Assembly (NCBI RefSeq): GCF_021295095.1
Contig: NZ_JAJLQX010000020.1
Span: 1-59,986, forward strand
Direction of reading: 5' to 3'
Source of the DNA: Phocaeicola oris
Lineage (GTDB): Bacteria > Bacteroidota > Bacteroidia > Bacteroidales > Bacteroidaceae
DNA length: 59,986 nt
Part shown: piece by piece, positions 1 to 59,986 of the stretch
Position numbering within the stretch: the stretch's first letter is position 1
Layout: every line of letters begins with the position of its first letter
Made by a program: the position numbers and the translations under genes
The notes under the pieces: generated by a model
What the model was told of the DNA's origin: nothing
The model's database searches: none
What the model saw: only the letters and a program-made list of their open reading frames with translations

Positions 1-60
1 AACGCCAAGAAGCCTTCCGCTCCCAAGGGCGACCAGACGGACTACCCATTAAATGAATAA
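1..60 (+). CDS. C-terminal tail of a truncated gene, possibly DUF6261 family
   Basis: Frame 1 is open from the window edge to a TAA at 58-60 and encodes 19 residues (NAKKPSAPKGDQTDYPLNE). The lysine/proline-rich, acidic end resembles, from memory, the tails of Bacteroidales DUF6261 proteins. A strong terminator follows about 50 nt later. The same terminator sequence abuts a recognisable DUF6261 fragment at 56162-56532, which supports the assignment indirectly. The start and most of the gene lie outside the window, so function cannot be judged. Confidence 0.4.
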   Translation, partial: NAKKPSAPKGDQTDYPLNE

Positions 61-110
61 TGCAGTCCGAAACAAACTGCATAATAATTTCTTTATAATC
101 TTTAAATATC

Positions 111-151
111 AGGGGGCCGGTCGCGGTAACGCGCTCAGCCCTCTTTTTTTT
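111..151 (+). terminator. Intrinsic terminator of the gene ending at 60
   Basis: GGGGGCCGGTCGCG, a GTAA loop, then CGCGCTCAGCCCTC form a GC-rich hairpin followed by eight or more T. The flanking sequence (ATCTTTAAATATCAGGGGG) recurs inverted at 42885-42945, and part of it at 56165-56195, so this terminator block is itself repeated. Confidence 0.75.
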
Positions 152-154
152 GAT

Positions 155-240
155 TTTATGTCGAACTCATGTAATTCATTGATATGAGTAGGTGATTCAT
201 GCGTATCACTTTTACTGATCTCTTTATGACAAAGATCAAA
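155..240 (+). repeat. 22-bp periodic intergenic repeat, copy A
   Basis: Short copy with about two recognisable units (177-198 and 199-220) and the family tail TGATCTCTTTATGACA at 216-231. It lies between the terminator of the upstream gene and the stop codon of the GH127 gene, so it sits just 3' of that minus-strand gene. Confidence 0.6.
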
Positions 241-261
241 GAGTCTGATGAGATTGACAAT

Positions 262-3200
262 TCATTGCCCTGTCGCCATCTTTAATCGAGTTACAGCAGT
301 CTCTATCATATCTTTCGTTCCACTACCGTCGGCTACATATTTCATAACCATCCGTGCGTATTCCACCGCTTCTTTCAGAACCGGTTCGGTGGAATCGTCT
401 ACCTTCCCCACTCGTCTTAGCAAAGCTGATAAAGGGCGTAAATCTTCCATTTCAGGCAAGTTACCCGGACGCATTGTATTGATGGCCATATTCAGTGTTG
501 CCATCGCTGCATTTATTTCGTTTTGCGAATAAATTCTATCTTTATTATCATAGATGTTTTGCGCTTCTTTCATCGCATGTTTTAATCGGAAGAATCCAAA
601 GTGTGCCCAAGGAGCATGTTCCGGTACCTTAACGGTAAGGGCTTCCCAGCTCTCTTGTTCGCTAATCCGTTTCATTCCTACATTCAGGAGTTCCTTCAGT
701 GAGTTTTTATTTACACTGTCTGCCTTTACTAAGGCAGCAATAGCATCTTTCAGGGCTAATGTTCGATGATCGATTGTTGTCTGCTGATTACTACTGTTCA
801 TTACTTCGTAAGCCACATTAAGTTCTGTCCGCAAAGTCTCGAAACTGACCGTGGTGTAAAGGGTGGAATCTTGACTTTCAGCAGAACGAATAGTTGCTTG
901 TAGGTTACTTTTATTTAATTTAAAGGTGTTCAAACCATTGACAGCTTCGTCAATAGCCGCCATGCCGGTCGATATTTCGGTTTCCGTAACCGTTGATTTA
1001 CTCATTATTTTTTCTCCTTCTTTCATAGCCTTCTTTAGACGGTTGAAAGTTGCTTTAGTATAATTCTCTTTGTTATACGCCGTTACTTCCCTTAACTTAG
1101 TAGATAAGGCCATCTTTAATTCCGAGGAGGGAGAATCAATATGGTTAATACGGAAATAGTGGGTTGAGTGGTCGTGGCGGTAATAGTCCGGTTGGAAAAC
1201 GTGCCCGCCTTGAGTAAAAGTATATAAATTACCATTAGTGCCTGTCTCTATACCATCCGGTTTCACTGTCATGATGGTAGCTAATCGAGAATCAATATTC
1301 AAGGCAGCTTCCGACCAATTGCTTATATTGGTAGCCGTCATAGCCAATGGTCCATACATTAATGTCCCTACCCAAGAATCTTCTGATTGCGTTTTCCCTT
1401 GGTTGGCTAACTCGGCAGGAAGTTTGTCGGGTCCATAGTCGATGTGTTTAGTGAACGGCATAGTTATCTCTACCATATCTCCTTCTTTCCAATGACGAGA
1501 AGGAATTACCACATAAGTACAAGGTTGATAATTATCAACAATCGACACTCCGTTTATTTTTACATTAAAACCATCGGTTGCCCAGTAAGGTACACGCAGC
1601 TTCATCGCGAAGTCAGCTTCTCCTTTCACTATCTTAATGGTAGAACTCTCTGCCGGCCATAAGCATTCTTGTTTTAATGTTATTCCTTTCTCTTTCCATT
1701 GAAGAGTGGTTGGCATGTATAAAGCCACCCATAAAGTATTATCCGAAACGAAGTATGTAGCTTCTTGATACTTCACGTGATTTTCTGATCCGGTACCACC
1801 GCAACAGGAAGATTGTGGTGTCTTGTTTCCCCAAGGCTTGGAAGCGTCCAACCCTACGGCATACTGGTAAGTTGTCTGATAACATGTAGGATGTAGCGAA
1901 CCGATAATTTGATTATAAAGAGTACGCTCATAGTAATCCATATATCGCGCGTCGTCCGGATTGAAGCGATTTAGTTCCTTGGTCAGTTTTAGTAGATTAT
2001 AGGCACAACAAGTCTCATTAATATTCGGGTTCGGGTGACTTTCTCCTTCAGAAATTCCATTCATGGCCATACTTAATATTTGCGAATAAGGTTGACGGAA
2101 CATTTCTCCGTTGCCTACGCCGCCGGTAGAATAGCGGTAGCGACCTTGTATCAGGCTCCAAAAATTCTCAGACAAATTGTAATAGAAGGGTTTTTTATTG
2201 GTCAGATAGCTTCTTAATGCCCCAATAATCATTGGAATATGCTGATTGGCATGTCGATTGCGTATATCATCGATGTTTTTCGATAAAGGAATATAGAAAG
2301 CCGGACTATCAAAACAATTGGAAGCTTCTATCAGGCGCATACGTTCTTCCGGATTATCAACCATCTCTGAAAGACGTGCCAAAGATTCTCCGATACCGCC
2401 CACTTCTCCGGCAATGTACATATTCCACATTTCATAACGGTTGCCCGGCCGGGCTCTACGTTCATTTTGTGTACCATCCATCTTCACATAAGTACGATAA
2501 TGCATCCTATTCCACACCCATAACCCCATATCCTTGGCTATCAAAAGAGCCTTATCGGCAACAGCCTTGTCATCCATGTAAGTGGCTATATCTATCAGTC
2601 CGGCTAATTGTTTATGAATGGAATAATAAGGAGCCCATACCCAATCGGAGTTATTATAGGCGCGATACATTTCTATAAGTGCCGGATGATGAGCGGGAAT
2701 GGCATTCAGATAACCATAGCCATAAGTACTCCATTGAGTCTTGTATTTGTCAAAGTCCTTCCATGTTCCTTTCATTTTTTTTAACTCCTCTTCGGGAGCA
2801 AAGTCACGTGCTTCAAGATACCTTCCTAATTCTTTACTCCATACAAAAGTGCGCTCCTGACATTCACGCAGTTCATTGACCATTCGGGTGATATTGTTTC
2901 GTAAGATTGATTTTTGTATAGTGTCTGTCGTAACGGCATAGGCTAACGCCAGTGCCGACATGTAATGGCCGGAACCGTGTCCTTTCAACTTTATATCCGG
3001 AGAGTCCCACCCGTCGGAACGAGTATATCCTTCTGTACTCAGCCCATACGTATCTCGATAATTATACAGCTGCTGAGTAACATCCCAACTTACAATCTCT
3101 TTAATGGCTAAATCACGATTCGATACCAGTCGGTTATTACCATCGATAGTCACATTAGTTAATGGGATGGTATTTGCTATGGGCTTGGTAGGAGTCTTAT

Positions 3201-3597
3201 ACCCTTCGCTTGTCACTTCTATTCTCGCGGAAATAGGATACCCGTTATCTGTAGTATCGTCGCCTGTGACATAACCATTTATTGTATATATACTTCCCGC
3301 AGGATAAGTGCGAGCATCAGCCTCTTGTTGCTCCGTGGCAAGTGTGGCATTATCCCATTTGGTTTGGCGAAATTCGGTCTTCCCATCCGAATAGGTCACC
3401 CATACTTGGTAAGGCAGTCGAGGCACCGTCCCTACAGGACAGCGAACCACTATCGGCTCTACCGAAGCAATAGTTCGTATCTCAGAATCACTTGTCCATA
3501 CTTTATGGACATTTATTCCACCTAAACTCAAAGCAGATACATTAGCAGAGATTAGCCATAAGCATAGTCCCATTATAGAAGAAAAAAATCTATTCAT
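262..3597 (-). CDS. Secreted GH127-family glycosidase (beta-L-arabinofuranosidase-like) with Ig-like and helical domains
   Basis: The 1111-residue product starts at the ATG at 3597, giving a clean signal peptide (MNRFFSSIMGLCLW); an upstream in-frame ATG at 3642 would spoil it. Residues about 45-130 form an Ig-like domain with GTVPRLPYQVWVTYSDG. The central part (about 195-830) is GH127/DUF1680-like: SGHYMSALALAYA, YYSIHKQLAGLID, ETCCAYNLLK and SSCCGGTGSE. E528-x-C530 and C598-C599 match the Glu/Cys zinc-thiolate arrangement of known GH127 enzymes. The C-terminal 250 residues are helical, FIVAR-like repeats. It is last in the SusC-SusD-enzyme unit, so it probably trims arabinose-containing glycans in the periplasm or at the surface. 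The exact linkage is unknown. Confidence 0.85.
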   Translation of the reverse strand: MNRFFSSIMGLCLWLISANVSALSLGGINVHKVWTSDSEIRTIASVEPIVVRCPVGTVPRLPYQVWVTYSDGKTEFRQTKWDNATLATEQQEADARTYPAGSIYTINGYVTGDDTTDNGYPISARIEVTSEGYKTPTKPIANTIPLTNVTIDGNNRLVSNRDLAIKEIVSWDVTQQLYNYRDTYGLSTEGYTRSDGWDSPDIKLKGHGSGHYMSALALAYAVTTDTIQKSILRNNITRMVNELRECQERTFVWSKELGRYLEARDFAPEEELKKMKGTWKDFDKYKTQWSTYGYGYLNAIPAHHPALIEMYRAYNNSDWVWAPYYSIHKQLAGLIDIATYMDDKAVADKALLIAKDMGLWVWNRMHYRTYVKMDGTQNERRARPGNRYEMWNMYIAGEVGGIGESLARLSEMVDNPEERMRLIEASNCFDSPAFYIPLSKNIDDIRNRHANQHIPMIIGALRSYLTNKKPFYYNLSENFWSLIQGRYRYSTGGVGNGEMFRQPYSQILSMAMNGISEGESHPNPNINETCCAYNLLKLTKELNRFNPDDARYMDYYERTLYNQIIGSLHPTCYQTTYQYAVGLDASKPWGNKTPQSSCCGGTGSENHVKYQEATYFVSDNTLWVALYMPTTLQWKEKGITLKQECLWPAESSTIKIVKGEADFAMKLRVPYWATDGFNVKINGVSIVDNYQPCTYVVIPSRHWKEGDMVEITMPFTKHIDYGPDKLPAELANQGKTQSEDSWVGTLMYGPLAMTATNISNWSEAALNIDSRLATIMTVKPDGIETGTNGNLYTFTQGGHVFQPDYYRHDHSTHYFRINHIDSPSSELKMALSTKLREVTAYNKENYTKATFNRLKKAMKEGEKIMSKSTVTETEISTGMAAIDEAVNGLNTFKLNKSNLQATIRSAESQDSTLYTTVSFETLRTELNVAYEVMNSSNQQTTIDHRTLALKDAIAALVKADSVNKNSLKELLNVGMKRISEQESWEALTVKVPEHAPWAHFGFFRLKHAMKEAQNIYDNKDRIYSQNEINAAMATLNMAINTMRPGNLPEMEDLRPLSALLRRVGKVDDSTEPVLKEAVEYARMVMKYVADGSGTKDMIETAVTRLKMATGQ

Positions 3598-3696
3598 TCT
3601 TATCTTTTTTATAAGGATTAGTATATAAAAGCCCAATTTCAATAAACAAAATCAGGCTTTTACACACTAACATATTAGTGCTCACATGTCAATTCG

Positions 3697-5316
3697 TTAT
3701 CTGCCGGCATAACCCGGATTTTGTTGTAAATTAGGATTCTTATTTAAATCTTCCAAATGAATAGGGAATAAAATGGAATTCCCTTTTAAATCATTTTCTG
3801 TTGGAACATGATTAAACCAACTCTTCTTTTGGAAAGTTCCAAACCGAATCATATCAATACGACGACGACCTTCTGCTGCAAATTCCCATCCCCATTCATC
3901 GTAAAGTCCACCAAACTCCACAGGGTCAGTATTGCCTACGGCATCAATATTACCATTTTCATCAAGTGTACCATATTGAATGTGTGTATCTCCTTTTAAC
4001 CAAGTCACATCAACCGTTGCTTTCTCCGGATGAGCAGATTCACTGAACGCACGTTCGCGAATTTGCGAAACGAGATTAGCGGCTTCTGCTTCATTCTGTC
4101 CTAAACGGAGCAAACATTCTGCCTTCATTAATAATACTTCTGCGTAACGGAAATACGGGAAGTCGTTGCTTAATAAGCTTTTTGCACCGATTTTAATTTC
4201 ATATTTACCTATACGGTAACCGTCATCGGTCCCTGTATTATAAATACTCGGTAGCTTATTGGGAAATGTGGTAATCAAAACTCCGTCAGGACTGTATTGG
4301 TCACCTTGTAACCAAGAGTACTTCAAACGCATATCGTTTTTGTCATAACTATTAATAAATTGAGGATTTGCGGCTGAGCCTCCCCATGGAGTAGATTGCA
4401 TGTTGAATACCTTACGGCTGTTTGAAGATAAAAACTTCATGTGTGCTCCGAATACCGGTCCGTTATTGTCTCCGGAGTTGTAAACCTCATCGTATGGAAT
4501 AGCAAAAATCGTTTCCACACAGGCAGCATTGTCTGTCTTAAAGATATCTGTGTATTTCGATTCCAGTTTGAATAAATTGCTATTGATAATTTCATCACAT
4601 TGTTGCAGACATTCGTTCCACATCGGAGTGCCTGTATATACCTCGGCATTCAAATACATACGAGCCATCAGACATTTGGCTCCCCATTGAGTAAGTCGTC
4701 CATAAGTAGTTTTATCGACAGCTGAAGACAGTTCAGGCATTACCTCCGTCAATTCTTTGATAATGAAATCAAAGACCTCTTTACGGGTAGATTGGTTAGG
4801 GACATCTTCGCTAAATGTAGTCTGAATAGGCACATTTCCGTGAGTGTCACATAAGATTGAATACCAAAGTGCACGAATAGCTCTTACTTCAGCTACAATT
4901 TTCGGCTTACTATTTTCCGAGAAGAAACCTTCATCGGCACGTTTTAATATTTTATTAGCATTGGCAATGCCCTCGAAACAAACAGACCAAGTACTTTGAG
5001 GCTGTCCTTGTTGATTATCCCATGTGTGCTTGTGCATTTGTTTGTAAGTACCACCATCGTCCCAACCGTTGGGACGAGTGGGGGTGACAATTACATCACC
5101 TGGTTCTTCTTGTAAGTCAAACAGGCCATACCAGTCCATAACATAGCGAAGCTTCGAGTATGTGGTAGCTAACAACGCAACTTCATCGGCTTCAGTCGGT
5201 ACATATTCTTCTTCAACAATTTCCGAATAAGGGGTCTCATCCAAATTAAAGCAACTGCTCATACTGAGCATTGCAGATGCGCAGAATGCATAAACGCTAT
5301 ATTTTAATCGTTTCAT
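3697..5316 (-). CDS. SusD/RagB-family outer-membrane glycan-binding lipoprotein
   Basis: The 539-residue product has a lipoprotein signal (SMLSMSSC, acylated Cys about 22) followed by FNLDETPYSEI, the usual SusD start. The helical TPR-like N-terminal part and the RYAEVLLMKAECLLRLG motif near residue 390 are typical of the family. The C-terminal WGWEFAAEGRRRIDMIRFG and the last residues NLQQNPGYAGR match the SusD end. It lies 26 bp after susC on the same strand and would cap that porin to capture oligosaccharide. Substrate is unknown but is presumably what the adjacent GH127 enzyme cleaves. Confidence 0.93.
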   Translation of the reverse strand: MKRLKYSVYAFCASAMLSMSSCFNLDETPYSEIVEEEYVPTEADEVALLATTYSKLRYVMDWYGLFDLQEEPGDVIVTPTRPNGWDDGGTYKQMHKHTWDNQQGQPQSTWSVCFEGIANANKILKRADEGFFSENSKPKIVAEVRAIRALWYSILCDTHGNVPIQTTFSEDVPNQSTRKEVFDFIIKELTEVMPELSSAVDKTTYGRLTQWGAKCLMARMYLNAEVYTGTPMWNECLQQCDEIINSNLFKLESKYTDIFKTDNAACVETIFAIPYDEVYNSGDNNGPVFGAHMKFLSSNSRKVFNMQSTPWGGSAANPQFINSYDKNDMRLKYSWLQGDQYSPDGVLITTFPNKLPSIYNTGTDDGYRIGKYEIKIGAKSLLSNDFPYFRYAEVLLMKAECLLRLGQNEAEAANLVSQIRERAFSESAHPEKATVDVTWLKGDTHIQYGTLDENGNIDAVGNTDPVEFGGLYDEWGWEFAAEGRRRIDMIRFGTFQKKSWFNHVPTENDLKGNSILFPIHLEDLNKNPNLQQNPGYAGR

Positions 5317-5342
5317 AATTGTTCTCTTTTGTATGATTAGAC

Positions 5343-8300
5343 TTAGAATGTGAGGTTAACACCAAAAGTATACGTACGATTGGTAGGATACTTGTCTCGA
5401 TTATCTGTACCGGCATCCAGTAATCCATAGCTACTACTGCTCAAAGGAACTTCCGGATCCATACCCTTATAACCGGTAATGGTTGCTAAATTTAAGACTG
5501 ATGCATATACTCGTAAATTTTTGATAACCTTTTGTTTGGGCAGCTTGATGGTATATCCTAAAGTTACATTGTCTATTTTCCAGTAATCTCCATCTTCAAT
5601 ATAATAGCTTACATACCGTTGTTCATCTTTCAGTTGGGTTTTTCCGTAGACCTTGTTAAAAGCGGAATTCAAACGGTTATATTGAATTTCCGGTTTTGCG
5701 TTTTCGTAAAACATTCGTTGATAATTCAAAATTTGGAAGTCAAAAGCTCCCCGCATATTTACGCTTAGATCAAAATTATAAAAATTGAATGTATTGTTCC
5801 AATTCAGATAATGTTTGGGAATTCCGTTTCCCAAAACCTGCCAGTCTGTAGCATCAGCTTCTGTTGCTAATATATGTTCTCCTTCCTTGTTTTCAACCAA
5901 CCACAAGCCATCTTCAGTAATATCAACTGATTTCAAGCCATAGAATGTACCGATAGCCTTACCTACTTGTACAATATGAGTGGTTGTCTGGATAGGTTCA
6001 CCTGTATAACCGGAATAAAAATAATCTTGGGTCATGGAGAATTTATCACTTGACAAAGCAACGATTTTGTTTGTATTGGTAGAATAAGAGATGTTGGTAT
6101 TCCAAGTAAAGTTTTCACTCTGAAAAGGAATGGCACGAATTAAGATCTCCAGACCTTTGTTCTCCATTTCCGAAGCATTGGCTAGCATGGATGGGAACAT
6201 AAAAGGTGGAACGGGAACAGGATAATCCCAAAGCGCGTCTTTAGTCTTACGGGTGTAGTAGTCGATTGTACCTCCCACTCGTCCGTTTAGGATATCCCAA
6301 TCCAAACCGATATTGAATTCATGTTTCTTTTCCCAACGCAAATCCGCATTATTGTTTCGAACCGTTTCCAATGCTTTTACCCATGTGCCATTGTATAAGA
6401 AAGCACCTTCATAATTCAAGCCGGAAAGTGATGTGTATGGATCAGCCACATTAATACCGGTTACGCCATAGCCCACACGAAACTTCAAATTGTCCAACCA
6501 ATTTAAGTTCTTCATAAAATTTTCCCTATTGATTCTCCATCCTAATGATATGCCCGGGAAATTACCCCATTTATGATCTTTACCAAACTTAGAAGAGCCT
6601 TCATGACGAAGAGAGGCCATTAATAAATAACGATCATTGAAATTATAGCTCACGCGTGCAAATACACCAATCAATTTGTCGGAACTCTTATAACTGCTCA
6701 TGGATCCCTCGCCGCGTTTCAATGCCATACCTGCTTCCATTTTATTGTAAGAGTAAGCATCTGTTGGGAAATCATAGTTAGTCATTGACATATTGGAATT
6801 CGTATTGTCTTCATAATTATAACCTACCAATGCACTGACATTATGATTTCCGAACGTTTTCTGAAAATGAGCTGTCAATTCAATCAAGTTATTATCGAAG
6901 TCAGAACCATAGCGGTAGGCATAACCGTTACGACCGTTCTTGGTGGTGGATACATGTTGCTTTGTCTGATAATATCCATCTGTGGTTGTTGTGCTGCGAC
7001 GGGCATACATAGCTTTCAGTGTCAAAGATTCAATCGGTCGGAAAGTCAAGCTACCATTAAAACGCATGTTTTTACGTTTCATTTCACCAATCGTTTCGCG
7101 AATATAACCTACAGGGTTATCGTAGAAATATAAATCACGCTCAAACCAGTTGTTCTTTTCATCTTTTATTGGTTCTGTCGGATTATGAATTAAAGCTTGT
7201 CTGTAAGCATAGGTATTCCAGCTTCGAGGCATAGTATGTTGGCTTACCAACAGACTGACGTCAGCGGTCAATTTGTTTTCGTACATAGAATGAGTGACAT
7301 CCATTCGAGCATTCATAGCTTCAAAGTCTGTCTTTATGAAAGTTCCTTGGCGCTTGGTATAATTGGCCGATGCCGTATAATGGGTATTTTTACTGCCTCC
7401 TCTCAAAGATAAGTTATGCGAGTGAGATACTGCCGTACGAGTCAGTTCTCCCAACCAATCGGTATTGGCCCCGAAATCTTTCAGATTGGCACCATTGAAA
7501 ATATATCCTTCATCCCATTTCTGACGAAGATCGTCGGCACTCATAAAATCCGGTCTCTGTAAAATATTTGAAACAGATATATATCCGTTATAATCAATGG
7601 TAGGGGGCATTTCTTTACGGCTTTGTTTCGTAGTAATAATAATAACGCCGTTTGTGCCACGAGTTCCATAGATAGCAGTGGCAGATCCGTCTTTCAATAC
7701 ATCTATGGATTCAATATCTTCCGGAGCCACCGTATTCAGACTGCCGGGCACTCCATCTACCAATACCAAAGGAGAAGTTCCTCCTTTTAAAGATGAAATA
7801 CCACGAAGCATTATTTGTGAGTTTCCGGTAGGATCTCCTGAAGGTAAAGAGATGTTTAATCCGGCTACTTTGCCTTGAATCAACTGCCCGGCATCACTCA
7901 CAGCTCCTTTGACAAAATTCTCGGACTTCACACTTGAGATTGCACTTGTCACATCTCCTTTCTTTTGAGTACCGTAACCGATGACCACCACTTCGTCCAG
8001 CAGCTCTGTATCGTCATGGAGTACGATATCGAGTTGGCGGTTATTCCCGACAGTGATTTCCTGAGTTTTGTAGCCAATGTAAGAAATGGATAACACAGAA
8101 TGTGAATCTCGTACATTCAGTGTGTATCGACCGTCCATATCGGTTATCACACCGTTGGTTGTCCCTTTCTCAATCACGTTGGCACCAATGATGGGATCGC
8201 CATTCTTGTCTTTCACAATACCTGTAATGGTAACAGATTGCTGTTGCATAGCCTCGATGCTTGTTGTTTTTACGGTTTCCGCAAGCATTTGTACGGGACA

Positions 8301-8387
8301 GATTCCGGCACCTGTTGCAAGGAATAGACCGGCTGCAACTCGTAAGACTGCTTTGCCGAATAAGACTCGTTTTTCATGTGTCTTCAT
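5343..8387 (-). CDS. SusC/RagA-family TonB-dependent outer-membrane transporter
   Basis: The 1014-residue product has an extended signal peptide, a carboxypeptidase-regulatory-like domain (about 50-130; ITGIVKDKNGDPIIGANV), the VVVIGYGTQKKGDVTSAISS segment, a TonB plug (about 140-260; GGTSPLVLVDGVPGS, IDVLKDGSATAIYGTRG) and a beta-barrel ending in YTFGVNLTF, with terminal Phe. It is first in the SusC-SusD-GH127 unit. No anti-sigma FecR-like extension is present, and no regulator (hybrid two-component, SusR or ECF sigma) is encoded nearby in the window, so control of this locus is not visible here. Confidence 0.95.
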   Translation of the reverse strand: MKTHEKRVLFGKAVLRVAAGLFLATGAGICPVQMLAETVKTTSIEAMQQQSVTITGIVKDKNGDPIIGANVIEKGTTNGVITDMDGRYTLNVRDSHSVLSISYIGYKTQEITVGNNRQLDIVLHDDTELLDEVVVIGYGTQKKGDVTSAISSVKSENFVKGAVSDAGQLIQGKVAGLNISLPSGDPTGNSQIMLRGISSLKGGTSPLVLVDGVPGSLNTVAPEDIESIDVLKDGSATAIYGTRGTNGVIIITTKQSRKEMPPTIDYNGYISVSNILQRPDFMSADDLRQKWDEGYIFNGANLKDFGANTDWLGELTRTAVSHSHNLSLRGGSKNTHYTASANYTKRQGTFIKTDFEAMNARMDVTHSMYENKLTADVSLLVSQHTMPRSWNTYAYRQALIHNPTEPIKDEKNNWFERDLYFYDNPVGYIRETIGEMKRKNMRFNGSLTFRPIESLTLKAMYARRSTTTTDGYYQTKQHVSTTKNGRNGYAYRYGSDFDNNLIELTAHFQKTFGNHNVSALVGYNYEDNTNSNMSMTNYDFPTDAYSYNKMEAGMALKRGEGSMSSYKSSDKLIGVFARVSYNFNDRYLLMASLRHEGSSKFGKDHKWGNFPGISLGWRINRENFMKNLNWLDNLKFRVGYGVTGINVADPYTSLSGLNYEGAFLYNGTWVKALETVRNNNADLRWEKKHEFNIGLDWDILNGRVGGTIDYYTRKTKDALWDYPVPVPPFMFPSMLANASEMENKGLEILIRAIPFQSENFTWNTNISYSTNTNKIVALSSDKFSMTQDYFYSGYTGEPIQTTTHIVQVGKAIGTFYGLKSVDITEDGLWLVENKEGEHILATEADATDWQVLGNGIPKHYLNWNNTFNFYNFDLSVNMRGAFDFQILNYQRMFYENAKPEIQYNRLNSAFNKVYGKTQLKDEQRYVSYYIEDGDYWKIDNVTLGYTIKLPKQKVIKNLRVYASVLNLATITGYKGMDPEVPLSSSSYGLLDAGTDNRDKYPTNRTYTFGVNLTF

Positions 8388-8700
8388 ATTACATTATCGT
8401 TTTAAAGATTAATATTGTATCTTTTGATGTGACACAAAGAAAAAACTTTTCTTATTGATAGAACGCAACAATAGTCCATAAGAATGTCAAAATAGTCGAA
8501 ATAATCGTATTATAAGATGTATTGAGAAGGTATAACATAGGTCTGGACTATTCTTTCTTAGAAAGACTGTCGTAAAATATCTATATCTTTGGGCCGCATT
8601 CGGGTTATGAAAAGAATAATACGGAAAGCATTCTTATAGAGAAAATGTTCCATAAATTAAATAGACCTATTCAAAAAGAAGAGTTGTTATTCCGATGCGT
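8388..8700. other. Intergenic region upstream of the first susC
   Basis: AT-rich with no credible open frame. I found no clean TAnnTTTG box on the minus strand. Small structures are present: TTCTTTCTTAGAAAGA near 8550 is palindromic, and CATAAGAATG near 8478 recurs inverted (GCATTCTTAT) near 8629. These could be regulator sites for the locus but are not recognisable. Confidence 0.4.
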
Positions 8701-8704
8701 ATAA

Positions 8705-8870
8705 AAGCGAAAAGTGATGCGGATGAGTTGGTCAGTTCATGCGGATGAGTTGAACGATTCATGCGGATGAGTTAGGCGATTCATACGCATCACTTTATTG
8801 ACTCATACGCATCACTTTTTCTGATCTCTTTATGGAACTTAAATGAATACTTTAGGAACATAAGTTTACC
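8705..8870 (+). repeat. 22-bp periodic intergenic repeat, copy B
   Basis: Five consecutive units with an exact 22-bp period at 8717, 8739, 8761, 8783 and 8805. The first three read ATGCGGATGAGTT plus nine spacer bases ending in TTC; the last two switch to ATACGCATCACTT. The outer arms AAAGTGATGCG (8711) and CGCATCACTTTTT (8808) are complementary and end in a T-run. The family tail CTGATCTCTTTATG follows at 8821. The stop of the glycosyltransferase gene at 8930 lies beyond. Confidence 0.85.
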
Positions 8871-8929
8871 TTATTATCTGTTTTCTGAGTAGTGAAGATG
8901 ATTAACTTTTAATTCATTTATCCACCTCT

Positions 8930-9841
8930 TTAAGCTCCGAAATCTCCTCTTAAAGTCCGTTTAATTCTTCGGATAGCTTTTGCGAGGAATGAATTTGTGC
9001 GTGCATAGTAATCGGAGTAGGCTTGCCGGGCTTGTTTGTTCTCAACGATGGGAGAGATTTTCTCAACGGGCAGGCGATTCATATAAAGAACCGAAGAATA
9101 GAGGCCGCCTCCCCCCGCATTTGTTCCGGATCCATCAAATCCTATGTTCTTTACCAGTGATCGTCCTACATTCAGAGAGAGTATATCTTTCAGGAAAAGT
9201 GACGCATTCCAGCGAATAGCCCACGAATTGTTCTTGCCTTTTATCTGCCGGCGTAACATGCGTGTATATCCGTATCGACCGTTAAAGTCGAATATCTTTG
9301 TCTGTCTTTGTTTTTCCAATTGTTGAAGCAATGCCTTCCCGTCCGGATTGAAATATTTCCATGCCCGAGCCCACGTTGCCCATCCCCAACTGCCCGTCCA
9401 TTTAATAAGAAAAGTGTAGGGGAGACGGTTGTCTTGTATATAATCGCATGCTTGAATGTGCCCAACCTTCGGTTCATCTTTATAAATCTCCAGAGCATCG
9501 TTCATAAACAGAAGAAAATAAGGGGAAAGAATGAGGTCGTCTTCTATAACAATCACTTTTCCGAACTTGTTTACCATATCAGTTACCCCTGTAATAATAC
9601 TCTTTGCTAATCCCCAATTTGTATCCCGTTCGATAATGGTAATCGACTTAAATCCTTCGATGGAATGGATAAATTTTCGTACTTCTTCGACTTTATTTTC
9701 CTCTTCCGGATGCTTTGCCGCATCCGAATAGATAAATAGTTCGCTTTCTTTTGCCAATACATTTTGTTGGAGGGAAAAGAGACATTGTTTGGTGTGTTCC
9801 AATCGATTATAAACGAATAAGAGAATTGGCGCGTAACTCAT
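8930..9841 (-). CDS. Glycosyltransferase, GT-A fold, surface polysaccharide assembly
   Basis: The 303-residue product starts at MSYAPILLFVYNRLEHTKQC (ATG 9841), a typical start for this glycosyltransferase group; an ATG 45 nt upstream would overlap the preceding gene. VIVIEDDLILSP carries an acidic DxD-like metal/nucleotide-sugar motif at about residue 100, and GSWGWATWARAW follows. The C-terminus is basic. It starts 10 bp after the preceding glycosyltransferase stop and is the last gene of the four-gene cluster. Donor and acceptor cannot be deduced. Confidence 0.8.
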   Translation of the reverse strand: MSYAPILLFVYNRLEHTKQCLFSLQQNVLAKESELFIYSDAAKHPEEENKVEEVRKFIHSIEGFKSITIIERDTNWGLAKSIITGVTDMVNKFGKVIVIEDDLILSPYFLLFMNDALEIYKDEPKVGHIQACDYIQDNRLPYTFLIKWTGSWGWATWARAWKYFNPDGKALLQQLEKQRQTKIFDFNGRYGYTRMLRRQIKGKNNSWAIRWNASLFLKDILSLNVGRSLVKNIGFDGSGTNAGGGGLYSSVLYMNRLPVEKISPIVENKQARQAYSDYYARTNSFLAKAIRRIKRTLRGDFGA

Positions 9842-9851
9842 GATTGTTTTT

Positions 9852-10739
9852 TTATAAAATGAAAGTTGGATCCTTTCGGACAACATATTTTCTTACCTTA
9901 TATATATGGAAACTTTTTGCGAGTAGTTGGAAAGTGTATTTGAAATAGTTCCAAGCATCATTTAACTCTTTCCGTTGAATGGCATAGACCACTTGTTGAA
10001 ACCCGCCACCAATGGCTTTTACGAAGCAATATCCAAAGGAATGATTAATATTGGCGTAAGCAGTGAGTAAGTAAACTGTATTTGCCTTGAATTCCATAGG
10101 TTTGGTAACAACTCTTTTCTCCCGGTCGTGGTATCCGAATACCGGAGCGTAAACAACTTTAAAACCATGAAAATGAAGACGATTCACAAAGTCAACATCT
10201 TCTCCATAGTGGTGAAATAAAGAAGAAAAGCCTCCTATTGTTCGAAGTACATGGGTGGGAATCATCCAGAAAGCAGCGTTGACAAATGGAATTTCGGCAT
10301 AATCGCTTGTCGGAATCTCTTCTTTGCTTTTAAGGTGTGTATAATCCGCAAATCCGAAATCCGGTTGGTCTCCTTTTCCTGTCAGATGAATGGGTGAGAT
10401 AATTCCAAAATCAGGGTGCTTCTCGCCTAAATCAGCTAAGGTTCCGATGGTATTTTTATCGATCCAAGCATCTTGATTTAAAAGGAATACGTAATCGTAT
10501 GCTTCTTCCAGTGCAATTTTCATTCCTATATTATTGGCGCGTCCGAATCCGAGGTTTGTTTTGCTTTGAATCAGCCGGACTTCCGGATAATCCTTCTTAA
10601 TTCGTTGAACTGTACAATCCTGTGAACAATTGTCCACAACAATCACATCTGCTGTGCGTTCCGACGTGCGAAGACTACCTAAGCAACGGTCAATCCATCG
10701 CTCAAAATTGTAGGATACTATGATGACAATAATTTTCAT
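9852..10739 (-). CDS. Family 2 glycosyltransferase (rhamnosyltransferase-like)
   Basis: The 295-residue product starts at MKIIVIIVSYNFERWIDRCL (ATG 10739), which overlaps the previous stop by 4 bp. GT2 landmarks: VIVVDNCSQDCT (about 35), NLGFGRANNIGM, and FLLNQDAW, where the DxD is replaced by NQDAW as in WbbL-type rhamnosyltransferases. HYGEDVDFVNRLHFHGFKV is the acidic acceptor/base region. It is cytoplasmic or membrane-associated and adds a sugar to a lipid-linked glycan. The sugar is not certain. Confidence 0.85.
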   Translation of the reverse strand: MKIIVIIVSYNFERWIDRCLGSLRTSERTADVIVVDNCSQDCTVQRIKKDYPEVRLIQSKTNLGFGRANNIGMKIALEEAYDYVFLLNQDAWIDKNTIGTLADLGEKHPDFGIISPIHLTGKGDQPDFGFADYTHLKSKEEIPTSDYAEIPFVNAAFWMIPTHVLRTIGGFSSLFHHYGEDVDFVNRLHFHGFKVVYAPVFGYHDREKRVVTKPMEFKANTVYLLTAYANINHSFGYCFVKAIGGGFQQVVYAIQRKELNDAWNYFKYTFQLLAKSFHIYKVRKYVVRKDPTFIL

Positions 10740-11569
10740 TCGGTTTTCTTTAATAGTTCGCATGGTATGCCACTGATTTGTGCAGCTGTTTCAGAAAAGG
10801 AACTTTTCATAGAACCCAGTATTTTTTTTGTTTTAGAAAGAACATATAGTTCAACAAGTGCGTCTTGCATTCCTTGCAGGCTGTTTCGACTTGTTTTTTT
10901 CACAGAAGTAATGATTCTTTTCCCGAATTTATCTATTAGAATACGTTTATCTTCTTCCGAATCGGAAGCTAAATAAAATTGAACGTTTGGTTCCTGCGCA
11001 ATTTCTTCTTGTATCCGGTTGATAAAAAGTTCAGTCGGACTTTCTGTTATCGAGGCTATGTTATCGGTTCGCCGAATGTGGATGCCGATGGTGTGATTGC
11101 CAAAAGACTGATAAATGGAATCAATACGCTTTTGTAAAGAGCCAATAGGGCGGAAGATATGAAAAGGATGACTGTTTTTGTTTGGCTGAAAGTAAACGCA
11201 ACTGGCCAGATAATTCTTTTTTCCTTTCACCCAAGCGCGAAAATCGAAGTGATTATAGAAAAGCATTGTAGCTTTATCTTCATAGATGCACTCGTCAAAA
11301 AGGAAGGACTGGAAAAGTTTAGGAATCCATAAATTATGTTTTCGAGGACGGTCAAGCACGATGGAATCGAATATTTTTGCCTCTTTCAGTTCTACATAGG
11401 GTAAATCTATCGGTTGGAATAGTTCTTTAAACAAACAATTCAATCCTTTATCTTTGAACCAGATAATATGTAAGCTGCATTTCAATTTGTTGGTCATACT
11501 TGTTGCGGCATCTATTGCTTTCATTCTATTGGCCAGCCCACCAACCGGTATTAAAGTTAAATTACTCAT
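10736..11569 (-). CDS. Fucosyltransferase-like protein (GGLANRM / HIRRTDN type)
   Basis: The 277-residue product starts at MSNLTLIPVGGLANRMKAID (ATG 11569), overlapping the flippase stop by 8 bp. GGLANRM near the N-terminus, GIHIRRTDN near residue 180, FYLASDSEEDKRIL and the SSFSETAA segment match the GDP-fucose-binding fold shared by NodZ, GT11 and O-fucosyltransferase relatives. The HxRRTDN motif is the nucleotide-sugar phosphate-binding site in that superfamily. Position between a Wzx-like flippase and two glycosyltransferases fits glycan assembly. Transfer of fucose itself is inferred from family only. Confidence 0.65.
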   Translation of the reverse strand: MSNLTLIPVGGLANRMKAIDAATSMTNKLKCSLHIIWFKDKGLNCLFKELFQPIDLPYVELKEAKIFDSIVLDRPRKHNLWIPKLFQSFLFDECIYEDKATMLFYNHFDFRAWVKGKKNYLASCVYFQPNKNSHPFHIFRPIGSLQKRIDSIYQSFGNHTIGIHIRRTDNIASITESPTELFINRIQEEIAQEPNVQFYLASDSEEDKRILIDKFGKRIITSVKKTSRNSLQGMQDALVELYVLSKTKKILGSMKSSFSETAAQISGIPCELLKKTE

Positions 11570-13010
11570 GGCGTCTCCTCCTGAATATAAATTGGATACA
11601 CTCATTTAAAATCTCAGCTTTTGCTAATCTCATTATGGTTATATAGAGTATTGTGGCAATGATAATTCTTGTTATTAGTAAAACGATCAGATTGGTGATA
11701 GTAGAGGTAAGCGCGTAAGTAATAGTCATCACTCCTAAAGCTATGAGGAAAAACGGAAGAATATCTTTCAGAAACAGCATAAATCGATACCCCGTATACG
11801 AACGAACAAAGTGATGATTAACAAATACCCAGCAGATATTCAGAATGACGTATGCAATGATCATTGACAAAATACCATAAGGATAAAGCATGAGCATCAA
11901 TACGATTTGTAACACACAAAATGCTAAGGTAAGCATTAAATACGTTCCCGACTTTCCTTTACTGATAATCAGGTTGGAAAAAATAGTATAAAATGGCATG
12001 AAAGCTCCACTGATACAGAGAATTTGAAGGTAACCTGCACAAGTGAGCCATTTCTCGGTAATAGCTAACACAATGAATTCGCGAGAAATCAAAGCTAATC
12101 CGAGTAATAGTGGAAAAGATATGAAAGAAGTGAACCTTACCAGTTTCCTAAGAATATTCAGTTGGCGTTCCTGCTCATTCGATACGGTGGTAAATACAGG
12201 CTGTGCAACCTGATCGACCATTCCTTGAATTAAGTAATAGCATTTAGAATCCCAGATATATGCCTGATTATAATTACCAACTTCTTTTGGAGTAAAATGC
12301 CGCCCGAGCAAGACAGAAAGAATGTTATTGTTGATATGAGTAAGAATGGTGGTACCCAGTATTTTACTGCTGAATTTAAACATTCGTTTTACGGGGATGA
12401 AATTTATCTGAAGTGTTGGCCTCCAAGGAGAGTAATACCATAATAACAGAGAGTTCAACGAGATATATACCAATGATTGAGTAGCTAACGACCAGTATGA
12501 ATAACCTTTCCATGCCATAGTCACACCAATGATATTGGAAATGATGACCGCAGTCATTCCGGCTATAGCTTGTTGTTTTACCTTTAAGTTACGAAACAGG
12601 TAAGCAGACTGGGCAGTACCTAAAGAGGAAAAGATAATGCTCAGAAAGGCGTAACGACATAGTGGAATAAGTTCATCATTATGATAAAACATAGCAATGA
12701 GAGGTGCGCAAAAGAAGAGAATAATATAGCAGGATGTACCCACGATGATATTAAACCAGAAGACGGAGTTGTAGTCTTCATGTTTCGGTTCTTTTAAGTT
12801 GGCAATAGCATTCTTGAATCCACTGCTCTGTAAGGCATTCGCTATTAAAGCGAAAATACTAATCATACCTATCATACCATATTCCCTTGGCGAGAGCAGC
12901 CGTCCAAGAATAATACCGAAAATCAAGCCGAGCAATTGTTGAAAACCATTGTTCAGCCCTCCCCATAAAAGACCTTTTGCTGTTTTTTCTTTTAAGGACT
13001 GTTTGTACAT
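11562..13010 (-). CDS. Wzx-like oligosaccharide flippase (polysaccharide biosynthesis protein)
   Basis: The 482-residue integral membrane protein has about 12-14 hydrophobic segments. GLLWGGLNNGFQQLLGLIFG then LLSPREYGMIGM is the standard start of MATE/MOP-superfamily polysaccharide exporters, and HFTPKEVGNYNQ repeats the pattern in the second half. It would translocate lipid-linked oligosaccharide across the inner membrane. It begins the four-gene glycan cluster, 56 bp after metG, and the next three genes overlap or nearly abut it. No Wzy polymerase or initiating transferase is present, so the cluster is a partial glycan locus. Confidence 0.88.
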   Translation of the reverse strand: MYKQSLKEKTAKGLLWGGLNNGFQQLLGLIFGIILGRLLSPREYGMIGMISIFALIANALQSSGFKNAIANLKEPKHEDYNSVFWFNIIVGTSCYIILFFCAPLIAMFYHNDELIPLCRYAFLSIIFSSLGTAQSAYLFRNLKVKQQAIAGMTAVIISNIIGVTMAWKGYSYWSLATQSLVYISLNSLLLWYYSPWRPTLQINFIPVKRMFKFSSKILGTTILTHINNNILSVLLGRHFTPKEVGNYNQAYIWDSKCYYLIQGMVDQVAQPVFTTVSNEQERQLNILRKLVRFTSFISFPLLLGLALISREFIVLAITEKWLTCAGYLQILCISGAFMPFYTIFSNLIISKGKSGTYLMLTLAFCVLQIVLMLMLYPYGILSMIIAYVILNICWVFVNHHFVRSYTGYRFMLFLKDILPFFLIALGVMTITYALTSTITNLIVLLITRIIIATILYITIMRLAKAEILNECIQFIFRRRRHE

Positions 13011-13030
13011 GTATCTTAGAAATATGGTAA

Positions 13031-13056
13031 GGGCGGACTTTCATCCGCCCTATTTT
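13031..13056 (-). terminator. Hairpin between metG and the flippase gene
   Basis: GGGCGGA-CTTTCA-TCCGCCC is a perfect 7-bp GC-rich stem. On the minus strand it lies just after the metG stop but is followed by TTACCAT rather than a long T-run, so it may attenuate rather than fully end transcription into the glycan genes. Confidence 0.55.
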
Positions 13057-13066
13057 ATATAATATA

Positions 13067-15106
13067 TTATTTTACTTGACTTCCAGATTTTACTTCGTTT
13101 GTGGAAGTAATTACCGAAATACTGCCATCGAAATCTTCTGCGCTTAAAATCATTCCTTGACTTACAATGCCCTTTAACGTTCTTGGAGCAAGATTAGCAA
13201 TAAAGCATACTTGCTTTCCAATTAAATCTTCCGGTTTATAGAACTTTGCAATGCCACTAACGATAGTGCGATTTTCCAAACCATCTGCAATAGTGAACTG
13301 AAGTAATTTATCGGCTTTTGGAACTTTTTTGCAGTCGAGGACTGTTCCTACGCGAATATCCAATTTCTCAAAGTCTTCATAAGCAATTGTCTCCTTAATA
13401 GGATTTGCAGTATAGCTGTTGGCCATATTAGCTTTTTTAATATCATCAAGTTTTTTCATTTGTGCATCAATGACGGTATCTTCAATCTTTTCGAACAGCA
13501 ACGTAGGCTTATTCAACTGATGACCTGTCTCCAATAAATCTATTCTTCCTAATTGATTCCAATCAAATTCGTTGATATTCAACATATCACGTAACTTCTT
13601 ACTGCTAAAAGGCAGAAACGGTTCGAATGCGATAGCTAAATTAGCAGCCAGCTGGAGAGATAAATTTAGAATTGTCGCAACACGATTCATATCTGTCTTT
13701 GCAACCTTCCAAGGTTCTGTATCCGCTAAATATTTATTTCCTATACGGGCTAAGTTCATGGCTTCCTTTTGTGCGTCACGGAACTTGAAATTATCAAGTA
13801 ATTTCTCTACTTTTTCCTTTACATCAGAAAATTCCATCAAAGCATCTTTATCAATTTGTAGGAATTCTCCTTTGTCAGGTACTTTATTATCAAAATACTT
13901 TTGAGTAAGAACCAATGCACGATTAATGAAGTTTCCATAAATAGCAACGAGTTCGTTATTATTTCGCGCTTGGAAATCTTCCCAAGTAAAGTCGTTATCT
14001 TTTGTCTCAGGAGCATTAGCTGTTAAGACATAGCGGAGTACATCTTGTTTCCCCGGGAAGTCGACCAAGTATTCGTCTAACCATACAGCCCAATTGCGGG
14101 AGGTTGAGATTTTATCTCCTTCCAGATTTAAAAACTCATTAGCCGGAATATTATCAGGAAGGATATAGTTTCCATGGGCTTTCAACATAACCGGGAAAAC
14201 AATGCAATGGAACACAATATTATCTTTTCCGATAAAGTGGACCAAACGGGTTTCCGGATCTTTCCACCACTTTTCCCATTCATCCGGAAGAAGTTCCTTG
14301 GTATTTGAGATATAACCGATAGGAGCATCGAACCAAACATATAGAACTTTTCCATCAGCTCCTTCAACCGGAACAGGAATACCCCAATCTAAATCACGAG
14401 TCATAGCACGAGGTTGTAGATCCATATCTAACCAGCTCTTACATTGGCCATATACATTCGGGCGCCATTCCTTGTGCCCTTCCAGAATCCATTTTTTCAA
14501 CCAATCCTGATACTCGTTTAAAGGCAGATACCAGTTTTTTGTTTTTTTGATGACAGGCTTTGATCCGCTTATAGTAGAACGGGGATTGATTAGTTCCATT
14601 GGAGAAAGGTCATGACCACACTTTTCGCATTGATCACCATAAGCATTTGGATTATGGCAATACGGGCATTCTCCCATAATATAACGGTCGGCTAAAAATT
14701 GGTGAACTTCTTCATCATAATACTGTTCTGATTCTTTCTCAATTAGTTTCCCATCATCATATAATTTCTTAAAAAAGTTTGATGCTACTTCTGTTTGAAT
14801 ATCAGAAGTGGTACGGCTATAGATGTCGAAAGAGATACCAAAGTCTCTAAAAGAATCTTTGATTAATTTATGATAATGGTCAACGACTTGTTTTGGAGTT
14901 ATCCCCTCTTTTTTCGCGCGAATAGTAATTGGGACTCCATGTTCGTCAGAACCGCAGATGAATTTTACATTTTGTTTTTTCAGTCGTAAGTAACGGACAT
15001 AGATATCTGCCGGTACATAAACTCCGGCTAAATGCCCAATATGTACACCACCGTTGGCATAAGGTAGTGCTGCCGTCACAGTCGTTCTTTTAAAATTCTT
15101 TTCCAT
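13067..15106 (-). CDS. metG: Methionyl-tRNA synthetase
   Basis: The 679-residue product charges tRNA-Met in the cytoplasm. The HIGH motif is HIGH at residues 22-25 ([16 protein letters not shown]). A zinc-knuckle insertion [18 protein letters not shown] lies near 145-162, and the KMSKS loop is the variant KISTS near 340. An anticodon-binding helical domain follows, and the last about 110 residues ([23 protein letters not shown]) are the tRNA-binding OB-fold domain that promotes dimerisation. Length fits the long bacterial form. A -7 promoter box lies at 15147-15154. Confidence 0.97.
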
Positions 15107-15146
15107 ATAGATTTATAACGTTTTTATTTCCTTATATATTATTGCG

Positions 15147-15154
15147 CAAAGTTA
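15147..15154 (-). promoter_or_regulatory. Probable metG promoter -7 box
   Basis: On the minus strand TAACTTTG matches the Bacteroidetes TAnnTTTG -7 box, about 40 nt before the metG start codon. No strong TTTG -33 element is visible at the expected spacing. Confidence 0.6.
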
Positions 15155-15234
15155 GTGAAATTTACCGACTAACTTATTAATAAATAGGCTTTTTTATAAT
15201 TGTAAAATCGAATAACATACTTATTGTTCGTTGT

Positions 15235-15600
15235 GGTATTATGATACTCCGATACGTAGGAACAAAGAAAGCGAATCGTATAAGTTGCCGTATTCATCAA
15301 AAGAATTTTTTGTTTCACCTATGTGATTCACTTGTTTCACCTATGTGATTCACTTGTTTCACCTATGTGATTCGCTTGTTTCACTTATGTGATTCGCTTG
15401 TTTCACCAATGTGAAACAAATAAATTATCCGTATGAGTTGAGTGATTCATACAGATCTATTTTACTAATCTCTTTATGACAATTTTAATGAACTTGGCAA
15501 AAAGGGAAAAATTCTGTTTATCATTCCCTAAGGATGTATTCTACTTTTGTAGGTTTCCACATGGTCTTTCTGTCATTTCGTTAATTTGAAACACGGCATC
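15235..15600 (+). repeat. 22-bp periodic intergenic repeat, copy C (GTTTCAC type)
   Basis: Five units of GTTTCACCTATGTGATTC plus four bases at an exact 22-bp period (15312, 15334, 15356, 15378, 15400). The last ends in the palindrome GTTTCACCAATGTGAAAC. Two units of the ATNCGNATGAGTT type follow (15427, 15449), then the tail CTAATCTCTTTATGACA. Upstream GATACGTAGGAACAAAGAAAG and downstream TTTTGTAGGTTTC are shared with copy F at 42570-42850. The yifB stop is at 15641. Confidence 0.85.
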
Positions 15601-15640
15601 AGGAAAATAACACTTCTATTTTGAATGTTTATCGAATAAC

Positions 15641-17179
15641 TTATCCGGCCCAGCCGGCTCTATCCAAATTTCGATATGAGATGGCTTCTGCCAAATGAGC
15701 CGTTTTAATGTTTTCACTTCCTTCCATATCGGCAATAGTTCTGGAAACCTTGAGAATTCGATCGTATGCTCTCGCCGATAAGTTTAACTTTATCATCGCA
15801 GATTTTAATAAGGCTAAACCTGCAGTATCGGGTTGTGCATATTTGTGAAGTAATTTACTTTCCATTTGCGCATTGCAGTAAATTCCTCGATAATCTTTAA
15901 AACGTTTTGCTTGAATTTCTCGACTTTTAATTACTCTTTCACGAATTGTTGCACTGCTTTCACCCTTTCGTGTATCGGAAAGTTTTTCGAAAGGGACAGG
16001 TACGATTTCTACTTGGATGTCGATTCTATCTAATAAAGGGCCTGATATGCGGTTAAGATATCGTTGAACTTGTCCGGGTGTACAAACACACGAACGGGTT
16101 GGGTGATTATAATAGCCACATGGACAAGGATTCATGGACGCAATTAACATAAAACTTGCCGGATAATCCAAACAATATTTTGCTCTTGAAATGGTAATGT
16201 GTCTATCTTCAAGGGGCTGTCGAAGAACCTCAAGAACTGATCTGGAAAATTCGGGAAGTTCGTCGAGAAAGAGGATGCCGTTATGAGATAAACTTATCTC
16301 ACCCGGTTGCGGATTGGTTCCTCCGCCTACCATAGCAACTTGGGAAATAGTATGATGTGGGCTTCTGAAAGGGCGGATGGTGACAAGAGATTTGTCTTTT
16401 CCGAGTTTTCCTGCAACTGAATGGATCTTTGTTGTTTCGAGGCTTTCTTCCAATGTTAGGGGAGGTAGAATACTTGGCAATCGTTTTGCCATCATGGATT
16501 TACCGGACCCCGGACTTCCAATCATTATTAGGTTATGTCCGCCACTTGCTGCTACTTCTAATGCCCGTTTAACAGACTCTTGTCCTTTTACATCAGAAAA
16601 GTCGTAAGGAAAACTGTATTGTTGTTTATAGAATTCCTCTTGGGTATTGACAATGGTTGCTTCTAATGATTGTGTGCCATTAAAGAAATTGATTACTTGT
16701 TTCAAATTTTTGACCCCAAGAATCTCTATCCCATTTACTACTGCAGCTTCTTTTGCATTTTGTATAGGTAGGATTAGTCCTTTGAAGCCTTTCTTTTTAG
16801 CTTCAATAGCAATAGGAAGAGCACCTCTAATGGGTTGTAGTCCTCCATCCAGACCTAATTCTCCGATAATCATGTATTGGGATAATTTTTCTGCTTGTAT
16901 TTCTTCTGCGGTAGCTAATATGCCTATCGCCATGGGCAAATCGTACGCAGAACCTTCTTTCTTAATATCAGCCGGTGCTAAATTAACAATTATTTGTCGC
17001 GTGGGGAACTTATATCCATTAACAAGTAAGGCAGAATGAATTCGTTCATGACTTTCTTTAACGGCATTATCAGGCAGACCTACTAAAAAAAATTTTATAC
17101 CCCGTGAGCTGTTAACCTCAATGGTTACAATAGTGGCGTCTATGCCTTGCAAGGCGGCACCATAAACTTTTACAAGCAT
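15641..17179 (-). CDS. YifB/ComM-family AAA+ ATPase (Mg-chelatase-like)
   Basis: The 512-residue product has the N-terminal S5-like/Lon-like domain (about 1-170; GLPDNAVKESHERIHSAL), then an AAA+ module with Walker A GSPGSGKSMMAKRL (about 220), RPFRSPHHTIS, Walker B NGILFLDELPEFS and a C-terminal Mg-chelatase-like domain (SARAYDRILKVSRTIADM). ComM members act as hexameric helicases promoting branch migration during natural transformation and recombination. The repeat copy C lies downstream. Whether this organism is transformable is unknown, but a ComF-like gene is also present in the window. Confidence 0.92.
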   Translation of the reverse strand: MLVKVYGAALQGIDATIVTIEVNSSRGIKFFLVGLPDNAVKESHERIHSALLVNGYKFPTRQIIVNLAPADIKKEGSAYDLPMAIGILATAEEIQAEKLSQYMIIGELGLDGGLQPIRGALPIAIEAKKKGFKGLILPIQNAKEAAVVNGIEILGVKNLKQVINFFNGTQSLEATIVNTQEEFYKQQYSFPYDFSDVKGQESVKRALEVAASGGHNLIMIGSPGSGKSMMAKRLPSILPPLTLEESLETTKIHSVAGKLGKDKSLVTIRPFRSPHHTISQVAMVGGGTNPQPGEISLSHNGILFLDELPEFSRSVLEVLRQPLEDRHITISRAKYCLDYPASFMLIASMNPCPCGYYNHPTRSCVCTPGQVQRYLNRISGPLLDRIDIQVEIVPVPFEKLSDTRKGESSATIRERVIKSREIQAKRFKDYRGIYCNAQMESKLLHKYAQPDTAGLALLKSAMIKLNLSARAYDRILKVSRTIADMEGSENIKTAHLAEAISYRNLDRAGWAG

Positions 17180-17216
17180 ATATATTATAGTTTAGAAAGC
17201 TAAATGCGAATAGCTG

Positions 17217-18242
17217 TTATTTACTTTTATCTTTTTCTTTATCTTGTTTAATTAAATTTCGTATTCTGTTTAGAATAGTTTGGCTTGATATATCATTGTC
17301 TATAATCGATTTGTCTTTTGCTACTAATATGTTGGTTGGTAATTTGTTCAAACCGATTTGTCTGGCGATATTACCTTTCCAGCCTTTAAATCCACAGACT
17401 TGCTTCCATTGGGTTGTGTCACGTTTGCTGATAATTTCTGTCCAAGCGTCTTTATCCATATCTAACGAAACACTGATAGCAGTGAATGGCTCTTTTTTCA
17501 TCTGTTTGACAATCGTAGCTATCGAATCTTGCTCTTCCATGCTTTTTGCATCCCAACTTGCCCAAAAGCTAACGAGTACATATTTGTTTTTCAAGTCTCT
17601 GAAATCAATGGTCTTTCCGTCTTTATCAGGTTCGTTGAACAGATTAATGTATTTATTTTCGTCGCCTTTTTGCTCTTTGGCCTTTGCTAACAAATCTGTT
17701 AAGTATCGGGTATCTTGAACATTTCCGTTGAGAGATTGTATAAGTTCGATGATATGTTTGTAATCAGGAGTACTATCGTGAGCATAGAATCTATCAATTA
17801 AGAATACATTTGCGTAAGATCTCGGATTATTTTTTATAAAAGTATCTACTTGTGCTTTCATTGGTAAATTCATAACTTCTCTTTTTTTCAATGTGAGAAG
17901 TGTTTCTCCCATCAACTTATTCTCACCTTTACCTTTGATAAGGTATAATCGGTTATTTCCTTTAATTTGAATCTTACCGCCACTTTCTACTATAACAGGA
18001 ATTTTTTCTTGATTATCAAGAATGATATAAAAGAGACTTATAGAGTCGGCATTAAATTTTTGTTTAAAGACTCCTTTTTTCAGAATAAGAGTATCAAGTT
18101 TGTAAACAGGTTCTATATAATATAGTACTAAGGAGTCAGATGTAAGGTCATCCAGTTTCCCTTCTAAAATAAAAGTATTCTTCTTTCCACAAGAGGAGAG
18201 AAGTATTAAGAAAGAGATGAAAAGGAAACTGATATTTTTCAT
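17217..18242 (-). CDS. TlpA-like thioredoxin-fold lipoprotein lacking CXXC (DUF4369-type N-terminus)
   Basis: The 341-residue product starts at MKNISFLFISFLILLSSCGK (ATG 18242), giving a lipobox LSSC. The N-terminal half (FILEGKLDDLTSDSLVLYYI) is DUF4369-like, and the C-terminal half has the thioredoxin fold: KYVLVSFWASWDAKSMEEQD, then ISVSLDMDKDAW and KLPTNILVAKDKSII (cis-Pro position). The redox motif expected after FWASW is DAKS, with no cysteines, so disulfide exchange at that site looks impossible. A role as a redox-inactive binding or chaperone-like envelope protein is an inference. Confidence 0.8.
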   Translation of the reverse strand: MKNISFLFISFLILLSSCGKKNTFILEGKLDDLTSDSLVLYYIEPVYKLDTLILKKGVFKQKFNADSISLFYIILDNQEKIPVIVESGGKIQIKGNNRLYLIKGKGENKLMGETLLTLKKREVMNLPMKAQVDTFIKNNPRSYANVFLIDRFYAHDSTPDYKHIIELIQSLNGNVQDTRYLTDLLAKAKEQKGDENKYINLFNEPDKDGKTIDFRDLKNKYVLVSFWASWDAKSMEEQDSIATIVKQMKKEPFTAISVSLDMDKDAWTEIISKRDTTQWKQVCGFKGWKGNIARQIGLNKLPTNILVAKDKSIIDNDISSQTILNRIRNLIKQDKEKDKSK

Positions 18243-18312
18243 TTTGATTATGTTTGTTGCGAAATTAAGCAATTTAGTCCAATATAAAGAAGAAAACCGG
18301 CATAATTTGTAT

Positions 18313-18350
18313 AAAAAACCGGAATACTCGTTTGAGTATTCCGGTTTATA
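18313..18350 (-). terminator. Intrinsic terminator of the TPR lipoprotein gene
   Basis: CCGGAATACTC-GTTT-GAGTATTCCGG is a perfect 11-bp stem at 18319-18344. Read on the minus strand it is followed by TTTTTTAT, about 30 nt after the stop codon at 18375. Confidence 0.85.
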
Positions 18351-18374
18351 TATTTAAATAAGAGTTATTTCTTA

Positions 18375-20051
18375 TTATTTGATTTCGCTTTGATATTTAG
18401 CAAACTCACGGTCTAAGGCAGCCTTAGCAGCTAAAGAAGCGTCTTTTTGAATAGCGCTTTGGATAGAGCTCTTTACTAAAGATGCGTTGTTGGTACGAGC
18501 ACCAACGATAGCCATTAAATAGTCTGTCATAGCGTCTTTATTCTTAATGCTTTCCAATGTGTTCTTTGCCTTGTTGTAATCTTTGGCAAGAATCTGCGCT
18601 TGAGCAGCACTGTTGGAAGCGATATTACCGAATGTGCTAACAGCTTTCTGATAATCCCCTTGTTTGATGTATAAGTTACCAAGAGACTCGGCAGCAGCAT
18701 TTGCGCCAGTTGCTTTGCCTAAGTATGATTCAGCAGCAGAAACGTTGTTCTTTGCTAATTCAACCAGTCCTAAGTTGGAGTTTACTTCCGGAGCATTTGC
18801 ATTTAAAGAAGCAGCTTTCTGGAAGTAAGATTGTGCTTTATCAATATTGCCGGCAGCATAAGCCAACTCTCCAAGGTTATTATATGCACGGTAATCATTA
18901 GGGAAGAGTTGAGTAGTCGTGTTAAAGATGGATTCTTGACGAGTATTGTCACTTGTCAGAGTAGCAGCGTAAAGTAACTCTTCAACACTTAATACCTTAG
19001 GATCGCTATTGAACGCTTCGTTGATTTCATCGTCTGAACGACCGATGATTTCATAGTTAGCTGTCAAACGAGCACGACGTAACTGAGGAAGAATATCATC
19101 AGCTAATGATTTATAAACTGAAGAGATATTTTTAATTTCAGTTTCTCTTTGCTGAGGATCGCTGTACATGGAAAGAACGCGGAGGATTAAATCTTTATCC
19201 TGCAAGTTAGACTTAGATACTAATTCTTTGAAACCTTCCCAATCCTGTGCTGTATAGGTAGCGTCTAAATTAGCGTCAATCTTGTTTTTCTTCAGCTGTT
19301 TAGCCATATACTTCTCTGTATTAGCTTCACGGCTCTTAGCTAAATCGGTGTTCAAACTTACACCACCATCAGGAGAAGCATAAGCAGAGACTTCGATGTT
19401 ATCAATCTTATAGTTTTTAGTATCACTATTTAATTCAGCAACTTTCTTATGAAAATTCTTAATATCTTCAGAATTCAATTCGCTGTTGCGTAAGTTAGCT
19501 TGCTGAATCAAGAACATGATGTTAGCTTGTTCTGCTTGTTTAATGATACGCTGGTAAGCATCGTCTGCATGAGACGCGTTAGCGCTGTTTACCGTAGGAA
19601 GCTCGGATGTCGCGATAACACCATCAGCAATTTTTACGGATGGAATGGTGTATGACTTACTTCCTTTATTAATAACAAAATCCAGATAAAGTTCAGAATT
19701 TGCCATTTCAGGAACGTAGTCGAAAGATGCTTTCATGGTATAGTTACCCCCCATCTTATAAGAAATGGGTTGTCCATTGCCTTCAACTTTTTCACCTTGG
19801 AATGTAGCTGGTTGTCCTTTAGCTTCGCCACCTTTCCATCTAAGAACAGGAGTAACTTGTACTGTAGCATTTTTCTTCATGTACTTTTCCGGGAACCGAC
19901 CGTTAATTGTTACAGGTACTTTTCCTCCAACAGCTTCAAGTACTTCCGGATTAGTTGTGAAAAAATCGGAAGATAATGCACCCATCTTGCTACAAGATGA
20001 TAACGCAATAACCAATAATGCCATCAATGGCAGATACAATTTTTTGATCAT
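18375..20051 (-). CDS. TPR-repeat outer-envelope lipoprotein with OmpA-like segment
   Basis: The 558-residue product has lipobox VIALSSC near residue 20. An Ig-like N-terminal region (about 30-145) is followed by a helical segment and IDNIEVSAYASPDGGVSLNT, which resembles the peptidoglycan-associated OmpA-type motif (residue about 215). The C-terminal third carries TPR repeats (YRAYNNLGELAYAAGNIDKA; PEVNSNLGLVELAKNNVSAA). Such proteins are conserved in Bacteroidales, probably as periplasmic scaffolds; the precise job is not known to me. It is monocistronic with its own terminator. Confidence 0.7.
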   Translation of the reverse strand: MIKKLYLPLMALLVIALSSCSKMGALSSDFFTTNPEVLEAVGGKVPVTINGRFPEKYMKKNATVQVTPVLRWKGGEAKGQPATFQGEKVEGNGQPISYKMGGNYTMKASFDYVPEMANSELYLDFVINKGSKSYTIPSVKIADGVIATSELPTVNSANASHADDAYQRIIKQAEQANIMFLIQQANLRNSELNSEDIKNFHKKVAELNSDTKNYKIDNIEVSAYASPDGGVSLNTDLAKSREANTEKYMAKQLKKNKIDANLDATYTAQDWEGFKELVSKSNLQDKDLILRVLSMYSDPQQRETEIKNISSVYKSLADDILPQLRRARLTANYEIIGRSDDEINEAFNSDPKVLSVEELLYAATLTSDNTRQESIFNTTTQLFPNDYRAYNNLGELAYAAGNIDKAQSYFQKAASLNANAPEVNSNLGLVELAKNNVSAAESYLGKATGANAAAESLGNLYIKQGDYQKAVSTFGNIASNSAAQAQILAKDYNKAKNTLESIKNKDAMTDYLMAIVGARTNNASLVKSSIQSAIQKDASLAAKAALDREFAKYQSEIK

Positions 20052-20201
20052 AGTTATTCTTTTTATTGTTTGTAATAGTTATTCGATGTATATGTTCTAT
20101 TTTACAATACTCATTACAAAGATAATGAAAACAATGCTATCTGATTCTTTTATTATTCTTTTTCTTTTGCAAATTATCTTAAAAAGATTAAAATAAATTT
20201 T

Positions 20202-21131
20202 TCATTTTTTGTGTTCTTCTCTGTATTTTATGTTTCGTGGATGGTGTTCCAGTATTTCACTTCGAAGCATATTCCTGTCAATGTGAGTATATATTTCTGT
20301 TGTTCCAATGCTTTCATGACCTAACATGGCTTGAATGGCTCTAAGATTTGCTCCTCCCTCCAGAAGATGCGTAGCAAAAGAATGACGAAATGTATGCGGG
20401 CTGATAATTTTCTTCAGACCGATTTTGTCAGCTAATTCTTTTATAATATGGAATACCATAATACGTGAAATATTTTTTCCGAAGTTGCTTATAAAGACGA
20501 AGTCTTCGAAACCGGATTTAATGTTTCTTTGGTTTCGGTCTTCAAAATACATATTAATCTCATTGATGGCTCGTGTAGAAATGGGGACTAATCGCTGCTT
20601 ATTTCCTTTTCCTTCTACTTGGATGAAGCTTTCTTTGAAATAAAGATTGGATAATTTCAGATTGCAGAGTTCTGACACACGTAGTCCACAACTGTATAAG
20701 GTTTCAAGAATAGCTCGGTTACGTTGCCCTTCTTTTGTTGAACGATCTATAGCTCCAATTAGGGCGTCTATTTCCTCTACAGATAGGATTTCAGGGAGGT
20801 GGAATCCTATTTGTGGAGACTCTAAGAGTTCTGTCGGATCTTTATTTATATAATCTTCTATTAAAAGGAAGTGGTAAAAAGAACGAATACCCGATAAAAT
20901 CCGTGCTTGCGACCGAGCTGTTATACCAATATCTTTTAGTGTCGCGGAGAATGTTTCCAAATCGTTTAAATTGATGTTTAAAGGTGATATGTCCTCGGAT
21001 GATAAATAATGAAATAATTTATCAATGTCGGTCAAATAAGCCTCAACAGTATTGTTGGAAAACGATTTCTCTAACCTTAAATATTGTTTGTATTTCGCTA
21101 ATATATTGGATATTTCCTCGTTATTTTTCAT
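20202..21131 (-). CDS. xerD: Tyrosine recombinase XerD
   Basis: The 309-residue product starts at MKNNEEISNILAKYKQYLRL (ATG 21131, preceded by AGGAAAAGAA); the in-frame ATG 30 nt upstream is less likely. The N-terminal SAM-like core-binding domain is followed by the catalytic residues: Arg in YSCGLRVSELCNL, Lys in EGKGNKQRLVP, HTFRHSFATHL, LGHESIGTT and nucleophile Tyr in EIYTHID. Size and motifs fit chromosomal XerC/D rather than an element integrase. It resolves chromosome dimers at dif. It is divergent from aroQ, with about 60 nt between the start codons. Confidence 0.92.
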   Translation of the reverse strand: MKNNEEISNILAKYKQYLRLEKSFSNNTVEAYLTDIDKLFHYLSSEDISPLNINLNDLETFSATLKDIGITARSQARILSGIRSFYHFLLIEDYINKDPTELLESPQIGFHLPEILSVEEIDALIGAIDRSTKEGQRNRAILETLYSCGLRVSELCNLKLSNLYFKESFIQVEGKGNKQRLVPISTRAINEINMYFEDRNQRNIKSGFEDFVFISNFGKNISRIMVFHIIKELADKIGLKKIISPHTFRHSFATHLLEGGANLRAIQAMLGHESIGTTEIYTHIDRNMLRSEILEHHPRNIKYREEHKK

Positions 21132-21140
21132 TTCTTTTCC

Positions 21141-21166
21141 TAACTTTGCTTCTAAATACAAAATTA
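21141..21166. promoter_or_regulatory. Divergent -7 boxes for xerD and aroQ
   Basis: On the plus strand TAACTTTG (21141-21148) lies about 43 nt before aroQ. On the minus strand TAATTTTG (21159-21166) lies about 28 nt before xerD. Both fit TAnnTTTG. The two promoters face away from each other within 26 bp, so their polymerase footprints would overlap. Confidence 0.6.
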
Positions 21167-21190
21167 GAAAACTTCAGAGAGTTTTAAAAG

Positions 21191-21622
21191 ATGAAGATTC
21201 AAATTATTAATGGCCCGAACATTAACTTGTTGGGTAAAAGAGAACCCGAGATTTATGGAGCTCGTTCTTTTGATGATTATTTAGTAGAACTCCGTAAGGT
21301 ATATTCTGATGTGGAAATAGATTATTTTCAGTCGAATGTGGAAGGCGTGATGATTGATAAAATACAGGAGATAGGTTTTGATTATGATGGCATTGTTTTA
21401 AATGCCGGAGCTTATACTCATACTTCTATTGCATTACAAGATGCAATCCGATCAATAAAGGCTCCGGTTATTGAAGTCCATATCTCAAATGTCCATCAGC
21501 GTGAGGAGTTCCGTCATAAGTCTATGATTTCTTGTGCTTGCCTTGGAGTCATCTGTGGTTTTGGATTAGATTCTTATCGTTTAGCTGTAGAGGCTTTATT
21601 GAAAAAGTACAGGCGTTTATGA
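21191..21622 (+). CDS. aroQ: 3-dehydroquinate dehydratase, type II
   Basis: The 143-residue product catalyses the third shikimate-pathway step in the cytoplasm (3-dehydroquinate to 3-dehydroshikimate). INGPNINLLGKREPEIYG carries the active-site Tyr loop, NAGAYTHTSIALQDAI the Asn/Ala-Gly-Ala substrate-binding segment, and EVHISNVHQREEFRHKS the catalytic His and Arg region. Length is normal for the dodecameric type II enzyme. The stop overlaps the start of the next gene by 4 bp (ATGA). Confidence 0.96.
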   Translation: MKIQIINGPNINLLGKREPEIYGARSFDDYLVELRKVYSDVEIDYFQSNVEGVMIDKIQEIGFDYDGIVLNAGAYTHTSIALQDAIRSIKAPVIEVHISNVHQREEFRHKSMISCACLGVICGFGLDSYRLAVEALLKKYRRL

Positions 21623-22257
21623 AAGAAACCGATCAGATAGATGAATATATCCTTTCGCATACGGATAAAGAAGGAGAATATTTGAATGCTCTTTATCGAG
21701 CAACAAATCTGAAACTTCTTCGGCCAAGGATGGCTTCCGGACATCTTCAAGGTAGAATACTGAAGATGTTTGTGGAGATGATACATCCTCGCCAAGTATT
21801 GGAAATAGGTACATATAGCGGATATTCTGCACTCTGTATGGCAGAGGGATTGGGTGAAGGCGCGATGATTCATACTTTCGAGATTAATGATGAGCAGGAA
21901 GATTTTACTCGATCATGGTTTGAACATTCCGATTATGCTGATAAAATAACTTTTTATATTGGTGATGTGTTGGAACTGTTACCTAAGATGGATATTGTTT
22001 TTGATATGGCATTTATTGATGGTAATAAGCGGAACTATATGGAATATTATGAGTTGGTATTGCCCAGACTGCGAAAGGGAGGGTTTATATTTGCGGATAA
22101 TACTTTGTGGGACGGACATGTACTGGAGACCCCTAAAGATAATGATCTGCAAACAATAGGAATGGAGAAATTTAATGATTCTGTAGCAGCTGATGAACGG
22201 GTGGAAAAGGTAATTCTTCCATTACGCGATGGCATGACAATAATACGTAAAAAGTAA
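21619..22257 (+). CDS. SAM-dependent O-methyltransferase (CCoAOMT-like)
   Basis: The 212-residue product starts at MKETDQIDEYILSH (ATG 21619, in ATGA overlap with aroQ). The N-terminal helical region LLRPRMASGHLQGRIL is followed by the SAM-binding VLEIGTYSGYSALCMAEGL, acidic MIHTFEIN, and DMAFIDGNKRNYMEYYE, which fits the metal-binding D-x-D/N of the caffeoyl-CoA O-methyltransferase family. The substrate is unknown; bacterial members methylate varied catechols. Co-transcription with aroQ, rbfA and a permease appears likely from spacing, but no functional link is evident. Confidence 0.88.
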   Translation: MKETDQIDEYILSHTDKEGEYLNALYRATNLKLLRPRMASGHLQGRILKMFVEMIHPRQVLEIGTYSGYSALCMAEGLGEGAMIHTFEINDEQEDFTRSWFEHSDYADKITFYIGDVLELLPKMDIVFDMAFIDGNKRNYMEYYELVLPRLRKGGFIFADNTLWDGHVLETPKDNDLQTIGMEKFNDSVAADERVEKVILPLRDGMTIIRKK

Positions 22258-22264
22258 ATAAAAA

Positions 22265-22600
22265 ATGGATAATACAAGAATAAATAAAATTGATCGCTTA
22301 GTTCAGAAAGAAATTAGTAATATATTGCTTTCCCAGACTCGGACTATTAAAAATATTATTATTACGGTGTCTGAAGTGCGCGTTAGTTCCGATTTGAGCA
22401 TTGCTAAGGTTTATATAAGCGTCTTTCCTTCAAATAAAGGGGAAGAGATTGTAAAGAATTTAAATGGGAATGAGAAAGCCATTCGATTTGAGTTAGGTAC
22501 AAAGGTTCGCTATCAGCTGCGTATCATTCCGGAGTTGAAGTTCTTCCTCGATGAATCGTTAGACAAGTTGGAACATATTGATGAACTGTTGAAAAAATAA
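22265..22600 (+). CDS. rbfA: 30S ribosome-binding factor A
   Basis: The 111-residue product has the KH-like RbfA fold with INKIDRLVQKEISNIL at the N-terminus, VSEVRVSSDLSIAKVYISVF in the middle and RYQLRIIPELKFFLDESL near the C-terminus, all typical. It assists late 16S rRNA 5' processing and 30S maturation, especially in the cold. It lies 7 bp after the methyltransferase and 6 bp before the permease gene. Confidence 0.95.
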   Translation: MDNTRINKIDRLVQKEISNILLSQTRTIKNIIITVSEVRVSSDLSIAKVYISVFPSNKGEEIVKNLNGNEKAIRFELGTKVRYQLRIIPELKFFLDESLDKLEHIDELLKK

Positions 22601-22606
22601 TCAACA

Positions 22607-23836
22607 GTGAATGTCTCTTTTTACATAGCCAAGCGTTATTTGCTTTCGAAGAAATCGCATAATGCTATTAATGTGATTTCGGGAATTTCTGTTTGCGGAG
22701 TGGCGTTGGCTACGTTAGCTTTGATCTGTACTTTGTCTGTCTTTAATGGATTCCGTGATTTGGTTGCTGACTTTTTTACAGCGTTTGATCCGGAGTTGAA
22801 AGTTTCCGTTGCGTCAGGAAAGGTATTTAATCCGGCCGATCAGAAGATTCAATCGCTTCGTAACTTATCGGAAGTGGCTGTATTTTCTGAAGTGTTAGAG
22901 GAGACTGCGATGATTCAATATAAAGACCGGCAAACAATGGTTGTTATAAAGGGCGTGGAGGATAATTTTGAGCAGTTGGCACCAATTGACAGTATATTAT
23001 ATGGAAAGGGTAGCACGACTCTTCGTGATGAGGTGGCTGACTATGCTATTCCGGGTGTTGATCTTGTTGCTATGTTGAATTCAGGTGTCCGATTCCTTGA
23101 ACCATTGATAGTTTATGCTCCAAAGCGAGGAAGTAAGGTAAATTTGACAAATCCATCGAATAGCTTTATCACGGAAAGGTTGTTCTCGTCTGGATTGGTT
23201 TTTGCAGTGAATCAGGCGAAGTATGATGCTTCGTATATCTTGACTTCTATTGAATTTGCCCGTCAATTGTTTCAGTATGATAAGGAAGTAAGTTCTATAT
23301 CTCTCCGTTTAAAGAATGGAGTGGACGAGCGTCAGGCAAAAAAGAAAATTCAACAGTTGTTGGGGGATGAATTCATTGTTCAAGACCGGTATGAACAGCA
23401 GTTGGATACATTCCGTATCATGGAAGTGGAGAAGCTGATATCGTATCTGTTTCTGACTTTTATATTGGTTATTGCTTGTTTTAATGTCATCGGGTCGCTT
23501 TCCATGCTCATTATCGATAAAAAAGAAGACGTGATAACGCTTCGGAATTTGGGAGCAGATGATAAACTCATTACTCGTATTTTCTTGTTTGAGGGGCGAT
23601 TCATTACATTGTTTGGCGCGATAATTGGTTTAGTATTAGGATTAGCCTTTTGCTACGTTCAGCAGACTTTCGGATTACTTTCTTTGGGCGGTGGAAGCGC
23701 AGAAGGATTTGTGGTTGACGCCTATCCGGTAAGTGTACATATAGGCGATGTAATCTTGGTATTTATTACCGTTCTTCTCGTCGGATTCCTTTCTGTATGG
23801 TATCCGGTGCGCTATCTAAGCAAACGTTTACTTTAA
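22607..23836 (+). CDS. LolC/E-like ABC transporter permease (FtsX/MacB fold)
   Basis: The 409-residue product begins with a GTG codon (22607); no ATG fits, because the conserved N-terminal FYIAKRYLLSKKSHNAINVIS starts two codons later. One N-terminal TM segment, a large periplasmic domain and three C-terminal TM segments (about 270-400; LFLTFILVIACFNVIGSLSM, EDVITLRNLGADDKLI) form the LolC/E layout. It probably extracts lipoproteins from the inner membrane with a LolD ATPase encoded elsewhere. The link to lipoprotein sorting is inferred from the family. Confidence 0.88.
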   Translation: MNVSFYIAKRYLLSKKSHNAINVISGISVCGVALATLALICTLSVFNGFRDLVADFFTAFDPELKVSVASGKVFNPADQKIQSLRNLSEVAVFSEVLEETAMIQYKDRQTMVVIKGVEDNFEQLAPIDSILYGKGSTTLRDEVADYAIPGVDLVAMLNSGVRFLEPLIVYAPKRGSKVNLTNPSNSFITERLFSSGLVFAVNQAKYDASYILTSIEFARQLFQYDKEVSSISLRLKNGVDERQAKKKIQQLLGDEFIVQDRYEQQLDTFRIMEVEKLISYLFLTFILVIACFNVIGSLSMLIIDKKEDVITLRNLGADDKLITRIFLFEGRFITLFGAIIGLVLGLAFCYVQQTFGLLSLGGGSAEGFVVDAYPVSVHIGDVILVFITVLLVGFLSVWYPVRYLSKRLL

Positions 23837-23851
23837 CGCATAAAGAAAAAA

Positions 23852-23995
23852 CTTATACTCATCAGTATAAGATTGTTGGATGATCCGCATCACTTGCTCA
23901 ACTCATGCGTATGAGTTGTCTGTTTCATCCGCATCATTTGATCAACTCATCCGCATCACTTTGAAGAATGATACAGATGAGTTGGGATGTTGTTG
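23852..23995 (-). repeat. 22-bp periodic intergenic repeat, copy D, with terminal hairpin
   Basis: Five units at an exact 22-bp period (23883, 23905, 23927, 23949, 23971), mostly ATCCGCATCACTT or ATGCGTATGAGTT cores. A hairpin CTTATACT-CATC-AGTATAAG at 23852-23871 is followed on the minus strand by TTTTTTCTTTATG, which resembles the family tail. The array sits between two convergent genes, 46 bp after the permease stop. Confidence 0.8.
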
Positions 23996-24139
23996 CTCAT
24001 TACTTTTAGTATATAAAAATATGAAATGGAAAGTTTTTCAGATAGCTGGTTTTGTTTAACTGCGGTACATTGTTATCCGATGCTTTTAAGTAGTGAAAAG
24101 GCTTGCGATTATCGTTAGTTTATGGTTTGGAATCAATAT

Positions 24140-24180
24140 ATAAAAAGAATCCCAATTGCAATGCTGTAATCGGGATTCTT
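24140..24180 (-). terminator. Intrinsic terminator of the second susD
   Basis: AAGAATCCC at 24145 pairs with GGGATTCTT at 24172; inside, TTGCA pairs imperfectly with TGTAA. On the minus strand the stem is followed by TTTTTATA, starting about 26 nt after the stop at 24206. Confidence 0.85.
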
Positions 24181-24205
24181 AAGTCTCAATAAATATTTAA
24201 TCGAA

Positions 24206-25993
24206 TTAATAACCAGGGTTTTGAGTCAAGTTAGGATTCAAGATTATATCTGTCTGAGAGATTGGGTGGAAGTACATACGATCGTTCCAGACAATTTTTT
24301 GCCCATTGGCATTGAATAACAAGGTATGTCCGTCAGCTTCAACTGTAGTATCGCAAGTATAGTTACCATCAGCGTCGGGGGTTAGTTGTACCTGACGATA
24401 GTAAACGCCTGCGATCTTTGGAGATGGAGCTTCAGTTCCGGTCCAAAAGTAAACATCAGGATTCCCGTCAAGGTCCATATCTATTAAAGTATCGAATTTC
24501 GGGACATATACACCTTCCATAGGCATTTCCATCAAGTAACCACATTTCCATCGTTGAATATCAGCAAAAGTGAAGTCTTCAAATGTCAACTCAAGTAATC
24601 TTTCACGACGTACTTCGAGAATGGTAGGATCAGAGATGCTTGGGAAGAACGTTTCCTGCAGATAGGAATCGATTGTAGTTGGTTTTGTCGATAAACCACC
24701 GGTAATACCGCCACGTGCGCGAAGGATACCAATAGAAGAAGCCCAATCCGCGTCGGTCATTGTTCCTAACTCTGCTTTTGCTTCTGCCCAGTTCAATAGA
24801 ACTTCTGCGTAACGCAATTCAATTTTATTGTTCTCACCGGCGTCAACACCATCGAAAGTTTCGTCATCCAAAGCAAACTTGTAACCTTGGTAACCGCACT
24901 TTGCACAAGCGTAATCGGGAGCAGTGCGAATAACAGTAGAACCATTGATACGAGTAAAACCCGGGGTGCGGACGCTTTGTTTAGCGCGCGTATCACGGTT
25001 ATTCCATTCTTCTGTGAAAGGAGTAGTCTTATAGTTGCCGTCCGCGGTATAAGGAGTTCCATCCAGTTTCAGATACAAGTTCATGTATTGACGGATAGGC
25101 GCGAACGGACCACCTAAAGTAGTAGTATTTACACGACGAGTTTCTGCGTTGGTCAAACCTTCTGCGGAATTAAATACAGTTGCCAACATTACTTCTTGGT
25201 TGATAGGATCTTTTGCTTTAAATAATGCGCGATAAGATTGATCACCCTCAGCCGTATAAATAGAGTAGTCACCGCTCTTGATAACAATCTCTGCTGCTTG
25301 TTGAGCGCGTTGTAACCATGTATCGGCAGTGGCAGTTAATCCTGCTTCTGTATGATATTTGCGGAAAGTACCCTCCCATAAGCAAAAACGAGACTGCATG
25401 GCAGCGGCCACCATCTTAGTTACTCTGGTAGCAGTAGCGTCCGACTCAGCGGTAATATTATTAATGGCATATTCGAAATCCTCATATATATGATCTGCTA
25501 TTACAGCATGAGGGTCACGGGTGGCTTTTAGCAATTCATCATCTACATCAAGGGCGTGATCAATCCATGGGACATCGCAATAGGTGCAGACTTTATCGAA
25601 ATAGAAGTAAGCTCTGAAGAAGCGGGCTATACCATTATAATTATTACGGACTTTTTCATCAACTTTTGTGTCGGTGTTATTATCAAGAAAGTAGTTGATG
25701 TTACGTAATGTTCCCCAGTACCAACTGCCTTCGTTTGAAGGGAGATAGTCGTTGGTATAGAAACGTCTATATGAGTTTGTTCCCTCGTAGAATGTATTTG
25801 TTACATCGCCCCAAGTAGTTAAAGAATTTGCAGGGTTTGTAAAAACTCCATAAAAAGAGTTTGCATACATTGATAAGCCATTTTCACTTCCAAAAATAGG
25901 TCCTTTGCCAATCTGTGCCTTGGGATTTTCGTCCAGATTACAAGACGTGAAAGCAAGAACTGTTGCTGTGGCTAAATATAATATTTTCTTCAT
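24206..25993 (-). CDS. SusD/RagB-family outer-membrane lipoprotein (second locus)
   Basis: The 595-residue product has lipobox LAFTSC near residue 18, followed by NLDENPKAQIGKG. EIVIKSGDYSIY and ELRYAEVLLNWAEAKAELG (about 385) are SusD landmarks. The C-terminus (VRRERLLELTFEDFTFADIQRW; DIILNPNLTQNPGY) is also typical. It is 12 bp downstream of its susC partner. No carbohydrate-active enzyme follows it, so the ligand could be a glycan or another nutrient. A clear terminator ends the unit. Confidence 0.93.
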   Translation of the reverse strand: MKKILYLATATVLAFTSCNLDENPKAQIGKGPIFGSENGLSMYANSFYGVFTNPANSLTTWGDVTNTFYEGTNSYRRFYTNDYLPSNEGSWYWGTLRNINYFLDNNTDTKVDEKVRNNYNGIARFFRAYFYFDKVCTYCDVPWIDHALDVDDELLKATRDPHAVIADHIYEDFEYAINNITAESDATATRVTKMVAAAMQSRFCLWEGTFRKYHTEAGLTATADTWLQRAQQAAEIVIKSGDYSIYTAEGDQSYRALFKAKDPINQEVMLATVFNSAEGLTNAETRRVNTTTLGGPFAPIRQYMNLYLKLDGTPYTADGNYKTTPFTEEWNNRDTRAKQSVRTPGFTRINGSTVIRTAPDYACAKCGYQGYKFALDDETFDGVDAGENNKIELRYAEVLLNWAEAKAELGTMTDADWASSIGILRARGGITGGLSTKPTTIDSYLQETFFPSISDPTILEVRRERLLELTFEDFTFADIQRWKCGYLMEMPMEGVYVPKFDTLIDMDLDGNPDVYFWTGTEAPSPKIAGVYYRQVQLTPDADGNYTCDTTVEADGHTLLFNANGQKIVWNDRMYFHPISQTDIILNPNLTQNPGY

Positions 25994-26005
25994 CTTCGTA
26001 AATTT

Positions 26006-29000
26006 TTAGAATGTTACTGATACACCAAATGTTACACTCTTCAATACTGGGTAGTTGTATGATCTACCACCACCACCGATAATAGGAGAAGTATAGTAAC
26101 CATCGTTAATCATACTGTTTGTTTCTGCATCTTCACCATAGATACTCTCAACATCGACTTGCTTACTGTGTTTGTAGAATGGGGTATATGTCCAGAGATT
26201 TTCTGCTGAAACATATACTTTTGCGTTTTGCATGTGCAAGTTTGAAACCCATTTCTTTGGTAAGTTGTAACCTAACTGAATATTCTTTAAGCGAATGTAT
26301 GCAACGTTTTGTAAGTATTTAGATTGTGGTAAGTGCAAAAAACAATTGCTCTGTAATGCTTGATAACCTACATACTTAGGATAATAAGCGTTAGGATTAT
26401 CCTCTGTCCAGTAATTTCCTATCTGATCTTTTGGAATCATAGAGTATGGACGGTTGTATTGTCCCCAGAATAAGCCATTATCAGAGCCCGGCCACCAATC
26501 TTGCTTACCAACACCTTGGAAGAATGCTCCAAAGAAGATGTTGTTCCAGTCAGCACTTACATTGAAACTGAAGGTATAACGAGGAAGTCTGTTGCCGATA
26601 ACTTGCCGGTCACCGGAATCACCTACCTTACTGTTACCCCAGTCAATTTTGCCATCACCATTTAAATCTTTGTACATAGGATAACCCGGTTCCCAAGGGT
26701 TTCCTGATTTACGGTTGGCACTAATCCAACTCTGGTCAGGTCCGTTAATTTGTTTGCCATCTGCATCGAAATCGGCAGCTGTGAAATACCTGTCGTTTAC
26801 AAAGCCCCATATTTCACCAAGAGTCATACCTGAGTAATAGTTACAATAATCAGGTCTATAGCTGGTGTTACTGCCTAAGAATTTCTCATCGTTAGGATAA
26901 CTGTCGATTTTAGATTTTGAATCTGCTAAAGTTCCACGAAGTTCGTAATGGAATGGTTTGCCTCCTAAATTGAACTGATCGTTCCATGTCAATGTCAACT
27001 CCCATCCGTGAGTAGTCATGTCCGCGTAGTTTCCACTGGGAGTATCAGCTCCATAAACAGAAGGAAGAGTAGTACCGGGAGCAAACATATCTTTTGTCTT
27101 GCGAATGTAGTAGTCGGCATTTAATTTAAGTCTGTTATTCAAGAATGAGATATCAATACCGAAATTAGATGTTGTAGCTGTTTCCCAAGTCAAACCTGTT
27201 GGTATTGGTCTTGGAGAAGATGTCACAGAGTTCTTTTGGCCACCTAACAGACGTTGTTGTTGGGCAATAGAGAATAATTCCTGAAATCTGTATGGATCAA
27301 TATTACCATTACCCAAAGAGCCATAAGATGCACGGAATTTAACATCAGAAATGGCTTTTGGATTAACATGCCAGAATGGTTCCTGAGAAAGGCGCCACCC
27401 AATTGATCCTGAAGGGAAGAATTTCCATTGTTTTTCATTAGGGAACTTAGAAGAACCATCATAACGACCATCAGCCTCTAACAGATAACGATCTTTATAG
27501 CTGTAATTTACACGATAGAAACCTCCTGCGATACGCCACTTCCGATAGTTGCTGTTTAATGCGATAGAACCGTTGGCCAAATTGATATTCTCAGCTTCCG
27601 GATAGATTAATGTATTACGGCGTTCAAAATTATGGTTATAGATTGACTGTTCGTAATTATAACCTGCCATAATTTTAACATCGTGAGCTTCGTTGAAATT
27701 CTGGTCCCACTGAGCATATATGTTAGTTGCTAAATACTTAGTAGAATTAGTAGTAACCATATAACTGTTATAGTTGGAGCCCAAGTAAGCAATAACACCT
27801 TGATATGAGCTATAAGGAACAGGAGACTGCTTTGCGTCGATTCCTTCGTCTGTGTAACGGAATGTAATATCGCCATTAACAGTTAAGTGATTGTTAAAGA
27901 ACTTAGAAGTGAAACTTGTTGTATTACGTAAAACTCGTGTTGTAGTATCCTGATAATTATTGCCATAATAAAAACTACCAACCGAAGTAGCGGCTGCTTG
28001 AGTTAATGTTCCGTCAGGGTTAAACATAACTGTAGGAGCCTGATTCTCTGATTCCATACCATACCAAACAGAACCTTCGCCTACACTCATTGGGTTATGA
28101 TACTGCATTTGGTTAAATTCCATGTTATTAGAAACCTTTAACCAAGGAGTGACTTGTAAACTTCCTTTTGCACGGACGTTGAACATTTTATATTTATCAG
28201 GGTTAAAATTGAATACACCACCCTGAGAATAGAAACGACCCGAGACCATGAAGTCTGATTTCTCACCGCCACCTTGGATACTTACGTTTTGCTCCTGTCC
28301 GATGAAATGATCTTTATAGAGCAGATCCCACCAGTCGGTATTACCATAATACATGTATTTACCATTAGATGGATCAATTTCCACTTCCGATGCGTTCATC
28401 CAAGGACGGTGGTTAGCCAACTCCTCATACCACTGATCGGTATAACTCAGAGCGTGGTGAAAACGATTAGGTTTCGCCGCTGTATTATTATAATAAGAAT
28501 CTAAGAACATGGTTACATATTGATAGCCATCAGTGACAACATCAGGAACAATGGTTGGTGCTTTGACTATGAAGTTGCCTATATAGTTGATAGATACACG
28601 TTCCTTATTAGGATTTTTTGTTGTTATCAGAATAACGCCAAAAGAACCACGGGCGCCATAGATAGCTGAAGCGGCAGCGTCTTTCAAAACAGATACGCTG
28701 GCAACGTCACTGGGGTTTAACATAGCAGGATCGCCTTCAACGCCATCAATTAAAACAAGAGCGCTACCTCCCTGACCTACTGAAGATGTACCGCGAACCT
28801 GATAACTTGAACTACGAGTTGGTTTACCATCAGCGAATGAAATCTGTAAGTTAGGAATTGCGCCTTGCAAACCTTGTGTTAAATTAGAAACCGGACGGTT
28901 TTCAATAACTTCACTTGTTACTTGTTCAACTGCGCCGGTCAAGTTGACTTTCTTCTGTGTACCATAGCCTACGACGACAACTTCTTCCAATTTCTCTGTG

Positions 29001-29350
29001 TCGTCGGCTAATGTTATATTGATGTTTTTCTGATTGCCAACAGCAATTTCTGCAGATTTATAGCCAATGAAGGAAACAACTAATGTAGCGTTGTTCGGGG
29101 CATTTAAGGTGAAATTACCATCAATATCAGTAATAGTACCGGTGGTAGTACCTTTAACTAAAACATTGGCACCAATAATGGCTTCTCCTTTAGAGTCCTT
29201 TACAGTACCGGAAATACTCCTCTGCTGTTGGATAATTTTCATATCCTTTATGGCAGGGTTGTTAATTGCTAATGCATACGTTGCCGGAAAAGCAGACATA
29301 AGCATGGAGCTAATACATACCTTACATAGGTTTTTTCTAATTTTGTTCAT
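26006..29350 (-). CDS. SusC/RagA-family TonB-dependent transporter (second locus)
   Basis: The 1114-residue product has a signal peptide, a carboxypeptidase-regulatory-like domain (about 45-125; ISGTVKDSKGEAIIGANV), the VVVVGYGTQKKVNLTGAVEQ segment, a plug (GQGGSALVLIDGVEGDPAML; VSVLKDAAASAIYGARG) and a barrel ending in VTFGVSVTF. It forms a pair with the SusD protein downstream. It is about 100 residues longer than the first SusC, within the family range. A candidate -7 box lies about 140 nt upstream. Confidence 0.95.
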   Translation of the reverse strand: MNKIRKNLCKVCISSMLMSAFPATYALAINNPAIKDMKIIQQQRSISGTVKDSKGEAIIGANVLVKGTTTGTITDIDGNFTLNAPNNATLVVSFIGYKSAEIAVGNQKNINITLADDTEKLEEVVVVGYGTQKKVNLTGAVEQVTSEVIENRPVSNLTQGLQGAIPNLQISFADGKPTRSSSYQVRGTSSVGQGGSALVLIDGVEGDPAMLNPSDVASVSVLKDAAASAIYGARGSFGVILITTKNPNKERVSINYIGNFIVKAPTIVPDVVTDGYQYVTMFLDSYYNNTAAKPNRFHHALSYTDQWYEELANHRPWMNASEVEIDPSNGKYMYYGNTDWWDLLYKDHFIGQEQNVSIQGGGEKSDFMVSGRFYSQGGVFNFNPDKYKMFNVRAKGSLQVTPWLKVSNNMEFNQMQYHNPMSVGEGSVWYGMESENQAPTVMFNPDGTLTQAAATSVGSFYYGNNYQDTTTRVLRNTTSFTSKFFNNHLTVNGDITFRYTDEGIDAKQSPVPYSSYQGVIAYLGSNYNSYMVTTNSTKYLATNIYAQWDQNFNEAHDVKIMAGYNYEQSIYNHNFERRNTLIYPEAENINLANGSIALNSNYRKWRIAGGFYRVNYSYKDRYLLEADGRYDGSSKFPNEKQWKFFPSGSIGWRLSQEPFWHVNPKAISDVKFRASYGSLGNGNIDPYRFQELFSIAQQQRLLGGQKNSVTSSPRPIPTGLTWETATTSNFGIDISFLNNRLKLNADYYIRKTKDMFAPGTTLPSVYGADTPSGNYADMTTHGWELTLTWNDQFNLGGKPFHYELRGTLADSKSKIDSYPNDEKFLGSNTSYRPDYCNYYSGMTLGEIWGFVNDRYFTAADFDADGKQINGPDQSWISANRKSGNPWEPGYPMYKDLNGDGKIDWGNSKVGDSGDRQVIGNRLPRYTFSFNVSADWNNIFFGAFFQGVGKQDWWPGSDNGLFWGQYNRPYSMIPKDQIGNYWTEDNPNAYYPKYVGYQALQSNCFLHLPQSKYLQNVAYIRLKNIQLGYNLPKKWVSNLHMQNAKVYVSAENLWTYTPFYKHSKQVDVESIYGEDAETNSMINDGYYTSPIIGGGGRSYNYPVLKSVTFGVSVTF

Positions 29351-29491
29351 TTTCGTATTAATTTACAGGTTTAAAACCGTTTATATACTCAGCATTAATT
29401 AGTTGTTTTTATTATCCAATCATGTTATTGATATAAGTAAAGCTCATTGTTTTTATACATGGTCTTTAAAATTCTTTTTATTTCTTGGGGT

Positions 29492-29499
29492 CAAATGTA
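29492..29499 (-). promoter_or_regulatory. Candidate -7 box for the second susCD operon
   Basis: TACATTTG on the minus strand fits TAnnTTTG and would give a leader of roughly 135 nt before susC. The -33 region at the expected spacing (TACAA) is poor, so this is tentative. Confidence 0.4.
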
Positions 29500-29568
29500 G
29501 CCAATAAATTTTATTCTTTTGTAAAGATGTTATAAAATTTAGTTTAGTATTATTTAGGAACATTTTGT

Positions 29569-30816
29569 TTATCTATGAATAGACGCGGCAATAATATTAG
29601 CTATATACGAACGAAGACGGCTTACGTTATGCTCATCTTTTGGATGAACTCGGTTGGATAAAAGAATAATGGAAATGTCGTTATCCGGATCAATGACGAT
29701 GGAAGTTCCGGTATATCCGGTATGACAATAGGTATGGTTGCTTAATAAGTCTCCCTTACATGAAGCATAATCGGAATATGAATCCCAGCCAAGTGTTCTT
29801 CCTAATTTTTTTACATTGTCAGGAACGGTGATCATTGCTTTTACTGTTTGAGGACTAAGAATGCGATGCCTTTCCCATTCGCCTCCGTTTTGGAGTGCCG
29901 CGCAGAGAATTGCTAAATCTTCTGCACATGAAAAAAGTCCGGCATTGCCACTGATGCCTTTATTCATGATTCTGGCCAAAGGGTCATGAACTTGTCCTTG
30001 AAGAATCTGACCATTCTTTTGGACTTCAGTAGGCGCGATGATGGTTTTTGAGTTGTTCCCCTGTTCCCATTTGGCAGGTGAAGTATTGATCCAGTTTCCA
30101 TGTTTGTCAACATCAGTTGGCAAATAATCGGTATACTGCATACCAAGGACTTCGAATATATTTTTTTGGGAGAATGTTCTGAGAGATTCTCCACTGACTA
30201 TTTCAATAATATGTTGTAAAGTGATGAAGTTCAGACAACTGTATTGGAATTTTGTTTTGGGAGCAAAGTCTCGTTTACAAATTGATATGTATTTCATGAG
30301 CACCCGGGGATTTGCTATACCATATTTAGCTATAAGTTCGTCGGATTCAGCGTAAGGAGGAAGTCCGGATGTGTGGGTAAGCAAGTCTTCTATGCGAATA
30401 GTCGTTTCCTCTCCTTTGGCATCTTTCCAATTTTGGAATTCGGGAATATATAAGTTAACAGGATCAATGAGGCGGATTTTTCCTTGTTCAATGAGTTTCA
30501 TGGTACATATAGCCGTTGAAGTAGGTTTACTGCACGAGGCCAGATCGAATATGGTGTTGGTAGTCATGGCGACTTTCCGTGGATAGATTTCTTTGTTTCC
30601 ATAAGCTTTAAGGTATGCTAACTTCCCATGGCGGACAACTGCCAGAACAGCCCCCGGAATATCACCTTTTTCAATGGAAGTGTTAATGGCTTCGTCAGCA
30701 TACTTAAATTGGTTGGCATTTAGCCCAACTGATTCAGGAGAAACTCTTTCTAACGATTGGGCATTTAATCCTAAAAAGAAGAAATAGCATAAAAGAGAGC
30801 AAATGGTTTTTTTCAT
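29569..30816 (-). CDS. Exported serine hydrolase, class C beta-lactamase/DD-peptidase family
   Basis: The 415-residue product has a signal peptide (CSLLCYFFFLGLNAQS). The SxxK nucleophile motif is SCSK in FDLASCSKPTSTAICTMK. The tyrosine motif appears as YSCLN in KFQYSCLNFITLQH rather than YxN, and the KTG-like motif is HTG in YCHTGYTGTSIVIDP. LTHTSGLPPY is characteristic. The family includes DD-carboxypeptidases, esterases and AmpC enzymes; the altered motifs point to an esterase or peptidase rather than drug hydrolysis. It lies upstream of, and reads towards, the second susC across 218 bp holding that operon's promoter. Confidence 0.88.
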   Translation of the reverse strand: MKKTICSLLCYFFFLGLNAQSLERVSPESVGLNANQFKYADEAINTSIEKGDIPGAVLAVVRHGKLAYLKAYGNKEIYPRKVAMTTNTIFDLASCSKPTSTAICTMKLIEQGKIRLIDPVNLYIPEFQNWKDAKGEETTIRIEDLLTHTSGLPPYAESDELIAKYGIANPRVLMKYISICKRDFAPKTKFQYSCLNFITLQHIIEIVSGESLRTFSQKNIFEVLGMQYTDYLPTDVDKHGNWINTSPAKWEQGNNSKTIIAPTEVQKNGQILQGQVHDPLARIMNKGISGNAGLFSCAEDLAILCAALQNGGEWERHRILSPQTVKAMITVPDNVKKLGRTLGWDSYSDYASCKGDLLSNHTYCHTGYTGTSIVIDPDNDISIILLSNRVHPKDEHNVSRLRSYIANIIAASIHR

Positions 30817-30999
30817 ATTCTTATTATATTAGTATCAATATATGCAATTATCGCTATGTGCGTTGATAGCAAATTTACAGAATTTATTTTATGGTAGATG
30901 GATTTTACTAAGTTTTTGATGTGGTGAGAGTAAAATATACGCTAAAGCATTGGAGGCTGGAATCACTATCGCCGATTATTCGTTTATGGCATACTGTTT

Positions 31000-31462
31000 A
31001 TTACTTTAAAGCTCAGTTTATTTTACTGTAATATATGTTTATAATATGGTTAATCTTTTGGTAATATTTCAATACTAACGGATTTTCGTGCATTATAAAA
31101 AGAGAGGTTATGTCAGGCTTCAATTTCCCTTTAAAACGGAGTTTTTGCTTCTTCGTCAGATTCATTAGAGTTATTATCAAGATGACCGGGAAAAGTGATG
31201 CGGATGAATCGATCAACTCATGCGGATGACTTGCCAAACTCATGCGGATGACTTGTCCAATTCATGCGCATGAACTGACAAACTCATACGTATGGATTGA
31301 CAAATACTTCTGATGAAGATGAAAACTCACTCAAATCTCTTTTCTTTTTTGTATATACGGAAATAGTAACTGTTTATGATTGATTTCCAAAAAGACTGTG
31401 TGTCCTTTTAAAAAGAAATAATGATATGCGGTTTGCTTTCTTTTGAATTTGTCGAACTCGTC
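31000..31462 (-). repeat. 22-bp periodic intergenic repeat, copy E (long form)
   Basis: Five units at an exact 22-bp period (31198, 31220, 31242, 31264, 31286). Read on the minus strand the element starts right after the pdx kinase stop with GAGTTCGACAAATTCAAAAG and AACCGCATATC, related to the head of copy F. After the array, the minus strand continues with TCATCTTGATAATAACTC and AATGAATCTGACGAAGAAGC, strongly matching the right flank of copy G at 50580-50740. The rest of 30817-31000 is AT-rich with nothing recognisable. Confidence 0.8.
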
Positions 31463-32335
31463 TTATATTAGTTCATAGCTGTTTATTTGGATAGGCATAT
31501 CTAAATTACGAAGCATTTTCTCTAAGAGAATACCTTCCATATTATTATAATTATATCCGAAGGTTGCCCGAATTGCTTGCAGTACAAATTGAACAGCTCG
31601 ATCGAGGGCAATAGGCAGGCTGTCTCCTTGCATAATAGAACCGGTAATAACACTGGTGAAAGCATCGCCTGTACCCGGATAATGTGCCGGAATATATGGG
31701 CATGTAACTTTCCAATATCGTTGACCTTCTCGGCTGTAAGCGTATGTTGATGTTTTATGTGGATTGCCTTGAACAGGAACACTGGTTGCAATGACAGTAT
31801 CGGGACCTTTATCCGATAGTTCGTGCAAGTAGTTTTTCAACTCATCATCTGTATTTTCATTTTTAAATGGACGCCCCATTAAATAAAACAATTCGGTTAG
31901 GTTGGGAGTGATAACGTCGGCACTTTTAATTAAGTCGCGCATGAGTGGAACCATTTTTTCATCGTAGCCGGCATATAGATGCCCATTGTCTCCCAGAACA
32001 GGGTCGGTAACAATTAAACATTCCCTTTCCCTAAAGTCGTTTATAAACTGCGAAACAATTTGAATCTGTTCCGGAGATCCCAAATATCCGGTATAGATAC
32101 TATCGAATTTCAAATCTAATTTTCTCCATTCTTCAATAATTTTTTTCATTTCATTGGTTAAGTCGAGAAAAGAGAAATGTGGCAATTGCGTGTGGCTTGA
32201 AAGAATGGCAGTAGGTAATGGACAAACTTTAAATCCCATGTGAGAGAGGATGGGAATAGCGGCTGTCAGAGATACACGTCCATAGCAGGAAAGGTCGTGT
32301 ACTGCCGCGATTTTTTTAATTCCGTTGGAATACAT
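31463..32335 (-). CDS. Pyridoxal/pyridoxamine kinase (PfkB-like ribokinase fold)
   Basis: The 290-residue product phosphorylates B6 vitamers with ATP in the cytoplasm. KIAAVHDLSCYGRVSLTAAI is the N-terminal segment of the PdxK/PdxY type; FDSIYTGYLGSPEQI, VTDPVLGDNGHLY, and ADVITPNLTELFYLMG follow in order. The catalytic anion hole and base are in YPGTGDAFTSVITGSIMQG near residue 215. Length fits PdxY. The gene ends directly at repeat copy E and follows murI by 30 bp. Choice between PdxY and a hydroxymethylpyrimidine kinase activity cannot be made from sequence alone. Confidence 0.85.
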   Translation of the reverse strand: MYSNGIKKIAAVHDLSCYGRVSLTAAIPILSHMGFKVCPLPTAILSSHTQLPHFSFLDLTNEMKKIIEEWRKLDLKFDSIYTGYLGSPEQIQIVSQFINDFRERECLIVTDPVLGDNGHLYAGYDEKMVPLMRDLIKSADVITPNLTELFYLMGRPFKNENTDDELKNYLHELSDKGPDTVIATSVPVQGNPHKTSTYAYSREGQRYWKVTCPYIPAHYPGTGDAFTSVITGSIMQGDSLPIALDRAVQFVLQAIRATFGYNYNNMEGILLEKMLRNLDMPIQINSYELI

Positions 32336-32365
32336 ATATTTATTAAGGTATTAAAGTTGAATTTT

Positions 32366-33214
32366 TTACTCTAAAGAGATGCTCTGTACTTCAATTTTTT
32401 CTTGTCCGAGAAAGATGGATGCCGATTCTTCGAATTTATCGACACTTTCTGTTGTTAGGAAAAGACAAGTGCCCCCTTTGGTACACCTGACATCCATTTC
32501 TGTATGTCGGTTTAAGTAATTGCGTAAACTTTTTGCCACATAATCGCCTTGAGAGACTAAATGGATGTTTTGCGGGATATATTTTTTTATTTTATCAATT
32601 AATAAAGGATAATGAGTGCATCCTAAAATAATAGTATCAATTGTTGGATCTTTTTCAAGAAGTTCATAGATATATTTTTGAACGAAATAATCTGCTCCTT
32701 CATTATTAAACTCGTTATACTCCACCATGGGGACCCATATCGGACAGGCTTGTCCCGTAACGGTTATATCAGGGAATAATTTCTTTATTTCTATTGGATA
32801 AGATTCCGATTTAATGGTGCCTATTGTCCCAAGTACACCTACATGTCGGCTTTTGGTCATGGAACCTATACATTCGGCAGTTGGTCGGATTACTCCGAGA
32901 ACTCTTCTGGTTGAATCTATTTTTGGAAGATTTATTTGTTGAATGGAGCGGAGTGCTTTTGCTGAGGCTGTGTTGCATCCTAATATGATTAGTGGACAGC
33001 CAAGGTTAAATAGTTTATTTACAGCTTGAAGTGTAAATTCGTAAACTATTTCGAAAGATCGGGTTCCATAAGGTGCTCTTGCGTTATCTCCTAAATATAT
33101 ATAATCATATTCGGGCATAAGTTGTCGTATACCTTTTAATATGGTAAGTCCACCGTATCCGGAATCGAATACTCCAATCGGTCCATTCATAGAGAGTCTT
33201 TTCGTATTTTCCAT
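32366..33214 (-). CDS. murI: Glutamate racemase
   Basis: The 282-residue product makes D-glutamate for peptidoglycan. The two catalytic cysteines are in IILGCNTASAKALRSI and TIILGCTHYPLLIDKI; the N-terminal GVFDSGYGGLTILKGI and YLGDNARAPYG match the family's substrate loops. It sits between the kinase (30 bp downstream) and the ompH gene, separated from the latter by a terminator, so it probably has its own promoter. Confidence 0.96.
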   Translation of the reverse strand: MENTKRLSMNGPIGVFDSGYGGLTILKGIRQLMPEYDYIYLGDNARAPYGTRSFEIVYEFTLQAVNKLFNLGCPLIILGCNTASAKALRSIQQINLPKIDSTRRVLGVIRPTAECIGSMTKSRHVGVLGTIGTIKSESYPIEIKKLFPDITVTGQACPIWVPMVEYNEFNNEGADYFVQKYIYELLEKDPTIDTIILGCTHYPLLIDKIKKYIPQNIHLVSQGDYVAKSLRNYLNRHTEMDVRCTKGGTCLFLTTESVDKFEESASIFLGQEKIEVQSISLE

Positions 33215-33225
33215 TACTTGATAAA

Positions 33226-33269
33226 TTTAAAAAATCTCTCGACCATTTGCTATCAAATAATCGAGAGAT
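33226..33269 (-). terminator. Intrinsic terminator of the bamA-ompH operon
   Basis: ATCTCTCGA at 33234 pairs with TCGAGAGAT at 33261. On the minus strand the stem is followed by TTTTTTAAATTT, about 37 nt after the ompH stop at 33306. Confidence 0.85.
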
Positions 33270-33305
33270 ATGCTATGTATTGGAATATTACCGAAAGATT
33301 TGATT

Positions 33306-33806
33306 TTATTTCAAACCTAATTTTTCTTTAACGGCTGAGCTGATATCAGTTGAAGATGTACCGATATATGGAATATCCGTACGGTCTAAATCAAAGATAT
33401 AAGTATAACCACCGGCATCACCTACAGATTTGATAGCATCCTCTACCTTTTTAATAATGGGTTGCATCATATCTTGATAAGATTTTTGTAGATTCTGCTG
33501 AGCGTCTTGCTGGAATTGAATGCCTTTATCGTTTAAATCCTGTAATTCTTTCTGGCGTCTTTCCTGAATATTTTTAGGAAGGTTAGCTTGCTCCTGTTGG
33601 TACTCGGAGTACTTTTTCTGGAGTTCGTCTTGAGTACGCTTCATCTCGTCTTCATATTGTTTCTGCATTGCTTGGATATCTGTTTGAGCTTTAGTGTATT
33701 CCGGCATAGAAGACACAATCTCCATAGAACGGATATGCCCAAACTTCTGTGCAAAAACGCTTACTGGAGCGATAAGCAAAAATAAAAGTAAGATTCTCTT
33801 CAACAT
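33306..33806 (-). CDS. OmpH/Skp-family periplasmic chaperone (first)
   Basis: The 166-residue product has a cleavable signal (LLFLLIAPVSVFA), then KFGHIRSMEIVSSMPEYTKA, a long charged helix (residues about 40-120, EQANLPKNIQERRQKELQDL) and a C-terminal strand region, as in Skp trimers that hold unfolded outer-membrane proteins. A paralogue lies 54 bp upstream and bamA precedes both, giving an outer-membrane assembly operon. The helical tentacle tips are rich in Gln, as commonly seen in Bacteroidetes. Confidence 0.9.
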   Translation of the reverse strand: MLKRILLLFLLIAPVSVFAQKFGHIRSMEIVSSMPEYTKAQTDIQAMQKQYEDEMKRTQDELQKKYSEYQQEQANLPKNIQERRQKELQDLNDKGIQFQQDAQQNLQKSYQDMMQPIIKKVEDAIKSVGDAGGYTYIFDLDRTDIPYIGTSSTDISSAVKEKLGLK

Positions 33807-33860
33807 TGTTTTATTTTTTTATTAGTTACTTCGTTTTAATTATGCTGCAAATATATGAAA

Positions 33861-34379
33861 TTATTTTGAATATCCTAATCTTGAAAGGACTTCATCACTA
33901 ATATCTATTTTGGGAGAAGCAAAAATCATCGTATTTTGTGCAGCTGCACGGTCGAAAACTACACTGTATCCATGACTTTGTGCTAATTGTTTTACTGTTT
34001 CGTAAATTCTGTTTTGGATAGGAGAGATTAATTCTTCTTGCTTTTTAGTCATCTCTCCTTCCGGTCCAAAGTACTTCTGACGAAGTTGTTGAGCCTCTTT
34101 TTCCTTATTTACAATTGCCTCTTCTTTCTGATTACGTTGTGAACCCGAAAGGTTGGAAGACGTTTGTTGGTATTGTTTGTAAAGATTCTGCGCGTCTTTT
34201 GACAAAGCTTCAATCTCTTTCTGATACTGTTCTTGAAGAGAATTCAGTTGTTCTGTTGCCTTTTGGTATTCAGGAATATTTTTTGTGATGTACTCCATAT
34301 CAATCAAAGCAAATTTCTGTGCATTAGCTGTAAATGTACATGCTATCACCAATAGGGTTGTTAAAATTACCTTTTTCAT
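33861..34379 (-). CDS. OmpH/Skp-family periplasmic chaperone (second)
   Basis: The 172-residue product starts at MKKVILTTLLVIACTFTANA (ATG 34379), a clean signal peptide; an ATG 9 nt upstream is possible. FALIDMEYITKNIPEYQKA is the conserved first strand; residues about 40-110 form the coiled tentacle (LNSLQEQYQKEIEALSKDAQ) and SYSVVFDRAA-like GYSVVFDRAAAQNTMIF closes the body. It lies 17 bp after bamA. Two Skp paralogues in tandem is usual in Bacteroidales and may reflect different clients. Confidence 0.9.
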   Translation of the reverse strand: MKKVILTTLLVIACTFTANAQKFALIDMEYITKNIPEYQKATEQLNSLQEQYQKEIEALSKDAQNLYKQYQQTSSNLSGSQRNQKEEAIVNKEKEAQQLRQKYFGPEGEMTKKQEELISPIQNRIYETVKQLAQSHGYSVVFDRAAAQNTMIFASPKIDISDEVLSRLGYSK

Positions 34380-34396
34380 ATAATTCATCTTTATGG

Positions 34397-37051
34397 TTAA
34401 AACTCTTGTCCTAATATAAAATGGAAACGACTTCCACCGTACTCTTTTGTACCTCTAACCTTATCAAATCCATAAGCCCAATCAATACCCATCATACCGA
34501 TCATAGGAAGATAGATACGGACACCGACACCGGCAGAACGTTTCATATCAAAAGGATTGAACTTATTTACATCATGCCAAGCATTACCTGCTTCTATAAA
34601 TCCAAGTACATAAATACTTGTAGAGTTTTCTAACATTAGCGGATAGCGAAGTTCTGCTCCCATTCGAGTGTATGCATAACCTTCTGACCCGTAATCGGTC
34701 AGTGCTCCATTCTCATAACCTCGAAGGGCAATGGTCTCGGACGCATAGTTTGTACTATATCTGGTCATACCATCACCACCTACATAGAATGTCTCAAATG
34801 GAGATTTTTTATACTTATTATAATGCCCTAATAATCCAAATTCAAAACGTGTCATTATGACCGGAGTCTTTTGCGCTGTGCTTAAAGAGGTATAGGTTTT
34901 TGATTTGAATTTCCATTTATGGAACTCAACCCATTTAAACATGCTGGCAGCTTCATCATAATCTGTTGTACCATAGGTGCTATAATCTTTATTATCAAAT
35001 AGTGAGTAAGGAGGTGTGAGTTGTACCGATGCGGTGAACTCAGAACCACGACGTGGATAAATTGGGTTATCAGAGGAGTTACGTGACAAGGTAAGACCTA
35101 AACTCACTAAGTTACTTTTACCAGTAGTCAGATATTCTCCATTGTTTAAACGGACAAATAAATAGCTCCAGTTCTTTAATATGAAACGCTGGAGAGACAA
35201 TTCTGCCGTTAAAGTAAAGTAATCGTCCGGCCATCTTAAACGTTTACCCCACCCAACAGACAAACCGTACATCTGAAGAGTTTTGTCCGGGTCGGAATAG
35301 GCTTCGGGGCTGTATCTTCCATATCCTCCGTTATAGCCTCCATACCCATATCCGTAAATCGTGCTATACATACTATTAAGGTAAGCGGAGTTATAAAAAC
35401 TACTGTTTATATCACTTTGCCTTGAGTAGTAAGCGGAAACGGATAAAGAGTTAGGGCGTTTGCCTCCAAACCACGGGTCGAAGAATGAAACACTATACTG
35501 TTGATAGTAACGGGCATTTGTCTGACCGCTGATTGTTAACGTTTGACCATCACCTTGTGGAAGAATACCTCGATAGTTATTACTCTTATGGAACAAATTT
35601 TTTAAAGAGAAGTTGGTGAACTTCAAGCTTAATTTACCAATTACACCTGTTTGTCCCCAACCCGCAGAAAATTCCACCTGGTCGTTTGCTTTAGATTCCA
35701 AGTCCCAATTGATGTCTACTGTTCCATTTTGAGCGTTCGGCACAATGTCAGGTTTTATATTCTCAGGATTGAAATGTCCCATCTGAGCTATCTCACGATA
35801 AGATCGTTCGATGGCTTCTTTACTGAATAAGTCACCCGGACGAGTACGAAGCTCACGGCGGACGACATTCTCATATAGTCGGTCGTTACCGTTAATTCTC
35901 ACTTTGCTGATGCTTGCTTGTGGTCCTTCCTGTATGCGCATTTCTAAGTCAATGGAATCACCATCGATATTAACTTCTACAGGGTCGAGACCATAGAATA
36001 CATAACCATGATTATAATAATCATTTCCAATAGCATCATCATCTTTTGATAAACGATCGTTCAATAACTTCTGATTATAAACGTCTCCATGACTCATTTG
36101 CAATTTTGCCTCTAAGTAATCAGAAGGATATACGGTATTGCCAACCCATGTTATATTTCTTAAGTAGTAACGTTGACCTTCTTCAATTTTCATATAAACA
36201 TCTACAGTACGGTCATCATAATTTGAAATGCTATCGGAGACAATCATAGCATCACGATAGCCAAGTTCGTTGTACTTGTCTATGATAAGCTGTTTATCTT
36301 TCTCATAGTTTTCCTCGATAAATTTTTTCGTACGGAAGATATTTTTAAGTTTGTTTTTTTCGTTGGTCTTCTTCATTACTCGTTTCAATTTCTTATCGCT
36401 GAGGATCTGATTACCATCGATAGTTATTTTATGAACCTTTACCTTTTCTTTCTTATCAATATTTATGTCAACATCAACTTGATCTTTCTTTCCATTGATA
36501 TTTCGTTCAATAATATTGACTTCTGCATTCTTGAATCCTTTTTCATCAAAATGCTTTTTTATCAAGATTTCTGCACGACTTATTAAGTTAGGTGTGATTT
36601 GACTACCTTTCACTAATCCTAATTTAGCTTCCAGATCTTCTTTTTCACTCTTCTTTATTCCGTGGTAATTAATATTCGCGATTCGTGGGCGTTGGGTTAA
36701 AAGAATTTTTAACCAGATTTTATCACCAAGTGCTTTTTCCGCTGTTATTTGAACATCAGAAAAAAGGCCATGTTTCCAATATCGTTTGATGGCATTTGTT
36801 ATCTCATCGCCGGGAACTGTAATTGTTTGTCCTATTGATAAGCCTGATAGACCAATTAATACGTAATCTTCATAATTTTCTATTCCCCTGACACTTATTC
36901 CTGCTATAGTATATTTCTTTGGTGTGCCATTATAAAGAATGATGGGGTTAAAGATTGTATCAGTTTCAGCCACTTGCTGAGCTTTACCTTCTATTGGAAT
37001 ATTCAATAGGCAAAGAAGGGCTAAAATGATAGGTATTAAACGGTATCGCAT
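34397..37051 (-). CDS. bamA: Outer-membrane protein assembly factor BamA
   Basis: The 884-residue product has a signal peptide, POTRA domains over about residues 50-440 (VRGIENYEDYVLIGLSGLSI; ITIDGNQILSDKKLKRVMKK; VRINGNDRLYENVVRRELRT) and an Omp85 barrel from about 460 with KLSLKFTNFSLKNLF and the FYVGGDGMTRY/ALRGYENG lid region (the VRGF-like motif), ending in Phe. It inserts beta-barrel proteins, including the SusC proteins encoded here. It lies 21 bp after uppS and leads into the two Skp genes. Confidence 0.95.
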   Translation of the reverse strand: MRYRLIPIILALLCLLNIPIEGKAQQVAETDTIFNPIILYNGTPKKYTIAGISVRGIENYEDYVLIGLSGLSIGQTITVPGDEITNAIKRYWKHGLFSDVQITAEKALGDKIWLKILLTQRPRIANINYHGIKKSEKEDLEAKLGLVKGSQITPNLISRAEILIKKHFDEKGFKNAEVNIIERNINGKKDQVDVDINIDKKEKVKVHKITIDGNQILSDKKLKRVMKKTNEKNKLKNIFRTKKFIEENYEKDKQLIIDKYNELGYRDAMIVSDSISNYDDRTVDVYMKIEEGQRYYLRNITWVGNTVYPSDYLEAKLQMSHGDVYNQKLLNDRLSKDDDAIGNDYYNHGYVFYGLDPVEVNIDGDSIDLEMRIQEGPQASISKVRINGNDRLYENVVRRELRTRPGDLFSKEAIERSYREIAQMGHFNPENIKPDIVPNAQNGTVDINWDLESKANDQVEFSAGWGQTGVIGKLSLKFTNFSLKNLFHKSNNYRGILPQGDGQTLTISGQTNARYYQQYSVSFFDPWFGGKRPNSLSVSAYYSRQSDINSSFYNSAYLNSMYSTIYGYGYGGYNGGYGRYSPEAYSDPDKTLQMYGLSVGWGKRLRWPDDYFTLTAELSLQRFILKNWSYLFVRLNNGEYLTTGKSNLVSLGLTLSRNSSDNPIYPRRGSEFTASVQLTPPYSLFDNKDYSTYGTTDYDEAASMFKWVEFHKWKFKSKTYTSLSTAQKTPVIMTRFEFGLLGHYNKYKKSPFETFYVGGDGMTRYSTNYASETIALRGYENGALTDYGSEGYAYTRMGAELRYPLMLENSTSIYVLGFIEAGNAWHDVNKFNPFDMKRSAGVGVRIYLPMIGMMGIDWAYGFDKVRGTKEYGGSRFHFILGQEF

Positions 37052-37072
37052 ATTTCTTATTATATATTATCT

Positions 37073-37804
37073 TTATATTTGTTCACTTGTTTTTCCAAAA
37101 CGTCGTTCTCTTTGTTGGTAATCACAGATTGCTTTCCAAAGTTCTTCTTTGTTAAAGTCCGGCCAATATGTATTACAGAAATAAAGTTCTGTGTATGCAC
37201 ATTGCCAAAGCAGATAATTGCTTAATCGGATTTCTCCTCCTGTTCTTATGAGAAAATCCGGATCGGACATGAAGTTCGTGGTTAAATGTGCTGATATGAC
37301 CTTTTCTGATATGGAATCTATTTCTAATTTATTTTCTTTCACTTCTTGGGCTATTTGCTTAGTTGCTTCTGTTAATTCCCATTTTGAAGAATAACTGAGC
37401 GCAAGAATTAAATTCATACCCGTGTTTTTAGAAGTGTGTTCAATGCATTGATTAAGACGTGTCAGAACATCTTTTGGTAATTTCTCAACATTTCCAATAA
37501 TTCTGAATCGAATATTATTTTTCATGAAAGTATCCTCTTCGATAGAGTCTATCAGCAATGCCATTAATGCCGCGACTTCATCTGCCGGACGATTCCAATT
37601 TTCAGTTGAAAAGGTGTAAAGAGTAAGATACTTTATTCCTAATCGAGCTGCCTCTGATGCTATAGTATGGACAGTTTGGGCTCCTGCTTGATGGCCAAAA
37701 GTTCTTGCCTTTCCTTTTTGCTTCGCCCATCGGCCGTTACCATCCATAATAATGGCAACATGCTGTGGTATACGATCCATATTTATTTTATCTCTATACG
37801 ACAT
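37073..37804 (-). CDS. uppS: Undecaprenyl diphosphate synthase
   Basis: The 243-residue product starts at [20 protein letters not shown] (ATG 37804), 2 bp after the preceding stop; a longer form would overlap that gene. [18 protein letters not shown] carries the catalytic Asp and the substrate-binding Asn/Arg; [13 protein letters not shown] and [20 protein letters not shown] are the other family blocks. It makes the C55 lipid carrier for peptidoglycan and for the surface glycan of the upstream flippase cluster. Cytoplasmic, membrane-associated. Confidence 0.96.
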
Positions 37805-37806
37805 CT

Positions 37807-39204
37807 CTAATTTTTTATTACAAATCCTTGTTTGTTCATTCTTCCTTTCCAAATGTACTGTCTGCCACTCCACATAATCCATAAATATTGATTTGGACTA
37901 ATCGTGTATGAAAAGTTTCCATGAGCATTATTATAATATGTATTAAAAACGTCTGGGAAAAGAATCTTTTCCGTTAATGATTGCCAGTTAATACCATGGT
38001 CTTTAGAAATGAAAAAAGTAGAGAAAGCTGTATATGTTGTATTGTTGACAGCTCCGTCACCACCAAAAGCATAAATACTGTCATTGCATTGAATCATTGC
38101 AATATTTTCAAGCTTGGGCAGCGCATATTTATCTTGTGATGGTGTATGGTCTCCCCATGTGGATTCTGTGCTTAGTCTTGACCAAGTGATGGCATAGTCA
38201 TCAGAATCATTCTTACCCATGATTAGCATTTTTTGAATGTTTTTATTGCTGGGTAAGTCATAACTAACGTATGAAATATTTTCTTTAGGGAATCCGGCCG
38301 GGACATTCGTAGTTTCATTCCATGATAATCCGTCAGAGCTTTCAACAAACTTAGTTCCAGCTTTGTTTATGGCAATCATTAATTTATTTGTATCTGATTT
38401 ATAATAGTTTGATACGATTAAACTCAATGATGGCACGCCATTAACTTCTTCCCATGAGGAACCGTCAGCCGAACTGTAAAGTTTATCTCCAACCAGAATG
38501 TATAATTTGTCAGCCCAAGCCATTACAGAGCTGTAATCAGCTTTACCTGATATGTTTAATGTTTTAAGTTCAGACCATTGAGTTCCTGAAGTATAATCTG
38601 TTGAAGTAACTTTGACTTGATCAGTGGCATCCGCGAAAACATAAATCTTACCATTAAAATAAACAGCTTTTTGCTTTTCGATTTCGCTTCCGGGAAAATC
38701 ACTTGCCAGTTGAGACCAGACCATGACTTCAGGGTCAATTCTATGAACGTTCAAACTAATTTTATAAGTAGCTCCATAAGTACCACTTTGTGAAGATACT
38801 TTAAAGTTGACAGGACTTTCAAAATTAATTGAATCGGTTGCTGTCCATAATGTATCTCTACCGGAAGTGTTTTTAGTGTAAATAATATAGTTAGTGTCAG
38901 CTGTAATGGAAGTGGTCACTGCGCTTACATTGGTTCCATAAGGTAGAGAGTCTACATTGTATATCAGATGATTCACTTGGTCGATGGCGAAAGGATAGTC
39001 TTTGCCTTTTAAGGTTACAGTAACAGTAGAATCGACACCGTTGATTACTTTGGGGTATTCTGTTTTAATATCACCGATTGAAAAAGCGATGATACTGGCA
39101 TTTGATGGATATTCTATGTTATTCTCCTTGCTTCCCATACAAGATGGCAGCATGATAATCACCATAAATAGATTTGCCAAAACAGGTAGAAACTTTAGTT
39201 TCAT
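37807..39204 (-). CDS. DUF6242-type kelch-like lipoprotein
   Basis: The 465-residue product has lipobox IIMLPSC near residue 22. A short N-terminal beta domain ([18 protein letters not shown]) is followed by seven or so kelch/BNR-like blades with repeated SSDGLSWNE- and ADGSSWEEV-type motifs. This layout is common in Bacteroidales and I recognise it as DUF6242. A surface or periplasmic binding function is likely but not known. It precedes uppS with a 2-bp gap, so the operon mixes an uncharacterised lipoprotein with envelope biogenesis genes. A -7 box TACTTTTG on the minus strand at 39233-39240 probably drives the operon. Confidence 0.75.
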
Positions 39205-39232
39205 TTGTAAATGAGTCTTTAGTTATAAATTG

Positions 39233-39240
39233 CAAAAGTA
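39233..39240 (-). promoter_or_regulatory. -7 box for the DUF6242-uppS-bamA-ompH operon
   Basis: TACTTTTG on the minus strand fits TAnnTTTG and lies about 29 nt before the DUF6242 start codon. Confidence 0.6.
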
Positions 39241-39348
39241 AAAAGATTTTTTTCTTTAGCGTGCTTTTGAATCAAGTTTTATAATAATTATAGATAAAAT
39301 AATGCTTTTATTCTTCGTTGAAGCATTATTTTTAGCATTTTAATTAAT

Positions 39349-40395
39349 TTAAAGGTTATTATAATGTTTGATTATTCGTCCAAAGTGCATCTCTGAATCC
39401 TTTAAACAGCAACTGTTAATGTTGGGGGCTTTTATCCCATTATCCAGTTTTATTGGACTTTCTTCAACAAAAGCTTCGTCCCATAGGTTACTGTTAATAA
39501 ACGATTGGAGCAATTGACTACCTCCTTCTACAAGAAGTGATTGTAGTTTCTTAGCGTAAAGGATATCCATTATTTGAGGAAGAATATTGGATGAAAAATT
39601 CAACTGGATAAATTCTGTATTGGGTACTCTTTTAGTTGTTGTCTTCGATGTAAATACGATAGTTGGAACATTGCCATCAAAAAAATGTATTCCTGAAGGT
39701 AAAGTTAAATCCTTATCTAATGTAATTCTTACTGGATTTTTTCCATGCCAAGCCCGAGTTGTTAAAGAGGGATTGTCTATGAGAGCAGTTCTTCTTCCTA
39801 CTAAAATAGCAGAACTTTCAGCCCTTCGCTTGTGAACCAACATTTGAGTCAAAGGTGATGATAACATGATGGGCTTGTTTTTATAATATTCTTTTCCTAT
39901 AAATTTGTCAGCTGACTCTGCCCATTTTAATATTATATAAGGACGTTTATAGATATTGAATGTAAAGAACTTACGGTTTAATTGGCGACATTCTTTTTCC
40001 AGCACTCCAACTTTAACATCAATTCCGGCATCTCTCAGCTTTTTCATTCCTCTGCCGGAAACAAGGGAGAATGGGTCTAAACAACCAATAACCACATGAG
40101 GTATGTGCTTTTCTATAATGAGATCAGCACAAGGCGGGGTTTTTCCGTAATGAGAGCATGGCTCTAAGCTAACATATATGGTTGCTTCCTTTAGTAAATG
40201 GATATCTTTCTCTTTTACAGAGCAAATTGCATTTACTTCGGCATGCGCCTGTCCGTAATGAACGTGATAACCTTCTCCTATAATCCTATCTTTATATACA
40301 ATGACCGCGCCTACCATTGGATTCGGAGGCGTAGTAGACAGTCCGTTCCTTGCTAATTCCAGACAACGGGAAATATATTTTTCTTCTTTTGTCAT
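39349..40395 (-). CDS. ribD: Bifunctional riboflavin biosynthesis deaminase/reductase
   Basis: The 348-residue product deaminates and then reduces the GTP-derived pyrimidine in riboflavin synthesis. The N-terminal deaminase has HAEVNAI and PCSHYGKTPPCADL, the zinc ligands. The reductase half begins near residue 150 (YIILKWAESADKFIG; SSAILVGRRTALIDNPSLT; SLLVEGGSQLLQSFI). Length fits fused RibD. It is divergent from prmC with 44 bp between start codons. Confidence 0.95.
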   Translation of the reverse strand: MTKEEKYISRCLELARNGLSTTPPNPMVGAVIVYKDRIIGEGYHVHYGQAHAEVNAICSVKEKDIHLLKEATIYVSLEPCSHYGKTPPCADLIIEKHIPHVVIGCLDPFSLVSGRGMKKLRDAGIDVKVGVLEKECRQLNRKFFTFNIYKRPYIILKWAESADKFIGKEYYKNKPIMLSSPLTQMLVHKRRAESSAILVGRRTALIDNPSLTTRAWHGKNPVRITLDKDLTLPSGIHFFDGNVPTIVFTSKTTTKRVPNTEFIQLNFSSNILPQIMDILYAKKLQSLLVEGGSQLLQSFINSNLWDEAFVEESPIKLDNGIKAPNINSCCLKDSEMHFGRIIKHYNNL

Positions 40396-40415
40396 ATCCT
40401 TTCAGCGGAAATGCT

Positions 40416-40423
40416 TATTTTTG
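40416..40423 (+). promoter_or_regulatory. -7 box for the prmC operon
   Basis: TATTTTTG on the plus strand fits TAnnTTTG and lies 16 nt before the prmC start, giving a very short leader. No clear -33 element. Confidence 0.5.
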
Positions 40424-40439
40424 TTGTAAAATTAAACAG

Positions 40440-41276
40440 ATGCATCCAACTATTGCTTATATACGTCGAGCTTTGCAAGGAATCTGTTCCGATTCCGAGG
40501 CGTTGTCTATTGCAAAATTGCTGCTTACTCAACATTTTGGCTTCACACAGTTGGAACTTTATGGAGGCAAAGATAGAAATCTTTCGGTGAATGAACAGAA
40601 AGAAATGGACAATATTCTTCGTCGACTTCAAAATAATGAACCTGTACAGTATGTGTTAGGTAGAGAAACTTTTTGTGACTTGACTTTTGAAGTTAATCCT
40701 AATGTTCTTATTCCTCGTCCCGAAACTCAAGAATTGGTGGAGTGGATTGTTAAAGAGAACCTGACTTCCGGTTTGAGGATTTTGGATATAGGGACAGGGA
40801 GTGGTTGTATTGCAATTTCTTTAGCAAAAAAATTGAAAAGTGCTAACGTTACAGCTTGGGATATCTCGGAGTCGGCTTTACAAGTTGCAAGGAGAAACGC
40901 GGAGTTGAATGGAGTTAATGTTTGTTTTAAGCAAATTGATGTATTGAGTTTATTGGACAAAACGGATAGGTTTGATATGATTGTAAGTAACCCTCCGTAT
41001 GTTACCAATGCGGAAAAACAATCGATGGAAAGGAATGTTTTAGATTGGGAACCGGAAATCGCGCTTTTTGTTTCGGATGATGACCCATTCCTTTTCTATA
41101 AAAGAATTGCTGACGTCGGTATTGATGTATTGAGTACGAATGGCAAACTTTATTTCGAGATAAATCAGCATTTTGGAAAAGAAATTAAAAATATATTGGA
41201 GAATAAAGGCTACCATCAAGTTGAACTTCGAAAGGATATGTTTGGCAATGATCGGATGATAAAGGCTTTAATATGA
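40440..41276 (+). CDS. prmC: Release-factor glutamine methyltransferase
   Basis: The 278-residue product starts at MHPTIAYIRRALQGI (ATG 40440); the longer in-frame opening would run into ribD. FEVNPNVLIPRPETQELVEW and the SAM motif ILDIGTGSGCIAISLA precede the catalytic NPPY in MIVSNPPYVTNAE (about 180). It methylates the GGQ glutamine of RF1 and RF2. Its stop overlaps the next start by 4 bp. Confidence 0.95.
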   Translation: MHPTIAYIRRALQGICSDSEALSIAKLLLTQHFGFTQLELYGGKDRNLSVNEQKEMDNILRRLQNNEPVQYVLGRETFCDLTFEVNPNVLIPRPETQELVEWIVKENLTSGLRILDIGTGSGCIAISLAKKLKSANVTAWDISESALQVARRNAELNGVNVCFKQIDVLSLLDKTDRFDMIVSNPPYVTNAEKQSMERNVLDWEPEIALFVSDDDPFLFYKRIADVGIDVLSTNGKLYFEINQHFGKEIKNILENKGYHQVELRKDMFGNDRMIKALI

Positions 41277-41758
41277 AAGAAGAAATGAGTATAGAAGACG
41301 TCATTCGAAATAAGGCAGAAGCATATTGTGCATCGGTTGAACATTGTGTCTCGGAAGTTGAGGCTAAGCTTAGTTTGTGGGGTACTACATCTGAGGTAAG
41401 TGAAAAAGTGATTACTCATCTATTAAAAAATAAGTTTATAGATGAACAACGATATGCCATTGCTTTTGTTCGTGATAAATATAGGTTTAATGGTTGGGGG
41501 AGAATAAAAATCAGCATGTATTTAAAGCAAAAGGGAATATCTGAAGAACTGATTGATAGAGGACTGAATGAAATAGACGAGGTTGAATACGCGCGGAATT
41601 TAAAGAAGCTCCTGCGGCAGAAGCGTAGGTCGATAACCGCGGGGACTGACTATGAACGGAATGGCAAACTTATTAAATTTGCGTTGAGCAGAGGATATGA
41701 AATGGAAGAAATTTTACGTTTGATAAAACAACCCGAGACAGATGACTATATGGACTAA
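41273..41758 (+). CDS. recX: RecX-family regulatory protein
   Basis: The 161-residue product has three-helix RecX repeats: AEAYCASVEHCVSEVEAKL, NKFIDEQRYAIAFVRDKYRF then GWGRIKISMYLKQKGIS, and KRRSITAGTDYERNGKLIKF. RecX restrains RecA filaments. It is in an overlapping plus-strand unit prmC-recX-comF (4 bp and 17 bp overlaps), so translation is probably coupled. recA is not in the window. Confidence 0.88.
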   Translation: MKEEMSIEDVIRNKAEAYCASVEHCVSEVEAKLSLWGTTSEVSEKVITHLLKNKFIDEQRYAIAFVRDKYRFNGWGRIKISMYLKQKGISEELIDRGLNEIDEVEYARNLKKLLRQKRRSITAGTDYERNGKLIKFALSRGYEMEEILRLIKQPETDDYMD

Positions 41759-42434
41759 TTTATGGGATTTATTTTTTCCTCGTCCGTGTGTAATTTGTGG
41801 TAAGCCTTTATTGCAAATGGAGAATTTTGTCTGTTTGCATTGTCTTAGTAATTTGCCTCTGACAAATTTGCATTTGCAGAAAGATAATGAGATAGAGAAG
41901 AACTTTTGGGGGAAGATGCCTATCGAACGTGCTACTTCTTATTTATACTATTCAAAAGGTGGAGATGTCAGAAATCTTTTGTATGAGCTAAAATATTATG
42001 GCAATAAAGAGATTGGACGTTTTTTGGGACATTGCATGGCGAATAGCATTTCTCTTTCCGGTTTTTTTGATGGTATTGATTTTATCGTCCCGATACCTCT
42101 TCATCCCAAAAGAGAGAAAGAGCGAGGGTATAATCAAAGTGAATGGTTGGCTAAAGGGATTGCTGACATTACACATTTCCCCATTCATAAAGAGGTGCTT
42201 ATTCGTTCTTCTTATTCAACTACTCAGACACATAAAACAAGAATTGAACGTTTTGAGAGTATGCGGGATATGTTTGAGTGTATCCATCCGGAGGTTTTAA
42301 AGGATAAACATATCTTATTGGTGGACGATGTGCTGACTACCGGCGCTACCTTGGTCGCGGCATCCGATGCTATGGCCGGAGTTGGCGGACTCCGGATAAG
42401 TGTACTTACGTTAGCTTTGGCGGGATATGATTGA
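41742..42434 (+). CDS. ComF-family phosphoribosyltransferase-like protein
   Basis: The 230-residue product has an N-terminal zinc-finger-like CVICGKPLL...CLHC (about residues 16-36) and a C-terminal PRTase domain with FIVPIPLHPKREKERGYNQS and the PRPP loop ILLVDDVLTTGATLVA (about 195). ComF homologues act in DNA uptake in competent bacteria and in amidophosphoribosyl-like roles elsewhere. With the YifB/ComM-like ATPase in the window it hints at DNA-uptake capacity, but both are common housekeeping genes in this order. Confidence 0.88.
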   Translation: MTIWTNLWDLFFPRPCVICGKPLLQMENFVCLHCLSNLPLTNLHLQKDNEIEKNFWGKMPIERATSYLYYSKGGDVRNLLYELKYYGNKEIGRFLGHCMANSISLSGFFDGIDFIVPIPLHPKREKERGYNQSEWLAKGIADITHFPIHKEVLIRSSYSTTQTHKTRIERFESMRDMFECIHPEVLKDKHILLVDDVLTTGATLVAASDAMAGVGGLRISVLTLALAGYD

Positions 42435-42465
42435 CCGATTCTTCTATTTATACGTAAGTAAATTA

Positions 42466-42874
42466 ACGTGAGTTCGACGAATTCAAAATAATGTAAGCCG
42501 CGTATCTCCGCAGCTTCTTAAACAGACACGCAAATCTTTGAAGAAATCAATGGTACACGGCTACTACCCCGATACGTAGGAACAAAGAAAGTGGCCATAT
42601 ATGTTGCCGTATTCATCAAAAGAATTTTTCGTTTCACAGATGTGATACATTCGTTTCACAGATGTGAGTCACTTGTTTCACTGATGTGAAACAAGTAGAT
42701 TATGCGTATGAGTTGAGTGATTCATACGGTTCTTTTTTACTAATCTCTTTATGACAATTTTAAAGAACCTGATAAAAAGAGAAAAACATCGTTTTAAACA
42801 TACTATAAGGTCGTATTCCATCTTTGTAGATTTCTACATAGGCATCCTGTTATTTCATCGAATTCACGTTAAAT
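42466..42874 (+). mobile_element. 22-bp periodic element, copy F, bounded by inverted repeats (MITE-like)
   Basis: The left end AACGTGAGTTCGAC (42467) and right end ATCGAATTCACGTT (42858) are imperfect inverted repeats, about 13 of 15 matching. Inside: a hairpin GTAAGCCGCGTA / TACACGGCTAC, a block shared with copy C (GATACGTAGGAACAAAGAAAG apart from one base), three GTTTCACAGATGTGA-type units at 42631, 42653, 42675, two ATNCGNATGAGTT-type units at 42702 and 42724, and the tail CTAATCTCTTTATGACA. There is no open frame and no clear target duplication. It follows comF by 31 bp. Confidence 0.65.
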
Positions 42875-42884
42875 TAGCAAGGGT

Positions 42885-42945
42885 ATAAAAAAGGGGGCTG
42901 AGCGTATCACCGCGACCAGCCCCCTGATATTTAAAGATTATTGTA
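42885..42945 (-). terminator. Shared GC-rich terminator downstream of the first fimbrillin cassette
   Basis: On the minus strand AGGGGGCTGGTCGCGG...CGCTCAGCCCCC folds into a strong hairpin followed by TTTTTTATACCC. It is a close copy, in opposite orientation, of the terminator at 111-151, including the upstream ATCTTTAAATATC. It would end transcripts of the small frame at 42974-43075. Confidence 0.75.
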
Positions 42946-42973
42946 TAAGTTTTTTCAGTTTATCCTATCCTTT

Positions 42974-43075
42974 TTATCTGCAGTCCGCCCAGCTGACCGA
43001 GCTGTATTTCAAACTCCGCCTTAGTGAACTTGCGTTGACACGATAAAACAGAATGGTTTCAGTTTTCTTAGCCAT
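42974..43075 (-). pseudogene. Small frame of 33 codons, possibly frameshifted gene remnant
   Basis: ATG at 43075 opens MAKKTETILFYRVNASSLRR and stops after 33 codons. In a neighbouring frame the downstream part reads KFTKAEFEIQLGQLGGLQIK then RIG and a stop at 42960-42962, which looks more protein-like than the in-frame continuation. A one-base change near 43030 would join them into about 38 residues. The terminator follows at once. I do not recognise the family. It may be a decayed gene or a real short protein. Confidence 0.35.
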
Positions 43076-43142
43076 AGTTTTTAATGTTTGAGGGGTTAGT
43101 ACTATTGATAAAACACAATGTCAGGCGACATATTGCCCGATT

Positions 43143-43310
43143 GACTCGTTTGAGGGCTTTGTCAGCCTGACAAAGCGTGCTTTTGAGTCGTTTGGGCGCT
43201 ATGTCATCTGACAAAGCGTACTTTTTACTCGTCTGGAGACTTTGTCAGCGTGACAATGCGTACTTTTTACTCGTTTGGACGGTTTGTCGGCTGACAAGGC
43301 CTGTTTTTTA
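43143..43310. repeat. Four exact-period 42-bp tandem repeats with hairpins
   Basis: Units at 43143, 43185, 43227 and 43269, each 42 bp. Every unit holds ACTCGTTTGG-like sequence, an inverted repeat TTTGTCAG-CCTGACAAAG (variants) and, in the plus direction, GCGTACTTTTT. So each is a hairpin with a T-run on the plus strand. The array ends 2 bp before the fimbrillin stop codon (minus strand). It is unrelated in sequence to the 22-bp family. Confidence 0.9.
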
Positions 43311-43312
43311 TA

Positions 43313-44863
43313 TTATTGGGCTGTCCAAGCCTTGTAAACACAGCTGCGGTAGATAATGGTATTAATTTCTATCAAAGTGGGTTCAATACGTAAAGCTACC
43401 GCGCCCTCATTAACAGACGTCATAGTATTATTGGCCGTACTGCACAAATACCAACTTCCATTATTAATAATCAGCTCACCGGGCTTCCAATCGGGTTCTA
43501 CCTCGCCAGCTGCCGGCAGGAAGAAATAATCATCGGCATTGGTAAGGGGCTGTGTTGCAACGTTGGGAACAGACGAAATAATACTACCTGCATTCTCAAC
43601 ATTCGTTTCATAATCCACGCCATTAGGTGCCTTGGTCTTCAGGTAGGCTACGCTGCCACCCGTCGTTGCACTGTTCTCCGTGGCAATGACCTGCTGTTTC
43701 TTTATCCATATACCTCCCTTATAGAGATGGCCATGCATGCACCATAGCTTGGCATCGTCCCAGTGGATGTCACCTTTCTCTACATACCAGCGCAGTTCAT
43801 TGATGTTGGGGCATGCGGCCGTGGCTGTACCCGGAGGGCAAGTGGTGGCATTGCTCCAGTAGGCAGGACTATCTTCATGAATCTCGCTACCCGGGGTGCC
43901 TATGGGGTATCTCACTTGTGCGCCCCAGTAATAATAGTCGTAGGGCGTGGTGGTTATTGCCGACTCGTCGACCTTCAGCTCTGCGGGCAGCACCTGGTTG
44001 CTGCTGATGGTGAGCGAGGGATATTTCTTGACGAAAGAGGTACTTACTTCAGAGCCGAACTCGTTGCCGCTGTCGCTTATGTTGTATGTAATTTCTACAT
44101 TGGTGTAGTTTCCGGGTTTCAGCACCATGTAAACGGCGTTGGTCACACCTTTTGCGTTAGGGAAAGGCGCACCGCTCGTTACCGTCACCTTGGTTGTGGT
44201 TGTACCGGCGTTCTTGACAGCAAGGGCGCCCTCCTCCGTGTCGGGCAATGTGAACGTTCCGTTCGAAGCCTCCGTGGCCTTGAACGTGATGCTTCTCACC
44301 TTTACCGTAGTGGCCAGGTTGAGCGTGCTGTACGGTGTGAAGGCTACGATGGCCGCCTTGTGGTGAAGGGTGAAATGGTAATGCCCGTCGGCACCTTTGA
44401 CGGCCTTAGCTACACCGCAATCGCCCGACATACCGAAATGACTGTGGCTGCCTGCCTCCGCCTGTATCTGTTCGGCCGGGATGCTCACCTCGTTGTTCGA
44501 ACCGTTGCCGGTGTAGTAAACCATATATTCCGGAGCGGCGAGCGGGCTTCCTGCAAAAACGAAATCAGCCCGCCTACCTTTGCTGTCTTTCAAGGTGGCG
44601 TTGCCGCTGGCAACCCATGATGCACCGTTCTTCACGCTTATCTTGTCGGTTGCTTCCCAGAAATAGTTGAGATAGCTGGCCAAATCGGTCTCCATACTCG
44701 TGCGTGTCTTTAAGACATCTTCGCCTGTGGTGAATATCGTTCCCGCCACAGATTGCTCTTTCGAGGTGGTATCTCCGGAGAAATTCTCAATAACCTCATC
44801 GTTTGCGCAACTTGCCAACGTCAATGCGAGGGCAGATATGAATAGTGATTTTATTATCTTCAT
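43313..44863 (-). CDS. Fimbrillin-family surface lipoprotein (cassette 1)
   Basis: The 516-residue product has lipobox LALTLASC near residue 19. The N-terminal part has the fimbrillin look: TRTSMETDLASYLNYFWEAT, TDKISVKNGASW, and GDCGVAKAVKGADGHYHFTL with HHKAAIVAFTPYST. The C-terminal third has ACPNINELRWYVEKGDIHWD, MHGHLYKGGIWIKKQQ and DDYFFLPAAGEV, which match the paralogue at 57432-58880. Bacteroidales fimbrillins are exported as lipoproteins and, after protease processing, assembled by strand exchange. Base composition is visibly richer in GC than the neighbouring housekeeping genes. It follows a 50-residue peptide gene by 120 bp. Confidence 0.75.
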   Translation of the reverse strand: MKIIKSLFISALALTLASCANDEVIENFSGDTTSKEQSVAGTIFTTGEDVLKTRTSMETDLASYLNYFWEATDKISVKNGASWVASGNATLKDSKGRRADFVFAGSPLAAPEYMVYYTGNGSNNEVSIPAEQIQAEAGSHSHFGMSGDCGVAKAVKGADGHYHFTLHHKAAIVAFTPYSTLNLATTVKVRSITFKATEASNGTFTLPDTEEGALAVKNAGTTTTKVTVTSGAPFPNAKGVTNAVYMVLKPGNYTNVEITYNISDSGNEFGSEVSTSFVKKYPSLTISSNQVLPAELKVDESAITTTPYDYYYWGAQVRYPIGTPGSEIHEDSPAYWSNATTCPPGTATAACPNINELRWYVEKGDIHWDDAKLWCMHGHLYKGGIWIKKQQVIATENSATTGGSVAYLKTKAPNGVDYETNVENAGSIISSVPNVATQPLTNADDYFFLPAAGEVEPDWKPGELIINNGSWYLCSTANNTMTSVNEGAVALRIEPTLIEINTIIYRSCVYKAWTAQ

Positions 44864-44983
44864 TTTATTTACTGTTTTTTATTCTTAATAACTCTTCTTT
44901 ATGTTTCTGTATTTTCGTTTCAGGATGGGGATTACCTAAACTGTTTGTTCTGTACCCTCCTTTTCGTCGAAATAAAAGTCTCA

Positions 44984-45136
44984 TTAGTCACCGAGTGGTG
45001 GTGCCACCGTTCCCGGTTCGTGATCTCCCGATGCGCTTAGCAGTACACTTTCACAGTGGAGTGTTATCACTTCTATTGCAGGGCTTGCGTAAGCCCACTT
45101 CTTTCTACTTTGATCTTTTTCTACTTTTTCGTTCAT
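44984..45136 (-). CDS. 50-residue peptide paired with fimbrillin (cassette 1)
   Basis: ATG at 45136 to TAA at 44984 encodes exactly 50 residues beginning MNEKVEKDQSRKKWAYASPA, then IEVITLHCESVLLSASGD. Of the first 37 positions, 21 are identical to the 50-residue peptide at 58981-59133, including QSxKKxAYxSP, VI, and LLxASG. There is no signal peptide; the N-terminus is charged and lysine-rich. Similar YxxPxxxV...LLxxSG short proteins are, from memory, frequent and uncharacterised in Bacteroidetes. After the stop the same frame continues TGA, then DFYFDEKEGTEQTV, an acidic tail. Confidence 0.65.
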   Translation of the reverse strand: MNEKVEKDQSRKKWAYASPAIEVITLHCESVLLSASGDHEPGTVAPPLGD

Positions 45137-45480
45137 AACTTATATTTTTTTTGAGTGAATTTAGATGCTTATAATGTTCTTCGCGAGTCCCGCGAAAGGG
45201 TATGAATAATGAGGCAAGAGAATTCATCGGAATCTCTTTATGGATAGTGTCTTCAGCGCTTACACGCGCGCGTATGAAAAGACGGAAAAATGTGCTTAAG
45301 TAGGGGCGATTAGAATGTGTGTGTGTGTGTGTGTGTGTGTTAGCAAATTGTTTGGAATGGCCAAATAATTTGTCTTAAAATTCACGTTATGATTAAAATA
45401 GTCTTGCGCTTTACACATTTATATAATAGGATGTAAATCATCCACGTTGATGATTTCGGTGGCGAAGGTAAGTATTAAGT
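45137..45480 (-). promoter_or_regulatory. Long conserved leader and promoter of cassette 1, with TG microsatellite
   Basis: The sequence from 45137 to about 45590 aligns with 59134-59728. At 45473-45480 the minus strand has TACCTTCG, a weak TAnnTTTG box in the place of TAGCTTTG in cassette 2, with a TTG about 20 nt upstream. Transcripts would carry a leader of about 330 nt before the peptide. Within it is a palindromic GCGCTTACACGCGCGCG stretch and a TG tract at 45316-45340 ((TG)12), which is only (TG)3 in cassette 2. Confidence 0.55.
45316..45340. repeat. Dinucleotide microsatellite (TG)12
   Basis: Twelve and a half TG repeats in the inferred 5' untranslated region of the peptide-fimbrillin unit. 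The same position in cassette 2 (59314-59320) has three and a half repeats. Confidence 0.95.
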
Positions 45481-45636
45481 TTAAATTAATCAAGAAAAAT
45501 GCAAAAAGTTTTCATTAAACCATGTTACGATGATGACAATGCTTATCATCAACCATATATTTATCCAATTATATTGAATTCACGTTATTTATTAAAAATA
45601 CCCTATTTGAAGTTTCTTTTTTACATTTGATTTTTT

Positions 45637-45644
45637 TATTTTTG
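45637..45644 (+). promoter_or_regulatory. -7 box for pyrE
   Basis: TATTTTTG fits TAnnTTTG and lies 26 nt before the pyrE start. No -33 element at ideal spacing is obvious in the T-rich upstream stretch. Confidence 0.6.
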
Positions 45645-45670
45645 CCATTCCAAATCATACATTTTGCATT

Positions 45671-46309
45671 ATGAAAACGTTAGAGAAGTTATTTGCTGAA
45701 AAGTTATTGAGAATTAAGGCTATTAAGTTGCAACCTGCAAATCCATTTACATGGGCTTCCGGTTGGAAGTCTCCATTCTATTGTGATAACCGCAAGACTC
45801 TTTCTTACCCTTCTCTCCGTAATTTTGTTAAGATTGAAATCAGTCGGATCATTCAGGAACGTTTTGGTCAGGTGGATGCTATTGCCGGTGTCGCTACCGG
45901 AGCAATTCCTCAGGGTGCTTTAGTTGCCGATGAACTGAACTTGCCTTTTGTTTATGTCCGTTCTCATCCTAAAGATCACGGATTGGAAAATTTAATTGAA
46001 GGCGAGCTTCGCCCGGGGATGAGAGTTGTTGTTGTTGAAGATTTGGTTTCAACAGGTGGGAGCAGCTTAAAAGCTGTAGAAGCTATTCGCAATAATGGTT
46101 GTGAGGTTATCGGAATGGTAGCTTCATTTACTTATGGTTTTCAGGTTTCAGTGGATGCGTTTAAGGCCGCGAAAGTAACGTTGGTTACGTTGACCAATTA
46201 TGAAGCAGTGCTCGAAGAGGCTTTGAAAACCGAGTATATCAGTGAGGAAGATGTTACTGTTCTGAATACATGGCGTAAGGATCCTGCTCATTGGGATGTT
46301 GAAAAATAA
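45671..46309 (+). CDS. pyrE: Orotate phosphoribosyltransferase
   Basis: The 212-residue product joins orotate to PRPP to form OMP in pyrimidine synthesis. INFERRED from motifs: NPFTWASGWKSPFYCDNRK is the N-terminal substrate region, RSHPKDHG the catalytic lysine loop equivalent, and VVVVEDLVSTGGSSLKA the PRPP-binding loop. Length is normal. It begins a plus-strand housekeeping block (pyrE, SRPBCC, argH) just outside cassette 1, with its own promoter and terminator. Confidence 0.96.
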   Translation: MKTLEKLFAEKLLRIKAIKLQPANPFTWASGWKSPFYCDNRKTLSYPSLRNFVKIEISRIIQERFGQVDAIAGVATGAIPQGALVADELNLPFVYVRSHPKDHGLENLIEGELRPGMRVVVVEDLVSTGGSSLKAVEAIRNNGCEVIGMVASFTYGFQVSVDAFKAAKVTLVTLTNYEAVLEEALKTEYISEEDVTVLNTWRKDPAHWDVEK

Positions 46310-46325
46310 GACAGATTAAATCATA

Positions 46326-46375
46326 CGAAGAGAGAGTCCTCTGGAGTGTATTGCTTTAGAAGATTCTCTTTTTAT
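46326..46375 (+). terminator. Probable terminator after pyrE
   Basis: AGAGAGTC near 46330 can pair with GATTCTCT near 46361, followed by TTTTTATATA. The loop is long (over 20 nt), so strength is uncertain. Confidence 0.5.
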
Positions 46376-46386
46376 ATATAAATAAT

Positions 46387-46815
46387 ATGGCACAGTACGA
46401 AAGTAATATAAAATACATTCCTTATAGTCAGGAACGGGTATATGAAAAGTTATCCGATTTGAATAACTTGAGCGATATGGGTGGAAAGTTGGAAGAAATG
46501 AAAGAACAGTTGCAAGGGAAAATCGAAGATTTCTCGTTCGATCAGGATTCCATCTCGGTTAAGATACAAGGATTTAATCTGACTATGAAGATTATTGAAC
46601 GTAATCCGAGCAAAGAAATTAAGTTTGAAGGGGTTAATACACCTATTCCTATGAATCTTTGGGTTCAAATTCTTCCGCATCAAACTGTAGAACAGTCTAA
46701 AATGAAGCTGACTATTCGTGCTGATGTAAATATGTTTATGAAGTCAATGGTTGCAAAGCCGCTTCAAGAAGGAGTGGAGAAGTTGGCAGATTTGCTTGCG
46801 ATGATAAAATATTGA
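46387..46815 (+). CDS. SRPBCC/START-fold small-molecule-binding protein
   Basis: The 142-residue product has MAQYESNIKYIPYSQERVYEK at the N-terminus, DSISVKIQGFNLTMKIIE in the middle and a C-terminal helix (MVAKPLQEGVEKLADLLAMI), the helix-grip layout of polyketide-cyclase/START-like proteins. It has no catalytic motif. Homologues sit next to argH or pyrE in many Bacteroidales, with unknown ligand. It ends 4 bp before argH, so co-transcription is likely. Confidence 0.7.
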   Translation: MAQYESNIKYIPYSQERVYEKLSDLNNLSDMGGKLEEMKEQLQGKIEDFSFDQDSISVKIQGFNLTMKIIERNPSKEIKFEGVNTPIPMNLWVQILPHQTVEQSKMKLTIRADVNMFMKSMVAKPLQEGVEKLADLLAMIKY

Positions 46816-46819
46816 AGAT

Positions 46820-48160
46820 ATGGCAACAAAACTATGGGAAAAAAATGTGCAAGTAAACGAGAAGATTGACAAGTTTACAGTAGGAAAAGACCGTGAATTA
46901 GACCTCTATTTAGCAAAATATGATGTGCTCGGTTCTATGGCTCATATTACTATGTTAGAGAGTATCGGTCTGTTGATGCCGGATGAGTTGAAAATTCTAT
47001 CAGCTGAATTGAAGCAAATTTATGCTTTGGCCGAAAAGGGTGAGTTTGTTATTGAAGATGGCATTGAAGATGTTCATTCTCAGGTAGAATTGATGCTGAC
47101 TCGTAAGTTGGGCGATGTGGGAAAGAAGATTCATAGCGGACGTTCGCGTAATGATCAAGTGCTGGTTGACTTGAAGCTTTTTACTCGTGCCCGGATTAAG
47201 TGTATGGTAGAGAAAGTATCGTCTCTTTTCCATATTTTGATTGATCAGAGTAATAATTATAAAGATGTTCTGATGCCGGGTTATACCCATCTTCAGGTGG
47301 CTATGCCTTCTTCTTTTGGATTGTGGTTTGGTGCTTATGCCGAAAGTTTGGTAGATGATATGATGCTTCTTCAGGCTGCGTTTAAGATAACGAACCGTAA
47401 TCCGTTGGGATCCGCTGCCGGATATGGTTCCTCTTTCCCTTTGAACAGGGCTATGACAACAGAACTATTGGGCTTCGATTCAATGAATTATAATGTTGTT
47501 TATGCTCAGATGGGGCGTGGGAAAATGGAGCGTAACGTAGCTTTTGCTTTAGCTTCTGTTGCAGGGACTCTTTCTAAAATGGCATTCGATGCTTGTATGT
47601 TCAGCAGCCAGAATTTCGGATTTGTTAAGTTGCCTGATGAGTGTACCACAGGCTCAAGTATTATGCCTCATAAAAAGAATCCTGATGTGTTCGAGCTTAC
47701 TCGTGCAAAATGCAATAAAATCCAATCTCTTCCACAGCAGATTATGATGATTATGAATAATTTGCCTTCGGGTTATTTCCGTGACCTTCAAATTATTAAG
47801 GAAATATTTTTGCCTTCTTTTCAAGAATTGGAAGATTGTTTGGATATGGCTGCTTATATCATGGGACGTATGGAGGTTAATCGTCATATTTTGGATGACA
47901 GTCGTTACGATAATATGTTTAGTGTGGAGGAAGTCAACCGTTTGACTTTGGATGGAATGCCTTTCCGTGATGCATATAAAAAGGTTGGCTTAGATATTGT
48001 GGCAGGAAACTTTAAACCTGATAAAAAGATTTATCATACACACGATGGCAGTATTGGTAATCTTTGTAATGATCAGATTACCGTACTGATGCAAAAGGTG
48101 ATTGATGAATTTGACTTTGCGAAGATACAAGAGGCAGAGAAGAAGTTGTTAGGTCGTTAG
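46820..48160 (+). CDS. argH: Argininosuccinate lyase
   Basis: The 446-residue product splits argininosuccinate to arginine and fumarate. KIHSGRSRNDQVLVDLKL and GYTHLQVAMPSSFGLW are the first two conserved regions of the fumarase/aspartase superfamily; the signature loop is TTGSSIMPHKKNPDVFELTR (catalytic Ser in SSIMPHKKNPD, about 280). Cytoplasmic homotetramer. No other arginine genes lie nearby. Confidence 0.96.
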   Translation: MATKLWEKNVQVNEKIDKFTVGKDRELDLYLAKYDVLGSMAHITMLESIGLLMPDELKILSAELKQIYALAEKGEFVIEDGIEDVHSQVELMLTRKLGDVGKKIHSGRSRNDQVLVDLKLFTRARIKCMVEKVSSLFHILIDQSNNYKDVLMPGYTHLQVAMPSSFGLWFGAYAESLVDDMMLLQAAFKITNRNPLGSAAGYGSSFPLNRAMTTELLGFDSMNYNVVYAQMGRGKMERNVAFALASVAGTLSKMAFDACMFSSQNFGFVKLPDECTTGSSIMPHKKNPDVFELTRAKCNKIQSLPQQIMMIMNNLPSGYFRDLQIIKEIFLPSFQELEDCLDMAAYIMGRMEVNRHILDDSRYDNMFSVEEVNRLTLDGMPFRDAYKKVGLDIVAGNFKPDKKIYHTHDGSIGNLCNDQITVLMQKVIDEFDFAKIQEAEKKLLGR

Positions 48161-48216
48161 TGGAATGCTTAATGCGCTTAAATTGAACGATGGGATTAAA
48201 AAATTAACACCAAAAT

Positions 48217-48247
48217 TTTGTTGATTATATAAAAGGTTTTATCTTTG
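48217..48247 (+). promoter_or_regulatory. Promoter of the tRNA-Gly/tRNA-Leu operon
   Basis: TTTG at 48217-48220, 19-nt spacer, then TATCTTTG at 48240-48247: a textbook Bacteroidetes -33/-7 pair. The tRNA-Gly gene begins 18 nt later. Confidence 0.85.
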
Positions 48248-48264
48248 CACCCGTCTAAGTAAAC

Positions 48265-48337
<73 letters not shown>

Positions 48338-48350
48338 CTCATTTGAGGAT

Positions 48351-48435
48351 GCTCGAATGGTGGAATCGGTAGACACGAGGGACTTAAAATCCCTTGGGCA
48401 TTGCGCCTGTGCGGGTTCAAGTCCCGCTTCGAGTA
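48351..48435 (+). tRNA. tRNA-Leu (anticodon TAA)
   Basis: 85 nt, class II. Acceptor GCTCGAA pairs with TTCGAGT (one G-U at the end), anticodon stem AGGGA/TCCCT with loop CTTAAAA gives TAA, a variable arm follows (TGGGCATTGCGCCTG region) and the T arm has GGTTCAAGTCC. Separated from tRNA-Gly by 13 nt. Confidence 0.96.
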
Positions 48436-48444
48436 CAACAAAAA

Positions 48445-48481
48445 ACCGTCAACTCATTGTTTCTAATGGTTGGCGGTTTTT
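48445..48481 (+). terminator. Terminator of the tRNA operon
   Basis: ACCGTCAAC pairs with GTTGGCGGT across a 15-nt loop, followed by TTTTT. It may also serve the convergent acyltransferase gene, since AAAAAA precedes the stem. Confidence 0.85.
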
Positions 48482-48523
48482 ATTGTTAATAACAGACTTT
48501 GATAGGGATTAATGGTAATGTAT

Positions 48524-49600
48524 TCAAATGCCTAACCACCATTTCGCTTTCGGTAAATATGAAAGGATTCGGATGCCGATATAAGTGAGTATTAAAACCG
48601 TAACAGATAATATCGGTACTTCAATGACTACGCTGCCCCATTTGTTTACTATGTATGGACTGAGCAGGGTAAGGATGATGATATGTCCTAAGTATATTCC
48701 GTATCCGCGGGTTGCTGCGTCGGTGAGTAATGAACGGAATTTGCTATGTCCGTCGTATGTAATCTTTGTAACCAAACCGAAGATACCCAATGTCATCATG
48801 GCTACATTGACAGCACAGTAATCCCAACTGAGTTCAAGTGAATGAATGCTCTCGGCTGTCGCGATACGTGAGTTGTAAATTACCACAGTAGCTATGTATC
48901 CTACTATTAATATGATTGCTGATACGATAGCTTTCGGAGTTCCGTACTTCTTGACGTAAAATCCGAGGATGAAATAGCCTGCCATTCCATAGAAATAGTA
49001 TAATAATGGAGAGGCGTTCCAGTAGCATTCACCCAAGATGCTTGGGAATAACAGATGGATATATGGCAAGAAACAAGTGAATATCCAAATGCCGAGGTAT
49101 ACTTCAAGTTGTTTCTTTGTGCAGCTCTGCAGCCAAGGCGAGAGGATGGGAACTAACAGGTACAGCCCGATAAGCATGTAAACATACCATAAGTGACCGA
49201 CTTCAGTTCCATAGTTTACCGGAATATGAGCGATGTTAATAAGGCACTGCTGAATAGTGTCTCCTTTAGTCAGGACACCGAATAGCGCATAAATGATACA
49301 CCAGAAAATGAACGGGAAAAGAATACGGTTCATCCTTTTCTTGAAGAAGTTGGTGAATGTATCTTTCATTGGCAGCAAGAAGTACCCGGAAATCATCACA
49401 AACAATGGAACGGCAGTACGGGCTACACTGTCAATGATACCAATTAAATATGTGCTGTGTTCGCGAACGACTTCACCTTGCGGACTAATATAGTATAATT
49501 CACTGGAGTGTTGCCATACGACAAGCAGACAGGCCAAGACGCGTACAATATCGAGCGCAAAGTTCCTGTTTTTAACCTTTTGAGCATTTTCTGTTATCAT
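48524..49600 (-). CDS. Membrane acyltransferase, family 3 (OatA/WecH-like)
   Basis: The 358-residue product has about ten hydrophobic segments. FALDIVRVLACLLVVWQHSS has the conserved Arg and active-site His of the family; VARTAVPLFVMISGYFLLPM and FFKKRMNRILFPFIFWCIIY are the next blocks, and GHLWYVYMLIGLYLLVPIL follows. These enzymes O-acetylate sugars of peptidoglycan, LPS or other surface glycans in the inner membrane. It is monocistronic and divergent from the DUF1080 gene. The target is unknown. Confidence 0.9.
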   Translation of the reverse strand: MITENAQKVKNRNFALDIVRVLACLLVVWQHSSELYYISPQGEVVREHSTYLIGIIDSVARTAVPLFVMISGYFLLPMKDTFTNFFKKRMNRILFPFIFWCIIYALFGVLTKGDTIQQCLINIAHIPVNYGTEVGHLWYVYMLIGLYLLVPILSPWLQSCTKKQLEVYLGIWIFTCFLPYIHLLFPSILGECYWNASPLLYYFYGMAGYFILGFYVKKYGTPKAIVSAIILIVGYIATVVIYNSRIATAESIHSLELSWDYCAVNVAMMTLGIFGLVTKITYDGHSKFRSLLTDAATRGYGIYLGHIIILTLLSPYIVNKWGSVVIEVPILSVTVLILTYIGIRILSYLPKAKWWLGI

Positions 49601-49769
49601 CCTTTTAGATTTAAAGTTTAAATATTTATTTAAATAATAACGTAAGGCTGCAAATATAATTAAATTCTGAATTTCTGCCTAATCCGATGTTTAAATAGCT
49701 TTTTTCTTTTCGAACTTTTTCTTGTTTTGCTTCTTCCTTTTTTTTATTTTTACGGCAAATCATATAATT

Positions 49770-50390
49770 ATGAAAGCAAAAATATTATTCTTATCGGTTA
49801 TGGTAATCTCCTTATGCTCAGCATGTAGCAATAAGGGAACAGCTCTTTTTAATGGTAAAGACTTGTCGAATTGGGTTGGTTTTGTTGATCCGGAAAGTCA
49901 TTCTTCAGTTGATAACGTTTTCTCTGTACAGGATGGTGTGATTAATGTAACCGGAAAGCCGAACGGTTATATCCGAACACAAGAAAGATATAAGAATTTT
50001 ACTTTATCGGTGGAGTGGCGTTGGTCGGAAGGAGCACGTTATGACAGTGGCATTTATGTGGCATTAGGCGATGAAGACCGTATATGGCCTAAAGGAATTC
50101 AAATGCAGATGAAAGACGGGCAGTTGGGTGTGCTGATCAGTGCCGTTAAACTTTTGGGTGTAGCGTCTGAAGGCCCGGTTTGTTTCAAGTCGGCATTAAC
50201 AGATGAAACCACAGAGAAGCCTATCGGGGAGTGGAATACCACCGCTATTACCTGTAAAGATAATCATTACACCGCAACAGTCAATGGCATACTGGTGAAT
50301 GAGGCTGATTGCGAAGATACCGAAGGATATATCGCTCTGCAGAGTGAAGGCGGTCCCATTCAATTCCGTAACGTATATATAAAGAAGTAA
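49770..50390 (+). CDS. DUF1080 family lipoprotein (3-keto-disaccharide hydrolase-like)
   Basis: The 206-residue product starts at MKAKILFLSVMVISLCSACS (ATG 49770), with lipobox LCSAC; the upstream in-frame ATG (49722) is less plausible. GTALFNGKDLSNWVGF is the DUF1080 signature start, followed by a lectin-like jelly-roll (YDSGIYVALGDEDRIWPKGI, MQMKDGQLG) and GYIALQSEGGPIQFRNVYIK at the end. DUF1080 includes 3-keto-glycoside hydrolases and carbohydrate-binding modules. It is a single-domain, probably outer-membrane-anchored form. Repeat copy G follows. Confidence 0.88.
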   Translation: MKAKILFLSVMVISLCSACSNKGTALFNGKDLSNWVGFVDPESHSSVDNVFSVQDGVINVTGKPNGYIRTQERYKNFTLSVEWRWSEGARYDSGIYVALGDEDRIWPKGIQMQMKDGQLGVLISAVKLLGVASEGPVCFKSALTDETTEKPIGEWNTTAITCKDNHYTATVNGILVNEADCEDTEGYIALQSEGGPIQFRNVYIKK

Positions 50391-50474
50391 AGATTGGTTT
50401 TAAAATCGATAAAGTAGCTTTGACAGGGTGATCATTACCTCCGAGTGAGGAGAAAAGGATAAGTGCTTTCGGTG

Positions 50475-50760
50475 TTGCGTATGAACGTGAAAAGTGATGC
50501 GTATGAGTTGAACGATTCATCCGCATGAGTTGTGTGATTCATCCGCATGAGTTGAACGATTCATGCGGATCACTTTTTCCAGTCATCTTGATGATAATTT
50601 CAATGAATCTGGCGAAGAAGCAAAAACGTCGTTTAAACATACTGTAACACCGCTTTAATAGGAAACTTAAGTCTGACATGACTTCGCTTTCATCGTGTAC
50701 GAAAATCCATTAGTCTTGAAATGTTGCCATAGGTTAATTGTATCATACATATTTGCGGCA
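50475..50760 (+). repeat. 22-bp periodic intergenic repeat, copy G (long form)
   Basis: Four clear units at exact 22-bp spacing (50497, 50519, 50541, 50563), with a degenerate one at 50475. Outer arms AAAAGTGATGCG (50490) and ATGCGGATCACTTTTT (50563) are complementary and end in T5. The right flank (TCATCTTGATGATAATTTC, GAATCTGGCGAAGAAGC, CGAAAATCCATTAGTC) matches copy E across about 170 bp, and AACGTCGTTTAAACATACT matches copy F. Confidence 0.85.
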
Positions 50761-50863
50761 AAATAAGATGAGCTTTGAGTGAAGGAATAATGTAAGTTGT
50801 ATGTCAATCGTCTTCTATATGCAGATGTGAAACCAAACATGCAAGCAGCATGTCTCTATTTAT

Positions 50864-51064
50864 AAAAAAATCGTGAGGCAGGCCCTCACGTCCGCCGTCC
50901 TAATTATTGGAACATCCACACGTAGAGATTCCGCTTCATACGGTTAGATAGCCGGTGTCCTGCCTCTGCTTCAGGTTAACATGGTACTGCCACTGTACTC
51001 AGTCTGTTTACGTACCCATCACCTGCGAGGTACTGCGTATTTCATTTTCCGGCAGTCCATGCTT
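50864..51064 (-). ncRNA. Candidate structured small RNA of about 200 nt (6S-like?)
   Basis: On the minus strand a -7 box TATATTTG (51071-51078) precedes about 200 nt with no useful frame. It ends in a terminator, CGTGAGG-GCCTG-CCTCACG type stem at 50872-50890 followed by TTTTTTT. CTGCCG near the 5' end pairs with CGGCGG near the 3' end; GTACC/GGTAC and GGAATCTCTAC/GTGGATGTTCC form inner hairpins. Size, closing stem and isolation suggest 6S RNA, but no diagnostic sequence was confirmed. RNase P, tmRNA and SRP RNA motifs are absent. Confidence 0.55.
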
Positions 51065-51327
51065 CAAATGCAAATATACAAAATTATTTTAATATGAACA
51101 TCAAAGAACTGAATACATCTTTGCAGTCATTCCTTTAAGTTTGTTATCCTTTTTCCGCAGCGTGCTATGAAAGTATCCCAATGGATTTCTATAGCGGCAT
51201 AAATCTGAATATTAAGCACAAGGGTGGAGATAAGAATTTAAGAGAATTGATAGATGAAAGGTATTAAATGAGTGTGAGGTATTGAATTGGGAGTTTATTG
51301 AAAGTTTTTTAGTTTTTAAAATAATAA

Positions 51328-51359
51328 TTTGGAACTTATGAATAAAATAAATAAATTTG
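51328..51359 (+). promoter_or_regulatory. Promoter of the Ig-like lipoprotein operon
   Basis: TTTGG at 51328-51332, a 19-nt spacer, then TAAATTTG at 51352-51359 form a strong Bacteroidetes promoter. The start codon of the first gene is at 51717, so the leader is about 350 nt. Confidence 0.75.
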
Positions 51360-51364
51360 CGATT

Positions 51365-51716
51365 GTCTCTATGATATTGTTCACACAGAGAGCGTGGATG
51401 ATTGAATTGGGGATGACATAATGAAAAGGCGTTTACTTGACGCTTTGTTCTTGATACTTCGAAATCTCGCAAATTTCAATCTCAGTCAAGGATGAGGCAA
51501 CGGTAGATGTTCATGAGGTATGTAATATACATGCTACTCGTCGTATGCCTATATAATATAGGTGTACAGTTTGGGATGGATTATATATCGGCGTGGGCTT
51601 CTGCGTTGCTCGTTCAACTGAGATGGGCAATGCGAGAGCTTCGAAGTGTGGAACGGGTAACCGAGTTCCACGCTTTTTTATTATATGCCAATAATTAATA
51701 CTTAAATTTTAAAAGT
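51365..51716 (+). promoter_or_regulatory. Long structured 5' leader with terminator-like hairpin before the Ig-like genes
   Basis: Two hairpins lie in the last third. GGGCTTCTGCGTTGCTC (51595) pairs with GGGCAATGCGAGAGC (51625-51640) with some G-U. GTGTGGAAC (51646) pairs with GTTCCACGC (51665), followed by TTTTTTA: a complete intrinsic terminator about 38 nt before the start codon. The layout is that of an attenuator or riboswitch-type leader. A 63-codon frame (51507-51698) overlaps it and is probably fortuitous. I do not recognise a known Rfam class. Confidence 0.5.
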
Positions 51717-52583
51717 ATGGATAAAGTAAAAAGTTTCCTATTTATCCTATGCTTGTTTATTGCGGCAATAGGATTGTCTTTTTGCAGTGATGATGATGTC
51801 CCTGCAACAGGAATTTCGTTAAACGAAACATCTGTGAGTATGCATAAAGGTGACACTTTGCGCCTTGTAGCTACAATTACACCTCCAGATGCTACAGAAA
51901 AAACAATTTTATGGAGCAGTTCAGACTCTTCCGTTGCCTCAGTTTCTGATGGTAAACTTACTGCGCTAAAAGCTGGTTCTACTACCATTACAGCTAAGGT
52001 CGGTGAATTTACTGCTACTTGTAGTGTAACTGTTGATGTAAAAGCGACAGGAATCTCTCTTTCATCTACCAAACTTACTTTAGTCAAGGGTACTACAGAG
52101 ACTCTTGTTGCAAAAGTATTACCTGAAGATGTCACTAATAAAGATGTGACGTGGGCTTCAAGTGACAACAAAATAGCTACAGTCAAGGATGGTGCTATTA
52201 CAGCTGTCAATGGTGGAAATGTCGTAATCACAGCAACATCTTTGGATGGCAATTTCAAAGCAACCTGTAATGTTGCAGTCACCGTTCCGGTTGAAGGAGT
52301 GTCACTCAGTCAAACTTCCCTTTCGATGATTACTGGTGAAACCATCCAATTAACTGAGACAATCAATCCTTCTGATGCTTCTAACACCAAGGTAACATGG
52401 TCATCAAGTGATGACTCCGTAGCCTCTGTAAACGATAAGGGCTTAGTAACTGCAGTAAAAGTAGGTACTGTCGTAATCTCAGTAACGACAGATGATGGTA
52501 ATAAGGTGGCTTCATGCACTGTTGCTGTTAAAAAGTCGGAGAATGTAGGTTATGATCCTTATGGGGATGCGCAAAAATGGTAA
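51717..52583 (+). CDS. Lipoprotein with three bacterial Ig-like (BIG2) domains
   Basis: The 288-residue product has lipobox AIGLSFC near residue 23, then three BIG2 domains at about 30-110, 110-195 and 195-280. Each opens with GISL/GVSL and has the ILWSSSDSSVASVSDGKLTA pattern. The C-terminus is VGYDPYGDAQKW, ending in Trp, which looks like a defined tail rather than domain continuation. It is probably an adhesin or fibre subunit at the cell surface. It is followed 18 bp later by a second lipoprotein gene and preceded by a long structured leader. Confidence 0.8.
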   Translation: MDKVKSFLFILCLFIAAIGLSFCSDDDVPATGISLNETSVSMHKGDTLRLVATITPPDATEKTILWSSSDSSVASVSDGKLTALKAGSTTITAKVGEFTATCSVTVDVKATGISLSSTKLTLVKGTTETLVAKVLPEDVTNKDVTWASSDNKIATVKDGAITAVNGGNVVITATSLDGNFKATCNVAVTVPVEGVSLSQTSLSMITGETIQLTETINPSDASNTKVTWSSSDDSVASVNDKGLVTAVKVGTVVISVTTDDGNKVASCTVAVKKSENVGYDPYGDAQKW

Positions 52584-52601
52584 CGATTAATATAGAAAAA
52601 A

Positions 52602-53984
52602 ATGAAAATGAAGAATATTATCAACAAATTAAGCTTGTTTTCTCTTGTATTAGTAAGTTTAATAATAACAGGTTGTTCAAATGATATAGAAGAATCCTTG
52701 ACAGTGGCTTCCTCAAATTTCGACAATTTCAAGTTTATTGTCAACGTTAATACGGGTTGTTCGACACGTGCTGCCACGGACAAAAGCGATTGGAATGTTG
52801 GAGACAAAATCGTCATGTCTATAGATGGAGATGAGAATAATATCTGTAATCTTCAGTACGAAGGTAACGGATTGTGGAAGGTAACTAAGCAGGATGACTC
52901 AACAACTTTCTCTAAAGACGAAGGGGCCCTGACAGCTGTTCACGCTGATAATCTTGTATATAACTCAGGGAATACAATCACGGAAGGTGATGTTCTTTAT
53001 ACCAAAGAGGGCTCTTACAAGAAATACAATAATGCTGTAGAAATCAATCTTACGATGAATCAGCGCCCAGTGAGTAGATTTGCTGTCATTGGCATGGCTA
53101 AAGGTTATTGGCTTGATGGATTAACTACTTTCAACAGGTTAGAGAGTCTCTCAACTGTTTCTTGGAAGAAAAACCAGAAGTCTAATGCTGATGCCTATAA
53201 AGAAATATATGGAGATACATGCGTGTACTATGGAGTATTAGAAAGCACTCAAGCTAACAATACTACGGTTACTTTAGTTAATGCTAATGGGTCTACATAT
53301 ACAAGAACCTATTCAGGAAAGCAAACAAAAGCTGGAGATTATGTTGTTATCAACGGTCCGAAAACAAGCGAAGCTGATTCGTGGAAGCATTATATCCGAG
53401 TTATTGATATTAATGCTAAGAAAGAATCATTAACTATGGTAAAGGGAGAGTCTGGTTCTATTAAGGACTTGTATACAATAACACCAGCTGATCCTACAAA
53501 TTCAAAGGTAACTGCTGTTTCTTCTAATCCCCATGTTGTCAAAATTAGTAACGATGGTACTTACACAGCGGTCGCAAAAGGTAATGCAACTATAACCATA
53601 ACATCTGAAGATGGTCATCATGTCTGCGCTATCCATGTGAAGGTTGTTAACGACCTTTCAGAGCTTATAACCGTTAGGTTGCAGTGGAATGGTAATAATA
53701 GTGCATCTATTACACCATGGGGAAGTAATTATGCTGCTGGTGTAGATTGGTTTGTGACAAATAATTCAAGTAAGGAAATCATTATAACCTCAATCGAAGT
53801 TTTCAATAGCAGTGCCGGATATAGTATGGGTACATTAATCGACTATCAGTTAACTGTAGCCGCAGATGGTGGTTCTGTTAGTGGTAGCTTTGACGTGACA
53901 TCAAAACTTTCCATATCAACAATTTTACCACGTCTAAAGATTGTATATAAGGTTGGAGATAAAACCTATGAAAAAAGCTATTAA
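52602..53984 (+). CDS. Fimbrillin-like lipoprotein with one BIG2 domain
   Basis: The 460-residue product starts MKMKNIINKLSLFSLVLVSL with lipobox SLIITGC. The N-terminal half is fimbrillin-like: STRAATDKSDWNVGDKIVMS, a beta-rich segment with FAVIGMAKGYWLDG. Residues about 275-355 form a BIG2 domain (KKESLTMVKGESGSIKDLYT; SSNPHVVKISNDGTYTAVAK). The C-terminus is beta-rich without a known motif. It is translated from the same transcript as the triple-BIG2 lipoprotein, which suggests a two-component surface structure. Function unproven. Confidence 0.7.
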   Translation: MKMKNIINKLSLFSLVLVSLIITGCSNDIEESLTVASSNFDNFKFIVNVNTGCSTRAATDKSDWNVGDKIVMSIDGDENNICNLQYEGNGLWKVTKQDDSTTFSKDEGALTAVHADNLVYNSGNTITEGDVLYTKEGSYKKYNNAVEINLTMNQRPVSRFAVIGMAKGYWLDGLTTFNRLESLSTVSWKKNQKSNADAYKEIYGDTCVYYGVLESTQANNTTVTLVNANGSTYTRTYSGKQTKAGDYVVINGPKTSEADSWKHYIRVIDINAKKESLTMVKGESGSIKDLYTITPADPTNSKVTAVSSNPHVVKISNDGTYTAVAKGNATITITSEDGHHVCAIHVKVVNDLSELITVRLQWNGNNSASITPWGSNYAAGVDWFVTNNSSKEIIITSIEVFNSSAGYSMGTLIDYQLTVAADGGSVSGSFDVTSKLSISTILPRLKIVYKVGDKTYEKSY

Positions 53985-54024
53985 TAAATAACGTATTCGA
54001 CATAAAATCTAAAAATACCAAGTT

Positions 54025-54066
54025 GCCCGTCATTGACAAAGTTCATATCAATGGCGGGCTTCTTTT
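54025..54066 (+). terminator. Terminator of the Ig-like lipoprotein operon
   Basis: GCCCGTCATTG pairs with CAATGGCGGGC (one mismatch), followed by TTCTTTTC, 38 nt after the stop codon. Confidence 0.85.
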
Positions 54067-54229
54067 CAGAGTAACTTTGTTTTTGTCGCGCATAACGATA
54101 GTTGCTTATATTGATGGATATTTATTTCTCTTCGAATTCCTTTATGCTAAATGGTGTCTAATGGAAGATTTAGAATGTTTTTTGAATATTAAAAATAGGA
54201 GGGAGATCGATACATAACAGAGAAATAGT

Positions 54230-54237
54230 TATCTTTG
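54230..54237 (+). promoter_or_regulatory. -7 box for rmuC
   Basis: TATCTTTG fits TAnnTTTG, giving a leader of about 90 nt. No -33 TTTG at ideal spacing. Confidence 0.55.
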
Positions 54238-54332
54238 CCAAAAAGCCCTATCATTGGTTATCTTGAATCCACTCTCCCAGAATTGGCCGGAAAAATGATA
54301 GAGTACGAACTTTAATTTAAATTGATTGCACA

Positions 54333-56075
54333 ATGGATATTACTGTTATTTCTATTATTGTTCTTTGTTTTATTATCGGCATAACTGCTGGTTACTTTTT
54401 TGCGCATAGCCGTATGGCAAGCGCTGTGATAAAATCGAAAATGACAGAGCACGAATGCCAGAAAATTACCCAACAATTGAGCGAAAGACAAATAGAGCTT
54501 GATACTTTGAATCAAGAGTACCATAAGGCTCTCTCGGCAGTGGAAGTAATGAAGTCGCAAGTTGAGTCATGGAAGAATTCTACCAACGAACTGAAGGAAT
54601 CTTTCGAGCAGCAGAAGGGTGAGCTGAAGAGAGATAAAGACAGTCAACTGACAGAGCAAAAGGCTCAATATGAGAAGATGATATTAAATTCGAAAGAGGA
54701 AGCATCCAATCAACTTGGTGAGACAAAAAAGCAATATGAGCAAATTATCAGTACACTGAAAGAAAACGCGGAAAAACAACTCAATGAAACTAAAAGGCAA
54801 TATGAAGTACAGTTTGATTCTCAAAAGCAGGAACGAGAAAATCAACTATCGGAACAGAGACTACATTACGAAAAAACAATAGCCGCGCTCAAGGAGAGTT
54901 CCGACGCTCAGAAAGTAGAGATGAAGGAGCATTATAAACAGCAGCTTGAAGAGTTTCACACACAGCAGAAGTCTCAGATGGAACAACAGTCGCACTTAAT
55001 ACGGGAGCAGATTAATACTGCCTCAGAAGAGATTTTGAAGAAACGATCAGAGGAACTGTCTACAGTAAACAAAGAACAGATGTCTGCCATCCTCAATCCG
55101 TTACATGAGAATCTTCGACAGATGAAAGAAGCCGTGGAAAAGAGCGATCGTGAACAGACTGAAACGATGGCACGTTTAGACCAATCGATCAAGGAGAATA
55201 TGAAGCAGGCACAACAAGTTGGTGATCGTGCCGACAAGCTTGCTCAGGCATTGACAAGCGAGAACAAAGCCCAAGGCAATTTCGGTGAGCTCCGACTTCG
55301 TACATTGCTGGAGAACATGGGACTGGAAGAAGGGATACAGTTTGAAGAGCAAGTTACCATGAGAGACGAAATCGGTATGGTGATTCACGAGGAAGAGAAT
55401 GGGCGACGCATGCAGCCGGATGTTATTTTGCACTTCCCTGACGAACGCGATGTAATTATCGACTCGAAAATGTCGTTGAAAGCCTTCGAAGAATACTTTG
55501 ACAGTGACGATGAGAAGTTGCGTAGTGATGCTCTTTCACGTCATATTCTCTCTGTACGCAACCATGTGAAGGAGTTGGCACACAAGGATTATAGCCGCTA
55601 TCTGAAGAAGGGACATAATAAGCTCGACTTTGTGGTGATGTATATCTATAGCGAGAGTGCCTTGCAATTGGCACTTGCTAACGACCCATTAATCTGGAAG
55701 GAAGCTTATGATCAGGGAGTAGTGATTTCGGGTAGTCAGAACCTCTACATGATGCTCCGTGTTTTGGAAATGACGTGGAGACAAGTGAGACAGGTGGAGA
55801 ATCAGGACAATATAATGGCTACTGCCAATGAGTTAGTCAACCGCGTACAGATGTTTTACGAGCGCTTCAATGTTGCCGATGAACAGTTGGGTAAAACTCG
55901 ACAAGCCTTTGATAATCTGAAGAAGACCACAGCTCCTACAGGCAAAAGTATTATTACTGCGGCCAACAACCTTATTAAGTTTGGAGCCAAGGAGAATTCT
56001 AAGAGAAAGTATAACCTTCCCAAGTCAACAGATAATGACGATAGTATGGTGGCATTGGATGGCGCAGAATCTTGA
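54333..56075 (+). CDS. rmuC: DNA recombination protein RmuC homologue
   Basis: The 580-residue product has one N-terminal TM helix (ITVISIIVLCFIIGITAGYF), a coiled coil to about residue 300 and a PD-(D/E)XK-like C-terminal domain (GNFGELRLRTLLENMGLEEG; PDVILHFPDERDVIIDSKMS; HNKLDFVVMYIYSESALQLA). RmuC limits inversion at short inverted repeats. The coiled coil contains five 22-residue repeats (residues 105-214) with QL at positions 105, 127, 149 and 171 and QK at 193. Length is above the roughly 450-residue family average because of this insert. Confidence 0.9.
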   Translation: MDITVISIIVLCFIIGITAGYFFAHSRMASAVIKSKMTEHECQKITQQLSERQIELDTLNQEYHKALSAVEVMKSQVESWKNSTNELKESFEQQKGELKRDKDSQLTEQKAQYEKMILNSKEEASNQLGETKKQYEQIISTLKENAEKQLNETKRQYEVQFDSQKQERENQLSEQRLHYEKTIAALKESSDAQKVEMKEHYKQQLEEFHTQQKSQMEQQSHLIREQINTASEEILKKRSEELSTVNKEQMSAILNPLHENLRQMKEAVEKSDREQTETMARLDQSIKENMKQAQQVGDRADKLAQALTSENKAQGNFGELRLRTLLENMGLEEGIQFEEQVTMRDEIGMVIHEEENGRRMQPDVILHFPDERDVIIDSKMSLKAFEEYFDSDDEKLRSDALSRHILSVRNHVKELAHKDYSRYLKKGHNKLDFVVMYIYSESALQLALANDPLIWKEAYDQGVVISGSQNLYMMLRVLEMTWRQVRQVENQDNIMATANELVNRVQMFYERFNVADEQLGKTRQAFDNLKKTTAPTGKSIITAANNLIKFGAKENSKRKYNLPKSTDNDDSMVALDGAES

Positions 56076-56161
56076 GGTTTATGAATGTTTTGGTTAATAG
56101 CAGTAACCTCTCAAAAAGATGACTTTTGTAATCAAAAAAGAGGATGTACGTTCCATCAGAA

Positions 56162-56532
56162 TTAGTAAGGATATAAAAAACGGGGGCTGAGCGCGTCGTC
56201 CATGGCATTGAGGTCTTGCAGCAGATTGTGCAACCGACCCGTCTCTTCGGTCTGCGGCAACGTAGCTAAGTCGCCATACTTCTTGAACAATTCATAAACT
56301 TCCGTGGCAGTTTGCGCCACTTCCGCCACGGGATAACTTGTCGAGGCTTTCACATACTTGCGCATGGCGCGCCATGCCTCGTCGCGCAGCGCGTCAATCC
56401 CGCGGCGTGTCCGGGCTTGCTGCCAGCCAATGGCAGTTTCTCGGTTTCTGCCACAACGAGTTTCTGAAATCCGAAATCTTCCTCCACACGTGTGTGGGCG
56501 AGGTCGAACGATTTGATTTTTATAGTTTTCAT
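56162..56532 (-). pseudogene. DUF6261 gene remnant: frameshift plus internal deletion
   Basis: The N-terminal part MKTIKIKSFDLAHTRVEEDF (ATG 56532) is a DUF6261 start. Near residue 45, after KLPLAGSKPG, the frame changes; the continuation TRRGIDALRDEAWRAM, then YPVAEVAQTATEVYELFKKY and RLHNLLQDLNAMDDA, lies in another frame. After about 115 residues the coding sequence joins directly to CGCGCTCAGCCCCCG, the distal arm of the terminator found at 111-151. So the second half of the gene and the first arm are gone. The product would not be functional. Confidence 0.7.
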
Positions 56533-56559
56533 AAGCATTTCGTTTTTTGAGTTGAACAT

Positions 56560-56755
56560 TAAGTCTATTTTTATAAAGAATGGAGTGGTGAGTGGCTCGC
56601 CAACGCTTTTTCTTTCATAAAAGCACTGTCGAGCGAAATCGACGATGTTTCTACCACACTGACAACACGACGGGGAAACGAAATACCGTTCCGAACGGTT
56701 GAAAACAATCGTCCCACGCTTCGTGTTGATTGAAGCGTGGGACGAGAAAGGAGTT
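56560..56755 (-). terminator. Perfect 12-bp hairpin downstream of the toxin gene
   Basis: GTCCCACGCTTC (56711) pairs exactly with GAAGCGTGGGAC (56732). On the minus strand it starts 13 nt after the toxin stop and is followed by GATTGTTTTC, a weak T-run. A short palindrome CCGTTCCGAACGG lies at 56688. The rest of the gap has nothing recognisable. Confidence 0.6.
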
Positions 56756-57034
56756 TCAGTATTTCTTGAAAAGTTCGGAGTGGCTGCCTACTCTTAGCAC
56801 TCGTATCTTGGATAAATCTTCATCTATCCAGATAAGTCGGAAATCACTTTTGATATGACATTCCATACAGCCTTCGTATTCGCCATGTAGTTGATGAGGA
56901 TGATAAGGTGTGGAAAGTTCTTGTCCCTGCGCTAACATTTTCAGCACATTGAAAAGTTCTTTCAATTCGCGAGGTTTGTGCCGATAGCGTTTCAAGTCTT
57001 TCTTTGCCTTGGCGCTGTACTCAATCTGTTTCAT
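56756..57034 (-). CDS. YafQ/RelE-family mRNA interferase toxin
   Basis: The 92-residue product starts at MKQIEYSAKAKKDLKRYRHK (ATG 57034); an ATG 12 nt upstream is possible. HPHQLHGEYEGCMECHIKSD and DFRLIWIDEDLSKIRVLRVG, then SHSELFKKY, fit YafQ: the His residues, the acidic residue near W, and the C-terminal SHSELF are the family's active-site features. It would cleave mRNA in the ribosome when free. The start overlaps the antitoxin stop by 14 bp. It lies within fimbrillin cassette 2. Confidence 0.88.
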   Translation of the reverse strand: MKQIEYSAKAKKDLKRYRHKPRELKELFNVLKMLAQGQELSTPYHPHQLHGEYEGCMECHIKSDFRLIWIDEDLSKIRVLRVGSHSELFKKY

Positions 57035-57290
57035 CAATCTCGTCAATAGATTTCACAAACGCGTCAAAATTAGAGAGATCGAGTTCTCCGGCAGAGGGTT
57101 TTCCCGAGCGGGCCTCCTCAATGGCGGCTTTCGTTTCCTCGTTAGGCTCAAAGTACATGGCATCAAACAGCACGCTTTCCACATAGTTGTTCAGGCTGCG
57201 ATTGGCAGCCTTAGCACGACGCTTCAACGTTTCGAGCAATTCTGCGTTCAATCTGAAAGATGCCGGCTTTCTTACTGTCATTGTATCCAT
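57021..57290 (-). CDS. RelB/DinJ-type ribbon-helix-helix antitoxin
   Basis: The 89-residue product starts at MDTMTVRKPASFRLNAELLE (ATG 57290, preceded by AAAGGATAAGAAG); a longer in-frame opening from 57371 lacks this site. The N-terminal strand-helix-helix (ASFRLNAELLETLKRRAKAA, NRSLNNYVESVL) would bind DNA as a dimer. The C-terminal half (SGKPSAGELDLSNFDAFVKS) would wrap the toxin. It is translated just before the toxin, the usual order, and probably represses its own promoter. Confidence 0.85.
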   Translation of the reverse strand: MDTMTVRKPASFRLNAELLETLKRRAKAANRSLNNYVESVLFDAMYFEPNEETKAAIEEARSGKPSAGELDLSNFDAFVKSIDEIDETD

Positions 57291-57431
57291 CTTCTTATCC
57301 TTTCTGATTACATTGTATGCAAATGTAATACAAACAAACAAAAATTCCAAACATCCAATGGGGTTTTTCATTTTCCCATCGTGTGTGTCAATATGTCAAA
57401 GAGCAAATCTCAAGTGGACAACAGCGGACTA

Positions 57432-58880
57432 CTAGAACGGAACGGCTGCGTAGCTAGCGTAACGGGAAGCGATGCTCACGATCACGCCACCCGAGTTGAA
57501 ATTCATATTGTATGCGCTGTTGTCACCGTACGGGCGAGCACTCGACGACCAATAGTGGCCAGCGCTGTTAATGCGGTAGAGCTTGCCGTTTTCGTAGAGG
57601 CCAAGAGCAGGCAGGAAGAAGTAGTTGGGAAGCTCGCTGACAGAAAGGGGAGTAGAGCTAACTAAACTATTGGAGTAGTTTTTTGAGGAGGGGTTTGTGC
57701 GCAGGTCGGTGCTGCCGTCAGCGGAAACAGTGCTACTGAAGCCGTCGATTTTATCATGCTTCTTAAACCACATACCACCCTTGTGAAGATGTCCCATAGT
57801 TGTCCAGAGTTCGTCGGCATCCCAATGTGGGTCACCCTGCATCGCATACCACGATATCTCGTTGGCGTTGGGGACGTGAGAGACGGAGATAGGATTGAAG
57901 AGTGGATTATGGCTACCGGAATTCGCTATGCCATAACCATCGTAGGCAGGGTTGTACCAACGAGGATCTGAATTGTTCTTGGGGTAAGCACTGCCAGTGT
58001 TACCGTTGACAGTTGGCTGATCCATTCCTGCTGTGTAGCCTGCCTTATCCCATTCATGACCATACCAGTAAGGCTTCTCTGCGTCCCACATATAGTAAAG
58101 TCGGTCTGAGTAATCTCGCACGCCAAGATTAGCGGTGATGTCGTGTATTTTGCCCGCCTCGCAGGTGAGTGAAGACAGCGTCTTGGTTATCGTGCCCTCT
58201 ACCTTTGTAACGGTATCCTTTATCCAGTAGCGTATCGTCAGATTGTAGGTGCCCGGAGCGATGACCATGTACGATCCGTTGGTCTCAATGTTGGTGCCCG
58301 TATTAGTGAGGGGGAAGCCGGCCGAACCACAGGTCAACGTGATTCTGTTTGCTCCATCGGATGTGGGCGCAGAGGAAAGTCCATTCTCTGTGAGTGTGAA
58401 TGTGCCCGCAATGTTCTTGTCGCCCTCTACCTCAATCTTAGTCAGGCTGCAGCCCTGAAGCACGGAATTGGTCGAGCGTGGGAGCAGACAGAGATAGGAT
58501 GATTTATGGTTTAGGGTAAACTTGTAGTTGCCTGCGCTGCCTGTGGCTGTTGCTACACCGCAGTCGCCCGATTCGCCGAGATGGTCGAAGTTGTTAGGAG
58601 TAGATTGCGTCTGTTCGCTCTTGATTTCCACCTTGTCGGCTGCATTGGTGTTGGTATAGACCACATTGTGGGTGGCTGCTGTGCGGGTCGTAAGGCTGGC
58701 GGTATTTGCGCCCACCGTGGCAGGAACCTGCGTCTCACCTGTAAAGGTGGTGGTGGCTGTGGCGGTATTTCCTTTTGTTCCGCCGCCGTTCGGTTGCTGT
58801 GGCATCTCATCGCCGGCGCAACCTGTGATGAACAGTGCCGCGAATAGCAGCGACAATACTGATAAATGTCTTGTTGTCAT
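57432..58880 (-). CDS. Fimbrillin-family surface lipoprotein (cassette 2)
   Basis: The 482-residue product has lipobox ALFITGC near residue 21, then a low-complexity TATATTTFTGETQVPATV stretch. GESGDCGVATATGSAGNYKF and NHKSSYLCLLP match the same region of the cassette 1 protein. The C-terminal HVPNANEISWYAMQGDPHWD, MGHLHKGGMWFKKHDK and LPNYFFLPALGLYENGKLY also match; GHYWSSSARPYGDNSAYNMN is the usual FISUMP-like end that cassette 1 lacks. The gene is GC-richer than its surroundings. It lies 100 bp after the second 50-residue peptide gene. Confidence 0.75.
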   Translation of the reverse strand: MTTRHLSVLSLLFAALFITGCAGDEMPQQPNGGGTKGNTATATTTFTGETQVPATVGANTASLTTRTAATHNVVYTNTNAADKVEIKSEQTQSTPNNFDHLGESGDCGVATATGSAGNYKFTLNHKSSYLCLLPRSTNSVLQGCSLTKIEVEGDKNIAGTFTLTENGLSSAPTSDGANRITLTCGSAGFPLTNTGTNIETNGSYMVIAPGTYNLTIRYWIKDTVTKVEGTITKTLSSLTCEAGKIHDITANLGVRDYSDRLYYMWDAEKPYWYGHEWDKAGYTAGMDQPTVNGNTGSAYPKNNSDPRWYNPAYDGYGIANSGSHNPLFNPISVSHVPNANEISWYAMQGDPHWDADELWTTMGHLHKGGMWFKKHDKIDGFSSTVSADGSTDLRTNPSSKNYSNSLVSSTPLSVSELPNYFFLPALGLYENGKLYRINSAGHYWSSSARPYGDNSAYNMNFNSGGVIVSIASRYASYAAVPF

Positions 58881-58980
58881 AACTTGTTTGTTTTTTGTTT
58901 AATTATTCATGGTTCACTTGTTGGTCATCTCAGAGGTTACCGAAATTATCCAAGGTATCCTCATCCTCAATAAACGCGCC

Positions 58981-59133
58981 CTACTCGCCGTAAGGGTCGC
59001 CCTGCCCGATGTTGCCGGCGTTGCCGCTGGCAACGAGCAGCGAGTTTTCGGTCACCATTTCAATGACTGCCACTTGCGGACTCACGTAAGCCCGCTTCTT
59101 TTTACTTTGATTCTTTTCTGATTTTTTGTTCAT
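58981..59133 (-). CDS. 50-residue peptide paired with fimbrillin (cassette 2)
   Basis: ATG at 59133 to TAG at 58981 encodes exactly 50 residues, beginning MNKKSEKNQSKKKRAYVSPQ, with VAVIEMVTENSLLVASGNAG and ending QGDPYGE. It is the paralogue of 44984-45136. After the TAG the frame stays open for 16 more codons, GAFIEDEDTLDNFGNL, before TGA at 58930. The acidic tail has the composition expected of a peptide C-terminus, so the TAG may be a recent CAG-to-TAG change or a natural end. Confidence 0.65.
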   Translation of the reverse strand: MNKKSEKNQSKKKRAYVSPQVAVIEMVTENSLLVASGNAGNIGQGDPYGE

Positions 59134-59728
59134 AACTTATATTATTTTGAGTGAGTGAATTTAATTCTTATAATGTTCTTTTGCGAGTTTTGCGAGAGGG
59201 TATAAAAAGGGTCAAGAGGATTCGTTGGAATCCCCTTACGGATAAGGGTTTCGGCGCTTACACGCGCGCGTATAAAAAGACGGAAAAATGTGCCTAAGTA
59301 TGGGCGGTTAGAATGTGTGTTAGCAAATTATTTGGAACGGCCAAATAATTTGTCTTAAAATTCACGTTATAATTAAAATAGTTTCGCACTTTACACATTT
59401 ATATAATCGGATGTAAATCACCACGTTGATGATTTCGGAGGCAAAGCTAAGTATTAAGTTTAATTTATGCAAGGAAAATGCAAAAATTTTTCATTAAACC
59501 ATGTTACGATGATGACAATGCTTATCATCAACGATATATTTTTTCTGTCCGGATGCAAATTCCTTGCAAAAGTCATCTACCATATGGAATATTTCGATAA
59601 TTTTGTCTTCGGTAAACAGAGCGGTAATCGTTTTATAGTATAATTGGACGCTATCAATAGAATACTTTTATCGCTATGTTGTTAATAATCAAAAATAAGT
59701 TTATCCAATCATATCGAATTCACGTTAA
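59134..59728 (-). promoter_or_regulatory. Conserved leader and promoter of cassette 2
   Basis: Nearly collinear with 45137-45594. The minus strand has TAGCTTTG at 59442-59449 with TTGC about 20 nt upstream, a good promoter, giving a leader of about 300 nt. A palindromic GCGCTTACACGCGCGCG occurs at 59254. Relative to cassette 1, an extra stretch of about 150 bp is present at about 59540-59695, and the TG tract is short. The right end ATCGAATTCACGTT (59713) is shared with copy F and cassette 1. Confidence 0.55.
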
Positions 59729-59745
59729 AACAACTAATAAATAAT

Positions 59746-59862
59746 ATGAAAAAGAATATCGTGTTTCTATTGATGATGTGCTGCATGATGAGTGTTCATG
59801 CTCAGCCAAAAGAAATCTATCACAGCGGAAAGATAGAGAGCGTAACGCTCCAATCTAAATAA
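59746..59862 (+). CDS. 38-residue exported peptide or truncated gene start
   Basis: ATG at 59746 opens MKKNIVFLLMMCCMMSVHAQ, a good signal peptide with an AQ cleavage end, then PKEIYHSGKIESVTLQSK and TAA at 59860. The stop codon is formed where a repeat-family end begins (AACGTGAGTTCGACGAATTC at 59861). So the gene may have been cut by insertion of that element. No family is recognised. Confidence 0.4.
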   Translation: MKKNIVFLLMMCCMMSVHAQPKEIYHSGKIESVTLQSK

Positions 59863-59986
59863 CGTGAGTTCGACGAATTCAAAATAAGGCAAGCTGTGTA
59901 TCAATTGTTCTGGTAACATTGATACACGGCTTCTTTGGAAAACAGCAGTATGCTGCTATTGCAGCCAAGAGGTTGACCATGAAATT
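59861..59986 (+). repeat. Left end of another copy-F-type element, running off the window
   Basis: AACGTGAGTTCGACGAATTC followed by AAAATAAGGCAAGCTGTG matches the left end of copy F (42467-42500). A hairpin follows: GTGTATCAAT (59897) pairs with ATTGATACAC (59919), flanked by AAGC and GGCTT. The remainder lies outside the window. Confidence 0.6.

What the first reader, a model, noticed from the sequence alone, without database searches (positions are those of the whole stretch)
155..50760. Dispersed intergenic repeat family with an exact 22-bp period, seven copies in 60 kb
Arrays at about 177-220, 8717-8826, 15312-15470, 23883-23992, 31198-31307, 42631-42745 and 50497-50584 are built from 22-bp units, usually four to seven per copy, with period conserved but sequence drifting: core ATNCGNATGAGTT or its flipped sense ATNCGNATCACTT, then five variable bases and ATTC/ACTC. 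All are intergenic and each lies close to at least one stop codon; none is in a purely divergent promoter region (xerD/aroQ, ribD/prmC). Period conservation while units vary suggests selection on spacing, such as two helical turns for protein binding, or recent array growth. I recall 22-bp direct repeats being reported in Porphyromonas, but cannot say whether these are related.
Basis: seen in the sequence. Interest (0 to 1): 0.72.

Follow-up and report, generated by a model that had tools for sequence, protein, structure and literature searches.

The report
Mobile repeats of phased 22-bp palindromes
This bacterial genome is peppered with short repeats built from small palindromes placed exactly 22 bases apart; some are the cores of a small jumping element, and several related genomes carry their own versions with nearly the same spacing but unrelated letters.

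Summary
In a 829,985-bp sample of this genome (28%), 67 elements have two or more 22-bp units; of 219 spacings of 70 bp or less between successive strong units, 211 are exactly 22 and none is 21 or 23. The unit is a dyad (TSATNCGNATSA core); a second unit type (TCACN4GTGA) keeps the same 22-bp register. The family is nearly confined to this genome: 243 pattern hits here, 1 in 60 congeners, 0 in the other 394 genomes drawn from the phylum. It is at least partly mobile: the window copy at 42466-42869 is a MITE-like element with IS982-type ends and a 7-bp target duplication, and two close copies have duplications of their own. BrickBuilt of Porphyromonas gingivalis is the closest known thing. Placement favours convergent gene pairs (21 of 50 such gaps against 35 of 216 others); a terminator role was not supported. 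The surprise: four other Bacteroidales genomes each carry a different, genome-specific family of palindromes repeated every 22 or 23 bp. Best reading: mobile-element-derived arrays with constrained geometry; what reads that geometry is unknown.

The parts
169..220 (+). degenerate family-A copy, one good unit (about 192-213), tail-like right flank
   Evidence: sequence; single unit 191-213 (0-based) listed
8710..8819 (+). family-A array, 5 units of 22 bp, ends AAAAGTGAT / ATCACTTTT
15310..15414 (+). family-B array (TCAC N4 GTGA-like units), 4.8 copies of 22 bp
15420..15463 (+). two family-A units next to the B array
15245..15579 (+). diverged copy (72% identity over 337 columns) of the long MITE-like element; no terminal repeat detected
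   Evidence: (BLAST)
23854..23985 (+). family-A array, 6 units, convergent gap
31191..31300 (-). family-A array, 5 units, tandem gap; a terminal-repeat-like end about 166 bp to its right
42459..42465 (.). 7-bp target duplication TAAATTA, left
42466..42869 (+). complete MITE-like element (404 bp), terminal repeats ACGTGARTTCGAYGAA
42628..42693 (+). family-B array inside the element, 3 units
42695..42738 (+). family-A units inside the element (two by the loose core rule, one by the profile), in 22-bp register with the B units
42739..42869 (+). conserved tail of the element; BLAST with it gives 20 places in the sample, itself included
42870..42876 (.). 7-bp target duplication TAAATTA, right
50468..50577 (+). 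family-A array, 5 units by profile (the first one degenerate)
59862..59986 (+). end of an IS with the same terminal repeat; the contig stops inside it

Best explanation
The arrays are the cores of a non-autonomous, MITE-like repeat family. Shown: a long form (leader, 22-bp array, tail of about 134 bp, terminal inverted repeats) sits at three places between 7-bp target duplications, and its terminal repeats match those of a multicopy IS whose partial transposase resembles IS982. Inferred: the many array-only copies are old or truncated copies of the same kind, tolerated where they do little harm (intergenic, mostly beyond gene 3' ends). Inferred: the array keeps a strict 22-bp pitch because it is a row of dyad-symmetric sites about two helical turns apart, most likely bound on one DNA face by a dimeric protein of the host or of the element; letters may change as long as dyad and pitch remain.
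For: Three close copies (window; C4 94% and C3 91% identical to it, gaps counted) with terminal repeats ACGTGARTTCGAYGAA and 7-bp duplications TAAATTA, TAAGATA, TATCTTA. The IS: twelve contig ends on ten contigs stop 120-125 bp inside the same terminal repeat (positions; eight of the twelve read); the ORF inside one such end is 40% identical over 89 aa (E 2e-19) to a full transposase that matches NF033520 IS982 at 3e-65; 37 of the first 41 bases of the MITE leader match the other IS end. The tail is found at 20 places, itself included. The family is nearly confined to one genome, as expected of a lineage-specific burst. In 136 units chosen only by ATNCGNAT and a neighbour at 22, the outer dyad letters T(-2) and A(9) are 98% conserved. 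Exact pitch in both unit types and in shared register. Unrelated families of nearly the same pitch in four other genomes.
Against: Only 6 of 67 array elements show both terminal repeats, 10 a left one and 9 a right one (controls: 3 and 0 outward, 13 of 600 random places; the end model was itself built from 16 such ends of this sample), so the mobile origin of most copies is inferred. A fourth long copy (C1:1195-1842) has unlike flanks and looks recombinant. The full IS was never read in one piece. In one search the 163 units were filtered by core and dyad letters, so the conservation there (93-100%) is partly by construction. A test for selection on the dyad failed when made fair: fixed positions 98.6%, variable 58.6%, tail 72.8% in 11 copies, but windows wholly in the tail next to the array also have 13 of 34 columns at 100%. 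No binding protein was identified.
Confidence: 0.58

Rival explanations
1. Host-domesticated intergenic sites: a nucleoid or gyrase-type protein binds the phased dyads, and copies at gene ends are kept by selection, as proposed for REP/BIME sites (recalled).
For: About one element per 12 kb (67 in 830 kb); 21 of 50 convergent gaps with 100 bp or more free hold one against 35 of 216 other gaps, p 1.7e-4; in tandem gaps 22 of 29 lie nearer the upstream gene's end, p 0.008.
Against: The same placement follows from selection against harmful insertions; the family is absent from nearly all relatives searched; 13 of 65 in divergent gaps, not fewer than gap length predicts (p 0.39).
Confidence: 0.2
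2. RNA-level elements: the array is transcribed and folds into a long hairpin that ends or stabilises transcripts (terminator or 3' stabiliser).
For: Mean MFE of 29 arrays -45.1 kcal/mol on one strand and -31.8 on the other; mononucleotide shuffles -24.7. Ends AAAAGTGAT/ATCACTTTT look like A- and T-tracts; 54 terminal half-sites are followed by 4.6 T in 8 on average, without a control. Core positions of units four or five apart pair more than expected (38% against 24%, n 78; 47% against 24%, n 30), and positions -5/12 pair slightly more (89% against 86%, p 0.016). With arrays left unmasked, 27 of 46 convergent gene ends beside arrays have a predicted terminator against 30 of 66 others.
Against: Within units the arms do not covary: core positions 2/5 pair in 14% against 32% expected, -1/8 49% against 55%, -3/10 12% against 19%; whole-array mirror pairing 29% against 29%; real arrays fold less well than column-permuted ones (-48.3, sd 0.84). 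Terminator-like hairpins in 15 of 67 arrays against 33 of 161 control windows; with arrays masked, genes beside them keep predicted terminators about as often as others (16 of 46 against 27 of 66 convergent; 7 of 28 against 50 of 145 tandem). Strand bias in tandem gaps 18 of 29, p 0.26.
Confidence: 0.12
3. A passive minisatellite trapped in a MITE: slippage copies units, so unit length stays 22 without any function.
For: Close MITE copies differ by whole units (window one unit fewer, C1 two fewer than C3 and C4 in the alignment); the BrickBuilt authors describe their element as a MITE that trapped a repeat (PMC4596501, passage).
Against: Units are much diverged (6.0 of 22) with no 21- or 23-bp spacing; 43 of 67 elements have 4-6 units; unrelated families in other genomes have nearly the same pitch.
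Confidence: 0.2

Closest known systems
BrickBuilt MITE of Porphyromonas gingivalis (PMC4596501)
   Same: Intergenic MITE with leader, tandem 23-nt core, tail and short terminal repeats; some copies keep only the core; predicted long stem-loops; found in P. gingivalis and P. gulae only
   Different: Unit AGAYCATARTATCCTCTCRTRTG unrelated in sequence; 19 copies against about 240 here by extrapolation from the sample; ends like IS5-family ISPg1; 1 to 22.8 units per copy; here pitch is 22, the unit is a dyad, ends are IS982-like with 7-bp duplications
P. gingivalis MITE239 and ISPg3 ends (Table 2 of PMC4596501)
   Same: MITE239 left end begins ACGTGAGTTCGA, identical to the first 12 bases of the leader-side end here
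   Different: The part read says the 239 and 700 elements seem not to hold mini- or microsatellites; ISPg3 is listed as IS5 there, whereas the IS here resembles IS982
MITECca01 of Cardinium (PMC9769881)
   Same: Bacteroidota MITE derived from an IS982-family element, 169 copies in one lineage, mostly intergenic
   Different: About 240 bp; the word 'tandem' does not occur in its main text
REP/BIME palindromes with RAYT transposases (recalled)
   Same: Dispersed extragenic palindromes in arrays near gene ends, genome-specific sequence
   Different: No Y1_Tnp (PF01797) match in this genome; strict 22-bp pitch

Membership tests
Minisatellite-bearing MITE (BrickBuilt kind) | non-coding, dispersed, terminal inverted repeats | tested here: met
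   met for the long form (3 copies); both ends found in only 6 of 67 array elements (two of the three long copies have one profile unit and are not among the 67)
Minisatellite-bearing MITE (BrickBuilt kind) | target site duplications | tested here: met
   7-bp duplications in 3 of 3 close copies; not seen at the diverged two-ended copy C4:44935-45310 nor at the recombinant C1 copy
Minisatellite-bearing MITE (BrickBuilt kind) | internal tandem array between leader and tail | tested here: met
BrickBuilt itself | 23-nt unit AGAYCATARTATCCTCTCRTRTG and IS5-like ends | tested here: not met
   unit and ends differ by eye (against 27, 54)
IS982-derived MITE | ends shared with an IS982-family IS in the same genome | tested here: inconclusive
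   shared ends and N-terminal transposase similarity; full IS not assembled; NCBIfam gave no match for the 102-aa fragment alone
REP/RAYT | RAYT (Y1_Tnp) gene in the genome | tested here: not met
   0 matches at E 0.001; 5 of 14 control genomes positive; assembly 95% complete
Intrinsic terminator | hairpin plus T-tract above background; covarying stem | tested here: not met
   (simple predictor; some counter-signs, see rivals)
CRISPR | unique spacers between repeats | tested here: not met
   22-bp units abut
Known structured RNA | Rfam match at the arrays | tested here: not met
   only two tRNAs in the window at gathering scores

The most novel reading that the evidence does not exclude
In Bacteroidales there is a class of dispersed, genome-specific repeats defined by geometry rather than sequence: small palindromes placed every 22-23 bp, a few in a row, whose letters are replaced from genome to genome while the pitch stays. 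That would imply either a reader of phased dyads that co-evolves with its site, or a common generator that makes such arrays anew.
Probability: 0.35. Interest if true: 0.85.

Novelty: new variant of a known kind. Interest (0 to 1): 0.6.

Why it matters
If right, BrickBuilt is not a curiosity of one oral species but one case of a wider Bacteroidales class with a nearly fixed pitch. It gives a direct test of what selects helical phasing in bacterial intergenic DNA, and offers several unrelated families as natural replicates for finding the binding protein or the generator.

Tried and rejected
RAYT/REP link: no Y1_Tnp in the genome. RNA hairpin: within-unit covariation absent or negative, fold energy worse than permuted arrays; the few signs in favour are listed with that rival. 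Terminator: no enrichment in arrays. Selection on the dyad measured against the tail: looked strong, then failed a fair comparison. Finding the family elsewhere: 0 in genome contigs (a slightly stricter pattern; records of the own genome may be left out), 0 in viral contigs, 1 hit in 1 of 60 congeners, 0 in the other 394 genomes drawn from the phylum (one of these is a congener already). Convergent preference in the four other families: not seen in the 14 loci looked at (11 tandem, 2 divergent, 1 convergent). In relatives only four patterns were tried, picked because they looked palindromic; palindromic arrays at L012, L018, L063 and L084 were not followed. MetG loci: the best 80 of 254. Dropped rows: three two-unit chance arrays inside genes were left out; three near-identical copies and one copy whose first unit is family B were left out of 15; two of 67 elements could not be placed in a gap. 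Paper searches without a hit.
Full report
WHAT WAS CHECKED. The window is the whole of contig C12 (59,986 bp) of a 2.98-Mb, 50-contig assembly. Its MetG is 78-80% identical to the best records, named Bacteroides fragilis, Phocaeicola plebeius and uncultured Bacteroides or Prevotellaceae, so the organism is near Bacteroides and Phocaeicola; it was not named. TRF finds 22-bp arrays at six of the seven places given; the seventh (177-220) holds one good unit. Two of the seven (15310-15414, 42628-42693) are mainly a second unit type.

PERIOD. In a sample of 829,985 bp (28% of the genome) a unit profile finds 95 elements, 67 with two or more units. Of 219 spacings of 70 bp or less between successive strong units, 211 are 22, the others 14 (1), 28 (1), 43 (2), 44 (3) and 66 (1); none is 21 or 23. 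Reversed sequence gives 7 seeds and no neighbours. Adjacent units differ at 6.0 of 22 positions, so the lack of indels is notable. The profile was trained on units from part of the same sample; the simple core word ATNCGNAT gives the same picture (104 at 22, 0 at 15-21 and 23-29).

UNIT. The conserved part is a dyad, T.AT.CG.AT.A. In 136 units chosen only by ATNCGNAT and a neighbour at 22, the outer T and A are 98% conserved; in the filtered set of 163 units all eight dyad positions are 93-100%, partly by construction. A second unit, TCACN4GTGA, occurs 80 times against once in reversed sequence; all 50 of its spacings up to 70 bp are 22. Of 8 mixed A/B spacings, 4 are 22, 3 are 44 and 1 is 65. 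TCAC/GTGA and TCAT/ATGA differ by a change on both sides that keeps the dyad. Within family A, however, the arms do not covary, and at positions 2/5 pairing is well below expectation.

ELEMENT. Three close copies show what moves. The window copy runs from 42466 to 42869 with terminal repeats ACGTGARTTCGAYGAA, flanked by TAAATTA on both sides; the C3 and C4 copies (91% and 94% identical, gaps counted) are flanked by TAAGATA and TATCTTA. Inside lie a leader, a B array, A units and a tail of about 134 bp. The copies differ by whole 22-bp units. A fourth copy on C1 has unlike flanks. BLAST finds the tail at 20 places in the sample, the query included. The same ends occur 44 times in the genome at up to one mismatch. 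Twelve of these lie 120-125 bp from a contig end and point into it, two more nearest contig starts of C1 and C3: the assembly breaks in a multicopy IS, and the window itself ends in it (59862-59986). The partial ORF in C1 resembles an IS982 transposase. Most arrays have no detectable ends: both in 6 of 67, a left one in 10, a right one in 9, with outward controls of 3 and 0 and 13 of 600 at random places.

PLACEMENT. With a crude gene caller (640 genes, 86% coding) 65 of 67 elements fall in gaps: 23 convergent, 29 tandem, 13 divergent, against a free-length expectation of 17%, 57% and 25%. Of gaps with 100 bp or more free, 21 of 50 convergent, 25 of 142 tandem and 10 of 74 divergent hold one (p 1.7e-4 for convergent against the rest). 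In tandem gaps 22 of 29 are nearer the upstream gene's end. This fits both tolerance of insertions beyond gene ends and a role there. Terminator-like hairpins are not enriched in arrays (15 of 67 against 33 of 161 control windows).

RELATIVES. The family itself is almost confined to this genome: 1 hit in 1 of 60 congeners, none in the other 394 of 395 genomes drawn from the phylum, none in genome contigs or viral contigs. But 80 MetG-centred loci of other genomes, by their record titles Bacteroidales or close to them (1.50 Mb), hold 61 tandem arrays of period 21-23 and 58 of all other periods from 15 to 40; of those with 2.5 or more copies 37 against 15, and 11 of the 37 are palindromic (arm of 6 or more) against 1.1 expected from shuffled units; 26 of the 37 are not. 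Arrays of period 21-23 per Mb: 81.9 own, 40.5 these loci, 33.3 in three named Bacteroidales records (5 arrays), 9.8 genus mates (3), 14.1 a family-to-class sample (5), 12.6 other classes of the phylum (4), 7.5 Proteobacteria (3). So the feature is patchy: the sampled genus mates do not show it. These counts were not split into genic and intergenic.

FOUR OTHER FAMILIES. Four units that looked palindromic were searched in whole genomes. Each is dispersed in its own genome and absent from the other genomes searched with it: TTACCAAGNCTTGGTAA, pitch 22, 32 hits in G061 and 0 in 7 others; CAACAAACTAGNCTACTTTGTTG at up to two mismatches, pitch 22, 39 hits in G062 and 0 in 7; TTCCACATNATGTGGAA, two mismatches, pitch 23, 22 hits on four contigs of G064 and 0 in 5 others; CGAGATANNTATCTCG, two mismatches, pitch 23, 30 hits on six contigs of G065 and 0 in 5. 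Near-palindromic patterns match both strands, so places are fewer than hits. Copies read in G061 and G062 have three to five units in exact 22-bp steps. I did not look for terminal repeats or target duplications in these four families beyond a BLAST of copies.

COMPARISON WITH PRINT. BrickBuilt (PMC4596501; I read parts 1-3 of 9 of the text, and passages) is a MITE around a 23-nt minisatellite, 19 copies in P. gingivalis ATCC 33277, intergenic, ends like IS5-family elements. Its Table 2 lists MITE239 with a left end that begins ACGTGAGTTCGA, the same 12 bases as the leader-side end here. The Cardinium MITE (PMC9769881, passages) is an IS982-derived MITE with 169 copies. PMC5771137 (passages) annotates BrickBuilt and other repeats but not repeats of 3 to 31 bp. 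Searches for 22-bp palindromic or minisatellite repeats in Bacteroides, Prevotella or Bacteroidetes found nothing else on this in the library; most subscription papers are not held.

JUDGEMENT. Mobile-element origin is shown for the long form and inferred for the rest. A phased row of dyads read by a protein is the mechanism I think most likely for the strict pitch, but it is inference: no protein was found, and the selection test against the tail did not survive a fair comparison.

Noticed in passing
window 43144-43310 and C1:784-909 (L103): Another palindromic array, period about 42 (TTTGTCAG..CTGACAAAG), at two places; the stretch from the MITE through it is 88% alike over 700 bp on C1.
   Followed up: no
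window 74-149 and 42887-42961: Two copies (82%) of a GC-rich hairpin-like word (GGGGGCTGAGCG..AGCCCCC) with T- or A-rich flank, close to MITE or IS ends.
   Followed up: no
contig ends of C2, C8, C12, C16, C19, C23, C28, C29, C32, C34: Assembly breaks lie 120-125 bp inside one IS end, so the autonomous element seems collapsed and was not seen as a full copy.
   Followed up: partly
L127 about 10040 (G015, same genus): A lone two-unit relative of family A in one congener.
   Followed up: partly
L010 7220-7293 and L012 5133-5206 (Bacteroides fragilis): A GC-rich 22-bp array with the same consensus in two B. fragilis genomes near metG.
   Followed up: no
plasmid records NZ_OY725916, NZ_OY725756, OY725987: PLSDB 'plasmids' of 91-98 kb that carry metG and may be chromosomal pieces.
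   Followed up: no
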